Positions 1 to 41,032 of a DNA stretch of 41,032 nt are shown here, piece after piece. Below the pieces are notes generated by a model. The model did no database searches. It saw only the letters and a program-made list of their open reading frames with translations, and was not told where the DNA came from. The DNA is from a virus. Each line of letters opens with the position of its first letter. The first letter of the stretch is position 1. Location: positions 1 through 41,032 of IMG/VR virus record IMGVR_UViG_3300046501_000287. One strand, written 5' to 3'. The position numbers and the translations under genes are program-made.

Positions 1-66
1 AACAATTTATATCCTAAATTAAAATTTACTTATAATCTTAAAATAATTTTAAAATTAATTTAAAGT

Positions 67-90
67 GAAAAGCACTCATTAGTGCTTTTC
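67..90 (-). terminator. Terminator downstream of the cold-shock gene
   Basis: A perfect 10-bp stem (GAAAAGCACT / AGTGCTTTTC) with a 4-nt loop lies 23 bases past the stop codon of the cold-shock gene. On the minus strand it is followed by an AT-rich tract with only short T-runs, so it is a plausible rather than strong intrinsic terminator. The symmetric stem could also act on the other strand. Confidence 0.7.
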
Positions 91-112
91 ATTTATGACT
101 GCTTATAATTAT

Positions 113-328
113 TTATAGAGCAACAATATTTACAGCATTTGGGCCTTTTTGGCCTTGTGCAACACTGAATTCAACACGTTGACCTTCAGCAAGAGTTCTG
201 AAACCTGAGTTAGCAATTTCGCTAAAATGAGCAAAAACGTCTGGTCCTGATTCTGGTTGGATAAAACCGAAACCTTTAGCTTCGTTAAACCACTTAACAG
301 TACCTTTCATGATATTTGAATTAGACAT
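113..328 (-). CDS. Cold-shock domain protein (CspA family)
   Basis: A 71-residue single cold-shock domain, the usual length for the family. RNP1 (KGFGFI) and RNP2 (VFAHF) are both visible, so it should bind single-stranded nucleic acid and act as an RNA chaperone in the cytoplasm. The domain proper starts at Met7 (MKGTVKWFN). The start at 328 is preferred because an AGGA ribosome binding site lies six bases upstream. A long leader (about 155 nt from a predicted promoter) precedes it, as is typical of cold-inducible csp genes. It is host DNA, monocistronic, with its own terminator. Family assignment is secure; which csp paralogue it is cannot be told. Confidence 0.95.
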
Positions 329-491
329 AATACATCCTAGTTTTTTTAAAAATTTAAACCATTTTATTGGTTATGAGTAACATCGAAATAATAAAGAATG
401 GAGCTGAAAATCTGAAAAAAACGAAGGATTATGACTAATACTGCGGTACTTAGAGAAGATTTACCAAACATGACTTTTTCTAGTTATGTTC

Positions 492-519
492 ATTGTATAC
501 GAAAAATAAAATTAATCAA
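492..519 (-). promoter_or_regulatory. Predicted sigma-70 promoter of the cold-shock gene
   Basis: On the minus strand a TTGATT -35 (514-519) and a TACAAT -10 (492-497) are separated by 16 bases. Initiation near 485 would give a 5' leader of roughly 155 nt before the start codon at 328, matching the long structured leaders of cold-shock mRNAs. The prediction rests on hexamer similarity only. Confidence 0.45.
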
Positions 520-992
520 GTTTTCTAATATATATATTTATTTTATTTATAAAATAGGTGATGTTCTGGATTCAAAGTGCTTATAAGCAAGGTGTGCTCA
601 TTGCAGGCATTCTTTTGATGTCCCTCTTCGTTTACCTTATATAGAATGAGTAAAGCAGGTAGGTAAAGGACTGTGCTCTAACATTTTACAATCAAGCACA
701 CAAAATGACATTTGTTTTAAAATAGATCATTAAAAGTAAGGATAAATAATGAATAAGTGATTGTTTAATGGGGGGTTATAAAGGTGGGGTTTTTAGAACC
801 AGATATTTTTCATAACAGAAGAAGCTAATTTGTCAAAGCCATTTTATGAATAGCTTAATGACCTGCTTTTTGTCGTGATCATTTTTACAACTTGATCTCA
901 ATCGGGGGGCAGATTTGTATCTAATCCACTACCCGCTTCAATCTTCACTTTTGATTTTAATTTTAATGGGTCTAATGCAAAAATTAGGTATT

Positions 993-1029
993 AAAAAAGG
1001 GCTTACTGCTATTAAAACGATGTAAACCC
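993..1029 (-). terminator. Intrinsic terminator, first copy of the tRNA-Val-type terminator
   Basis: Stem GGGCTTAC (999-1006) pairs with GTAAACCC (1022-1029), with a six-base A-run on the plus strand (a U-run in the minus transcript). It ends the 1043-1636 gene. The sequence is very close to the terminator at 2994-3031 and similar to that at 39437-39478, including bases outside the stem. It therefore looks like a duplicated copy of the tRNA-Val terminator rather than a chance hairpin. Confidence 0.8.
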
Positions 1030-1042
1030 TTTATCCTTACAC

Positions 1043-1636
1043 TCAGAATCCTAATAAATTTATATTATTTAAACACTCATCTACTCCTTCTTTCATCTCT
1101 AGAGATAGAGTGGAAATAAATAACAGAAAGTCTTTTAACACTTCTATTTGTGCTTTGGTAAAACAATTTAATAACTTAGAAATTTCTTCAAAAGTATTTA
1201 AACTTCTTAAACGATAAAACCAAGATAAAAAACTAGGTGAAGATAGGACTTCGGTGTCTTTTAACACAGAACTCATAATAGCTGGGGTATAAAATAGAAA
1301 TCCCTGAGGTTCTAAAAAACCAAAACCCGTATGGTAGTTGTCTAAATATGGAACAGGTATTTCAAAAGGATTACTGTACCTATTATTCATTTTCCTCTTT
1401 TCTTTAATTGCATTTACAGCCTCTTTAAAGTCCTCTCTAAACCAATTACCAGTCTCAAGAAGGAAAAGTTCCTGCTTTACCCATTCTTCCTCAGTTAAGT
1501 TTAAATCAGTGCGCCTTTTATCGAAGTACCAATAACTTGTATCGGCATAGTCTTCCTCAGGTAAGGTATAAGCATCTCCCAGAGTAACATTTTTATACTC
1601 TAGTATTATTTTCTTCTTTAAAGTCTCGATATCCAT
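1043..1636 (-). CDS. Hypothetical protein, DUF6714-like, possible immunity protein
   Basis: 197 residues, no signal peptide, acidic with aromatic-rich segments. The pattern GFGFLEPQGFLFYTPAIM followed by an F-T-x-x-Q-helix segment (CFTKAQIEVLKDFLLFI) resembles small cytoplasmic proteins grouped as DUF6714, many of which sit next to secreted or toxin-like genes. The start has an AGGA site and lies one base after the stop of the upstream lipoprotein gene, so the two are co-transcribed and probably translationally coupled. A role in protecting the cell from the partner is inference from this arrangement. Both genes sit outside the 48-bp prophage repeats, between two tRNA-type terminators. Confidence 0.6.
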   Translation of the reverse strand: MDIETLKKKIILEYKNVTLGDAYTLPEEDYADTSYWYFDKRRTDLNLTEEEWVKQELFLLETGNWFREDFKEAVNAIKEKRKMNNRYSNPFEIPVPYLDNYHTGFGFLEPQGFLFYTPAIMSSVLKDTEVLSSPSFLSWFYRLRSLNTFEEISKLLNCFTKAQIEVLKDFLLFISTLSLEMKEGVDECLNNINLLGF

Positions 1637-1637
1637 T

Positions 1638-2807
1638 TTATTGTCCTAGAAGCCCTAGATAGCTTTTACAATCATTAGCGGTTGTTTTAGCCGCTCTTGC
1701 TTGAATTAAATGTTCTTGATCTTGTGGAGACCAGCACGCATTCTCTGCATCTCTAGCAGCTCCCAGCTCAGTATAAGCATTATATCTAGTGAGCAATTGA
1801 CCGGAATTCATTCCAGCACTACATCCTCCTAACCCATTAGTAACATCTTTAGCATAGACTACTCTAGCCCTTATAGGTGTGTAAGACTCTCTAGAACAAA
1901 CCCAGCAATCGCCCTTTCCATTAGTAATTCCACTAGGGCAATTATTTTTGGCATTATTCTCCAGCTCTTGAACAACAGGTTCAGCCTGAACAGCATCATT
2001 TAAAATATTCTGCGTAGCAGCGTTAGTTGCTACTTGAGCGTCTGAACTACCAGCATCTGCGTTGGAAATAACTTGTTCGGCTACGGCTTCAAGGGGTAAA
2101 GTGAACTCAGGTTTCGTAGGGTCATAATTTAAATTCTGTACCCGTGAATATGGAATACCACCATCATTTTGAATTCCACTTTGAGTATTAGTTGATTGAA
2201 ATGTGCATAAACCTACCGTATCACCGGTAATACCAGTAAATTTATATTTGATAGTGCTATATAAAGTATTTAAAATCGCATTTGTTCTACTACAAAGTTG
2301 TTCTTTGTTTGCTGCATAAATTTGATAATTCGGAAGCCCCCCAGCCACTTTGTAATAATAAGGGAAATTAGGTGGTTTTATTGGATCTTTTTTTTGATAC
2401 CTAATTTGATTATTCGCTGAATCCATCACCCAATCGACTGCGTCAAGCAATTGATCTACAGCTATAGTTAAGGCAACTCCTGCGGCTCCGCCTCTCAATA
2501 CCTCAGCTACTTGCTTCGCATTAGGTGTTACTAATGCTGCGGAAACTCTAGTATCTTTAGCAGCATCAATTAATGTCGATGCCCCCATAGTTGTCGAATT
2601 AGTAATAGACCAACCACCTAAAGGTGATATTGCTGGAGTCATCATTAGTGACGAAGCAGTTAAATTGTAATTTGTTACTGTTGGTGCTGCTAATTCGGTT
2701 GTTTGTAATTGTGTCATCTGTGGATCAGATTGAGACGTATCGCTCTGGTTATTATCCCCACATCCCGATAACCCCAATAAAATTGCTAATAAAAATAGTT
2801 TTTTCAT
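1638..2807 (-). CDS. Secreted lipoprotein with cysteine-rich C-terminal domain
   Basis: 389 residues. The N-terminus is a lipoprotein signal (MKKLFLLAILLGLSGC) with lipobox LSGC, so Cys16 should be lipidated after export. A Thr/Ser/Asn/Gln-rich linker follows, then a short hydrophobic stretch near residues 108-120. The C-terminal 100 residues are cysteine-rich (CPSG, CWVC, GGCS, NACWSP, DCKSYL) and end in an amphipathic helix. The spacing resembles compact disulfide-stabilised C-terminal domains of polymorphic secreted proteins, but I cannot name the family. The start follows an AAGGGG site. It is paired with the downstream gene. Its function is unknown; an effector or toxin role is speculative. 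Confidence 0.75.
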   Translation of the reverse strand: MKKLFLLAILLGLSGCGDNNQSDTSQSDPQMTQLQTTELAAPTVTNYNLTASSLMMTPAISPLGGWSITNSTTMGASTLIDAAKDTRVSAALVTPNAKQVAEVLRGGAAGVALTIAVDQLLDAVDWVMDSANNQIRYQKKDPIKPPNFPYYYKVAGGLPNYQIYAANKEQLCSRTNAILNTLYSTIKYKFTGITGDTVGLCTFQSTNTQSGIQNDGGIPYSRVQNLNYDPTKPEFTLPLEAVAEQVISNADAGSSDAQVATNAATQNILNDAVQAEPVVQELENNAKNNCPSGITNGKGDCWVCSRESYTPIRARVVYAKDVTNGLGGCSAGMNSGQLLTRYNAYTELGAARDAENACWSPQDQEHLIQARAAKTTANDCKSYLGLLGQ

Positions 2808-2993
2808 TTATTTCCCCTTATATTATAATAGTTTATTTTAATTTTTAATAGAAAACTAGAATGAAATAATACTGCCCCCTAAATGGCTTTAAATTATCGA
2901 TTTCTTCTTGCGGTTGTATTCTCAGTCAAAGAACGACTAATAATCGAGTTTGGATTACCAATTCTGCCAAATATAAATGAAGAAAACAGGCAT

Positions 2994-3031
2994 AAAAAAA
3001 GGGCTTACATGTATTGAAACTATGTAAACCC
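2994..3031 (-). terminator. tRNA-Val-type terminator at the left prophage end
   Basis: A ten-base stem (3001-3010 with 3022-3031, one G-U pair) followed by a seven-base U-run in the minus transcript. It sits directly downstream of the displaced tRNA 3' fragment, in the position a tRNA-Val terminator would occupy before integration. It is nearly the same as the copy at 993-1029. Confidence 0.85.
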
Positions 3032-3041
3032 TTTATAAATC

Positions 3042-3089
3042 TTGGTAGGTATATCCAGACTCGAACTGGAGACCTCTACGATGTCAACG
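3042..3089. repeat. Left prophage attachment site (48-bp direct repeat)
   Basis: Identical to 39487-39534. It contains the last 47 bases of the tRNA-Val gene, from within the 5' side of the anticodon stem through the encoded CCA. The fragment cannot form a tRNA. Sequence beyond 3089 diverges from the tRNA and is prophage. Confidence 0.95.
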
Positions 3090-3126
3090 CACTACATTTC
3101 AATTAAAATACAATAACTTAAATTAG

Positions 3127-3148
3127 TTTGGCGTAACTTTGGCGTAAA
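3127..3148 (+). promoter_or_regulatory. Arm-type integrase binding sites, left
   Basis: Two adjacent 11-mers (TTTGGCGTAAC and TTTGGCGTAAA) sit 37 bases inside the left att core. The same TGGCGTAA word recurs in direct orientation next to the right att core. Paired short direct repeats on both sides of a core are the usual arm sites of tyrosine integrases. Assignment is by position and repetition. Confidence 0.7.
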
Positions 3149-3173
3149 TTCCAACTTATCCACAGGGCGTGAT

Positions 3174-3365
3174 CTATTTTTGCTTCTTTTGAAACTGGCA
3201 CCAGATGCCCTTATAATAAACTTCATTACGCAAGAAGTTAATCTTTAATTCATTCCTATTGTAGTCGTAAATTTTGGTAACTTCCCCATTTTTATCAAGT
3301 TCAGCTGGTAGATCTACAAAGTTAGTACTTCCATTTTTAAATATCTTAATTAGCTGTGTAGACAT
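3174..3365 (-). CDS. Hypothetical small phage protein
   Basis: 63 residues, basic at the C-terminus (QFQKKQK), no signal peptide or membrane segment. I do not recognise a family. The start at 3365 is chosen over an upstream TTG because its ATG overlaps the stop codon of the preceding small lipoprotein gene (TAATG), a normal coupling in this prophage. It is the last gene of the lysis block and the most distal late gene. In this position it could be a lysis accessory or a lysogenic conversion gene; nothing in the sequence decides between them. Confidence 0.6.
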   Translation of the reverse strand: MSTQLIKIFKNGSTNFVDLPAELDKNGEVTKIYDYNRNELKINFLRNEVYYKGIWCQFQKKQK

Positions 3366-3484
3366 TAAAGCGCTCTCACACAAATAGACAAATTCACATT
3401 ACTATTAATTGTGTGAGCTGTGCAACCTGAGAAGATTAAGCACAGCATTGTGATGATCGATGCAACTTTTGTACGTTTACACAT
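3365..3484 (-). CDS. Small lipoprotein, possible Rz1-like outer-membrane spanin
   Basis: A 39-residue reading frame. The N-terminus is basic (MCKRTK), followed by a hydrophobic helix and a lipobox (LIFSGC), so Cys21 is a candidate lipidated residue, leaving a mature peptide of only 19 residues. It starts six bases after the endolysin stop and its stop overlaps the next start. A tiny lipoprotein directly after an endolysin fits an o-spanin such as Rz1, but no proline-rich mature region or partner i-spanin (Rz) is visible, so the function is inferred from position. The lipoprotein signal itself is clear. Confidence 0.6.
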   Translation of the reverse strand: MCKRTKVASIITMLCLIFSGCTAHTINSNVNLSICVRAL

Positions 3485-3489
3485 ATAAG

Positions 3490-3933
3490 TTACTTCTTTA
3501 AAAATAGTGCTCGCTCTGCTGCACGACGACGGGTTAAGCCATTTAAGATTTTACCCTTTGCTTTATTCCATAATGGGAATTGATCAGCCGCACCTGGATA
3601 GTCACGTTTATTTAATTTTTTTAGCAACGTTGAACTTTTAAATGCACTAGATCCAATGTTGTAAGCCAGTGATACTAAAGCATCAAATTGATTTTGAGTT
3701 AATGTCACTTTAACAGAGTCACTCACTGCCTTTTCAAACTTGGCTAAGTCATGTTTAAAGTAAGCCTTGGCTTGCTCTAGTGTGCAAGTGTCGCCTTTTT
3801 CAACCTTCACGCCATTTGGGTAAACTGTTGTGCCAATACCAATTGTCCAGACTCCCACACCATCGTCATAAGCTTTAAATCGAGTATCTTCAAAGCTTGA
3901 GATTAGATTAATTCCTACATTACTGATCTTCAT
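3490..3933 (-). CDS. Endolysin, GH24 lysozyme
   Basis: 147 residues covering one phage-type lysozyme domain, of usual length for P22/lambdoid lysozymes. The signature catalytic spacing E-8aa-D-5aa-T is present as Glu15, Asp24 and Thr30 (SFEDTRFKAYDDGVGVWTIG). It would hydrolyse the MurNAc-GlcNAc bond of peptidoglycan at the end of the lytic cycle. No N-terminal signal or SAR segment is visible, so release should depend on the holin encoded just upstream, whose stop overlaps this start (ATGA). Confidence 0.95.
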   Translation of the reverse strand: MKISNVGINLISSFEDTRFKAYDDGVGVWTIGIGTTVYPNGVKVEKGDTCTLEQAKAYFKHDLAKFEKAVSDSVKVTLTQNQFDALVSLAYNIGSSAFKSSTLLKKLNKRDYPGAADQFPLWNKAKGKILNGLTRRRAAERALFLKK

Positions 3934-4307
3934 TGATCACCACCCTTGCCGCTTATGATTGCGACAAATGCAGATTTAACTTCCGCAATGACTTCGGCCA
4001 TTGATTTGCCTTTTAGCAATGCAATTGATTGGTATGCAATACCAATAAACAGCAAGCCAAATACGGCGAACATAAACATGATAAAACCTTGAAACATAGT
4101 TGATGTTGCGAGATATCCGTAATGCTCTATAAAAGCCGACCCACCATATAAGCTAACAGTTACACTACACACAAACTTCGTAATAACACTTGCCGAAACT
4201 TGAATTTTACCGTTCTTATCAATATCACCACTTAGTACTAGCGCCAATATTGCCCCAATTACAGCTGGAAAAATCTTTAACACCCATGGAATCGCGTTTT
4301 CTTGCAT
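3930..4307 (-). CDS. Holin-like membrane protein
   Basis: 125 residues with about three hydrophobic segments: near residues 8-26, 38-56 and 70-96. A charged C-terminal tail ends in GKGGDQ. Size, topology and position directly before the endolysin (4-base overlap) support a holin that permeabilises the inner membrane. Some Acinetobacter phage proteins of this form are simply labelled putative holin; I do not recognise a more specific class. It is the first gene after a terminator-like hairpin, so it may start the lysis block as a separate unit. Confidence 0.75.
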   Translation of the reverse strand: MQENAIPWVLKIFPAVIGAILALVLSGDIDKNGKIQVSASVITKFVCSVTVSLYGGSAFIEHYGYLATSTMFQGFIMFMFAVFGLLFIGIAYQSIALLKGKSMAEVIAEVKSAFVAIISGKGGDQ

Positions 4308-4330
4308 AGCATTCTCAATTTAATAGTAAT

Positions 4331-4381
4331 AAAAAAGCCCTAAGCTATTTAAGCAGAGGGCTTTTGGTGGTTTGTTGAGTA
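4331..4381 (-). terminator. Box-hairpin module before the lysis genes
   Basis: Reading leftward: a box TACTCAACAAACC (4381-4369), then a stem of nine base pairs (AAAAGCCCT / AGGGCTTTT, 4333-4341 with 4357-4365) and a run of six T. The holin start lies about 24 bases beyond. It ends the tail-fibre transcript and belongs to a family of five similar modules in the late region. Confidence 0.8.
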
Positions 4382-5239
4382 TTAAACTATGTTTGTAATA
4401 CCCATGGCGTTCAGTTTTTCTTTAATTTTTGTGGCCTGCTTAAACACTTCACTTGCAGGCAAACATTTGTTGTAAATACAAGATTCTAAAATTTCAAGTT
4501 TTAAATCTGGTGTGGTTGTTCCATTCGCAAAGTTCGTATCTTGTCCAATACGGAAGTTATTAGTATTGCCAAATGATGTAAAACTATTAACATCATTTGC
4601 GTTAAATGGACTTCCAATGGTTTGGTTTGACAATGGCATAAAGAAAGTTACGCCTTTTCCAATAGTGTAATCTGCTGTAAAACCATTGCGCAAAACAAAC
4701 AAAATGTATGGCATAGTTCCACCTACACTACCATTCCATTCGTATGGCACATACTGCCCAGCTGCACTACCAAAGGTTGCCAAGTTACCAGATGACGGCG
4801 TGTAATAGATATTTCCACGCGGCTTAACATTTACAGCACCTGCGGTCGTTACACTACATTGTAAAAAAATACCTTGTCCACGCGATGCGTGAGTCCCATC
4901 CAAATTCCCAAGAACTTGAAGATTAAAGTTTGTAATACCCGCCGCTGGTGCTACTAATGTGTCCACCTTTAAACGAGCAACTACAAATAAAGTTACTTCA
5001 TTATTAAATGTACCAGCATTTGCTGAATAAGCATCTTTATCGTTGTTGCTGATTAAAAGGCCATTTGAGGTTACTTCTGGGGTATTGATGGCTGTCAAAG
5101 TGGCTGTAGGAGTAACAGTTGAGGAAATTTTGTCTTTAAAATTCCAGTTGCCTACTAGTCCTTGTGTCACGTATGGGGCGATATTCGTTAACCCTTTCCC
5201 GCCGAAATCGGCCCCCGGTATTCTAACAATTACTGACAT
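4382..5239 (-). CDS. LamG-like virion surface or tail-fibre-associated protein
   Basis: 285 residues. The sequence is rich in Asn, Thr and Gly with alternating beta pattern, no signal peptide. Features such as GLVGNWNFKD near residue 28 and a terminal EILESCIYNKCLPASEV segment are typical of concanavalin/LamG jelly-roll domains, which bind glycans. The start overlaps the stop of the long tail fibre (TAATG), so the two are made together. A receptor-binding or fibre-tip role is inferred from fold resemblance and position; it could also be a fibre chaperone-like accessory. Confidence 0.6.
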   Translation of the reverse strand: MSVIVRIPGADFGGKGLTNIAPYVTQGLVGNWNFKDKISSTVTPTATLTAINTPEVTSNGLLISNNDKDAYSANAGTFNNEVTLFVVARLKVDTLVAPAAGITNFNLQVLGNLDGTHASRGQGIFLQCSVTTAGAVNVKPRGNIYYTPSSGNLATFGSAAGQYVPYEWNGSVGGTMPYILFVLRNGFTADYTIGKGVTFFMPLSNQTIGSPFNANDVNSFTSFGNTNNFRIGQDTNFANGTTTPDLKLEILESCIYNKCLPASEVFKQATKIKEKLNAMGITNIV

Positions 5240-7746
5240 TAAAGTTCTCCACCATATGTAAAATCAAAAATTAAACACCAGTTATCAAGGCGTACTAATG
5301 CGCCATTGATTTCGGTTGTCTCTTCCTCGCCTGCTTCATCACGCAGATTTCCCCGCGCTCCGTTAATTGGGCTAATAGGTGTCTCGCCATTACCTTGAGC
5401 ATAAGAGATTAAATAAGAAGTGCTTGCATAAGTATCGTTTGCAAGGGTTACGCGTACAGAGTTGCGACCTGTGACTTTGACAGAAGTAATTGCACCAGAT
5501 ACAACTGAATTGTCAGATACATTCCGCAGTAAAAATCCGAAGTTTTCATACGCAGCAACATTTGTTGTATCGATTGTCAATTCACCAACGGGTACAAAAA
5601 ATTCAATATCGATGTTTTTACCAACCCAATTAACAGCAGTCGGATGAAGAGGTTTAAATTTTTTCCCTTCTAGAAATGCCAGTCGCAAAGCGCGAGCATA
5701 ATATGCACCCAGTAACTGTGATGATGTCGCGGTTAAATGTAAATTGTCCGCGCCGTAAGTCATCTGATACATTGCTGTAGCACAAATAACATTAGGGTTT
5801 ATTTGTGAAAGCTTAAATAATGCCTTTGCAACATCAATGTTCCCTGGTCGAACAGTGCCAGTTTGCCGCCATTGGGCTGCTGATTGATATTGCACAACAA
5901 TTGGATCAAATGCTTGTCCAGTAATGGTTTTAATATCTGCAATAAGATCAGTGAACAATGCATTGTGTTGCGAGATATAACTAGGCAATGTCGTATTGTT
6001 CATCATGTTGGCTTCACCCCCAGTCCAGTTGATAAAACCAACTGAATACGGCCAGCCTTGTGCATCTGCTAAATTTTTCTCAGCAGTAATTCGTGCAAGG
6101 GTATCGTTGTAAGGCGCAGTACCTTTTACGAGTTGATCAATACGATATCCTGCCACACCGGATGCAAATGTAGTAAACAGGGAGTTCTGAGGGCTAATGC
6201 CCTTTTTAACCATGTATTTAGTAAGTTCATTAACTGTATTAATACCCGGAGCTTCCCCCTCATTACTGATAGCTTGGGCGATTAAAGGAACAAATGCTGA
6301 ACCATCAAAAGCAGGGTCTGATGAACGACGTAAAACCCCAGACTTAAGCATTAAGTTTGCGAAATTTTGAACAGTTGAGAGTACAGGGGTAGCGTTCACA
6401 CCGCGCGCCAAAGATTGCCCATAATCAAAACCACAACAAATTGCGGTCTTCTTGAAAGGAAGCGACAATGGGTCTAAAGCAGACCGATACAAGGTTTGAG
6501 CAACATTCCCATTGATCTCGACCAAACCGTTTGTTCTGATACCAAAAGATACGTTATAAGCATTGTCAGTGATTGCATACTTATAGTCTTTGTTTTCAAA
6601 ATTCTCAAAAGAAACATTGTTGTTAAGATTTAAACCTGATTCTATTTCCAAGATATCCACCGTTGGTACCACTCTATTTAAAAGAACACTGCCATCGCTC
6701 ATAACCCCAAATCCTGCTACACCGTTTTTATCTTGGATTAAGAATTCGCTGTCAGTACCTGTGCTAACCATCGGTGATTGAGCATTTTGTTCGCCTAAAG
6801 TTTTGTTCAGTGCGTTAAATTTTGTAGATGCAAAATCCTTTGCCTGCTGAAGAGGGTCGTATGGAGATTTTTTTAAAGTGGTACCATCCCAAATATTATC
6901 TCCCTGCGCCCAAAGACCTGAACCAGTGTTTACCTCTCCAATCTTCACAACTGAATTGTTTGGAATGGTTGATTTTGCAGCATCAAATTCAGCATAGGTA
7001 TTAAAGCCATATACCCCACCGCCAAGCGCATTTACTTTATTATTGATTTCATTCTCAGCATTTAAGGCTCTTAAAGCTTCATCCTGAATTTTTTGTAAAA
7101 GATCTGACTCAGCTATTAATGCGCGCTCTTTTTCTTCTGTAATGCCTGATTCAAAGTCAGTTCTGTTTGATTCAAGCATTCCATAGATAATTTCAAGATG
7201 TGTTTGAACACTTTTCTTATCTAAAGCAAAGACAATACCAGCCGTCACACCATCAAAAATATTCGGATTTGATGCTGAATATAAAGTATCAATATAGCTT
7301 TTCAAGCCTGCAAAAACTTGTGCGTCACGCATTTTTGCCAACTCATCAAAATTAGCATCATGTGTGCGTCGCCACTCAATTTCCTCTTTAATTTTTGCAA
7401 GAGTTTCAGCATTAATCATCCCCTGTTCTTGGAGGACATGCCAAATCTTGTCATAGTCATAATTTACTGTTTCAGGACGAAATGAATTATCGTAACTCTT
7501 GTAATCTATATCTCGATTTAAAGTAGTTTCTCGATATAATTCAATCTGATCACCAGATTTTGGCGCAGTTGCAAACACCACTTTTAAAGCATTCATGTCA
7601 ATAACATATGTGCCTACTGCTGGGATCTCTTTATTCAACGTTACAACCAAGTACTCTGGATCATGAAGATCAAAAGTAATGGGAAACTCTGTTGACTGTC
7701 CGTTGGCTAAATAGCCCACATATGGTATTTGCTCTGGTACTGACAT
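5239..7746 (-). CDS. Tail fibre with T7-type N-terminus and putative SGNH carbohydrate esterase domain
   Basis: 835 residues. Residues 1-150 resemble the virion-anchoring domain of T7 gp17. A helical, coiled-coil-rich region follows (about 190-320). From about 433 to 695 there is a hydrolase with the SGNH/SASA blocks: GQS with nucleophile Ser445, WTGGE (574-578) and D667-x-x-H670. Such domains remove O-acetyl groups from sialic-acid-like sugars, so the fibre may deacetylate capsular polysaccharide during adsorption. A beta-rich C-terminal domain (about 700-835) could bind the receptor. The AGGTGG site precedes the ATG. The enzyme call rests on motif order and spacing, not on a search. Confidence 0.8.
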   Translation of the reverse strand: MSVPEQIPYVGYLANGQSTEFPITFDLHDPEYLVVTLNKEIPAVGTYVIDMNALKVVFATAPKSGDQIELYRETTLNRDIDYKSYDNSFRPETVNYDYDKIWHVLQEQGMINAETLAKIKEEIEWRRTHDANFDELAKMRDAQVFAGLKSYIDTLYSASNPNIFDGVTAGIVFALDKKSVQTHLEIIYGMLESNRTDFESGITEEKERALIAESDLLQKIQDEALRALNAENEINNKVNALGGGVYGFNTYAEFDAAKSTIPNNSVVKIGEVNTGSGLWAQGDNIWDGTTLKKSPYDPLQQAKDFASTKFNALNKTLGEQNAQSPMVSTGTDSEFLIQDKNGVAGFGVMSDGSVLLNRVVPTVDILEIESGLNLNNNVSFENFENKDYKYAITDNAYNVSFGIRTNGLVEINGNVAQTLYRSALDPLSLPFKKTAICCGFDYGQSLARGVNATPVLSTVQNFANLMLKSGVLRRSSDPAFDGSAFVPLIAQAISNEGEAPGINTVNELTKYMVKKGISPQNSLFTTFASGVAGYRIDQLVKGTAPYNDTLARITAEKNLADAQGWPYSVGFINWTGGEANMMNNTTLPSYISQHNALFTDLIADIKTITGQAFDPIVVQYQSAAQWRQTGTVRPGNIDVAKALFKLSQINPNVICATAMYQMTYGADNLHLTATSSQLLGAYYARALRLAFLEGKKFKPLHPTAVNWVGKNIDIEFFVPVGELTIDTTNVAAYENFGFLLRNVSDNSVVSGAITSVKVTGRNSVRVTLANDTYASTSYLISYAQGNGETPISPINGARGNLRDEAGEEETTEINGALVRLDNWCLIFDFTYGGEL

Positions 7747-7754
7747 AAAACCAC

Positions 7755-9440
7755 CTAATCATTGAAATCTAAGGCGGCTTCTACGACTCCACCGCTTGTC
7801 CTCCAATTAGGCCGCTCATTCGATTCCATTGTTCTGTGTAATTTTCCGACTCGTTCAGGTGAGTCAGTAATTGCACCAGCCAATGAGTCCATTTCATCAT
7901 CTTCTTGTTCAGTAATAGCGGGATTAAACGCACCAAATTTTTTATAAATAGCCGAGTTATTTTCACCACCTTCGGGCTTATCAATAATTGATGTATGAAC
8001 CCACAATAGGCCAGACAATAAAGGGCCTTCCAATGCATCCAAAATGCGTTTATTTTTGGGTTTTGTATTGTGCTTCTCAGTTACACCACATCTTATTTTT
8101 CTTGCCTTAAGTGCGCCTTTCAATGCGGCAGGCGCAAAGCCTCCAATTCCGTTTGTCTCAATAGTTACTTTTGGAATATGAAACTGCTCTATCAGATCGC
8201 ATAATTGCCAGACCTGACCGCCATTAATATGCCCATTATCATCGTGCTCAACTACAGGTCCAGTCAAACTAAAGGATCTATGCCAGTACTTGTTACCAAA
8301 ATCATCATGAAGAACTAAAGCTGTTGAAGAAATATCTGATTTGATTTTTCCTGATGAAGGATCCCATTGGAATGTAATACCAACTATCTGACGCTCTCCA
8401 AGCATCATAATGTATTGACCATTTGCACGGCGTAGTATTGGCTCGCAGTTGTAGGGAATCATGAAACTAGGATCAAGACGCACATCACCAACAGGCTTAG
8501 CATGCATTTGATATTGTGAATCCCATTCATTTAAGGTTTTACATTCTTCACGGCGGGCTTCCATTTCTTCAGGTGTAAAGCGTTCAGCCCAAATACCTTC
8601 TGAATAGAAATCAACAATAAAGCTAGGATTCTTAAGGACGACTTTAAACAAATCTCCCGATTTAAAGCATTCATAATCCTCATCTCTATGAAGATATTTC
8701 GACCCCTCACCAATTCCAGAAAAAGCATGTACTGGTTCAAAATTTAGAGTGTAGACTTTATCGGCCTCGGCCTTTTCTATTCGTCTTTCATGTTCAAACA
8801 TTTTTAGCACCAATACGCTTACTTTTCTTAGCTTCTTGATTTCGTCATACAAGGAATCATGTGCGTGCGGAGTTCCTATCCAGAGCTTTTTTGCACCAGG
8901 AATAGCAATGTGTGTTTGCTCTGATAATCTAAAGCGGAGTTTCTCTCGCTGATCTGGTGTGCCTGTGGTTTTTGGTGTCTCCACATCATCATTTTGAATA
9001 AATGTGGCACGGTGACCAGTTACACCTGAAAGGATACCTTTTGATAGCATAGTTCCGTAACGGATGTCTTTTGAACCTTGAACCCACCAGCGTTCAGTTT
9101 CACCACTACGGCGCTTAACCAACTCATTGCCCACACAAAGTGGGTGATTTTCAAGGACGTTTTTTGTACCATTTGAACATTTAAATGCATCTGGATCTGT
9201 CGTCCCTTGATGCAAAATCATAGTTTGTTCTGGCCAGCAATAAATAACCCATGCGTTAAACACATCCAACATGCTTGATTTAGAGTGACCACGCGGCATC
9301 ATCAATAAGGCAGTACGCCCATTGATATACCAGTACTCTAAGAACTCACAGACGCGAACATGAAAATCAGGTACTTTCCAGCCTTGAAATTCTGCCCACA
9401 GTAAAAAGAATGCGAGAAAACTAATTTTGGGTTTTAGCAT
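7755..9440 (-). CDS. terL: Terminase large subunit
   Basis: 561 residues, the length of T7-type large terminases. A Walker A-type loop PRGHSKS (49-55) and a Walker B-like ATFIQNDDVE (145-154) identify the packaging ATPase; a C-terminal region with Asp residues (WDPSSG near 350, later LEGPLLSGLLW) fits the RNase H-like nuclease. It would pump and cut concatemeric DNA at the portal. The ATG overlaps the stop of the upstream small gene (TAATG), as for TerS-TerL pairs. Unlike many phages, terminase lies at the end of the virion genes, close to lysis, as in T7. Confidence 0.93.
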   Translation of the reverse strand: MLKPKISFLAFFLLWAEFQGWKVPDFHVRVCEFLEYWYINGRTALLMMPRGHSKSSMLDVFNAWVIYCWPEQTMILHQGTTDPDAFKCSNGTKNVLENHPLCVGNELVKRRSGETERWWVQGSKDIRYGTMLSKGILSGVTGHRATFIQNDDVETPKTTGTPDQREKLRFRLSEQTHIAIPGAKKLWIGTPHAHDSLYDEIKKLRKVSVLVLKMFEHERRIEKAEADKVYTLNFEPVHAFSGIGEGSKYLHRDEDYECFKSGDLFKVVLKNPSFIVDFYSEGIWAERFTPEEMEARREECKTLNEWDSQYQMHAKPVGDVRLDPSFMIPYNCEPILRRANGQYIMMLGERQIVGITFQWDPSSGKIKSDISSTALVLHDDFGNKYWHRSFSLTGPVVEHDDNGHINGGQVWQLCDLIEQFHIPKVTIETNGIGGFAPAALKGALKARKIRCGVTEKHNTKPKNKRILDALEGPLLSGLLWVHTSIIDKPEGGENNSAIYKKFGAFNPAITEQEDDEMDSLAGAITDSPERVGKLHRTMESNERPNWRTSGGVVEAALDFND

Positions 9441-9754
9441 TAACTAGCCCGAACTCGCTCTCTTAGCTGTTGCGCTTTTAATTCAGCGTCTGCAGCTAGT
9501 TTCTTTTCGTAAGCTTCCTGTGTCTCTCTAGTCTTACTAACAGGGTCGATGGTCCCCCGCTTAAATGCTAAGACACGTTCAATTGTTGCCAATACGCCAG
9601 CAGTATCTTTCGAGATTTTATATAAGAAGCCCTTATCCCCTCGCCCTTGTTTAGTTGCAATTGTGGTGTTAATAGCAGCACAAGTTGTGATAATAAAATC
9701 ATCAGCAACTTCTTCTGCTAGTTTTTCCATTGATTCGACTTGATCATCACGCAT
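9440..9754 (-). CDS. Putative terminase small subunit
   Basis: 104 residues, mostly helical, ending in a charged helix (EAYEKKLAADAELKAQQLRERV). No helix-turn-helix can be proven by eye. The assignment comes from position and overlap directly before the large terminase, size near T7 gp18 and a basic middle segment (KQGRGDKGF, FKRG). It would recognise phage DNA and regulate TerL. The start follows a hairpin whose 3' arm contributes the AGGGGG ribosome binding site, so its translation may be coupled to hairpin opening. Confidence 0.65.
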   Translation of the reverse strand: MRDDQVESMEKLAEEVADDFIITTCAAINTTIATKQGRGDKGFLYKISKDTAGVLATIERVLAFKRGTIDPVSKTRETQEAYEKKLAADAELKAQQLRERVRAS

Positions 9755-9812
9755 AAAAAATCCCCCTATATAAACAACTTATAAGGGGGATTAAATTCAG
9801 GTTTGCTGTGTG
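9755..9812 (-). terminator. Box-hairpin-start module before the terminase genes
   Basis: Reading leftward: box CACACAGCAAACC (9812-9800), a stem AATCCCCCT / AGGGGGATT (9784-9792 with 9759-9768), six T and the ATG at 9754. The only good ribosome binding site, AGGGGG, lies in the 3' arm of the stem seven bases from the ATG. The element has terminator form but may also gate translation of the small terminase. Confidence 0.75.
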
Positions 9813-9822
9813 GTTTACATCT

Positions 9823-10128
9823 TCACGAATAGCACTTTAGCGCCGTACCCTGTATAACCACTCTGCCCGCTGGCAAATTGCTCCGATATGTAATAACTGC
9901 GGAATCTGCCCCATATTTATCTTTTGCAATTCGTTTAAATTCTGAATCAGCTTTATCAGCAAAGTTAAAAGGATTGCCCCGCGTATCAGTATTAATTGGC
10001 CCTAACTTTTTACAGCCATTAACCAAAGTACTATCGCTATCAAGTAATTGAACGCTTGTGTCACGTGGAACTGACGCACAAGCGACCATTGAAATACATA
10101 TTGTTATTAAACTTAAAGCCTTAATCAT
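9823..10128 (-). CDS. Small lipoprotein, DUF4156-like
   Basis: 101 residues. A signal peptide with lipobox (SMVACAS, Cys17) precedes a mature domain with paired cysteines (NGCKKLGPI near residue 39 and LKC near 99) and the pattern of DUF4156 outer-membrane lipoproteins. The ATG overlaps the end of the 1055-residue ejection protein gene (4 bases), so it is co-expressed late. Homologues are mostly chromosomal envelope proteins of unknown role. In a virion gene block it may modify the envelope of the infected cell, for example by superinfection exclusion; this is inference. Confidence 0.75.
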   Translation of the reverse strand: MIKALSLITICISMVACASVPRDTSVQLLDSDSTLVNGCKKLGPINTDTRGNPFNFADKADSEFKRIAKDKYGADSAVITYRSNLPAGRVVIQGTALKCYS

Positions 10129-13100
10129 TCTACTACTCTCTCAAAATTAGGCGCTCTAATATCATCGATATCATCACCCCAGAAGCGTTCACGATCTTGT
10201 TGGCGCTCCGCTTTTCGTAAAGCTTTCTCTCGATAGCCGGGGGCAATGGTGTCTTGAATCTCATCAAAGAACATACGATTAATTGCCGCTTTTGTATACC
10301 ACAAGTTCTGTGCTGGTATTTTTCCTTTCACAAATTTAAAGGCTTCGTTGCCGAAATTTGTGTCTTTCCCTTCATTGTACTGTGTGAGATTACCAACAGT
10401 TAAACCAAGCAAAGAAGAAAAATCACTACCAAGCGGGCCAGACACAAACGAGTTTGCATCACGACCAGAAGTATCAGTACCAGCAACCAGAATATCGCCA
10501 AGCACTGGTAAACCTCCACCAGCAACAAGCGAACGCATGAAGAAGCTGCTTGCCTTTTTAGGGTCACTGCTGTCATAAACTGTTTGCGGGTCATTACCAT
10601 TTAGTAATTCACGTAACTGAACAACAAACCCACCGAGTAAGGTCATAGTTACAGCTAAAGGGATGCCATACGCAGCTTTACCCTTTAAGCCTTCTTGGGC
10701 CATGGTTCGACTACCTTGACGCATCAAGAATGACGCGGAGAAAGATTTAAACTGCATCAAACCTTTTGTCACTTCACCTGTAATGGTTCCTTTTGCACCT
10801 ACTTGCATCCATGTACGTTCACGAAGCCCTGCCTCAATTACTGCCATGCCCTGCTCATCAAGTAAGTGCGCTTGAAGCTGTGAAGCTACTTCATCCTTAA
10901 TTTGTTTTGCTAGAAGCTGCTTTTCACTATCAATACTATCTGTTAAACGTTGCGAAATAGCGTTTCTTCTAGCTTGTCTTTCGTTAACTTTAGACTGATA
11001 TTCATTAAATTCTTTATCTAGATCATTTACCTGTTTATCTAGATCTTTATATTTTTTTGAAATTGTTTTATTGGCTTCGCTGTCAGCCTTTCGCATTCTT
11101 GCTCTAAGCTCTGTAATTCTACGCTCACTGTTACCTAGACGGTATCCTAAAGATTCTGCATTGTTCCCAAACTGACGCGCATTACGTTCTACATTTTTAC
11201 GTGTATCTTGCGCCACTTTGTCAGAATGTCGCCCTTCTTCAACTTGTTGAAGAAAGTCTTGAACCCTATTAGCCTGTTTTTCTGCCTGCAAGTATGTATT
11301 TATATCTGCACGAGCTTTGGCATATTCTTGTTGAGCATCTAGTAAATCAATACGATCTTGTAAAGCCTGCTTCTCTGCCTGTGCTTTATTGTCTTTACGA
11401 TTGGCGTAATCTAAAAGACGTTGAGACAATTGGCGCTTAATCTCATCATTGCGTTGTGATTTGTTCGCAATGCGCTGGTCATCTAAAGCGTTACGACTAT
11501 CAAGTTCTTTAATTTGACTATCGATATTATTTACCAGAGTTTTAACATCACTATCCATTGTCGCTAGTAACTTTTCATCTGGAATTTCATAGATAGAACG
11601 AGCTGACATTAATTGATTTCCCTTGCGGTCCACAACTGGGTCAGCCAATTGAAATACCTGCCAAGCACGTTCATTTAAACCAGTATTTGAAAGCAATTCA
11701 CGATCTTGTGGATCTAAATCATTCCATGATTTAGAGCGGCTTAAACGTCCGTATTTCTCCATAAGAAGCTTAGTAAATCCAACTTTTGAGGCAGAAGTAA
11801 GAGCATTTAAAAAAGATACTCTCATTACTTGTGTTGCAACACCACTTGATATGCGAGCCAATTTTTCAGATTTACCATGTGTCGAAGTCAGCCCATCGTC
11901 TGACCAACGTGCAATTGAGCCTAGCATTTCCTCTGTTGCTAAACCTAAGCTGTGCGCAAGTTCTCGATCTGCTTTATTGGCTGGGTTTAGCTGCCCGATT
12001 AATTCACCGAAAGCCTTGCGATAAGATACATCATGCACACTAGCAGTTTTAGCAATAGTGGCCTGATCGGCAATCGATGCAATTGTGGTGCCGCCCAACA
12101 TGGAAGCAACATTCATTGATCGATATGCAAGACCTAAGTTTGCAAGCACTTGAGACTGAGGGGAATTGCCCCCGCTAAACTCATCAAACATGACCTGTGC
12201 ACGTTTACGAGATGATTTAGTTTTGTTGTCTTCAATCCCTTTTTCCCAGTCTTTATTTGCTGCAACATCCATTAAAATTTTTAATGCTGTTTTTGGATTG
12301 CTTCCTAAGTTTTCTACCATTGCAATATCTTTGGAAAGTCCATTTACATGAGCTTCTACCAGATCCACAAACTGCATGCCGCCGAACTCAGATTGATATT
12401 CAAGCCATGCATCGGCATCTTTAAAGTGTAGAACCCGACTTTCACCATGGCGATTAGTCACTTTTGATGTGCCCGCACCCGTAGCTTGCCTGCCTACTTC
12501 AATTTTGTTTGCACCATCACTTGATAGCGTATCGTAGGTATATTCCAGCAGTGAGCGTATTTCTTGCTGTGAGTAGTAATCACCGTTCTCATGCACGTAT
12601 TGGCGTGTATCAATCAGCGATTCAGATTTACTTACCCAAGCTTCTTTACCAGCCTTGGCAATTTTTTCTAGATTGTGAGTTTGTGGCAAACCCCAATTAT
12701 CTAGCTTTCCAATGTCGCCCCCGTTCCGGTTAAAACGGTCACGCATGGCTTCAAAAACATCGCCCATCTTATCGCTAATTTTTTTGGCTAACGGGTCGCC
12801 TGTATTATCGCCGAAACGCTCACGCACAATTTTATGCACTAATTCTTGATCTGTGAAAATTCCTAAACCGCCTTTAATATTAGTATAGAAATCCACGAGT
12901 TCACCGCGATAAATTGAAGCAATACCACGCGCCTTTGAATCAATAGATTGAATCCCCGACATATCCCCATGAGCCGCAACCATACGGTCTACAACTTCCA
13001 TTGACGAAAGCCTGCCATGATCCAATGCTGCAATATTTTGGGATTGTTTAAGGATGTCTTGAGCTGCAATTTTATGTTTGCGTTTTAATTGTTCTTGAAT

Positions 13101-13292
13101 GTCGATAGCAACTTGCTTTGATGCCTCTGTTAGTTTTTCAGCATCTGAAAGATTGCGCCACTTATCACGATCCTTACGCGCCATACTACGCATAGTTTCA
13201 TTAATGCGTGCTTCGATGTCTGTTGCTTCTTGAGCTGTGAGGGATTGTTTGCCTAGCGCCTTAGCTACAGCTTGTTTGCATTGTTCTTTCAT
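10125..13292 (-). CDS. Large internal virion (ejection) protein
   Basis: 1055 residues, strongly helical, with a long coiled-coil centre (about 550-850, rich in Gln, Lys, Arg and Asp, e.g. QLSQRLLDYANRK). A hydrophobic segment follows (GIPLAVTMTLLGGFVVQL, about 910-927). Size, composition and place next to two other internal proteins match the large inner-core proteins of T7-like podoviruses (gp16 class), which are ejected and span the envelope. The lytic domain is on the neighbouring 954-residue protein instead. The ATG directly follows a hairpin and U-run. Confidence 0.75.
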   Translation of the reverse strand: MKEQCKQAVAKALGKQSLTAQEATDIEARINETMRSMARKDRDKWRNLSDAEKLTEASKQVAIDIQEQLKRKHKIAAQDILKQSQNIAALDHGRLSSMEVVDRMVAAHGDMSGIQSIDSKARGIASIYRGELVDFYTNIKGGLGIFTDQELVHKIVRERFGDNTGDPLAKKISDKMGDVFEAMRDRFNRNGGDIGKLDNWGLPQTHNLEKIAKAGKEAWVSKSESLIDTRQYVHENGDYYSQQEIRSLLEYTYDTLSSDGANKIEVGRQATGAGTSKVTNRHGESRVLHFKDADAWLEYQSEFGGMQFVDLVEAHVNGLSKDIAMVENLGSNPKTALKILMDVAANKDWEKGIEDNKTKSSRKRAQVMFDEFSGGNSPQSQVLANLGLAYRSMNVASMLGGTTIASIADQATIAKTASVHDVSYRKAFGELIGQLNPANKADRELAHSLGLATEEMLGSIARWSDDGLTSTHGKSEKLARISSGVATQVMRVSFLNALTSASKVGFTKLLMEKYGRLSRSKSWNDLDPQDRELLSNTGLNERAWQVFQLADPVVDRKGNQLMSARSIYEIPDEKLLATMDSDVKTLVNNIDSQIKELDSRNALDDQRIANKSQRNDEIKRQLSQRLLDYANRKDNKAQAEKQALQDRIDLLDAQQEYAKARADINTYLQAEKQANRVQDFLQQVEEGRHSDKVAQDTRKNVERNARQFGNNAESLGYRLGNSERRITELRARMRKADSEANKTISKKYKDLDKQVNDLDKEFNEYQSKVNERQARRNAISQRLTDSIDSEKQLLAKQIKDEVASQLQAHLLDEQGMAVIEAGLRERTWMQVGAKGTITGEVTKGLMQFKSFSASFLMRQGSRTMAQEGLKGKAAYGIPLAVTMTLLGGFVVQLRELLNGNDPQTVYDSSDPKKASSFFMRSLVAGGGLPVLGDILVAGTDTSGRDANSFVSGPLGSDFSSLLGLTVGNLTQYNEGKDTNFGNEAFKFVKGKIPAQNLWYTKAAINRMFFDEIQDTIAPGYREKALRKAERQQDRERFWGDDIDDIRAPNFERVVE

Positions 13293-13352
13293 AAAAAATG
13301 CCCAGATAATTTTAGCTATCTGAGCATTTAATTTGTAGGGATTTGTTGGGTA
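13293..13352 (-). terminator. Box-hairpin-start module before the large ejection protein
   Basis: Reading leftward: box TACCCAACAAATC (13352-13340), then a 13-bp stem with one G-U pair (13317-13329 with 13296-13308), a U-run and the ATG at 13292 with no further spacer. The GGGC of the 3' arm is the only candidate ribosome binding sequence. It is a terminator-like structure abutting a start codon. Confidence 0.75.
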
Positions 13353-13364
13353 ATGAAATTGAAG

Positions 13365-13688
13365 TTATTTTAAAAAATCTTCGATGTTATCTAGATGATA
13401 AATTATTGATGTATAAGCAATCGAAATTCCTTTAGCAATATCATCTTTTTCTTTTTCAAATTTATATCTATGTATTTCTTGGGTAGCTAGTTTCATCAAA
13501 GAGGCAAGTTTTTTATGTTGCTCTTGATATGCATACCATGCGCCATTCACCCAATGCATATCAGATACCTGATCTACATCATTAGGATTTTTTGCCACAT
13601 ATAACCAATCACGAACATCCAGATCTAAGCCACTAAGCTTTTCTTTAATGTGTGGAAGGCTCTCAAATTTATCTTTTAAGATTATCAT
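13365..13688 (-). CDS. Hypothetical phage protein with W-x-A-Y-Q-E-Q motif
   Basis: 107 residues, no membrane segment. It has a central HWVNGAWYAYQEQHKKL motif followed by a long helix. The same motif with similar context (ASWWAFQEQQAKV) occurs in the early gene at 28603-28932, so the two may be distant paralogues. The start at 13688 is preferred to a GTG six bases upstream because of AGG spacing. It is the last gene of the ejection/tail block before a hairpin module. No function is known to me. Confidence 0.7.
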   Translation of the reverse strand: MIILKDKFESLPHIKEKLSGLDLDVRDWLYVAKNPNDVDQVSDMHWVNGAWYAYQEQHKKLASLMKLATQEIHRYKFEKEKDDIAKGISIAYTSIIYHLDNIEDFLK

Positions 13689-13698
13689 ATGCACCTAC

Positions 13699-14094
13699 TT
13701 AAACTTTAGCAGCTATTGCGAGTTCACGAAGTGTCACGCCTGTATGAGTATTTCTATAATTCGCTTTCCAATAACCTTGAGTTACCCATTTATCAAGCTC
13801 CCAGCAATAAACATCGTCAATCGCTTTGGTTCTTGTAGCTTCTTTTACCTTGTCTCTACCACCGAATCGGGTAACGATATCTTCATGCTTAATCACATAT
13901 GCTTGGCCTTTATCACCAACTTGAAGACATAACCGTGATTTAATTCCGTCTTCGTATTTGATAAGCCAATTATCCGAATCGCTTTCAGTTCTTTGCTCAA
14001 AAACTACAATGCCTTTTTCACCTGATGGGTGTTGTATTAGATCGCCTTCAAATATTTCACAATTAAGATAATCATTGTATGGAGATTTAAGCAT
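13699..14094 (-). CDS. Hypothetical phage protein, SH3-like N-terminus
   Basis: 131 residues. The N-terminal half (EGDLIQHPSGEKGIVVFEQ, then WLIKYEDG) has the alternating short strands of small SH3-like barrels. The C-terminal half is helical and ends in TGVTLRELAIAAKV. An ATG at 14103 is possible, but 14094 has GGAGG nine bases upstream and follows the upstream stop by one base. A role in host takeover or DNA metabolism is possible but not shown. It belongs with two small neighbours inserted between ejection-protein genes. Confidence 0.65.
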   Translation of the reverse strand: MLKSPYNDYLNCEIFEGDLIQHPSGEKGIVVFEQRTESDSDNWLIKYEDGIKSRLCLQVGDKGQAYVIKHEDIVTRFGGRDKVKEATRTKAIDDVYCWELDKWVTQGYWKANYRNTHTGVTLRELAIAAKV

Positions 14095-14095
14095 T

Positions 14096-14275
14096 TTACT
14101 CATCCTCCAAAATAACCCATTCCAGCAACTCAATTCTTTGCTTCAACTCTAAAATGATTCGATCAAAGTTTTTTGATACTTCTTTATTTTGAGCTGATTT
14201 TTGAAAATGCTTTTGATCTTCTATATCGCGATTGATTGAAGAAATCATTTCTTCAACTTCTTTCTTTGTTCTCAT
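14096..14275 (-). CDS. Small helical phage protein
   Basis: 59 residues (MRTKKEVEEM to EWVILEDE), almost entirely amphipathic helix with heptad-like spacing of Leu and Ile, so probably a coiled-coil dimer. A clear GAGGTGC ribosome binding site precedes the ATG, and its stop is one base before the next start. This supports a real gene despite its size. No family is recognised. Confidence 0.7.
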   Translation of the reverse strand: MRTKKEVEEMISSINRDIEDQKHFQKSAQNKEVSKNFDRIILELKQRIELLEWVILEDE

Positions 14276-14368
14276 TTTTGCACCTCTGCAATACCTGATT
14301 GTGGGTGTGGCAACTGTTCAGGTTAAACAGCTTTTCGGTGATCAGCCTAGCCACAAATTGATTATACA

Positions 14369-17233
14369 TTAGCCAAATTGCAAAGCACAGTTCAAAGCGG
14401 TTTGAGTTGCTAAAATATCCATGTCCGCTTGCTTGATTTCAGCTTCAAGTTCAGCATGATAGTCGCGTAAAGTCATTGTAAATTCTTCTGGTTCACCAAG
14501 TGAGTTTATACGATTAACTGCAATTGGCTGATCTGGATTTGAGAAGATCACATCAAGCGCGGCTTGTCCTTCTGGCGTGTCGCCGAACAATGAGCCTTGT
14601 CGCGGGTCGCCCATGTTTTCAATGGACTGAATTTCAGAGCTAATGGATTCACCAATTGCCTTTGCGCTCTTGCGGTTATTATCAAATACCTCAAGAAATC
14701 TTCTTGCTCCATCACTCAGTCCATCATCAATAAGTTGGCCTTGATCTAAATAATCTCGGACGGTTTGCCCATTGGCTTTAATGTCTGAAAGCTTTTGCGC
14801 GGCTTGTGCCAAGTCTTTTGAAATTGAATTTTCAAAGCGTCCACCCTGCTTCACCAAATCGTTAAGCTGTGAAAGTTGGGGAGCTGCACGGAGCAAAGCA
14901 TTTAAGACATTTTTACTATCATCATCTAGGTTTTCAGATAGTCGAGTTACTAAATTAGAATCACCATAAGCACGCTGCACAATTGCCGATTCAATTCGGC
15001 GTTTACCTTCTTGTGATAAACGACCATCACCAGTAATTACAGATCCACGCTCAGATTGTGGCAACTGGTCAACAAAGCTTCGTACATAATCCATTGAACC
15101 ATCGATATTGATAGATCCATCACTATTAATTTTGAGTAGCGTTGAATCTGGTAAGCGATCTGAATCACTCATAGCACGCTCAGTCGCACTGAATTGCGCC
15201 ACATCGCTTTCATTTGCAAGTCTGGCGAATTGCACACGATCAACATCACTAAGACGTATACGCACTAATACAGGCTGTTTCATGCGTGTTATATCCATGC
15301 CACGTTGATTAGCCCAGTTATTAACAAAGTCTTGATATGCACTTGCCCGACCATTTTCATAAGCTCGGCCAATTGCTAAAGTTCGACCATTACCCGATTC
15401 AACAATGTTGTCAGGGCCAATAATCGGCGCACCATCTGAAAGCTTATAAGATTCACCCAATAGTTCAGGCTTTAAGTCATCAGCCATACGTTCAATTTGT
15501 TGGCGAGATGCTTCACGTGTACGGTCGCGTGGTTGTAGTTCGCTTGGGTAAAGTGGATTGACTCCGTAAAGACGGTCATTAGATGCAATTAAATCACCCC
15601 AGTCTTTTACCTCATACGCAAAGTCATAGCTTGAGCCATCCATCCCATAAGCTGGGCTAGCTTCACCATAACGTGAGCTTAACTGGTTCCACTTATTGCG
15701 CCATTTATTGATAGCTTGACCTACAGTCATGCCAGCCATGCCGTTATTTTTAACAATGGCATTAGCGTTTTTAGCATCGTACGAACGCACCACATCAATT
15801 AATGGGCGGCTTGGGTCTGCCTCAAGTACTTTGACTGCCCCGCCTGGTCCGAGCAAATGCCCTAAGTACTGCTCATGTGCTACAGGTTCACGACCTAAGC
15901 TTTTACGAATATAGCTATTGGCTTGTTTAATATGCTTTAAGCCGATTCGTATTTGTTCATCAACACTGTTTTTATCTTTGCCTCCTAAGTTTTTCCAAGA
16001 ATCATCTAAGACTTGGAAAAGACCATAAGCACTTGAAGTCGGGTTCTTAGCTGTATGGCTAAATTGCCCGCCTGTTTCAATATGGCTAATGGTTAGCGCA
16101 ACGCTAGGGTCTATTCCATCCTGTTTTGCTCGTAGTGCAATTTGTTTCGCATTGGTAGGTAAAGAGCTATTCGCATAATCAAATGTGTTTTTACGCGCCT
16201 CTCCTTGCACTTTGGACGGTACGCTAACAGTCTGGCCTTTTAAAATCTGGTCGGTTGCAGTATCTAAGTTTTGATAGTGGTTATTTTTCTGTACTGGATC
16301 TGTTGTACGCACTGGTAAAGTTGTATCTTCAAACTCAAAACTATTTTTAACCAGTGTGTCATTTATCGCATCATTACGGGTTTCAAAATCATCCGTATTT
16401 AGCTGGTTAATTTCCGTATCAACATCTTGGTCTAATTTATTTTGTTTAGAACCTAAGTAACGTGCACCACCAAACATAAGAGCATTTAAGGCTAGATCAG
16501 TAGCAATAGACTCGCCTGTAACTTCAAATTTTTTAGCCTGTTTGTCGTAGCCCTCAGACTTGAGAATTTGCTCACTTGCGTATTGCATACCAGTATTTAA
16601 ACCAGTAGCCCCACCTATTGATAAGGCAGCATCACCAACTAAGCCGCCCGCGCCCTTAAAACCATAGCCAATTGGTAACGCTGTGCCGACGGCATCACCG
16701 ATCGCATTTACACCAGCAACTTGCAAAGCTGTATCTTCATCAACACCTTTACGAGTCAAGTCAGTGTAAACAAAGTTTCCGGTTGAACCACCTGTAAGAG
16801 TAGCCGCCCCAAGCGTACCACCAGTTGCTACACCGAGAGCACCGCGCCATAAGTAATCGCCAGCACCAACACCGAAACGCCCAACTACGCCTGTATTTTC
16901 TTTATCTTCTAGCTTATCAATTGTTCCATAAACTAAATTATCACGAGCCTTTTCACGCTTAGCTTTGTACTCTTCGTATGGTTCAATAAATTCGTTTGTC
17001 GATACATCTTTTAAACTGTAGCTAACACGGTCTACAACTGCATCGATCGGCGCTGAAAGTGCATCACCTACTTTGTTTAAACCAATTGCAGCACCACGAA
17101 AAGGTGAAGGAATGGCGCCAGAGAAAGCACTAGGATCATTAGGTCGAATGTCAGGATGTTGCAAGCCTTTGCTGTTGAGTTCTTCAAATTCTTGCTGATT
17201 TTCACTAGATAAGTCTGATAACCAGTTACTCAT
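14369..17233 (-). CDS. Ejection protein: transglycosylase plus DdrB/ParB-like polyvalent domain
   Basis: 954 residues. The first 260 residues contain Gly/Ala-rich, membrane-active-looking stretches. Residues 365-500 form an SLT lytic transglycosylase (catalytic Glu386 in SHIETGG, YGLFQ 403-407), which would open the peptidoglycan during DNA entry. From about 545 to 700 lies a DdrB-like ParB-superfamily domain with its signature GPDNIVESGNGR (606-617). The rest is helical. Combining a peptidoglycan lyase with a nucleic-acid-related domain in an ejected protein is characteristic of phage polyvalent proteins. It ends the operon 17233-19302 with an overlapping start. Confidence 0.85.
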   Translation of the reverse strand: MSNWLSDLSSENQQEFEELNSKGLQHPDIRPNDPSAFSGAIPSPFRGAAIGLNKVGDALSAPIDAVVDRVSYSLKDVSTNEFIEPYEEYKAKREKARDNLVYGTIDKLEDKENTGVVGRFGVGAGDYLWRGALGVATGGTLGAATLTGGSTGNFVYTDLTRKGVDEDTALQVAGVNAIGDAVGTALPIGYGFKGAGGLVGDAALSIGGATGLNTGMQYASEQILKSEGYDKQAKKFEVTGESIATDLALNALMFGGARYLGSKQNKLDQDVDTEINQLNTDDFETRNDAINDTLVKNSFEFEDTTLPVRTTDPVQKNNHYQNLDTATDQILKGQTVSVPSKVQGEARKNTFDYANSSLPTNAKQIALRAKQDGIDPSVALTISHIETGGQFSHTAKNPTSSAYGLFQVLDDSWKNLGGKDKNSVDEQIRIGLKHIKQANSYIRKSLGREPVAHEQYLGHLLGPGGAVKVLEADPSRPLIDVVRSYDAKNANAIVKNNGMAGMTVGQAINKWRNKWNQLSSRYGEASPAYGMDGSSYDFAYEVKDWGDLIASNDRLYGVNPLYPSELQPRDRTREASRQQIERMADDLKPELLGESYKLSDGAPIIGPDNIVESGNGRTLAIGRAYENGRASAYQDFVNNWANQRGMDITRMKQPVLVRIRLSDVDRVQFARLANESDVAQFSATERAMSDSDRLPDSTLLKINSDGSINIDGSMDYVRSFVDQLPQSERGSVITGDGRLSQEGKRRIESAIVQRAYGDSNLVTRLSENLDDDSKNVLNALLRAAPQLSQLNDLVKQGGRFENSISKDLAQAAQKLSDIKANGQTVRDYLDQGQLIDDGLSDGARRFLEVFDNNRKSAKAIGESISSEIQSIENMGDPRQGSLFGDTPEGQAALDVIFSNPDQPIAVNRINSLGEPEEFTMTLRDYHAELEAEIKQADMDILATQTALNCALQFG

Positions 17234-19302
17234 TATTTAGTCACCCCAGCCATACGGATACGCCAAACAGCACCATTCACAACTAGTGGGCGACCACGTT
17301 CATTGATAAGGTCATACATTAAATCGCCATTAGCCGCTTTAGTAGTTGAACGGGCCAAACGAAAGTTATCAAGATCATTTACAGACATGCCTGTTGCCTT
17401 AGAAATATCTGAATAGCCTTTCTGGACTTTCGACTCAAATGTTGAGTCAGTCATTCCGTATGGCTTAGACACTTTCCAGTCAGAGATGCCGCGATCTGTA
17501 TAATCTTTGAATCGACCGCCTTGGGTATAAACACCACCAGTAGCAAGGCCCAAAGCAGTACGACCTATCTCATCTTTATACTCGTCCGTATCCTTATGCG
17601 TTTGCCCACGTGCTTCAGTGAGATAAGCATAGATAGACTGGAATGCAGCATAGTTAAGATTTGCTGTCTCACCTGAAACAGATTGCCCTACATACTGATT
17701 AAACTTTTCTTTCAGCAAAGCATCTTTAGGCTGAATCATTTGCTTATTTTTAAGCGCCTGTTTGCCTGCAACAATCGCTGTTGCCACATCTAAACCAGCA
17801 TCAGAACGGAAGTTGTTAGCACGCGCATAACCAGCCATTTGATAAGCTGCATCGCCATTGCCTAATTGACCTAAAGCTTCACCCCAAATTTTCGCACCGT
17901 TTTTAATGCCTTTGGTTTGAGTAATCATTGAGCTAATTAAATTCAGCTTTTGTTCTACGTTAGCATCTTCCCATGCCTTTTTAGCGGCTGGTAATGCCTC
18001 ATTGGGAATTGGTTTAATTGTTGCGTTTGGATCTTTATCACGTTGGGCAACTTGATACGATCCAATCGTAATAATATTTTGAGCAAATTGATTCGGGTTT
18101 AATCTAACCATTGCAGGGTTTACTTCTGGCAACTCAATGCCTTTTTCTCGTAAAGCTTGAGTCGGGTTTTCTTTGGCTGTTTTAAGCTTGTTGTCATAAA
18201 TACTTTGATAAGTAGCCAAGATTTTATTTTCACCCACTGGATCAGCAGATGAACTGTTTTTCATATTTGCACGGCGTTTATTAATTTCCGCAAGCTGCTG
18301 TCCAGTTGACAAACCTTGAAAGCGAATAAAATCCGTAGACTGTTTTTTATAAAATTCATACTCTTTTTCAGACGGCGTACCTTTTACCGCCTGTTCAACA
18401 TCACCTTGATATTTCAGATCTAGTGGCCGACCAGTCAAAGTACTTTGTTTAAACTCATTTAAAACCTTCTCGGCCTCATTCACCCGCTTATTTTCATTAA
18501 CTTGTTGGCGTTGTTGAAGCGTAGTGATTTTGCTTTGAATTTCAGTCTGAAATTTCTGCACCGTAGCGCCGTCTAGAAATTTATATTCTTTGAGGCCTGT
18601 TGCTGTGGTGTTTAGTGCTTCAATGTCATTTCCCGCAATGGCTTCAGTGATTTTTGAATTGACATCATTCACATCACGGGCCGTTTCATACTTGATTGCC
18701 AGTTCACTTTTTTGCGCTTCTGACAACGGCAACCCCATTAAGTTATCAGAAAGATATTTTTTACCTTCTTCACGACTCATACGTGTAGCCACATCGAAAT
18801 AACGGTCAGCTAACACACCGCCTTTTTGCTCATCTGCACGTAGTTGCAATCCCATAAATGAAGATCGCTGGCGTACTACATTATTATCCCAATATTTCTT
18901 TAATTCATCTTGGGCATGTGTTGGTAAATTAGGCTGCAACTCTGTGAATTTTTGGGTAGAAAATGCATTGAGTTCTTCATCTGCCTGTTTTGCATTAATG
19001 GCACCATTGCCAAGGCGATTTTTGATGTCCACCACTTTGTCATTGAAATCTGTAGACAGCGATTCATCAAGCTTTAATTGACCTTCTTTAGCCTCAAGCT
19101 GATTGTTATAAAGCTCAATGTTTTTAGCTGTGACTTCTTGCTGGCGTTGTTCTTGGTCGCGTTTCTCAAAGATTTGCCCTGCTGTATTGCTAACATTTTG
19201 AAGAGTATTAGCAATCATCTGCCCGCTTTGGTTTTGTGGCATTTGGATACGCTCAACCTGTGGCGTAGCGTTTCCAAAGTTGCCCATAGGGATACGTGCC
19301 AT
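17233..19302 (-). CDS. Internal virion protein (ejection protein)
   Basis: 689 residues, predominantly helical and rich in Gln and Asn, with a coiled coil at 40-90 (KRDQEQRQQEVTAKNIELYN). No catalytic motif is seen. It begins with MARIPMGNFGN, a form common to podoviral inner-core proteins, and lies between a small membrane-associated protein and the transglycosylase protein with overlapping codons. This is the T7 gp15-type position. It probably forms part of the periplasmic tunnel during DNA ejection. Family assignment is from order and composition. Confidence 0.7.
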   Translation of the reverse strand: MARIPMGNFGNATPQVERIQMPQNQSGQMIANTLQNVSNTAGQIFEKRDQEQRQQEVTAKNIELYNNQLEAKEGQLKLDESLSTDFNDKVVDIKNRLGNGAINAKQADEELNAFSTQKFTELQPNLPTHAQDELKKYWDNNVVRQRSSFMGLQLRADEQKGGVLADRYFDVATRMSREEGKKYLSDNLMGLPLSEAQKSELAIKYETARDVNDVNSKITEAIAGNDIEALNTTATGLKEYKFLDGATVQKFQTEIQSKITTLQQRQQVNENKRVNEAEKVLNEFKQSTLTGRPLDLKYQGDVEQAVKGTPSEKEYEFYKKQSTDFIRFQGLSTGQQLAEINKRRANMKNSSSADPVGENKILATYQSIYDNKLKTAKENPTQALREKGIELPEVNPAMVRLNPNQFAQNIITIGSYQVAQRDKDPNATIKPIPNEALPAAKKAWEDANVEQKLNLISSMITQTKGIKNGAKIWGEALGQLGNGDAAYQMAGYARANNFRSDAGLDVATAIVAGKQALKNKQMIQPKDALLKEKFNQYVGQSVSGETANLNYAAFQSIYAYLTEARGQTHKDTDEYKDEIGRTALGLATGGVYTQGGRFKDYTDRGISDWKVSKPYGMTDSTFESKVQKGYSDISKATGMSVNDLDNFRLARSTTKAANGDLMYDLINERGRPLVVNGAVWRIRMAGVTK

Positions 19303-19757
19303 TACTTCCAGCCTCCTTTAGAACCACTCCCACCGCCAGCTTTAGACAAGCCACTTGCACCAGCGGAAACAGTATTTAATACGCCAGTTGCTGCCGCTGT
19401 ATTCGCATTGCTCTTATAAATACTCGCTTCGGCTCTTAAGCGTTGAGATGCGTTATACCCTGCGATTTCAGAAAAGGCCGCATCGTATTGTGCATCCTGC
19501 TCGATCTTGTCATTGATCGTGACAGTTGTACCCTCATTGACACTTAGACCATTTTCAGCCGCTTGTGCTCTTGCCGCCGATTGGACTCTATTTTTTTGTT
19601 TTAGAATACGCTCAGCTTCTAAACGACCACTTGCTTTTGACGCATCAGCATCGGCCTCCGCCTGCTCTTGTTGGGTCTTGTTTGTTGAATAAGCTGAATA
19701 CCCTGAAATTGCGGCACTCAGTACGGCGGCACCAACCGCAACGTAAGCTAGACTCAT
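19302..19757 (-). CDS. Small internal virion protein
   Basis: 151 residues. The N-terminus has a hydrophobic helix (residues 2-24, AYVAVGAAVLSAAISGYSAY), followed by Ala/Gln-rich helices and a Gly/Ser-rich tail (GGGSGSKGG). This matches the small internal virion proteins (T7 gp14 class) that insert into the outer membrane on ejection. The start overlaps the previous stop (ATGA) and the stop overlaps the next start. Together with the two downstream genes it forms a three-protein ejection set. Confidence 0.75.
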   Translation of the reverse strand: MSLAYVAVGAAVLSAAISGYSAYSTNKTQQEQAEADADASKASGRLEAERILKQKNRVQSAARAQAAENGLSVNEGTTVTINDKIEQDAQYDAAFSEIAGYNASQRLRAEASIYKSNANTAAATGVLNTVSAGASGLSKAGGGSGSKGGWK

Positions 19758-20260
19758 GCAATAAACTCCTTATCTTGAAAACCAATGCTTTTCAGAAAGT
19801 TGTCTATTTCGCTTTCAGGGATCGTTAAATCTTCCTCAAGCTTTGCAACATCAGTTTCTTTTGTTGGATGGATAGTTAACCAAGAACTATCCTCATGAAA
19901 ATATCCGATGCGTTTAGTACCAGGTAATGACTTCATAATTAATGGCGCATGAAGTGTTTTAATTCCATCTTCAGTGATTAGGGATACTGCACCTTTAAGC
20001 AAAATATTTAAGTGCTCAGTGCTGTGCATTCTGCTAATGACTAACGTACCTTCGGCTGCATCCATCTGGCGCATATAAATATCGGGTGCAAAATGATGAA
20101 TAACAGGCGGTTCACGCTCTTCGAGATCATCAGTAGCAATACCATCAAGAATTTGCTCTTGAATGCGCTTCACTACTTCAAGATAAGTACGGCGATCAGG
20201 ATTGCTTAAAATACGTTTTAATGTTTCTACTTTTTCAAGTTGCAAAGCTTCATTATCCAT
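19754..20260 (-). CDS. Cupin-like phage protein
   Basis: 168 residues. The centre (YMRQMDAAEGTLVISRMHSTEHLNILLKGAVSLITEDG) reads as a small beta barrel of cupin type, with His residues that could bind metal. The N-terminal 50 residues are helical. ATG 20260 is preferred to a GTG at 20266 because AAGG lies seven bases upstream. It overlaps the next gene. Cupin-like proteins occur next to ejection genes in several podoviruses, but their role is unknown. Sugar or nucleotide binding is only a guess. Confidence 0.65.
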   Translation of the reverse strand: MDNEALQLEKVETLKRILSNPDRRTYLEVVKRIQEQILDGIATDDLEEREPPVIHHFAPDIYMRQMDAAEGTLVISRMHSTEHLNILLKGAVSLITEDGIKTLHAPLIMKSLPGTKRIGYFHEDSSWLTIHPTKETDVAKLEEDLTIPESEIDNFLKSIGFQDKEFIA

Positions 20261-20262
20261 GA

Positions 20263-20712
20263 TCACACCTTCATTTCTAAAACTGCACCAGAAAGCTGAA
20301 ATCCCAATGACGTATAGAGGTCAATGCAATTTTGCGTATTTACCATTGTTGAAGTGCCACAGCAGATATTATTTGCACCCATACCAACCGCCCAGCCGAT
20401 AAATGCTTGCACTAAGGCTTTAGCAACTCCATCGTGTCGATGATCTGGCTTTACATACATAACGTGGTCGTATGCAAGCTTATGATCTGAGTACCAATCA
20501 GTTGAGATACCACCAGCAAAGCCACCAACGATTTGCTCTTTAGCAATAGCAAGGAAAATTACGCCGTTACCATCAAGCAACCATTTAAAGTGCTTAGCCG
20601 CTTTTTCAGGTAAATAACCACGGTGTTTAAATACTGGCGATTCATTAATGAATGCAGCACCTATATGTACCAGCATCGGTATATCTTGAAGGGTAGCAAG
20701 GCGTATTCTCAT
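20263..20712 (-). CDS. GNAT-family N-acetyltransferase
   Basis: 149 residues with the GNAT layout: an N-terminal MRIRLATLQDIPML start, strand-turn IFLAIAKEQIVGGFAGG, and the acetyl-CoA loop V-K-P-D-H-R-H-D-G-V-A-K-A (motif A, about residues 91-103), then LYTSLGFQ near the end. It would transfer an acetyl group from acetyl-CoA to an amine. The target is unknown; it could be a virion protein or a host defence component. It lies inside the structural block, with the cupin-like gene immediately downstream. Confidence 0.85.
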   Translation of the reverse strand: MRIRLATLQDIPMLVHIGAAFINESPVFKHRGYLPEKAAKHFKWLLDGNGVIFLAIAKEQIVGGFAGGISTDWYSDHKLAYDHVMYVKPDHRHDGVAKALVQAFIGWAVGMGANNICCGTSTMVNTQNCIDLYTSLGFQLSGAVLEMKV

Positions 20713-20714
20713 GG

Positions 20715-22784
20715 TTATCTCTCGTTGATCGATAGTTGCATGGCTATAGCTTGCAAGTGGAAAGGTAAAGGTTTGTTGTGTGTTATCTTAATTGGCACAG
20801 AGTGAAGGTCTTCCCACGTACCACCTTCAACTAAATAGAAACCAGTTTTCGGCTTTTGTGAGTCCATCGGTGTGCTATCAAAGGTGAATAGTTCGATAAG
20901 TTCATCATTGAGTTCAGCGGCCAGTGTTTCATTAAAGAAAAATGCCGTTCGATCAACTTTTGCTTTAAATAGCATTGATGACAAAGGGTTTTGACTTAAT
21001 TCAGGCGGGAACAAAACAGCTTCACTACGAATGGTTTGACCATAATTTATTGTTTGACCTACCATGTGCTGAAACTTCATTTCAGTTTCAGTTTCCGCGA
21101 AACTTACATAAAATATCGATTCACCATCGATCTGATTTACAGCTAGATCTTTCAAATAAGAGAAAGAAGATTTGCTTAAAGTGTTACCAGCCAAAGTTTC
21201 TGTACGCTGTGAATCTAGATAAGCATCGAAAGTAACTTGCTCTAAGCACATTGTATCGTTGCGATTAACAAGCATGAAACAAAGGTCAGAACCCAACCCA
21301 GTCGGCACAGAACACATGCTTTTAACAGTGCCGCCAAAGTCCTGATTTGCCCATGCAATTACTTCTTGATCACGATTGAAAGTAATTGATGCAACCTTTC
21401 CGTCACCAAGCACACACCAGACAATGCTTTCAGGTTCTTGCTGATAGCAGACTTCACTGATACCACCATGCGCTTTTCCAATGTGAGAAGATAAAGCACT
21501 AATCTCTGGCGTTACCAAGCCGTCAACTTCATAGCGATAAGACAGTGCCCGTACACGACCACCGCCACGCTGAATAAACAGGATCTCATTCCCGACACGG
21601 CAAGGGCGGGTCAAAGGATATGTGCCAATAGCCGAGTTTTCATCAATGTTTACCGTGGTAGGAGTTAGTGCCCCATCGCTACTTACAAGGTATTCACCGC
21701 CAGAAGTTAAGCAGACAACACCGCGTTGGGCTTCAAGAAATAAAATACTATTGGCTAGACCAGATGCAGACACGACACTGAAAGCATCCCCATCATCTGT
21801 GGTTTCGAGAAAGTTAGCATTCCCACCAACCGCGCTAAACCAAATTTTATTAGGCGCTTTTTTAGTATTAGCCAAAACTAAACGTTGCTTGAAGTACATG
21901 CAGCATCGTGGGTAACCATCTATGCTATTGAAAGCTGGTGGCAATATAGACCATGCTCGTTCAATGGCTTTGATATCTGACTCAAGTTTTACAAGTACTT
22001 CGCCATTGACCTGATTTGCCCCCACAAACTCAGTGATTTTGATAATGCCGCTGTTTACGTCAATAAAGCTTCCAACATCTGCAACTGTAAAACCGCTTGT
22101 ATCGGTTGTAATCTCAACCCAATATGTCGGTGATATATCAGGTTGATGGCCTGCACCATCTTTGAGTGCTTGATATAACTTGCCACTATAGCTAATAACA
22201 TCGCCGACCAAATAAGTTGTTATCTCTACCCATGCGTTAATATCATCCAAAATAAAAGATACAAATGATCCAATATCCTTACCTGAAGGCGTGCCTTTAC
22301 GGAATGGACTTCTAGCACTTTCAGAGTCTGTCGGCGCATTGGTATAAACAAACTCGCTAAACTCCCAGTTACTAAAATCTGTAGAGCTGCGGAAACGTTG
22401 TACAGGCACATCATTGTGAGTAAAAAACATCTCATAGCGATACTGTACAAACTGTAATTCTGGTATTTGATCCGCTGTATATGGTGTTGTTACCGTTGCA
22501 ACGACTGCATTTGTTCTTGGGTTGTATATATCAATTGCTAATGGCTTCAAAATAAGCATGAATGCTTTATCTGAATTAACAACAAACGGAATTAAACGAA
22601 CTGCATTTTCATACAGATTCACAAAAAACGTGCCTGGTCTTTTCCGGATCCCACCTTCAACAAGTGGTATCACATTTAGTAATTTTTTAGCGCCGTTTCC
22701 ATACTGTTGAATGTCTGTGCGCGTGTACAATGTTGGAGATAGTTCACCGGCACTGAAATTATTTTTGATGACATGCTGTTTCAT
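20715..22784 (-). CDS. Tail tubular protein B (nozzle) with carbohydrate-binding-like insert
   Basis: 689 residues. The N-terminus carries NNFSAGELSPTLYTRTDIQQY, the signature of podoviral tail-tube B or stabilisation proteins, followed by RKRPGTFF. A beta-rich body fits the propeller-like nozzle of the short tail. Near residues 180-225, YLVGDVISYSGKLYQALKDG followed by PTYW resembles CBM5/12 chitin-binding modules, suggesting a surface-exposed glycan-binding insert. The start overlaps the stop of the adaptor gene (TAATG). It would form the distal tail tube. Confidence 0.87.
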   Translation of the reverse strand: MKQHVIKNNFSAGELSPTLYTRTDIQQYGNGAKKLLNVIPLVEGGIRKRPGTFFVNLYENAVRLIPFVVNSDKAFMLILKPLAIDIYNPRTNAVVATVTTPYTADQIPELQFVQYRYEMFFTHNDVPVQRFRSSTDFSNWEFSEFVYTNAPTDSESARSPFRKGTPSGKDIGSFVSFILDDINAWVEITTYLVGDVISYSGKLYQALKDGAGHQPDISPTYWVEITTDTSGFTVADVGSFIDVNSGIIKITEFVGANQVNGEVLVKLESDIKAIERAWSILPPAFNSIDGYPRCCMYFKQRLVLANTKKAPNKIWFSAVGGNANFLETTDDGDAFSVVSASGLANSILFLEAQRGVVCLTSGGEYLVSSDGALTPTTVNIDENSAIGTYPLTRPCRVGNEILFIQRGGGRVRALSYRYEVDGLVTPEISALSSHIGKAHGGISEVCYQQEPESIVWCVLGDGKVASITFNRDQEVIAWANQDFGGTVKSMCSVPTGLGSDLCFMLVNRNDTMCLEQVTFDAYLDSQRTETLAGNTLSKSSFSYLKDLAVNQIDGESIFYVSFAETETEMKFQHMVGQTINYGQTIRSEAVLFPPELSQNPLSSMLFKAKVDRTAFFFNETLAAELNDELIELFTFDSTPMDSQKPKTGFYLVEGGTWEDLHSVPIKITHNKPLPFHLQAIAMQLSINER

Positions 22785-23347
22785 TAGTAGCGTGACTCCA
22801 TAAGTCGTGAGGAGTCATTAGCAGCAAAGTCTTGCGCTGGTCGCTCTTGTCCATTGATTGCACGCGCTTGTTTGAGCATATTTCTAAGCTCTTGCCATGC
22901 CTCTTCACCTTCTGCGCTACTGCCTGTGATTGGTTTGGCAAGCTTTCTAACGAGATATAGCGCCATACACTCACTAAAAAGTGAATCCCACATTTCTTCG
23001 TTTTGCTCATCTGCTACATAAACAAGATTAATCAGGGAAGTGTTAGCAAGGATGTGACGGCTCTCAACCTCATATTCGACTTCCCCAGCGTCATACACAC
23101 GAATAAAATCACGTGGTAAAGGGAAAGCATGTTGATAACCAAATGATGGATGTGTTGATACTGGTGCCAGTTGTACACGACGCTTAGCGAATGACCATGG
23201 ATGCATACGCAATAAGGCTTTACGTGTTGGGGCGTATAGTGCTGCACAACGCCGTGCATTCTCAGTATTTTCTTCAAATGAAGAGATACCTTTAGCGCCC
23301 AGCATCCCCAAAGCCTGATTGCAAATGGTGATGTTTGTAGTTGTCAT
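22784..23347 (-). CDS. Tail tubular protein A (head-tail adaptor)
   Basis: 187 residues from ATG 23347. The sequence ICNQALGMLGAKGISSF, then LYAPTRKALLRMHPWSFAKRR, is characteristic of T7 gp11-type adaptors, which ring the portal and attach the nozzle. An upstream TTG (23365) would lie in the hairpin and is unlikely. No separate ribosome site exists; CGGG in the hairpin arm is the only candidate. It starts the tail block after the capsid terminator, as in T7 where a terminator also follows the capsid gene. Confidence 0.87.
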   Translation of the reverse strand: MTTTNITICNQALGMLGAKGISSFEENTENARRCAALYAPTRKALLRMHPWSFAKRRVQLAPVSTHPSFGYQHAFPLPRDFIRVYDAGEVEYEVESRHILANTSLINLVYVADEQNEEMWDSLFSECMALYLVRKLAKPITGSSAEGEEAWQELRNMLKQARAINGQERPAQDFAANDSSRLMESRY

Positions 23348-23408
23348 AATAAAAAACCCGCTCAATTTTGATTATATTGAGCGGGTTTCAGGTAGGGTTT
23401 ATTGTGTG
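23348..23408 (-). terminator. Box-hairpin-start module after the capsid gene
   Basis: Reading leftward: box CACACAATAAACC (23408-23396), a perfect 13-bp stem (23376-23388 with 23354-23366, 9-nt loop), a U-run, then ATG 23347. This is the strongest hairpin in the window and a classic intrinsic terminator for the capsid transcript. A start codon is placed nine bases beyond the stem. Confidence 0.88.
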
Positions 23409-23427
23409 TTAAAACAGCACTAATAAA

Positions 23428-24333
23428 TTAAATTACAAAGTCAAACGCTACGACTTTTTGTTCGCTTGCACGACCAGCCGCCATTGAAGTAACACCACCA
23501 ACTTGGCTAATGTTCTTTTTGTCTGGTCGTTTAGAGATATCAAAGCCTGTGATATCTGCATCGCCAAAGTGAACGGCCGTACTGGTATACATACAGCTAC
23601 GACGCTCTGTCGCTCCACCAGCACCGTTGTTTAATTTGTTGTAAGGAATCCAGTTAAGACCTAACCATTTTCCTGAAACATCGCCTTCTTGAAGCATCTT
23701 AACTGCCATGTAGTCAGCGCTCATGAATTGTGTTTCAGACAACAACAATTCCATCATGCGGCTGTTATATGTAACGTTAAGTACTTCGCCGTTATGCTCA
23801 TCGCACTCATTTTCACGAAAAAGAGCTTTTGCCTTAAGCAACTGTTGTTTCAATGTGCCAAAACTCGAAAGAATAATCTGACTTGCAGGCAAAGCAACTG
23901 TAGTTGTTGACTTAGCACCAGCATCATTCACAGTGGTACGAGTTACACCACCAATTAATGCTTGATAAATAATGTCGTCAACTTTTCGGTTACGAGCACT
24001 AATCAAATTTTTCATGTATTTATCGGTTGGATTAGCCTTTAACTTTGGCAAGTCACGACTTTCAATCGGGATAAATAAATCAAAATCTGTCATTAATGCT
24101 GTACGCACACCAGCATCAGGAATTGTCCATGTGGTATCACCGAAACGCGAGCCAGAAGCCTGCATTTCAACTTGTCCCATGTCGTTAATAGTGAATGATT
24201 CACCTTCAATTTTCCCACGGTTTACTGCTGTTCTCAGTAATCGTGATTCATTTTGCATTGCTGCAATTTCGTACGTGTTTGCATACTGAATTACAAACGC
24301 CGACGTGATCTTATTCTCATTTACAATAGGCAT
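23428..24333 (-). CDS. Major capsid protein
   Basis: 301 residues. An N-terminal arm (MPIVNENKITSAFVIQYANTY) is followed by a long helix region and alpha-beta domains consistent with the HK97 fold used by podoviral capsids. It directly follows the scaffold gene and precedes a strong terminator, the usual place of the capsid gene in T7/BPP-1-type phages. The ribosome site AAGGGG is strong, as expected for the most abundant virion protein. No decoration or frameshifted long form is seen. Confidence 0.88.
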   Translation of the reverse strand: MPIVNENKITSAFVIQYANTYEIAAMQNESRLLRTAVNRGKIEGESFTINDMGQVEMQASGSRFGDTTWTIPDAGVRTALMTDFDLFIPIESRDLPKLKANPTDKYMKNLISARNRKVDDIIYQALIGGVTRTTVNDAGAKSTTTVALPASQIILSSFGTLKQQLLKAKALFRENECDEHNGEVLNVTYNSRMMELLLSETQFMSADYMAVKMLQEGDVSGKWLGLNWIPYNKLNNGAGGATERRSCMYTSTAVHFGDADITGFDISKRPDKKNISQVGGVTSMAAGRASEQKVVAFDFVI

Positions 24334-24343
24334 GCTCTACCCC

Positions 24344-25027
24344 TTATTTGTACTGCTTTTGATGCCAGTTTTGAACTTGCGTATAGACACGTTTGTGGTC
24401 GGGATGCTTTTCATCCAGATACGCATCTGATGCCATCAATGATTGAATATCTTCACCACCGCTTTGCTGTGTATTAGAAGGCGGTGTATCTTCTTGAAGT
24501 TGCTGACCGAAGTACGCGGCCATTTTTAAAACGAGTGGGTTATTGCCAAACTCAGGGCTGTTAACTTCTTCTGGTGTCAAAATGCCGTTCTGAATTACGT
24601 TCTGTGCGGCAGCATGAGCAAAACCAAAGTTTTTATCTGTATCGCCCTGCCAGACTTCCTTCATTGCCTGTACGCATCCCTCAGCATCTAATGCGGCGGT
24701 CTGCTCCATAAGCTTCGGCAATAACTGGCTATATTCACCAAGCAAGAAATTTAACTTTTCACCATCAAAACCAGCGGCACGTGCACGCTCTAAAAACTCT
24801 TGGTTTTCGGGAATGGTTTTAAATTCGTCAAAGTCAAAACCTTCGATATCGACTTTGTAATCATCGATAGATTCAGGAACTACAGAAGGCTGTTGTTGCT
24901 GTTCTTGACCGCCCTGATCACCACCCTGTTGAGTTGTAGTGTCTTGACCACCACCCAAAGCAGAAGTTTGAGTCTGGGTTTGGGTTTGCTCTTGGTTGTC
25001 TTCTGTTTGAATATTTTGATCAGTCAT
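24344..25027 (-). CDS. Scaffold (capsid assembly) protein
   Basis: 227 residues. The first 55 residues are a low-complexity Gln/Thr/Gly tract, followed by an acidic helical region (SIDDYKVDIEGFDFDEFKTIPEN). A basic C-terminal helix (HPDHKRVYTQVQNWHQKQYK) follows, the typical capsid-binding end of scaffolds. The place between portal and capsid genes fits T7 gp9. It would direct procapsid assembly and exit before DNA packaging. The Gln-rich DNA is slightly repetitive. Confidence 0.87.
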   Translation of the reverse strand: MTDQNIQTEDNQEQTQTQTQTSALGGGQDTTTQQGGDQGGQEQQQQPSVVPESIDDYKVDIEGFDFDEFKTIPENQEFLERARAAGFDGEKLNFLLGEYSQLLPKLMEQTAALDAEGCVQAMKEVWQGDTDKNFGFAHAAAQNVIQNGILTPEEVNSPEFGNNPLVLKMAAYFGQQLQEDTPPSNTQQSGGEDIQSLMASDAYLDEKHPDHKRVYTQVQNWHQKQYK

Positions 25028-25031
25028 TGTC

Positions 25032-25592
25032 TTATTCCTTGTAGTTCGGGTTATTAGCCTGATTAATGTTGTTTATGATGAAGTTGATAACGCTTTGTGA
25101 GCCAAGCCTGTAGCACGTCTCACGCTCTCCACCTTTGTCATCTGGTACAAAAGCGTCTTTACAAAAGACCATGGTTAAGTGCTCAAGTACGCGCTGGCCG
25201 TTTACATCCAAATCAAATAGATTTCGGTACGTTTCAGAGGTTGCACGCTTCATGCGTTTTAGTCGTACAAAGTTGCCTTGCTCTTCTGTTTCTTCTTCGG
25301 CTTCTTCGTTTGGTGGTGGGTTTGAAAGCTCTAAAATTTCCTGCTTTAGATAAATATTTTTTTGTTCTAAAACTTCTGCACGTTCCCACTGTTCAAATCT
25401 TTGTGCTTCAAGTTTTGAAACTTCATCTAAAGCGTTGTGCCACTTACCCTCTAGCTCAACCTTGGTATCAAGATGCAATCGGTTTTCATCCCAATATTTT
25501 TCTTCAAGAATTACTAATCCACGGCGCTGCACAAACAGAGCAACACACGCGATAAACAGCAAAATAGAAAGAACCGCTATACCTATAATCAT
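25032..25592 (-). CDS. Membrane-anchored protein with C-terminal Bbp19-like domain
   Basis: 186 residues. The N-terminus is a membrane helix (residues 2-23, IIGIAVLSILLFIACVALFV), followed by a coiled coil (about 30-100) with an acidic stretch. The last 70 residues (YRNLFDLDVNGQRVLEHLTMVF to SQSVINFIINNI) resemble the small Bbp19-type phage proteins that are normally encoded alone between portal and capsid genes. This looks like a fusion of that domain to a spanin-like membrane stalk. It overlaps the portal stop (ATGA). The function of Bbp19-type domains is unknown. Confidence 0.7.
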   Translation of the reverse strand: MIIGIAVLSILLFIACVALFVQRRGLVILEEKYWDENRLHLDTKVELEGKWHNALDEVSKLEAQRFEQWERAEVLEQKNIYLKQEILELSNPPPNEEAEEETEEQGNFVRLKRMKRATSETYRNLFDLDVNGQRVLEHLTMVFCKDAFVPDDKGGERETCYRLGSQSVINFIINNINQANNPNYKE

Positions 25593-27235
25593 TGCATTAC
25601 CTCAGTACCTAATTGACCGCCCATGCTCTGTGCTAGTGCATCGCCGCCTTTCTCCAAAATGGTTTGTTGCATTGCTTGTTGTTGCTGTGCTGCTGCCTGC
25701 TCTTCTTTGGCTTTTTGACGAGCTTTGCGAAGCTCTGCGACTTCTTCCGTTGTACGCATGATGTTTTGTGGTACGCCTCGGCCTGTGCCTGTAACCACTG
25801 CTACGGCATCAAAATCGATGTTGTCTAAAATGGTCGGCTCTACATTCGCCATCTCGCCAACACTTGCAACAAATTGTTCTGTTGCAATCACTTCCTCTAG
25901 ACGCTGTGAACGAGCTAACGGCGATACAAACTTGAATGACAGATTGCGGCCTAACAGCTCTTGTGGTGGCTGTCCTAAAGCGCCTGCACGTAAAGCCAGA
26001 CCAAAGCAACGATCGAGAATTGAAATCAAATATTCAGTTTGTAGACGTCCATACATCGGCCCAAGCATTTGACGGATTAATTCAACGCGTGTGTGAATCT
26101 CAGTTGCTGTCATCTGCTGTGTGCCAACTGGCGGCAACTGGTCAGCCATAAGCTTTTTGCGAATACCGCCTTGCAAGTTGGTTAGCAGATATTCAGAGAT
26201 TTGAAAGTTAGTGCCGTCATCTAGACGTTTCATAGAATCGACACTATTCGCAATAATGACTTTGCGCGGCCCTATACGAACTGTATGCGGGTTTAATACG
26301 CCGTCATCTTCTGCAATCCACATCCCGCCAATTTGTAGGTCTGCTGCACGAACTGTATTTTTCATAAGCTCGTTAGCCATCTTCGCGTCAGGCAACGCGA
26401 TAGTCATTTGACCATTGCCATAATTAGAATTAGGCAAACGGCGCAAACGTGGAATAGCGCACGGGAACTCATGAAAGCCTGATTCTTTCAGGATTTGATT
26501 GTTGTCTACATCGATGTGATATGAAGCAAACGGCATTGATTTATTAAGCTGTCCAGCGCCCTTTTGCTTTCGTGGTTCAATTACATGCAAAAGCTTAAAG
26601 CGTGTGTCTGGCGCTGTACGTGCCATTTGAATAACGTGTAAATGACAGTTTTCTTCACCATAAGTATTAATCATGGCTTCGGCTGTCATCTCATGTTCAC
26701 GGTAAATCGTATCGATCTGACCATCTGCACGAGTTGAAGCAATGAAGCAGTTACCTGGATGCCATGATTCAAATACATAACCGCCGCCAGCTTCTCTATC
26801 GATGTCGGTGTATAGAATCCCCCAGCCTGCTGTAACGATATCTGTGACCGTTTCAAAGCTTTCACTATCAAAGTTAGCAGCATGAATATTGCGCCAAATG
26901 AATTGACACACGTCCTCAAGCCAGCGTTCGCCCTCTGTTAGCTCTGATAAATCATCAATCCCATCAGGCTGTGCTTTAAACCAAATAGCATTGGCTGGGG
27001 TAACTCCATTCATAATCATTGACGTAAGCACTTGTACAGAATCGGACGCCGTAGAGTCGTAAAGGTCTGCGCGCTCATTCTCACGCTGACCTTTGTTATC
27101 GCTTGTAGAACTAAAGTTTTGCTGACGTTCAGGCGCTCCGAACTTGTAGCATTCAGACCAATGTGATTCATGAATAGATCGTTCAAGCCGTAATTGGCCC
27201 AAACGACGACAAAACTTTTGAGCGCCGTTATCCAT
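25589..27235 (-). CDS. Portal (head-tail connector) protein
   Basis: 548 residues, the length of T7 gp8-like connectors. It contains RSIHESHWSECYKFGAPER near the N-terminus, LTSMIMNGVTPANAIWF, and a C-terminal Gln/Ala-rich helix (RQKAKEEQAAAQQQQAMQQ), all typical of the podoviral head-to-tail connector family. Twelve copies would form the DNA channel at one capsid vertex and dock the terminase. The start overlaps the upstream small gene (TAATG). Antisense reading frames over this gene are shadows. Confidence 0.9.
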   Translation of the reverse strand: MDNGAQKFCRRLGQLRLERSIHESHWSECYKFGAPERQQNFSSTSDNKGQRENERADLYDSTASDSVQVLTSMIMNGVTPANAIWFKAQPDGIDDLSELTEGERWLEDVCQFIWRNIHAANFDSESFETVTDIVTAGWGILYTDIDREAGGGYVFESWHPGNCFIASTRADGQIDTIYREHEMTAEAMINTYGEENCHLHVIQMARTAPDTRFKLLHVIEPRKQKGAGQLNKSMPFASYHIDVDNNQILKESGFHEFPCAIPRLRRLPNSNYGNGQMTIALPDAKMANELMKNTVRAADLQIGGMWIAEDDGVLNPHTVRIGPRKVIIANSVDSMKRLDDGTNFQISEYLLTNLQGGIRKKLMADQLPPVGTQQMTATEIHTRVELIRQMLGPMYGRLQTEYLISILDRCFGLALRAGALGQPPQELLGRNLSFKFVSPLARSQRLEEVIATEQFVASVGEMANVEPTILDNIDFDAVAVVTGTGRGVPQNIMRTTEEVAELRKARQKAKEEQAAAQQQQAMQQTILEKGGDALAQSMGGQLGTEVMQ

Positions 27236-27420
27236 TAGCCACCGCCTAACTTAGTTTTAGTTGCTGCGCCACTATCAGGTGTCAAAGCTGAACCTAAAGC
27301 GCTGGTCTGGTTTAGAGTGCGACGCTGTGCTTTTTTTGCATTGGTTTCAGTCACAGCCTTTTGAGCTGCCGCCGCCGCGTCTGCTTCTGGATCTTGTCGA
27401 ACTACTTTTCCGCCGCACAT
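27235..27420 (-). CDS. Small virion-operon protein
   Basis: 61 residues beginning MCGGKVVRQDPEADAAAAAQKA and ending in TKLGGG. It is Ala-rich helical with a Gly-rich end and has no membrane segment. Similar tiny genes precede the portal gene in related podoviruses, but I know of no role. A GAGG site precedes the ATG, and its stop overlaps the portal start. This strongly supports translation. Confidence 0.75.
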   Translation of the reverse strand: MCGGKVVRQDPEADAAAAAQKAVTETNAKKAQRRTLNQTSALGSALTPDSGAATKTKLGGG

Positions 27421-27422
27421 AA

Positions 27423-27776
27423 TTAACCTCGCGTCCAGCCCTTAGGGCTTAGGTAAGGTGTGCCAGCTTGTACCGTTTCTATTGGCGCAATAGCTGCGTC
27501 AGATGGTTTTGTAGCTTCACGGCGCAATTGGCCTTTAAGTGCTTGGTTGTTCGCTTCTGATGCTGCTAGCTGCTGACGTAATTCTTCAATCAAAGCCGCA
27601 TGATCAACCGTTGATTCTGCATCTGACCCAGTGTCGCCAGATTGAGTTTGTGTTTCGTTTGGCGTTGTGTCTGCTGGCTGCTGCTCAGTTGTTTTAACTT
27701 CATCATTTGACTTAGTTTCATCAACCGTTGATTCAGGTGCGGCACCCGGTGTTTTAACTTGTCGATTGCTAGCCAT
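27423..27776 (-). CDS. Disordered acidic protein, first gene of the virion operon
   Basis: 117 residues. Residues 1-60 are low-complexity Thr/Glu/Gln/Asp, then a coiled-coil segment (ALIEELRQQLAASEANNQALKGQLRR), then a tail ending SPKGWTRG. Such proteins at the head of podoviral virion operons are of unknown role; assembly factor or minor virion protein are possibilities. The start is immediately downstream of a hairpin and U-run, with GGGG in the 3' arm as candidate ribosome site. Confidence 0.7.
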   Translation of the reverse strand: MASNRQVKTPGAAPESTVDETKSNDEVKTTEQQPADTTPNETQTQSGDTGSDAESTVDHAALIEELRQQLAASEANNQALKGQLRREATKPSDAAIAPIETVQAGTPYLSPKGWTRG

Positions 27777-27841
27777 AAAAAAGCCCCATTCGTTGTGAAT
27801 AGGGCTAGTGTTTGCTGTGTGATATTTAGATTTGCTGTGTG
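27777..27841 (-). terminator. Box-hairpin-start module between early and virion genes (two boxes)
   Basis: Reading leftward: two copies of the CACACAGCAAA box (27841-27829 and 27821-27809), a stem AGCCCTATTC / GAATGGGGCT (27797-27806 with 27782-27791, including a G-U pair), six T and ATG 27776. It divides the early leftward genes from the virion genes. The doubled box is unique to this site, where late-gene control would be expected. Confidence 0.78.
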
Positions 27842-27842
27842 A

Positions 27843-28028
27843 TTAATCTGACTTAAATACATCTTCAGGCTGTATGTGCTTAATACCTTCTTCGCTGACT
27901 TGCATAAACCCAGTTCCATGAACTACTAGATCATTCTCAACCTTCTGTGCTGTGCAATTTACACAAGCACCAATTGAGTATGGCGCCCCGCAGTATATAC
28001 AGGGCCAAGAAAGCCATTCATTTGTCAT
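27843..28028 (-). CDS. Small zinc-ribbon-like phage protein
   Basis: 61 residues from ATG 28028, which overlaps the upstream stop (ATGA) and has AGGTGG five bases before it. Residues WPCIYCGAPYSIGACVNC hold two Cys pairs, CxxC spaced by nine residues from CxxC, a compact zinc-ribbon or knuckle. The tail is acidic. It is the last early gene before the late module, the place where lambdoid phages keep a late regulator, so an RNA-polymerase- or DNA-binding role is possible. That role is inferred from position only. Confidence 0.65.
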   Translation of the reverse strand: MTNEWLSWPCIYCGAPYSIGACVNCTAQKVENDLVVHGTGFMQVSEEGIKHIQPEDVFKSD

Positions 28029-28240
28029 TGCCACCACCTAGGGAAGGAAACGAAAGCGCTTTGCAACTGAGATTGATGTTTTTGTCGCGCCTTGATTAAT
28101 TCAATTTGAAACCTCTGGCACATCTCCTCATCTCGCAATTGGTTAATCCTTGCGTGATAGTACTCATCGGCAGTGAGATATTCACCCTCTACCGATTCAA
28201 CTACCGCCAACTCTTTTTGAGCCTCTTTGAATGTGGTCAT
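28025..28240 (-). CDS. Hypothetical phage protein
   Basis: 71 residues, helical, with a central EYLTADEYYHARINQLRDEEMCQRFQ segment and a Trp-rich end (FPRWWQ). No family is recognised. It shares a 4-base overlap with the zinc-ribbon-like gene downstream and follows the previous stop by three bases, so it is part of the leftward early operon. Confidence 0.65.
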   Translation of the reverse strand: MTTFKEAQKELAVVESVEGEYLTADEYYHARINQLRDEEMCQRFQIELIKARQKHQSQLQSAFVSFPRWWQ

Positions 28241-28243
28241 TGG

Positions 28244-28606
28244 TCACCCAATCGCTTTCTTGATTTCATGGATGCAGTACTTCAAAGCAAAAACTCGCTG
28301 ATCATTACCACTCTTAAGATTCTGTTCTTTGGCTAATTCAAGTTGGTTTACAAGCTGATTAGCTGCATTTCTTAGCTTGTCGTTTTCAATTTTTGAGTTA
28401 TGTAGTTCTTGAGCAAGTCGATCAATCTCCAAGATTGCTTGCTCTCTTGTTAATTCCTGGTCAGCAAAACAAGTACCACCTGCATGACAATAACCATCTG
28501 CGCCACAGTAAGGGCTTCCCCCCTTACAGCGCATAACAGCATTAACCCAAGTGTCATCGTTCTTGCTTAGCAAATCGTGCTCACAAGGGATTTTGACTGC
28601 TTTCAT
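28244..28606 (-). CDS. Hypothetical protein, Cys-rich N-terminus and coiled coil
   Basis: 120 residues. Residues 8-47 contain five Cys and two His (PCEHD, MRCKGG, YCGADGYCHAGGTCF), a possible metal-binding knot. Residues 50-100 form a long coiled coil (EQAILEIDRLAQELHNSK). The Cys cluster with following helix suggests a small nucleic-acid-associated or scaffolding protein, but no known family is evident. The ATG overlaps the preceding stop. Confidence 0.65.
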   Translation of the reverse strand: MKAVKIPCEHDLLSKNDDTWVNAVMRCKGGSPYCGADGYCHAGGTCFADQELTREQAILEIDRLAQELHNSKIENDKLRNAANQLVNQLELAKEQNLKSGNDQRVFALKYCIHEIKKAIG

Positions 28607-28932
28607 ACCTCCCCCTTGAGCGCTTGCTCTAACTCAATTGCAATACGTCCGTAGATGGTTGATTGTTCCCATTCTTTAAGCTCAAGCTCTTTTTCTTCAC
28701 TCAAGTAGTCTTGAATTAGTTGCTTGATGGCATCCACCCGCTTTTGCAGCCCCTCCACTTTCGCTTGCTGTTCTTGAAAAGCCCACCATGATGCAGTCAA
28801 CAATTCAGCATCTCGTACTCTTAAGCTGTTATTTGATGAGTAACAATTCAACTCCTCATCAAAGTGCATTAGTACTGAATAGAAGTATTTAAATGTTCTT
28901 GATTCCTCAAACTCTTCTCTGCACTTATCCAT
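28603..28932 (-). CDS. Hypothetical phage protein with WWAFQEQ motif
   Basis: 109 residues from ATG 28932, chosen over 28941 because AAGGA lies eight bases upstream. It contains ELLTASWWAFQEQQAKVEGLQKRVDAI, shared in form with the protein at 13365-13688, then a charged helix. Proteins with this W-x-F-Q-E-Q pattern are frequent in Acinetobacter prophage early regions and remain uncharacterised. It overlaps both neighbours, so it belongs to the early operon. Confidence 0.7.
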   Translation of the reverse strand: MDKCREEFEESRTFKYFYSVLMHFDEELNCYSSNNSLRVRDAELLTASWWAFQEQQAKVEGLQKRVDAIKQLIQDYLSEEKELELKEWEQSTIYGRIAIELEQALKGEV

Positions 28933-28933
28933 C

Positions 28934-29209
28934 TCAAACATCCTTAGCTTTGCAGTTCGGCGAAATGTGGTTTTCTATGGGGAAGTCGTCGCCTAGCGTA
29001 TCTTGATCGTATTTCTTCATTCGATAGCCAACAGATGCTTCTTCTTCGCTTGCTTTTCGGAATTTAGATAATGGGAATGATCCAAAAGCTAATCGCAATT
29101 TATCCCCCTCAAATCCAATTATTTGATGTGGAGCTTGGCGAATATAAGGTTCACTATCTGGATCTTTAAGCAGGTAGATAACCCAGTCCCCGACTTTAAA
29201 CTCACTCAT
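28934..29209 (-). CDS. Hypothetical phage protein, SH3-like start
   Basis: 91 residues. MSEFKVGDWVIYLLKDPDSEPYIRQAPHQIIGFEGDKLRL has the alternating strands of a small barrel (SH3/KOW-like). The rest is charged and ends in NCKAKDV. Similar barrel starts occur in other small phage proteins of unknown role, including that at 13699-14094. The start overlaps the previous stop region; the stop overlaps the next gene. Confidence 0.65.
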   Translation of the reverse strand: MSEFKVGDWVIYLLKDPDSEPYIRQAPHQIIGFEGDKLRLAFGSFPLSKFRKASEEEASVGYRMKKYDQDTLGDDFPIENHISPNCKAKDV

Positions 29210-29435
29210 GGCTGGCTCCTTTCTTGTTATTGCTTAGTTCAACTTTGCTCTGTAATCGTTCGGCTTGGCGGTTTAGCTTTCTTCCAAGCTTTGAACACTC
29301 TGAAAGGAAGATACGGAATTCTTCTTGAGTGAAATCTAAATCTTCCCGCTCCAATCCTCCGCTCGCAATATCTTCAATCATGGAGGCAGCAGTCGTTAGG
29401 GCTTCAATTTTCATAAGCTGTCTAAATTGTTTCAT
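29202..29435 (-). CDS. Hypothetical helical phage protein
   Basis: 77 residues, helical throughout (IEALTTAASMIEDIASGG, then a Leu/Arg-rich coiled segment LGRKLNRQAERLQSKVEL). No signal peptide or known motif. It overlaps its neighbours at both ends by 8 and 14 bases, as usual in this operon. Function unknown. Confidence 0.6.
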   Translation of the reverse strand: MKQFRQLMKIEALTTAASMIEDIASGGLEREDLDFTQEEFRIFLSECSKLGRKLNRQAERLQSKVELSNNKKGASHE

Positions 29436-29742
29436 TCCCTTCTCCGTAGATCGATTCGTAATCTTTGATTGCTTGAGTTAGGCGCTCTTTAACTTCTGGT
29501 GCTGTGTATGCTGAGTTTGCATATTTGGTTGCTTGCTCAACGGTGTAATGTTCTTTAACCAAATCCACCGACTCCAAGAGGCGTTTTAGGTCGGGATAAG
29601 TAAAACCATTAGCAGTGCGATGCCACATACCATTAATTACAGTGATTTGCATATCATCAGGACAGCCAAGCTCATGTAGACGCTTTAATAATTTGCTCGC
29701 CTTCTCAATACCTTGGTCTTTGATAAATTGGGTGGCTTTCAT
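29422..29742 (-). CDS. Hypothetical phage protein
   Basis: 106 residues. The order helix (ATQFIKDQGIEKASKLLKRLHELG), short strands (DMQITVINGMWHRT) and helices (YPDLKRLLESVDLVKEHYTVEQATKYANSAY) is that of a common small early protein of Acinetobacter phages, with no assigned function. It overlaps the methyltransferase-like gene by four bases (ATGA). Confidence 0.7.
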   Translation of the reverse strand: MKATQFIKDQGIEKASKLLKRLHELGCPDDMQITVINGMWHRTANGFTYPDLKRLLESVDLVKEHYTVEQATKYANSAYTAPEVKERLTQAIKDYESIYGEGNETI

Positions 29743-30368
29743 ACAGCCTCCTGCATAGTTAGATGTCGAACATCACCGCCCCACTGCAAAGCCATTGCTT
29801 CAGCAATACCAGGGTAAGTTCTGGAGCGCTCTTTCCAACGATCTGGTGAAGGCGGCAAGTAATGAAGACGCTCACGTTGATTCTTTGGCAACAACATCAT
29901 TTCTTCTTTGACATTGTTTGTTGCTTGGAGTGGATCAAGTCCTTCCAACCACAAACATGTTGCTTTCTGTTCCATGTGACCAAACATCCAAGGCTGAACA
30001 ACTTGGCTTTGCTGTATGCCACCAATTAAAGTCTTTGCATATTTGTGCATGATTGGGTTCTCAACTGCGCGCATAGGAATGTGCTTAGCATTCAAGAACA
30101 ACTTGAAGAAATCAGCAGCATCAAACAGCTTAGGCCAACGACTAGGATCTTTATGCAAGTGGCGCACACCAGCATTTGTTAAGTAAGTGCATTCCGGATG
30201 AGCAATCAATAAATCCCAACCTTCATACAACACATCACGGACATCACCTTGATAATGATTTCCGCTTGCTTCAGTTGGAAGTAGGTCACAAGACATCGCA
30301 TCATGGCCCAATGCTGAGAATGCATCTCTAACACGTCCTGAATATTCACAAGCTACGAGCACTTTCAT
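29739..30368 (-). CDS. C5-cytosine-methyltransferase-like protein
   Basis: 209 residues. The opening MKVLVACEYSGRVRDAFSALGHDAMSCDL is a Rossmann start with an SAM-site-like loop. HPECTYLTNAG (residues 57-67) holds a cysteine in the place of the catalytic Pro-Cys, and AVENPIMHKY resembles motif VI (ENP instead of ENV). It is much shorter than a complete C5 methyltransferase (300-400 residues) and shows no obvious target-recognition domain, so specificity or activity is uncertain. It could methylate phage DNA against host restriction, or be a degenerate relative. Confidence 0.72.
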   Translation of the reverse strand: MKVLVACEYSGRVRDAFSALGHDAMSCDLLPTEASGNHYQGDVRDVLYEGWDLLIAHPECTYLTNAGVRHLHKDPSRWPKLFDAADFFKLFLNAKHIPMRAVENPIMHKYAKTLIGGIQQSQVVQPWMFGHMEQKATCLWLEGLDPLQATNNVKEEMMLLPKNQRERLHYLPPSPDRWKERSRTYPGIAEAMALQWGGDVRHLTMQEAV

Positions 30369-30604
30369 CCCTTCACCCCGTCACGTTTGGTCATGGTGCC
30401 TTGTTCGCTTGGGCGCTCCTCTAATGAATCCTGCCACTCATCCTCATTGGTTAAAAAAAATAGATGTTTGGCAAAACCTTCCGTCAATCCATAGCCCCAA
30501 GGGTTGATATGTGGCTTATGTGAATAACCATAAATGCGGCCATCACAGTCTTTTGCTATCCAATTTAATCTGCTATCAATGTTCAACCACTCATATCTAC
30601 TCAT
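30365..30604 (-). CDS. Hypothetical phage protein
   Basis: 79 residues, Trp- and Tyr-rich at the N-terminal half (SRYEWLNIDSRLNWIAKDCDGRIYGYSHKP), then a charged tail (SLEERPSEQGTMTKRDG). No family is recognised. It overlaps the upstream stop (ATGA) and the methyltransferase-like start by four bases, so it should be co-translated with them. Confidence 0.6.
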   Translation of the reverse strand: MSRYEWLNIDSRLNWIAKDCDGRIYGYSHKPHINPWGYGLTEGFAKHLFFLTNEDEWQDSLEERPSEQGTMTKRDGVKG

Positions 30605-31017
30605 TTCTTTAATTCCTCATCTAGCTGACCTATCACGCCGTCTAACATGTCTAAAAAGTCTTGTTGACCGATTTTGTATTGGTATGTCTGCCACTCGTTT
30701 TCACGTGGGTAACGCTCTAATCCTGTTTCTGTTTGCCACAACTGAATGAACGCGTCGCCGTTGTCGTAATTAGGGATTCCACCACGTGACCACTCGCTCA
30801 CAGTTGAAGCGCCAGAGATCGGCAATACGTGTGCAATCGTTTCGTGTGTCCATCCCAATTTGCATAGGTCTAAAATCATGCGATTGAAGTCTGGGCGTTT
30901 GTAAGCACGGCGTTTTAGTAGAAATTCCTTGGTTTTCTTTTTCGTCTCACGGTTAATAAAACGCGCGCGTGCGCGAGGGGAATTCGTTTCTGCTATCAAA
31001 TCACTCAGACTACTCAT
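30601..31017 (-). CDS. Putative helix-turn-helix regulator, antiterminator position
   Basis: 138 residues. A basic N-terminus (SPRARARFINRETKKKTKEFLLKRRAYKRPDFN) is followed by a segment reading as helix-turn-helix (MILDLCKLGWTHETIAHVLPISGASTVSEWSRGG), then a helical tail. The arrangement suggests a DNA- or RNA-polymerase-binding regulator. Early regions of lambdoid phages keep antiterminators or activators in this place, but the family is not recognised. GAGGAAATCAT precedes the ATG. Confidence 0.6.
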   Translation of the reverse strand: MSSLSDLIAETNSPRARARFINRETKKKTKEFLLKRRAYKRPDFNRMILDLCKLGWTHETIAHVLPISGASTVSEWSRGGIPNYDNGDAFIQLWQTETGLERYPRENEWQTYQYKIGQQDFLDMLDGVIGQLDEELKK

Positions 31018-31026
31018 ATGATTTCC

Positions 31027-31536
31027 TCAAATTTCCCAAACTTTGATTTTGATCAAACCGCCTTTGACCAGTTCGCCGCGCTTCACATGTAGTACATCGA
31101 ACTGCTCATCGTCTAGGCAAAACTGGCACTTCACTAAACTGTCGATTGTTGCTTTCAAGTAGTTATCGATATCCCTTGTTTTTAGGTCTGGAAAATAGAA
31201 AGTGACATCCATTTTTAAGCGCATATCTGTCATAAGACTTGGAACGATGGTTCTTACGTAGTTATGAAAATCCTGTGCTCTTTGGGTTAATGCCCACTTC
31301 TTGCCTTTTGTCACTTGCCAATAGTTATTTACTGACGGCGGTATCATCCAAATTTCAGCGTCTAAAATTTCGTTTTCTTCACCTATCGTAATTTGCTCTC
31401 TTTTGAGTTTTAAGCGCGTTTTAACTTGCTGACGTACCTTTGCATCATTTTCCTCTTTAGAACGTGCCAAGGCTAAATTAGCGCGGTTCTTGTGAGCATT
31501 TAAATGCGCTTGTAGCTTCTCTTCGCTCCATCTCAT
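31027..31536 (-). CDS. rusA: RusA-type Holliday-junction resolvase
   Basis: 169 residues. The RusA core is clear in the second half: IPPSVNNYW, then KTRDIDNYLKATIDSL with the catalytic Asp cluster (RDIDN), and CLDDEQF. It would cut branched DNA made during phage recombination or replication, before packaging. The N-terminal 50 residues (AHKNRANLALARSKEENDAKVRQQVK) are an extra charged helix not usual in RusA. The ATG overlaps the preceding stop (ATGA). Confidence 0.9.
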   Translation of the reverse strand: MRWSEEKLQAHLNAHKNRANLALARSKEENDAKVRQQVKTRLKLKREQITIGEENEILDAEIWMIPPSVNNYWQVTKGKKWALTQRAQDFHNYVRTIVPSLMTDMRLKMDVTFYFPDLKTRDIDNYLKATIDSLVKCQFCLDDEQFDVLHVKRGELVKGGLIKIKVWEI

Positions 31537-31700
31537 GCATTTACCCCTATTTCACGTTTGTTATTTAGGAAAGCTTTATTCACTGCCCCTACGTATTGAC
31601 ACCATCCAAAGTTATTTCGCCAAAAAAACCAGTTGCCCTGCCAATTGCTCCAAAAAGTGCCATCTGTTTCGATGTGAGTACTTCCCTTAGGTGCATTCAT
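31533..31700 (-). CDS. Small Trp-rich phage protein
   Basis: 55 residues from ATG 31700 (MNAPKGSTHIETDGTFWSNWQG), preceded by GGAGG at seven bases and overlapping the replication gene stop. Residues WSNWQGNWFFWRNNFGWCQYVG contain six Trp in 22 positions, an unusual density. The upstream extension to 31766 lacks a ribosome site and is not used. Function unknown; small Trp-rich proteins of this form recur in phage early operons. Confidence 0.65.
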   Translation of the reverse strand: MNAPKGSTHIETDGTFWSNWQGNWFFWRNNFGWCQYVGAVNKAFLNNKREIGVNA

Positions 31701-32743
31701 GCGAAGTCCTCCAAATTGCCAACAAAGCCAACGTCGTGAAGATATGAAGCAAATTGACGTAAGCATTGAGGGTCACGAAGTTTTGAAGCGATACGTGATT
31801 CAAATGATTTTTGAGTTTCACCAACGTTTGCGTACATCGAGGCAAATTCGTCAAAGTTGCAAAGCTTTGATGCGAAGTAATCAATTTGGCTATCGCTTAG
31901 GTTTTTTGGTTTTGAAGGTGTGGTGGTTGATTTAGATTTGCCCTTAGGCGTTTTTAAATTTTGTAGACGATAGATCCAGTTATTCATCCATGCCTGTGCT
32001 GTGCGCTTTTCCTGAGCTACTGACCACTGAGCAAAGTTTTTAAGCTCTTTCAAAATTTGTTCATCGGTTAAATCTGAATTTTCATTTTTCGCTTGTGCAG
32101 TGAAATCAGATTGAATTGAATATTTTTTTGAAAGCTCAATCAGGCTGAATAGATTTTTGTCTGCTCGGTGGTATTCGATCGAGTCAGAAAAAATATCTGT
32201 TCCAGATTTATCAACAGGCAATTTCTTTTTTTTATTATCTAAAGAATTCTTATTATCTATTGTGGGTTCGCCTACCGAACTAGTAATAGTTCGATTACCG
32301 AACTGGTTATGGTTCGATTCCTGAACTGGTTCGCCTACCGAACTAGTTCGATTACCGAACTGGTTAGCGAGGGAAATATCATTTAACCGATATGATTTCA
32401 TCCCTCTTTTACCAGTTGCAATCGCTGTTATTACACCTAAATTAAGAAGTTCTTTAAGTCCGTTACGCACAGTTTCACGGCTCAATTGACGTGAACCTTT
32501 AAGCTCCCCACCCTGCAATTGAGTGTAGCTAACAAAATCTGATTCTTTGTTGTGTCCATTTATACGGTTTTCTAACTCCACATAGACGTTTCTAGCCGCA
32601 TCACTAAGGAACGGCCAGACTTCTTTTCGATATAAACGGCTAGACATTACATAGCCATTTTCAAACTTATCGCTATACATGGTCCCAGCCTTGTGATTTG
32701 GCTGTGATGGCTTTTTGAAAGGTATGACTTGTGCTGTATTCAT
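31697..32743 (-). CDS. Replication initiator (lambda O-like) containing the origin
   Basis: 348 residues. The N-terminal 130 residues form a winged-helix region (YTQLQGGELKGSRQLSRETVRNGLKELLNLGVITAI). The linker at 131-170 repeats NQFGNRT and SVGEP because its DNA carries palindromic iterons. The C-terminal half (LTDEQILKELKNFAQWSVAQEKRTAQAWMNNWIYRL) is helical and could recruit the host helicase. No phage helicase, primase or polymerase gene is seen, so replication would rely on host proteins. An origin inside the initiator gene is the lambda O arrangement. Confidence 0.82.
   Translation of the reverse strand: MNTAQVIPFKKPSQPNHKAGTMYSDKFENGYVMSSRLYRKEVWPFLSDAARNVYVELENRINGHNKESDFVSYTQLQGGELKGSRQLSRETVRNGLKELLNLGVITAIATGKRGMKSYRLNDISLANQFGNRTSSVGEPVQESNHNQFGNRTITSSVGEPTIDNKNSLDNKKKKLPVDKSGTDIFSDSIEYHRADKNLFSLIELSKKYSIQSDFTAQAKNENSDLTDEQILKELKNFAQWSVAQEKRTAQAWMNNWIYRLQNLKTPKGKSKSTTTPSKPKNLSDSQIDYFASKLCNFDEFASMYANVGETQKSFESRIASKLRDPQCLRQFASYLHDVGFVGNLEDFA
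32221..32360. other. Predicted replication origin: five palindromic iterons plus AT-rich tract
   Basis: Five units of form GTTCG-N5-CGAAC begin at 32266, 32289, 32312, 32329 and 32346 (one has TGAAC in the right arm), so starts are 23, 23, 17 and 17 bases apart. The central five bases also recur (CCTAC, ATTAC). Beside them, 32221-32262 is AT-rich with runs of T and TTATTATCT repeats, a likely unwinding element. The array lies within the initiator gene. Confidence 0.75.
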
Positions 32744-32798
32744 CTATTCACAGCCCTCACATTTCGTGTTAAATTCAACATCGGTTACCAACCACTGT

Positions 32799-33128
32799 TT
32801 ACTTATCTGAGTGAACGGCGAAAAAGTCCTTCTGCTGTAACAGTTGGGCTTTTTTTGCGCCTGTATGTTTTGGAGTTACGTCACGGATAGGCGGCGAAGG
32901 CATCAACTCAAAATCGTTTGTATTTCTTGTATCTGCGGTATCTATGGTCAGATCAAATTCAGCCTGTAGACTTTTAAGCATCTCCTCTACTTCGTGAATG
33001 ACATCCATGCATGCACTACGAACCAGCTCCGAAAGTGTTAATTTTCGAGCCTTAGCTATTCGCTCTAACTTGGTCTTTTCTTCATCAGTACATTTATGCG
33101 TAATGCTCGCCGTGAGTTTCTCAATCAT
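32799..33128 (-). CDS. Ribbon-helix-helix-like regulator, CII position
   Basis: 109 residues. Residues 1-50 (LTASITHKCTDEEKTKLERIAKARKLTLSELVRSACMDVI) match the strand-helix-helix pattern of ribbon-helix-helix DNA-binding domains, with S-E-L-V-R near the second helix start. The remaining 60 residues are charged and probably flexible. It lies between the Cro-like gene and the replication gene, the position of cII in lambda. A regulatory role is likely; the target is unknown. AGGTGCAGCC precedes the ATG. Confidence 0.72.
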   Translation of the reverse strand: MIEKLTASITHKCTDEEKTKLERIAKARKLTLSELVRSACMDVIHEVEEMLKSLQAEFDLTIDTADTRNTNDFELMPSPPIRDVTPKHTGAKKAQLLQQKDFFAVHSDK

Positions 33129-33136
33129 GGCTGCAC

Positions 33137-33325
33137 CTATCCGTTTAAAGCCGCTTTATCAGCTTTTAATTTCCCGTCCGTCATCACTTGAATCGCGGCT
33201 TGCGTACGTGGCGGGATTCCGTTTAATTCCCAGTCGTGAATAGTTGAACGGCCCTTTTTAAGCTTCTTAGCAAGCTGGGAATTGTTCTCTACCTTGTAAT
33301 GTTTACGAAGTTGCTCAACATTCAT
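33137..33325 (-). CDS. Cro-like repressor
   Basis: 62 residues forming one small helix-turn-helix domain (NSQLAKKLKKGRSTIHDWELNGIPPRTQAAIQVMTDGKL). The N-terminus (MNVEQLRKHYKV) has the short form of Cro-type proteins. It is divergent from the CI-type repressor gene, and an operator (33325-33342) covers its start codon. It would antagonise the repressor and shut early transcription. Confidence 0.85.
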   Translation of the reverse strand: MNVEQLRKHYKVENNSQLAKKLKKGRSTIHDWELNGIPPRTQAAIQVMTDGKLKADKAALNG

Positions 33326-33409
33326 TTTCGTTTATCCGAACACTTTAGTTCGTTTAATTGAAACATATGTTCGTGTAACCGTCAATCAAATTGTTCATAA
33401 TTCCGAACA
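33325..33409. promoter_or_regulatory. Left operator region between Cro-like and repressor genes
   Basis: Two sites fit TGTTCG-N6-CGAACA: 33325-33342 (TTTTCG-N6-CGAACA, 11 of 12 arm bases) and 33392-33409 (TGTTCA-N6-CGAACA, 11 of 12). Half sites occur at 33347 (AGTTCG) and 33368 (TGTTCG). A leftward promoter with TTGATT and TATGTT is possible between them, on the minus strand. The sites flank both divergent starts, as in a lambda OR region. Confidence 0.75.
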
Positions 33410-33432
33410 CATCTAAAAGTGATTTTGCTCCC

Positions 33433-34122
33433 ATGAAAACATCATCAGATCGCATAAATGAACGCATGAAAGAGCTAGGCTTAAAGCCTGCTGATTTGGT
33501 AAGAGGTACTGGTGCGGGTAGAGCTACCGTATCTGCATGGACTAATAGTGGAAACAATCCAAGTGCTAAATATTTGGACACTTTGGCCAAGTGCTTAAAA
33601 ACTACAACAACATGGATTCTTACTGGGGAAGGTGAAAAAGAGACTAAAGCAGAATTGAAAAATGAACCTGTCTATAGCAATGTAAAAACGTCTTCAAGAC
33701 AATTAAGAAAAATTCCATTATTAGATTTTGTACAAGCGGGGATGTGGAGAGACGTGGTTTATGACGGTTTAAATCCTTTGGGGGAAAGCTATACATCATA
33801 TGTTGGTAGCGACCCTCATTCGGTATTTTCATTGGAAGTTGATGGCTATAGCATGTCACCTGACTACATGCCTGGTGATGTAGTTGTGGTCGATGCTGCT
33901 TTAGTTCCTAAGCCGGGCGCACTGGTAATTGCCCAAGAAATTCAGCAAGGAGTAGCTGTGACGACATTTAAAAAGTATAAGGTTCTTGGAATCAATGAAC
34001 ATGGTGTTGAAATTATTGAGCTAAAACCCCTCAATGATGATTACCCAACATACAATTCACTTCAAATTGAAATATCAATAATTGGAGTTGTAATTGAGCA
34101 TCACAAGAGGATTCGATACTAA
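33433..34122 (+). CDS. CI/LexA-type prophage repressor
   Basis: 229 residues from ATG 33433; an in-frame TTG at 33391 would add an unlikely tail lying in the operator. Residues 1-65 form an XRE helix-turn-helix (LKPADLVRGTGAGRATVSAW). The C-terminal half is an S24 autoprotease: cleavage site Ala102-Gly103 (VQAGMW), nucleophile Ser140 (DGYSMSP) and lysine near 180 (TTFKKYK). It should hold the lysogenic state and be cleaved with RecA on DNA damage. It is transcribed away from the Cro-like gene and overlaps the next gene by one base. Confidence 0.93.
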   Translation: MKTSSDRINERMKELGLKPADLVRGTGAGRATVSAWTNSGNNPSAKYLDTLAKCLKTTTTWILTGEGEKETKAELKNEPVYSNVKTSSRQLRKIPLLDFVQAGMWRDVVYDGLNPLGESYTSYVGSDPHSVFSLEVDGYSMSPDYMPGDVVVVDAALVPKPGALVIAQEIQQGVAVTTFKKYKVLGINEHGVEIIELKPLNDDYPTYNSLQIEISIIGVVIEHHKRIRY

Positions 34123-34349
34123 TGAAGAACTTAGTTATTTTTTTAAGTTTACTTTGCTTCATTAATCTAGGATTTTCAGGGTATCTTTATTTTGAAAATA
34201 AAAAACTCAAAGATGATGTAAGTAACCTAGAATCCACTTTAACTAAGTTAGACATAGAAGCGTTAGAAAAAATAAGAATGCCAGAAGTTCGGCCAAAATG
34301 TGGTGCAGAAGGAACTGGTGACTGGTTGGCTTCACTAAATTGCGAATAA
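34122..34349 (+). CDS. Small membrane protein co-expressed with the repressor
   Basis: 75 residues. A membrane helix (residues 4-22, LVIFLSLLCFINLGFSGYL) is followed by a coiled coil (ENKKLKDDVSNLESTLTKL) and a short C-terminal domain with two Cys (PKCGAEG and LNCE). The start overlaps the repressor stop (TAATG), so it is expressed in the lysogen. Genes of this place and form often affect superinfection or host physiology, but no homologue is recognised. An orphan spanin-like coiled-coil protein is another reading. Confidence 0.7.
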   Translation: MKNLVIFLSLLCFINLGFSGYLYFENKKLKDDVSNLESTLTKLDIEALEKIRMPEVRPKCGAEGTGDWLASLNCE

Positions 34350-34369
34350 AAAAGTTAAAAGATCAAATA

Positions 34370-34393
34370 CCCGCTTCGGCGGGTTTTCTTTTA
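34370..34393 (+). terminator. Terminator of the repressor transcript
   Basis: Stem CCCGC-TTCG-GCGGG (34370-34383) with a stable UUCG tetraloop, followed by TTTTCTTTTA. A textbook intrinsic terminator that separates the lysogenic transcript from the early rightward operon. Confidence 0.93.
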
Positions 34394-34406
34394 TCTATCA
34401 AAAATA

Positions 34407-34479
34407 TGTTCGGTTTTATGAAAATAATTATAAATTTTTCCGAACAAAACCTTGACTAATTTGTTCGGCTAAGCGAACA
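34407..34479. promoter_or_regulatory. Right operator and early rightward promoter region
   Basis: A perfect operator TGTTCG-N6-CGAACA lies at 34462-34479, directly after a possible -35 (TTGACT, 34452-34457), so bound repressor would block the promoter. A weaker operator (TGTTCG-N6-TGAAAA) lies at 34407-34424 and a half-site at 34441-34446. The consensus is the same as on the other side of the repressor gene. This is analogous to lambda OL/PL. Confidence 0.75.
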
Positions 34480-34501
34480 TGTTTACACCAGATATGAAAA
34501 A

Positions 34502-34551
34502 GCCCCGAACAATCTTGGCGGATGCGGGGCCACTCGATTAGGAGCAATCGA
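34502..34551 (+). promoter_or_regulatory. Structured leader of the early rightward operon
   Basis: Two hairpins can form before the first gene. The first pairs GCCCCG (34502-34507) with CGGGGC (34525-34530). The second, TCGATT (34534-34539) with AATCGA (34546-34551), has the ribosome site AGGAG in its six-base loop. No T-run follows either, so these look like translation or RNA-interaction structures and not terminators. Confidence 0.5.
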
Positions 34552-34554
34552 ATT

Positions 34555-34752
34555 ATGAAACAAAGAACTATACAGAGTCAAACGACTACCCCTTGCAACA
34601 CAGAACCTAAACCAAGTGATTACGCATATAACTGGCGTGAACACTTCTGGGCACACCTTGTGGACACGCTAAAGCTATTTGCTTTCTTGGGTTCTGGCCT
34701 CGTTGTCTGGATCTTTTTCTCTTTCTTCTTAGCAAGTGTGTGGGGTGGTTGA
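34555..34752 (+). CDS. Small membrane protein, first gene of the recombination operon
   Basis: 65 residues from ATG 34555, preceded by AGGAGC; an earlier in-frame start at 34522 lies inside the leader hairpins. The C-terminal half is a membrane helix (residues 39-64, LFAFLGSGLVVWIFFSFFLASVW). The N-terminal half is hydrophilic with basic and Thr/Gln residues. Function unknown. As the first early gene it may act at the membrane early in infection. Its stop is one base before the next start. Confidence 0.65.
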   Translation: MKQRTIQSQTTTPCNTEPKPSDYAYNWREHFWAHLVDTLKLFAFLGSGLVVWIFFSFFLASVWGG

Positions 34753-34753
34753 T

Positions 34754-35128
34754 ATGTCAAATAATAATGAATACCTAAACATCACAACAAATAGTACGAG
34801 TGAAGTACAGGTCAATGGCAAGAGCTTCTTCGGAAGAAGTGTAGTTATTAATGGCTCATCTGTAGTGATTGATGGAAAAGCAGTAAGTGATCTTGAGCCA
34901 AACATCAAAGTCGAAGTATTTGGGTCTTGTGAATCTGTGAATACGACTTCTGGTTATGTCCATATCAAAGAAGCTGCCCAACAAGTCAAAACAATGTCTG
35001 GCGATGTTGTTTGTGGGAACATTTTTGGCAACGTTTCAACTATGAGTGGTGATGTTAAATGCAATGATATTTCTGGTTCAGTTTCAACAATGTCTGGAGA
35101 TATTTTAAATAAGGGGTCAAACAGATGA
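34754..35128 (+). CDS. Beta-solenoid repeat protein
   Basis: 124 residues. From residue 62, a 16-residue unit repeats about four times, with V-x-T-M-S-G-D-V clearest at 78, 94 and 110 and a degenerate V-N-T-T-S-G-Y-V at 62. This is the pattern of right-handed beta-helix proteins such as bactofilin or DUF4097-type folds. A GTG start at 34736 is possible, but ATG 34754 gives a sensible N-terminus. No signal peptide. The role in a recombination operon is unknown. Confidence 0.7.
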   Translation: MSNNNEYLNITTNSTSEVQVNGKSFFGRSVVINGSSVVIDGKAVSDLEPNIKVEVFGSCESVNTTSGYVHIKEAAQQVKTMSGDVVCGNIFGNVSTMSGDVKCNDISGSVSTMSGDILNKGSNR

Positions 35129-36003
35129 ACTCATTTATCGAACTCCCGACAACTTCGCTCATCGAATGCATGAGCAATGATGAATATCACGCATCGCCTG
35201 AGTTTAGCTCAAGTCAGCTTAAAGACATTTTGCGTTCACGTGCTCACTTTCATTCAAATAATATTTTGAAAGAAAACGAGCGTGAATCTAAGAAACATTT
35301 CGACTTTGGAACTTTGGCGCATACTTTATTTTTAGAGCCTGAACAGTTTGAAAATGAATTTGTAGTAGGCCCTAAATTTGACCGTCGTACAAAAGAAGGC
35401 AAAGCGGAAGCAGCAGCTTGGGAAGCAGCGAATCAAGGCAAGATCATTATTGATCAAGAGATGCTAGACGGTGCACGCCGTATTGCTGAAAACCTACGTT
35501 TGCTTAGTTCATATCAGATCATGCAGAACTTTAAAGGCATGGCTGAGGCAAGCATATTCTTTACTGATCCAGTATATGGCCTAAAACTTCGTGTGCGTCC
35601 TGACTATCACATTATTCCATGTGACGAGTTTCCAAATGGTTTGATTCTAGATGTCAAAACTACAACCGATGCTCGCCCATTTAAGTTTTCAAAATCATGT
35701 GCTGATTTTGGCTATGACATATCGGCAGCAATGTACCGTGAAGGCTTTCAACAACACTATAAAACAGAAGAAAAACCTGAATTCTTCTTTCTAGTTGGTG
35801 AAAGCGCTGTTCCATTTTTAGGTAAACAATACCGAGCATCTAGCCTGTTTTTAAGTATTGGTGAGCAACGCTACAACAAAGCTAAAGAGCTTCTTGCAGA
35901 GCCATTAATTACTAATGAGTGGAAAGGATATTCAACCGAACTCGAAGATATTTCTTTGCCGCAATACATGCTTAACCAAGCAATTAACAACGAATTTAAC
36001 TAA
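35125..36003 (+). CDS. RecE-like exonuclease (PD-(D/E)XK nuclease)
   Basis: 292 residues. SMSN-type start (IECMSNDEYHASPEFSSSQLKDIL) and DFGTLAHTLFLEPEQF are hallmarks of exonuclease VIII-type C-terminal domains. The catalytic core includes RVRPDYHI, LILDVKTT (D-x-K) and FGYDISAAMYREGF. It would digest 5' strands of duplex DNA to make 3' overhangs for annealing by the next gene product. It overlaps the upstream gene by four bases (ATGA). Full-length RecE is much longer; this matches the catalytic part alone. Confidence 0.88.
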   Translation: MNSFIELPTTSLIECMSNDEYHASPEFSSSQLKDILRSRAHFHSNNILKENERESKKHFDFGTLAHTLFLEPEQFENEFVVGPKFDRRTKEGKAEAAAWEAANQGKIIIDQEMLDGARRIAENLRLLSSYQIMQNFKGMAEASIFFTDPVYGLKLRVRPDYHIIPCDEFPNGLILDVKTTTDARPFKFSKSCADFGYDISAAMYREGFQQHYKTEEKPEFFFLVGESAVPFLGKQYRASSLFLSIGEQRYNKAKELLAEPLITNEWKGYSTELEDISLPQYMLNQAINNEFN

Positions 36004-36023
36004 TTAGAATTGGAATATTTATT

Positions 36024-37562
36024 ATGAATACAGTAGCTAACATTCAGCCTCAACAATCAATTGGCCTTCTTAACCTTGAAGCTTTTGAATTATCGCAACG
36101 CATTGCAAAAATGTTGTCGGCATCAACTTTAGTTCCGGAACAATACCGCCAAACAATTAAAGTTAAAACTGGTAAAGACCAGTACGGCAATATGACTTTC
36201 CGCGAAGAGCCAAACCCTAACGGCCTTGCAAACTGTGTTATTGCGCTAAATATGGCATCTCGCTTAAATGCAGATCCATTGATGGTGATGCAAAACCTTT
36301 ACTTAATTGAAGGTCGCCCAAGCTGGTCAAGTCAATTCATTATGGCTGCTATCAATAGCTGTGGTCGCTTCTCTGCCCTTCGCTTTGAGCTTGAAGATTT
36401 AGGCGAAAAGGAAATTGAATACACAGAAACAGTTTGGGAAAACCGCAGTAAAAAGAATGTAGTTAAGAAAATTACTATTCGTGATTTGTCTTGCGTAGCT
36501 TTTGCAGTTGAGCGTGAAACTGGTGAACGTATTGAATCATCAAAAATCACAATGGAAATGGCCGTAAAAGAAGGTTGGTACGGTAAAAACGGTAGTAAAT
36601 GGCAAACCATGCCTGAGCAAATGCTCCGCTATCGTGCTGCTTCATTCTTTGGTCGTGTTTATGCGCCTGAGCTGCTTATGGGCCTACGTTCATCTGAGGA
36701 AGAACAAGAGCGCATTATTGACGTTACACCTGAAACAGTTGTGGTAAGTGCTTCTAATTTTGCAGAGCTTAAACGCGATATTTTAAAAGCTAAAACAGCC
36801 GATGAAATGGCTGAACTTGAAAGCAAGATTTATGAAGTGATGGACGATAAAGAGCGCAACGAATTAATTAAGCTCTGGAAGTCTAAAAATGAAAAATCAG
36901 TTGTGGAAGAAACAGTAAAAAAGACTGAGGATGTCCAGCCAGAATCCGACCCTGTAGAGGTCGTGCAAGAAGAAGTTCAAGCGCCTGACACTTCTAAATC
37001 GCTCGATATCCGTAAGAAGTACTTGCTCAAACTTAATAATGCCAAGACTGAAAAAGAACTGGCAGATATTAGTCGCGAGTTAGAGAAAGAAAACGGTTTG
37101 ACCGATACGCACCGTAATTACTTGGTTGAAGTCGAGCAACAACGATTAACTGATCTCTCTAAAAAAGAACAAGCTGACCAAGCGCCTAAAGTCGAACCTA
37201 TCAAAAGTAACGGCGTTAAAAATGGCTTAATCCACCAGATCAATGAAGCCCAAAACGTAGCTGATTTAGAACTGGTTGCTAAAAACATCACTGCCAATAA
37301 GCCAAAAATGACACCTGAGCACCATCAAGAAGCCTTGACCCACTATGCACAACGTAAAGAAGTGCTTACTCAAGAAGACATGTTTGCTGACGTTCAGGAA
37401 ATCTCGTTTGTAGATGCTGTGATTCAGCGCATTCAGAACGCTAATAACCAAGATGAAATTAACGCTGAATATGCAAATCCAGAAATTGACGAACTATCAG
37501 ATGAAGACCGTCAACGTATCGATGCAGCAGCGTCACAACGTGAAAGTCAGTTATTTGGTTAA
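36024..37562 (+). CDS. RecT-like single-strand annealing protein with C-terminal helical repeats
   Basis: 512 residues. Residues 60-225 (NPNGLANCVIALNMASRLNADPL, then MVMQNLYLIEGRPSW, then MPEQMLRYRAASFFGRVYAPELLMGL) match the phage recombinase proteins that accompany RecE-type nucleases. The C-terminal half is unusual: four degenerate 45-50-residue helical repeats (about 246-292, 328-378, 399-448, 461-511), each with A-x-T/N-x-x-E/D-L near the front and R-x-x-x-L near the end, joined by acidic linkers. They may be a protein-interaction arm. It pairs with the nuclease upstream. Confidence 0.75.
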   Translation: MNTVANIQPQQSIGLLNLEAFELSQRIAKMLSASTLVPEQYRQTIKVKTGKDQYGNMTFREEPNPNGLANCVIALNMASRLNADPLMVMQNLYLIEGRPSWSSQFIMAAINSCGRFSALRFELEDLGEKEIEYTETVWENRSKKNVVKKITIRDLSCVAFAVERETGERIESSKITMEMAVKEGWYGKNGSKWQTMPEQMLRYRAASFFGRVYAPELLMGLRSSEEEQERIIDVTPETVVVSASNFAELKRDILKAKTADEMAELESKIYEVMDDKERNELIKLWKSKNEKSVVEETVKKTEDVQPESDPVEVVQEEVQAPDTSKSLDIRKKYLLKLNNAKTEKELADISRELEKENGLTDTHRNYLVEVEQQRLTDLSKKEQADQAPKVEPIKSNGVKNGLIHQINEAQNVADLELVAKNITANKPKMTPEHHQEALTHYAQRKEVLTQEDMFADVQEISFVDAVIQRIQNANNQDEINAEYANPEIDELSDEDRQRIDAAASQRESQLFG

Positions 37563-37601
37563 TTGGATTTGTGACAAGGATGTCACTTTTGGAGAATGCT
37601 A

Positions 37602-37814
37602 ATGTTAGATCTAAATAAGGAAAGAGAAGCTTTTGAGGCAAGTCACGATACCTCTTTGGTGTTAGAGAAAATTGAATATATAGCAGCGATTAATTGCTAT
37701 ATCCCGAAATATCAATATGCGAACCAGTTAATTGTTATGCAAGTTGCGGAACGGTTTAACTTTGGTTGGATAATTTGGCAAAAAGCCAAAGCTCAGGCGG
37801 TGCCAGAGGGGTGA
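37602..37814 (+). CDS. Hypothetical phage protein
   Basis: 70 residues from ATG 37602, with GGAG seven bases upstream; ATG 37596 is too close to it. The sequence ends AERFNFGWIIWQKAKAQAVPEG and contains paired aromatic residues (YIAAINCYIPKYQYANQ). A small globular protein of no recognised family. It follows the RecT-like gene by 39 bases in the same operon. Confidence 0.65.
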   Translation: MLDLNKEREAFEASHDTSLVLEKIEYIAAINCYIPKYQYANQLIVMQVAERFNFGWIIWQKAKAQAVPEG

Positions 37815-37818
37815 ATTT

Positions 37819-38037
37819 ATGAATATTATTCTAACTGAAACAGACTTAGACCTCTTGATTGAGAAGGACTATAGCTATCACGAAATTATGGACCATGTGA
37901 CTCGTGTGCTATTTGAAAAAGCTTTGGTAAAAGCCAGAGGCAACAAAACACATGCTGCTGACCTATTAAAAATCAATCGTGGAACTTTAAACACTATTTT
38001 GAAACGTACAGCTAAGAAGAAGGAGGCTAAGAAGTAA
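37819..38037 (+). CDS. Fis-like DNA-binding protein
   Basis: 72 residues. The C-terminal helix-turn-helix (ALVKARGNKTHAADLLKINRGTLNTIL, about residues 35-61) is of Fis/NtrC type, with the typical RGN-x-T-x-A-A-x-x-L-x-I-x-R-G-T-L pattern. The N-terminus lacks the Fis beta hairpin. Fis stimulates excision in lambda, and here the gene sits directly before an excisionase-like gene, so a role in recombination directionality is plausible. Local gene regulation is another option. Confidence 0.85.
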   Translation: MNIILTETDLDLLIEKDYSYHEIMDHVTRVLFEKALVKARGNKTHAADLLKINRGTLNTILKRTAKKKEAKK

Positions 38038-38325
38038 ATGGGAGCACATAAATATATTATCACCGTAGAATCTGATATTCCTCCTCAGATTCTATTGGGT
38101 CAAAACCTTGGTGGCGCTATAGTCACCAAGCTTGAGCAAGAAAAGGTAGAGCTTGTAAGTGCTGCTGATTTGGCAATTAAATACAATTTATCTGTAGATA
38201 CTATTAGACGCAAATTGTTTGCCATCAACCAAGGCACAGAAGGCAAAGCATTATATAACCCAATCCAAGCTGATACCCTATTAAAAGACAGGACTAAACG
38301 TGTTGGCAGAAAGCGAGCAAACTAG
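38038..38325 (+). CDS. Excisionase-like DNA-binding protein
   Basis: 95 residues. Residues 41-60 (VSAADLAIKYNLSVDTIRRK) look like the winged-helix or MerR-like fold of excisionases, and the tail is basic (KDRTKRVGRKR). AAGGAGG precedes the ATG, which directly follows the Fis-like stop. Its end overlaps the integrase end tail-to-tail (CTAG). It likely helps excision with the integrase; a plain transcription factor is possible. Confidence 0.7.
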   Translation: MGAHKYIITVESDIPPQILLGQNLGGAIVTKLEQEKVELVSAADLAIKYNLSVDTIRRKLFAINQGTEGKALYNPIQADTLLKDRTKRVGRKRAN

Positions 38326-39341
38326 CTCGCACTGCCATTAAACATATCGACAAGTTCTTGCGCATCTGGGTTGTAATAAACATTAACCAGAACTTCAATT
38401 TTCTTATGTCCAGTAATTTTAGCGAGCACTTCAACCGGAAGTTTCCGCACTTTCACCATTCTTGAAATTGCTTCATGTCTTGTATCATGAAAATGCAAAT
38501 CATGAATATCTGTCTTTGCCTTTCTCTTTTCCCACATTTGCCTAAATGCATTTTCTGATTGTGGAATTATCTTTTCTTGGTCATGGTTAATTAAATCAAC
38601 AAGTTCTTTTGCAAAAGCTGATAAAGGTACATTTCGCTTTGTACCATTTTTAGTTTTAGGCAAATGCACATAACCATCATAAATATCTGATTTACGCATA
38701 TTTAAGATTTCACCACGTCTCATTGCTGTTTCAATAGCAAATAAGAATGCCCATGCAACATAGTGGTCTGACTGAGTTGGGTTCTGCCCCACTTCGTAAT
38801 TTAGAATTTTTAAAATCTTTTCAATTTCTTGTTGTGATATTCTTCGATATCTTGAATCTGGCTTTGATGGCTTACTTATCTGCATCCAAGGGTTTTCGGT
38901 TATCAAGAAAAGTTCTTTTTGGGCATATGTAAACATGGCTGAGTAGAGCGATATTTCTTTTAAGACTGTATTGTCGGAAACTTCTTTTAATCTTTTATTG
39001 CGCCAAGTCGTAAGCTGTTTTGGAGTGATGTCATAGATTAAAGTATTTGCTAGGTTAACCACCTTCTTTTCAAATGATTTTAATTGGGTTAGGTTCCAAG
39101 CTTTACTATCTGTATGCTTGCCAACATTATCATAATATTGATTGAATAAATCCAACCAAGTGATATCTGGCTTCACAGGCTTATTATCTTCTGTACGACC
39201 TGTCTTTAATTCTAATAATTTAATCGTTGCCCAGTGCTCACACTCTTTTGGTGTATCTCTGGTACATGAGTAGCGCTTCCCATCGAACATAATTTCAATG
39301 CGATATGAATCACCTCTTTTTCTTGGCTTGGGTATTTTCAT
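38322..39341 (-). CDS. int: Tyrosine integrase
   Basis: 339 residues. The catalytic residues are visible: Arg in AIETAMRRGEIL, His-x-x-Arg in HFHDTRHEAIS, His in ITGHKKIEVL and the nucleophile Tyr in NVYYNP. N-terminal residues 1-60 form an arm-binding domain with basic strands (RKRGDSYRIEIMFDGKRY), followed by a core-binding SAM-like domain. It lies next to the att site and tRNA-Val, transcribed away from them, so it catalyses insertion and, with the excisionase, excision. The arm sites begin just upstream of its start codon. Confidence 0.97.
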   Translation of the reverse strand: MKIPKPRKRGDSYRIEIMFDGKRYSCTRDTPKECEHWATIKLLELKTGRTEDNKPVKPDITWLDLFNQYYDNVGKHTDSKAWNLTQLKSFEKKVVNLANTLIYDITPKQLTTWRNKRLKEVSDNTVLKEISLYSAMFTYAQKELFLITENPWMQISKPSKPDSRYRRISQQEIEKILKILNYEVGQNPTQSDHYVAWAFLFAIETAMRRGEILNMRKSDIYDGYVHLPKTKNGTKRNVPLSAFAKELVDLINHDQEKIIPQSENAFRQMWEKRKAKTDIHDLHFHDTRHEAISRMVKVRKLPVEVLAKITGHKKIEVLVNVYYNPDAQELVDMFNGSAS

Positions 39342-39342
39342 G

Positions 39343-39376
39343 TCTGGCGTAAAATCTGGCGTAAACTTGGCGGAAA
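39343..39376 (+). promoter_or_regulatory. Arm-type integrase binding sites, right
   Basis: TGGCGTAA at 39345 and 39357 and a degenerate TGGCGGAA at 39368 lie in direct orientation, 12 and 11 bases apart. The first overlaps the integrase leader, so integrase binding may repress its own gene. They match the pair at 3127-3148 on the other side of attP. Confidence 0.7.
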
Positions 39377-39436
39377 TTATGCGGCATTTTCGTTATTTTT
39401 TACAGCATCAAAAGCAAGTGCCGCACATTAGGCGTT

Positions 39437-39478
39437 AAAAAAGGGTTTACAAGTTATTGAAAAACCGCGTAAACCCTT
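39437..39478 (-). terminator. Terminator of tRNA-Val, prophage-supplied copy
   Basis: Stem AAGGGTTTAC (39441-39450) pairs with GTAAACCCTT (39469-39478), followed by a U-run in the minus transcript. It lies eight bases beyond the tRNA 3' end but inside the prophage, so the phage restores a terminator along with the tRNA 3' part. It is similar to the copies at 993-1029 and 2994-3031. Confidence 0.85.
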
Positions 39479-39486
39479 GATAAATT

Positions 39487-39534
39487 TTGGTAGGTATATC
39501 CAGACTCGAACTGGAGACCTCTACGATGTCAACG
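39487..39534. repeat. Right prophage attachment site (48-bp direct repeat)
   Basis: Identical to 3042-3089 and lying within the tRNA-Val gene, from the CCA end through the anticodon loop. The exchange point is somewhere within this identity. Confidence 0.95.
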
Positions 39535-39564
39535 TAGCGCTCTAACCAACTGAGCTATACACCT
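39488..39564 (-). tRNA. tRNA-Val, anticodon GAC
   Basis: 77 bases including the encoded CCA. The acceptor arm AGGUGUA/UAUACCU, the D arm with AGCUCAGUUGGUUAGAGC and the anticodon stem CUACG/CGUAG (loop UUGACAU) are all present, as is the T arm with GUUCGAGUC. The 3' 47 bases are supplied by the prophage att and keep the tRNA functional. Confidence 0.97.
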
Positions 39565-39676
39565 GAGATGGAAAGCATAATATTCATTTTTCAAAAGCAA
39601 AACAAGTGATTTTCAATTGAAAAAAATACAAATGAGCAGACTTTAAGCAAACTCTTTTTCATTTTCCAAAAAAGAA

Positions 39677-39708
39677 AAACGGTACATGGTTTAACCACAT
39701 ACCGTTTT
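39677..39708 (-). terminator. Terminator after the cstA-type operon
   Basis: AAACGGTA pairs with TACCGTTT, with an inner TGGT/ACCA stem. In the minus direction it is followed by TTTTTCTTTTTT. It lies 25 bases after the YbdD/YjiX-type stop. Confidence 0.85.
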
Positions 39709-39732
39709 GTTTAACTGAATATCAAACTTAAC

Positions 39733-40038
39733 TTAACAAGGGCATTTCTTTAAAGTACCGCCTGCTGATGGATAACGTGCATCTACACAATAACGATAGA
39801 AAGTTTTAGCATCCATTGGTGTTAAATCAGGATGATGAGCTTTCATGTGCTCCACATAAGTTTGATAGTCTGGAACACCGACCATCAAGCGAAAGCTTTG
39901 CTGCAAACGCTGCCACAGTGTTGCAATACGCGACCAATTCTTTGGAGAGAGCAATAGCTCTTTTTGTGAGAGCACTGTCATTTTGATGATTTTCGCAATA
40001 ATGACAGTTCCATTTTTTGCAAATTTAAAATTCATCAT
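39733..40038 (-). CDS. YbdD/YjiX-family protein, partner of the carbon-starvation transporter
   Basis: 101 residues. The last 60 (MVGVPDYQTYVEHMKAHHPDLTPMDAKTFYRYCVDARYP, ending CPC) match the small YbdD/YjiX (DUF466) proteins usually encoded after CstA/BtsT pyruvate transporters and required for transport. Family members are about 65 residues, so the first 35 may be an extension or the true start may lie downstream. It overlaps the transporter stop. It is host DNA. Confidence 0.9.
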   Translation of the reverse strand: MMNFKFAKNGTVIIAKIIKMTVLSQKELLLSPKNWSRIATLWQRLQQSFRLMVGVPDYQTYVEHMKAHHPDLTPMDAKTFYRYCVDARYPSAGGTLKKCPC

Positions 40039-41032
40039 TACTCTCCTCGCGTGGTGACCACTTCAGGATCAGCATATACAGCTGGGGATTCATTTACAGT
40101 CGGTGTTGGGCTTGCTAAAGCACGGCGTACAATACCAATTGAAGCAATAATCATGACAATCGATACAATCATAAAGAAGCCACAAAGCGCAGCATTAATC
40201 TGATTAGACATCACAATGTTTTGCATCTCAGCAATAGTTTTAGCTGGTTTAAGAATTTCACCACGAGCAATCGCATCTGAGAATCTATTCGCTTGCGCTA
40301 AGAAACCAATCTTTGGATTTTCGTGGAAAATCTTTTGCCAACCCGCAGTCATACAGGTCACGAATAAGAAAATTGTTGGGATGATCGTCACCCACACATA
40401 TTTTTCTTTTTTCATTTTAAACAAAATGACTGTACCCAAAATGAGTGCCATTGAAGCCAGCATTTGGTTACCAACACCAAATAAAGGCCATAAGGAGTTA
40501 ACACCACCCAATGGATCAATCACACCTTGATAGACGAAGAATCCCCATCCACCGACTGCAACTGCTGTACCCACTAAGTTACCCACGAATGAACCAGAAG
40601 ATTTAACCGCAGGAATCACAATACCCACTGTATCTTGCACCATAAAACGACAAGCACGAGTTCCGGCATCTACAGCAGTTAAAATGAATAATGCTTCAAA
40701 CAAAATCGCAAAGTGGTACCAAAATGCCATCATTGAACGGCTATTGAAAATTTCCGAAATGATATGTGCCATACCAATTGCAAAGGTAGGCGCACCACCT
40801 GTACGTGAAAGAATTGAGCTTTCGCCGACTTCCTGTGCCAACAGCGTTAACATTTCAGGGGTAACGACAAATCCTAAATTACGAACAGCTTCTGCCGCTG
40901 ATTCTACAGTTGTACCAAGTACAGCCGCAGGTGCGTTAATAGCAAAGTACACGCCTGGGTCTAAGACAGTTGCACAGATCATCGCCATAATACCGACGAA
41001 AGACTCCATGAGCATGCCGCCATAACCAATCA
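40038..41032 (-). CDS. cstA: Carbon-starvation protein CstA, C-terminal part (runs off the window)
   Basis: The reading frame stays open to the window edge. The first visible residues are IGYGGMLMESFVGIMAMICA, a conserved CstA segment. Several membrane helices follow (e.g. VAVGGWGFFVYQGV, MLASMALILGTVILF, FFMIVSIVMIIASIGIV), ending in a hydrophilic tail. CstA/BtsT family members import peptides or pyruvate across the inner membrane. About 330 of the expected 690 or so residues are inside the window. Which substrate this one uses cannot be told. Confidence 0.93.
   Translation of the reverse strand, partial: IGYGGMLMESFVGIMAMICATVLDPGVYFAINAPAAVLGTTVESAAEAVRNLGFVVTPEMLTLLAQEVGESSILSRTGGAPTFAIGMAHIISEIFNSRSMMAFWYHFAILFEALFILTAVDAGTRACRFMVQDTVGIVIPAVKSSGSFVGNLVGTAVAVGGWGFFVYQGVIDPLGGVNSLWPLFGVGNQMLASMALILGTVILFKMKKEKYVWVTIIPTIFLFVTCMTAGWQKIFHENPKIGFLAQANRFSDAIARGEILKPAKTIAEMQNIVMSNQINAALCGFFMIVSIVMIIASIGIVRRALASPTPTVNESPAVYADPEVVTTRGE

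Follow-up and report, generated by a model that had tools for sequence, protein, structure and literature searches.

A common box and terminator at the joints of late gene blocks suggest a shared switch for how far the late genes of Acinetobacter prophages are read

In lambda, a nut site consists of boxA (CGCTCTTTA) and the boxB hairpin, and lambdoid morons and boundary sequences are cargo genes with terminators at gene joints. Riboswitch-like terminators can also hide a Shine-Dalgarno (SD) sequence, and stoperators share sequence with the operator of the repressor. The stoperators of L5-like mycobacteriophages are 13 bp long and asymmetric and take part in regulating transcription (PMC3203893). 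Cluster K mycobacteriophages carry short asymmetric repeats, SAS and ESAS, before gene starts, mostly in one orientation and in many copies per genome; some are accompanied by inverted repeats, they are near absent from hosts, and their function is given there as unknown (PMC3203893).

In this study, we analysed a stretch of 41,032 nucleotides, the IMG/VR virus record IMGVR_UViG_3300046501_000287, which is referred to as "the window". It carries five modules, all on the minus strand, which is the coding strand of the late genes. The order in each of them is stop codon, box, spacer, hairpin and T6 run. A search of the literature found no description of such boxed terminator modules. Their parts are as follows:

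27830..27841, minus strand: box, distal copy, CACACAGCAAAT, at the first late-operon junction
27810..27821, minus strand: box, proximal copy, CACACAGCAAAC, at the same junction; a duplication present in few relatives
27782..27806, minus strand: terminator hairpin, AGCCCTATTCACAACGAATGGGGCT, whose 3' arm, UGGGGC, supplies gene 27423-27776 with its SD-like sequence
27777..27782, minus strand: T6 run, adjoining the ATG at 27776
23397..23408, minus strand: box, CACACAATAAAC, at the junction from capsid to tail-protein genes
23355..23387, minus strand: terminator hairpin with SD-like 3' arm; T6 at 23351-23356, then 3 nt, then ATG at 23347
13341..13352, minus strand: box, TACCCAACAAAT, at the junction from cargo to the 1055-aa ejection-like protein
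13297..13328, minus strand: terminator hairpin; T6 at 13293-13298, ATG at 13292
9801..9812, minus strand: box, CACACAGCAAAC, at the junction from cargo to the gene preceding the large terminase
9761..9790, minus strand: terminator hairpin with SD-like 3' arm GGGGGA; T6 at 9755-9760, ATG at 9754
4370..4381, minus strand: box, TACTCAACAAAC, at the junction from tail-fibre to lysis genes
4335..4363, minus strand: terminator hairpin; T6 at 4331-4336, ATG at 4307 with a separate SD-like sequence

An earlier reading of the window made from its letters (the sequence-only reading) had located the five hairpin/U-run modules at these places and had divided the late genes into functional blocks. Matches to PHROGs fit this division, giving a head-tail adaptor and major head protein, tail proteins, a 1055-aa virion structural protein, the terminase large subunit with a tail fibre, and an endolysin. 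The ATG of the next gene follows the T6 run after 0, 0, 3 and 0 nt in the modules at 9755, 13293, 23348 and 27777, and in these four an SD-like sequence is seen only in the 3' arm of the hairpin. In the module at 4331, the next ATG lies approximately 24 nt beyond T6 and has its own SD-like sequence. As in intrinsic terminators, a GC-rich stem stands directly before the U-run, and its pairing is retained despite sequence change. A simple terminator scan picked up one of the five modules (27782-27806), and in Rfam the modules matched no curated RNA family up to E = 1.

The box is made up almost only of A and C, and its 3' end lies about 35-48 nt upstream of the U-run. The earlier claim of one box in six module copies holds in part: the box is conserved in relatives, but within the modules CACACARCAAAC is exact only at 9801-9812 and 27810-27821, the others having 1 (27830 and 23397), 2 (4370) or 3 mismatches (13341-13352, TACCCAACAAAT). 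An exact CACACAACAAAC at 20771..20782 on the minus strand was rejected as a member of the system; it lies in the coding end of gene 20715-22784 (a THNKP peptide) and has no hairpin. Over the whole window, the box word is not enriched (13 matches within 2 mismatches compared with 9.1 expected, and 11 of 100 shuffles reach 13). When only the 45 nt upstream of each of the five stems were considered, none of 20,000 random draws and none of 20,000 shuffles attained the summed box match, a test in which the box had been defined from those same copies. As this is so, and as the module boxes are degenerate and one exact copy is coding, the real test lies in the relatives.

A set of loci independent of the box was assembled from the window, three phage records (24-kb DNA similarity) and loci L007-L180. 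Among 209 distinct hairpin-T5-ATG sites not fetched by the box (distinct contexts with a stem score of at least 17, 10 of them from the window and the three phage records), 176 carried the box in sense and 1 in antisense, compared with 13 of 209 after shuffling that preserved base composition only. When no box filter was applied, 115 of 129 distinct hairpin-bearing contexts had a box within 2 mismatches, and nine box columns held 1.2-1.8 bits compared with 0.0-0.5 in the 12 columns preceding the box. The consensus in relatives is YACMCARYAAAnC; profiles of this type took rows within 3 mismatches of the box, making their conservation partly selected, which is not the case for the 129-context profile. 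The reversed-box control pattern yielded 36 stretches, 13 of them distinct and 1 with a hairpin. Box-fetched loci are included in the site counts of the 10/10 type, SD pairing, consensus profiles, distances, the 383-pair test and stem tallies; site counts, column profile and pair test were repeated on loci fetched without the box, and the rows in all counts of relatives are related by descent. The expectation that related phages would show the box before hairpins at these gaps was therefore borne out, far above the shuffled level. Of the sequence-only interpretation as a whole, conservation, stem divergence and block separation found support and a promoter element did not; it had overlooked the SD-like 3' arm, the placement at cargo joints and the absence of modules where core genes abut.

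On the box-independent loci, box and hairpin were found upstream of the five genes in 8/8, 32/58, 39/59, 40/47 and 5/11 distinct regions, and hairpins upstream of 14 other genes in 0/549. Adding box-fetched loci gave 10/10, 44/72, 43/65, 44/51 and 7/14 for the five genes and 0/630 for the others. The distal box position was filled in 10/10 distinct relatives listed for the first late-operon junction. The joints that hold the module are ones at which cargo genes are gained and lost; the terminator remains next to the downstream core gene, in some relatives in the absence of cargo. Box and pairing persist while the upstream gene, the spacer and the stem sequence change. Where the gene for the ejection protein abuts its upstream neighbour (14 of 59 contexts), the module is missing and hence is not essential there. 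Separately, box-like words without hairpins occur upstream of GNAT (44/50; coding) and fiberN (17/66).

The stems differ in sequence with pairing retained, so that, in agreement with the sequence-only reading, copying of a single terminator does not account for them; the per-site tallies behind this used stems picked by a pairing rule and measure retained pairing, not independent covariation. At the ejection-protein site, 97.4% of cells are paired compared with 28-41% when slid, and 2 of 13 pairs have changes on both sides, a number reached by 99 of 500 shuffles. The tail-site alignment (A1) is of mixed register and was left out of the pair counts, the stem tallies being used instead. The SD-like sequence is fully paired in 9/10, 37/39, 39/41 and 24/38 leaders at four sites, in leaders chosen for box and hairpin, so that high pairing is partly built in. 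The SD-like match at the ejection-protein site is weak (median −2.4 kcal/mol), making fusion to the ribosome binding site (RBS) least certain there. Moreover, as G-rich 3' arms are usual in terminators, the likeness to an SD may be partly a by-product.

We favor, tentatively and at slightly less than even confidence, the notion that the modules are conditional intrinsic terminators at cassette junctions, most of them fused to the RBS of the next gene, and that the box is a single-stranded stretch of RNA at which a putative factor would set termination or read-through. Each module would be an intrinsic terminator between the last gene of a block (often exchangeable cargo) and the core gene that follows. 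Fusion to the next RBS would hold for three or four of the five joints, with the G-rich 3' arm acting as the SD and the U-run as the SD-to-AUG spacer. The core gene would then be doubly off, either because the transcript stops before the AUG or because the SD is paired, and its expression would need both polymerase read-through and an opened hairpin. As little room is left for a promoter, transcription of the core genes would have to cross the hairpins. The box would most likely be the landing site of the trans-acting factor that sets termination versus read-through, and through this factor all late blocks and their cargo would respond together. What the sequences themselves show is the layout of the modules, their conservation and site specificity, the strand bias, the retained pairing and the SD-like sequence within the stem; from these we infer termination itself, conditional read-through and binding of the factor by the box. 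The box lies at a less variable distance from the U-run than from the stem base (sd 3.4 vs 4.4), and longer stem-loops go with shorter spacers (r = −0.62), in a set that requires a stem after the box and holds only five site classes, which makes the argument from distance a weak one.

The box stretch might instead be a passive, A/C-rich and G-poor unstructured linker which binds no factor and serves to prevent misfolding and to hold the terminator away from the ribosome stopping at the upstream stop codon; we consider this unlikely. The stretch before boxed stems is G-poor (3% vs 20%) and the box mostly unpaired (0.73 vs 0.45) when compared with unboxed strong hairpins, which include those of distant, more GC-rich phages. 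This fits the single-stranded RNA site of our favored reading as well. The distance from stop codon to stem base (site medians of 19-38 nt) lies around the >27 nt found necessary for complete termination with a coupled E. coli reporter (PMC4824070). However, a spacer needs no fixed sequence, and conservation is far higher in the columns of the box than in most of the adjacent spacer. The box is also retained where no same-strand ORF of at least 35 aa ends within 70 nt upstream (5/41 TerS sites and 1/9 holin sites), and in siphophage TRS1, with 11 of 14 annotated terminators shown, 2/11 are boxed and 9/11 manage without a box.

Rather improbable, in our judgment, is a role in translation, in which 30S subunits would load at the box, used as a standby or enhancer site, before entering the hairpin that hides the SD. 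It would suit the paired SD-like sequences at four sites, the distance from box end to ATG (mostly 45-55 nt at those sites) and the mostly unpaired box. However, boxed terminators without an adjacent gene start are found at the holin sites (with a separate SD) and at the Rha site of TRS1 (whose ATG begins a frame of only 9 codons), linking the box with the terminator and not with the start codon. Conversely, in two Vibrio phages (2 of 14 counted records inspected) and ABMM1, a hairpin-T6-ATG arrangement shows no box in the 100 nt shown. Together with the unboxed TRS1 terminators, this indicates that box and hairpin are dissociable.

We give similarly little credence to the idea that box and hairpin are a recombination linker, a shared homology for swapping cargo, tail-fibre and lysis cassettes, even though the modules lie at variable-to-core joints. 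Consistent with swapping, 338 same-site pairs (383 with box-fetched loci) have the right side in common and differ on the left, reverse pairs number 0 at the same thresholds, and 14 (21 with box-fetched loci) have the same left and an intermediate right side. Loci L260 and L261 share the cargo end and the box, then have different hairpins, and the holin site keeps its module while both neighbours vary, TRS1 included. Against this, the spacer adjoining the box diverges and the box does not, the box has a single orientation relative to the U-run, and pairing retained through changes in stem sequence points to an RNA structure.

It is very unlikely that a host small RNA whose seed is rich in G and U targets the box. 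GcvB target sites are C/A-rich, CACACAACA resembles the GcvB target motif, and one weak-match locus, L405, contains, elsewhere than in its match, 9 nt complementary to the box core. However, GcvB reached the cut-off in 0/41 host-group genomes, GTTTGTTG occurs in 0/4 weak-match loci, and the seed of A. baumannii Aar is CUCC (PMC12802169), leaving GcvB and Aar unsupported as partners of the box. A host-wide element was likewise rejected: two host genomes carry 6 exact boxes apiece, and 4 of these 12 belong to prophage modules. The box followed by TTTTTATG matches in 6/99 genomes, and 6 of the 7 places are hairpin modules by eye. The promoter element proposed earlier, a late promoter or activator site in DNA, is extremely improbable in spite of TATAAT-like words in some loops (23348 module), as no fixed box to −10 spacing is seen by eye across sites, the ATG directly after the U-run would give an almost leaderless RNA, and a promoter scan found no promoter-like pair in the modules and fewer matches overall than in shuffles.

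As for the factor in our favored reading, the genes scanned with Pfam, NCBIfam or PHROGs included none recognised as a known antiterminator. The best candidate regulator is a conserved, DNA-binding-like helix-turn-helix protein (30601-31017), among whose matches TRS1, with its two boxes, does not appear. Its predicted structure has a mean pLDDT of 77, with matches covering residues ~40-113 (the helix-turn-helix; Foldseek E 0.48 and Z 7.3 at best); the structural matches listed include no Q protein, which excludes nothing. A bolder extension, which we regard as doubtful, is a terminator-local antitermination code common to the temperate phages of Acinetobacter, in which one trans-acting factor would read the A/C box before selected terminators, so that a single switch would open every late block, free the hidden SD of the next gene and control the cargo parked between blocks. 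The modules provide a defined RNA element with natural variants and absences for studying late-gene silencing and switch-on, and bear on how the virion operon takes up cargo genes and stays intact. Should a factor read the box, a genus with phages of practical interest would turn out to harbour a novel form of antitermination control, and the module would be a portable terminator/RBS part.

Among known systems, processive antitermination of the lambda Q and AlpA type is similar in that polymerase must bypass intrinsic terminators ahead of late or lysis genes, but the Q and AlpA sites lie in the promoter (PMC7969949), whereas the box lies at each terminator and the modules show no promoter-like pair that could hold a loading site between −35 and −10. 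A terminator-local code, if true, would thus differ from promoter-loaded Q and from nut systems, and in place of boxA and boxB we find YACMCARYAAAnC and a U-run hairpin. As to stoperators, no box within 2 mismatches occurs in the cI-cro gap (33325-33391), where operators are assumed to lie. Like riboswitch-like terminators, the modules would use one hairpin for termination and SD pairing; unlike them, they lack an aptamer, have a short linear box ahead of the hairpin, and recur along one operon. Unlike in lambdoid morons, the terminator stays with the downstream core gene, in some relatives even where cargo is lacking, and carries a shared box. The box resembles SAS/ESAS as a short asymmetric repeat, mostly in one orientation and in multiple copies before gene starts. 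However, SAS holds the SD core, typically 3-7 bp from the start, in non-structural genes (PMC3203893), whereas the box is without an SD and lies mostly 45-55 nt upstream of late structural genes, beyond a U-run hairpin.

The stretch is a prophage of the Acinetobacter podoviral type with epsilon15-like tail genes (tail genes named as in the Piluca annotation), matching Acinetobacter phage MD-2021a contigs, Alcaligenes phage Piluca and, over a short stretch, Acinetobacter TPWB-05. A tRNA gene is present at 39491-39564, and near the other end, at about 2950-3060, there is a similar tRNA-end sequence with a terminator behind it; the two are probably the prophage attachment sites. The late genes are encoded on the minus strand and, read in that direction, the five places for which the sequence-only reading had proposed one recurring layout (4331, 9755, 13293, 23348 and 27777) all carry it: a stop codon, the box (a short A/C-rich RNA word, consensus YACMCARYAAAnC), an A/C-rich spacer, a hairpin and T6. 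At four of these five modules, the ATG of the next gene is 0-3 nt past T6.

Module 4331, minus strand: T6 followed by ATT; ATG about 24 nt further on, with its own Shine-Dalgarno (SD)-like sequence.

Within the window alone, the box word is not enriched (13 matches vs. 9.1 expected), and one exact copy, at 20771, was rejected as a module because it is coding, relatives having codons for T/S-H-N-K-P or S-L-N-K-P there. Enrichment was therefore judged on relatives. Their loci had been fetched by protein similarity and not by the box, and three phage records recognized from 24-kb DNA similarity were added. All distinct strong hairpins followed by at least T5 were counted, a box being a match with at most two mismatches in the 70 nt upstream. 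The box is frequent before such hairpins: it precedes 176 of the 209 hairpins with an ATG within 6 nt, vs. 13 of 209 after shuffling, and is found antisense at one of 209. The remaining hairpins carry it in 39/235 cases vs. 7/235 shuffled, and the majority of these 39 are of the 4331-type lysis junction. The box is also kept at these gaps in relatives, as had been predicted, with at most two mismatches in 115 of 129 distinct hairpin-bearing contexts (five sites, no box filter). In these 129 contexts, nine box columns hold 1.2-1.8 bits and three weak ones 0.6-0.8, vs. 0.0-0.5 in the 12 columns before the box; spacer columns hold 0.0-1.0, the exception being a conserved C immediately after the box. 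Viral-collection scans with the box followed by TTTTTATG returned 79 and 46 stretches, with a hairpin in 54/62 and 30/39 distinct ones, vs. 1/13 distinct stretches for a control scan with the reversed box; the box followed by TTTTTTATT gave a hairpin in 39/45 matches. The box is nearly absent from host genomes.

Site counts were anchored on 19 late proteins, taking distinct upstream regions.

Box plus hairpin by site (only loci not fetched by the box)
Upstream of the first late gene: 8/8
Upstream of the tail gene that follows the capsid gene: 32/58; 14 with neither, some of these distant phages
Upstream of the ejection-like protein: 39/59
Upstream of the gene before the large terminase: 40/47
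Upstream of the holin-position gene: 5/11; box in 9

Hairpins occurred at 0/549 upstream regions of 14 other late genes in the same loci. Restricting the counts to these loci made the site numbers slightly lower than with all loci and left the probabilities given to the readings unchanged. Upstream of the tail-fibre gene, beside the terminase gene end, box-like words without a hairpin were seen in 17/66 contexts.

The stems vary greatly within a site, with pairing kept. At the tail site, where stems were picked by a pairing rule, C-G, G-C, U-A and A-U occupy the same stem steps across 37 distinct hairpins; in the more uniform ejection-protein-site stems, 97.4% of cells are paired vs. 28-41% when slid, with both-side changes in only two pairs. 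The best match to the anti-SD is found in the 3' arm and ends, at the median, 7-8 nt upstream of the ATG (UGAGGG, CGAGGG, GGGGGA or UGGGGC; the weaker UGGGC/UGAGC at the ejection protein). It is fully paired in 9/10, 37/39, 39/41 and 24/38 leaders, all preselected for box and hairpin; nine further late genes have mean paired fractions of 0.45-0.71. The hairpin taken alone is very probably a terminator, and its fusion to the ribosome-binding site of the next gene is likely.

Two Vibrio phages and Acinetobacter ABMM1 have the hairpin-T6-ATG fusion but no box within the 100 nt shown, so that fusion and box are separate traits. These three phages and Pasteurella Pmp4 have similar AGCCCTAT...GGGGCT-type hairpins with T6 before a gene, no box being seen in the 100 nt shown for any of the four; the annotated start codon is 0-3 nt past T6 in the first three.

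As the core genes would hardly be reachable except through module hairpins, read-through would be required in lytic growth. Li et al. (PMC4824070) show that a terminator escapes suppression by a ribosome near the stop codon only at distances above about 27 nt. Stop-to-stem distances (site medians 19-38 nt) straddle this range, making partial, translation-tuned termination that needs no factor a real possibility. The box is conserved in sequence and biased to one strand; it accompanies terminators whether or not an SD is adjacent, and is missing from other terminators of the same phage. These features favor a putative factor-binding RNA site that sets termination, a reading to which we give somewhat less than even chances. 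Among the 11 annotated terminators shown for siphophage TRS1, only 2 are boxed; at one boxed terminator (8521-8610), the frame that T7-ATG opens ahead of a Rha-like gene is only 9 codons long (MPEIQANTG). The box consists of C and A, is nearly G-free and mostly unpaired, and lies in a G-poor stretch (3% G vs. 20% before unboxed hairpins). Its median distance from the upstream stop is 0-6 nt at four sites, against 12 nt at the first late gene, and it is kept in five terminase-site and one holin-site contexts without a same-strand ORF of at least 35 aa ending within 70 nt. Its distance to the U-run (site medians 35-48) is less variable than that to the stem base.

The ejection-protein site has three main states among distinct contexts from loci fetched without the box: both core genes abutting with neither box nor hairpin (14 contexts), a module in a 30-150 nt gap (8), and a module behind an insert of 150 nt or more (29). 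By a mechanical ORF call, its inserts are diverse (37 different largest ORFs in 40), as are those at two other sites (38 in 45 and 25 in 39). Of the same-site pairs, 338 have the module in common but differ in the left flank, and 0 show the reverse at the same thresholds; in 14 pairs the left flank is shared and the right side is intermediate. This indicates that the module mostly stays with the core gene downstream of it and marks a cargo-exchange joint. At the holin site, the downstream gene varies too, and the same module is present in TRS1. Terminase-site inserts, between ejection protein and terminase, may have a small secreted or membrane protein annotated on the opposite strand (e.g. 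relative loci L003, 9018-9161, plus strand, and L001, 35228-35371, minus strand), a candidate for lysogenic conversion; in 11 such inserts an ORF recurs whose start resembles a signal peptide (KTLILAAILALPATMTFAG).

A candidate, and only a candidate, for a late regulator or box factor is the conserved 138-aa helix-turn-helix protein encoded after the RusA gene (30601-31017, minus strand). It has matches in 79 loci of the relatives set, and PRAR near its N-terminus is invariant in 37 aligned members; TRS1, with two boxes, is absent from the matches.

Our literature search, in which coverage was thin for most subscription journals, found no paper describing boxed terminators. The nearest described systems are the SAS/ESAS repeats of cluster K mycobacteriophages and AlpA/Q processive antitermination, both of which differ from the box modules in their defining features.
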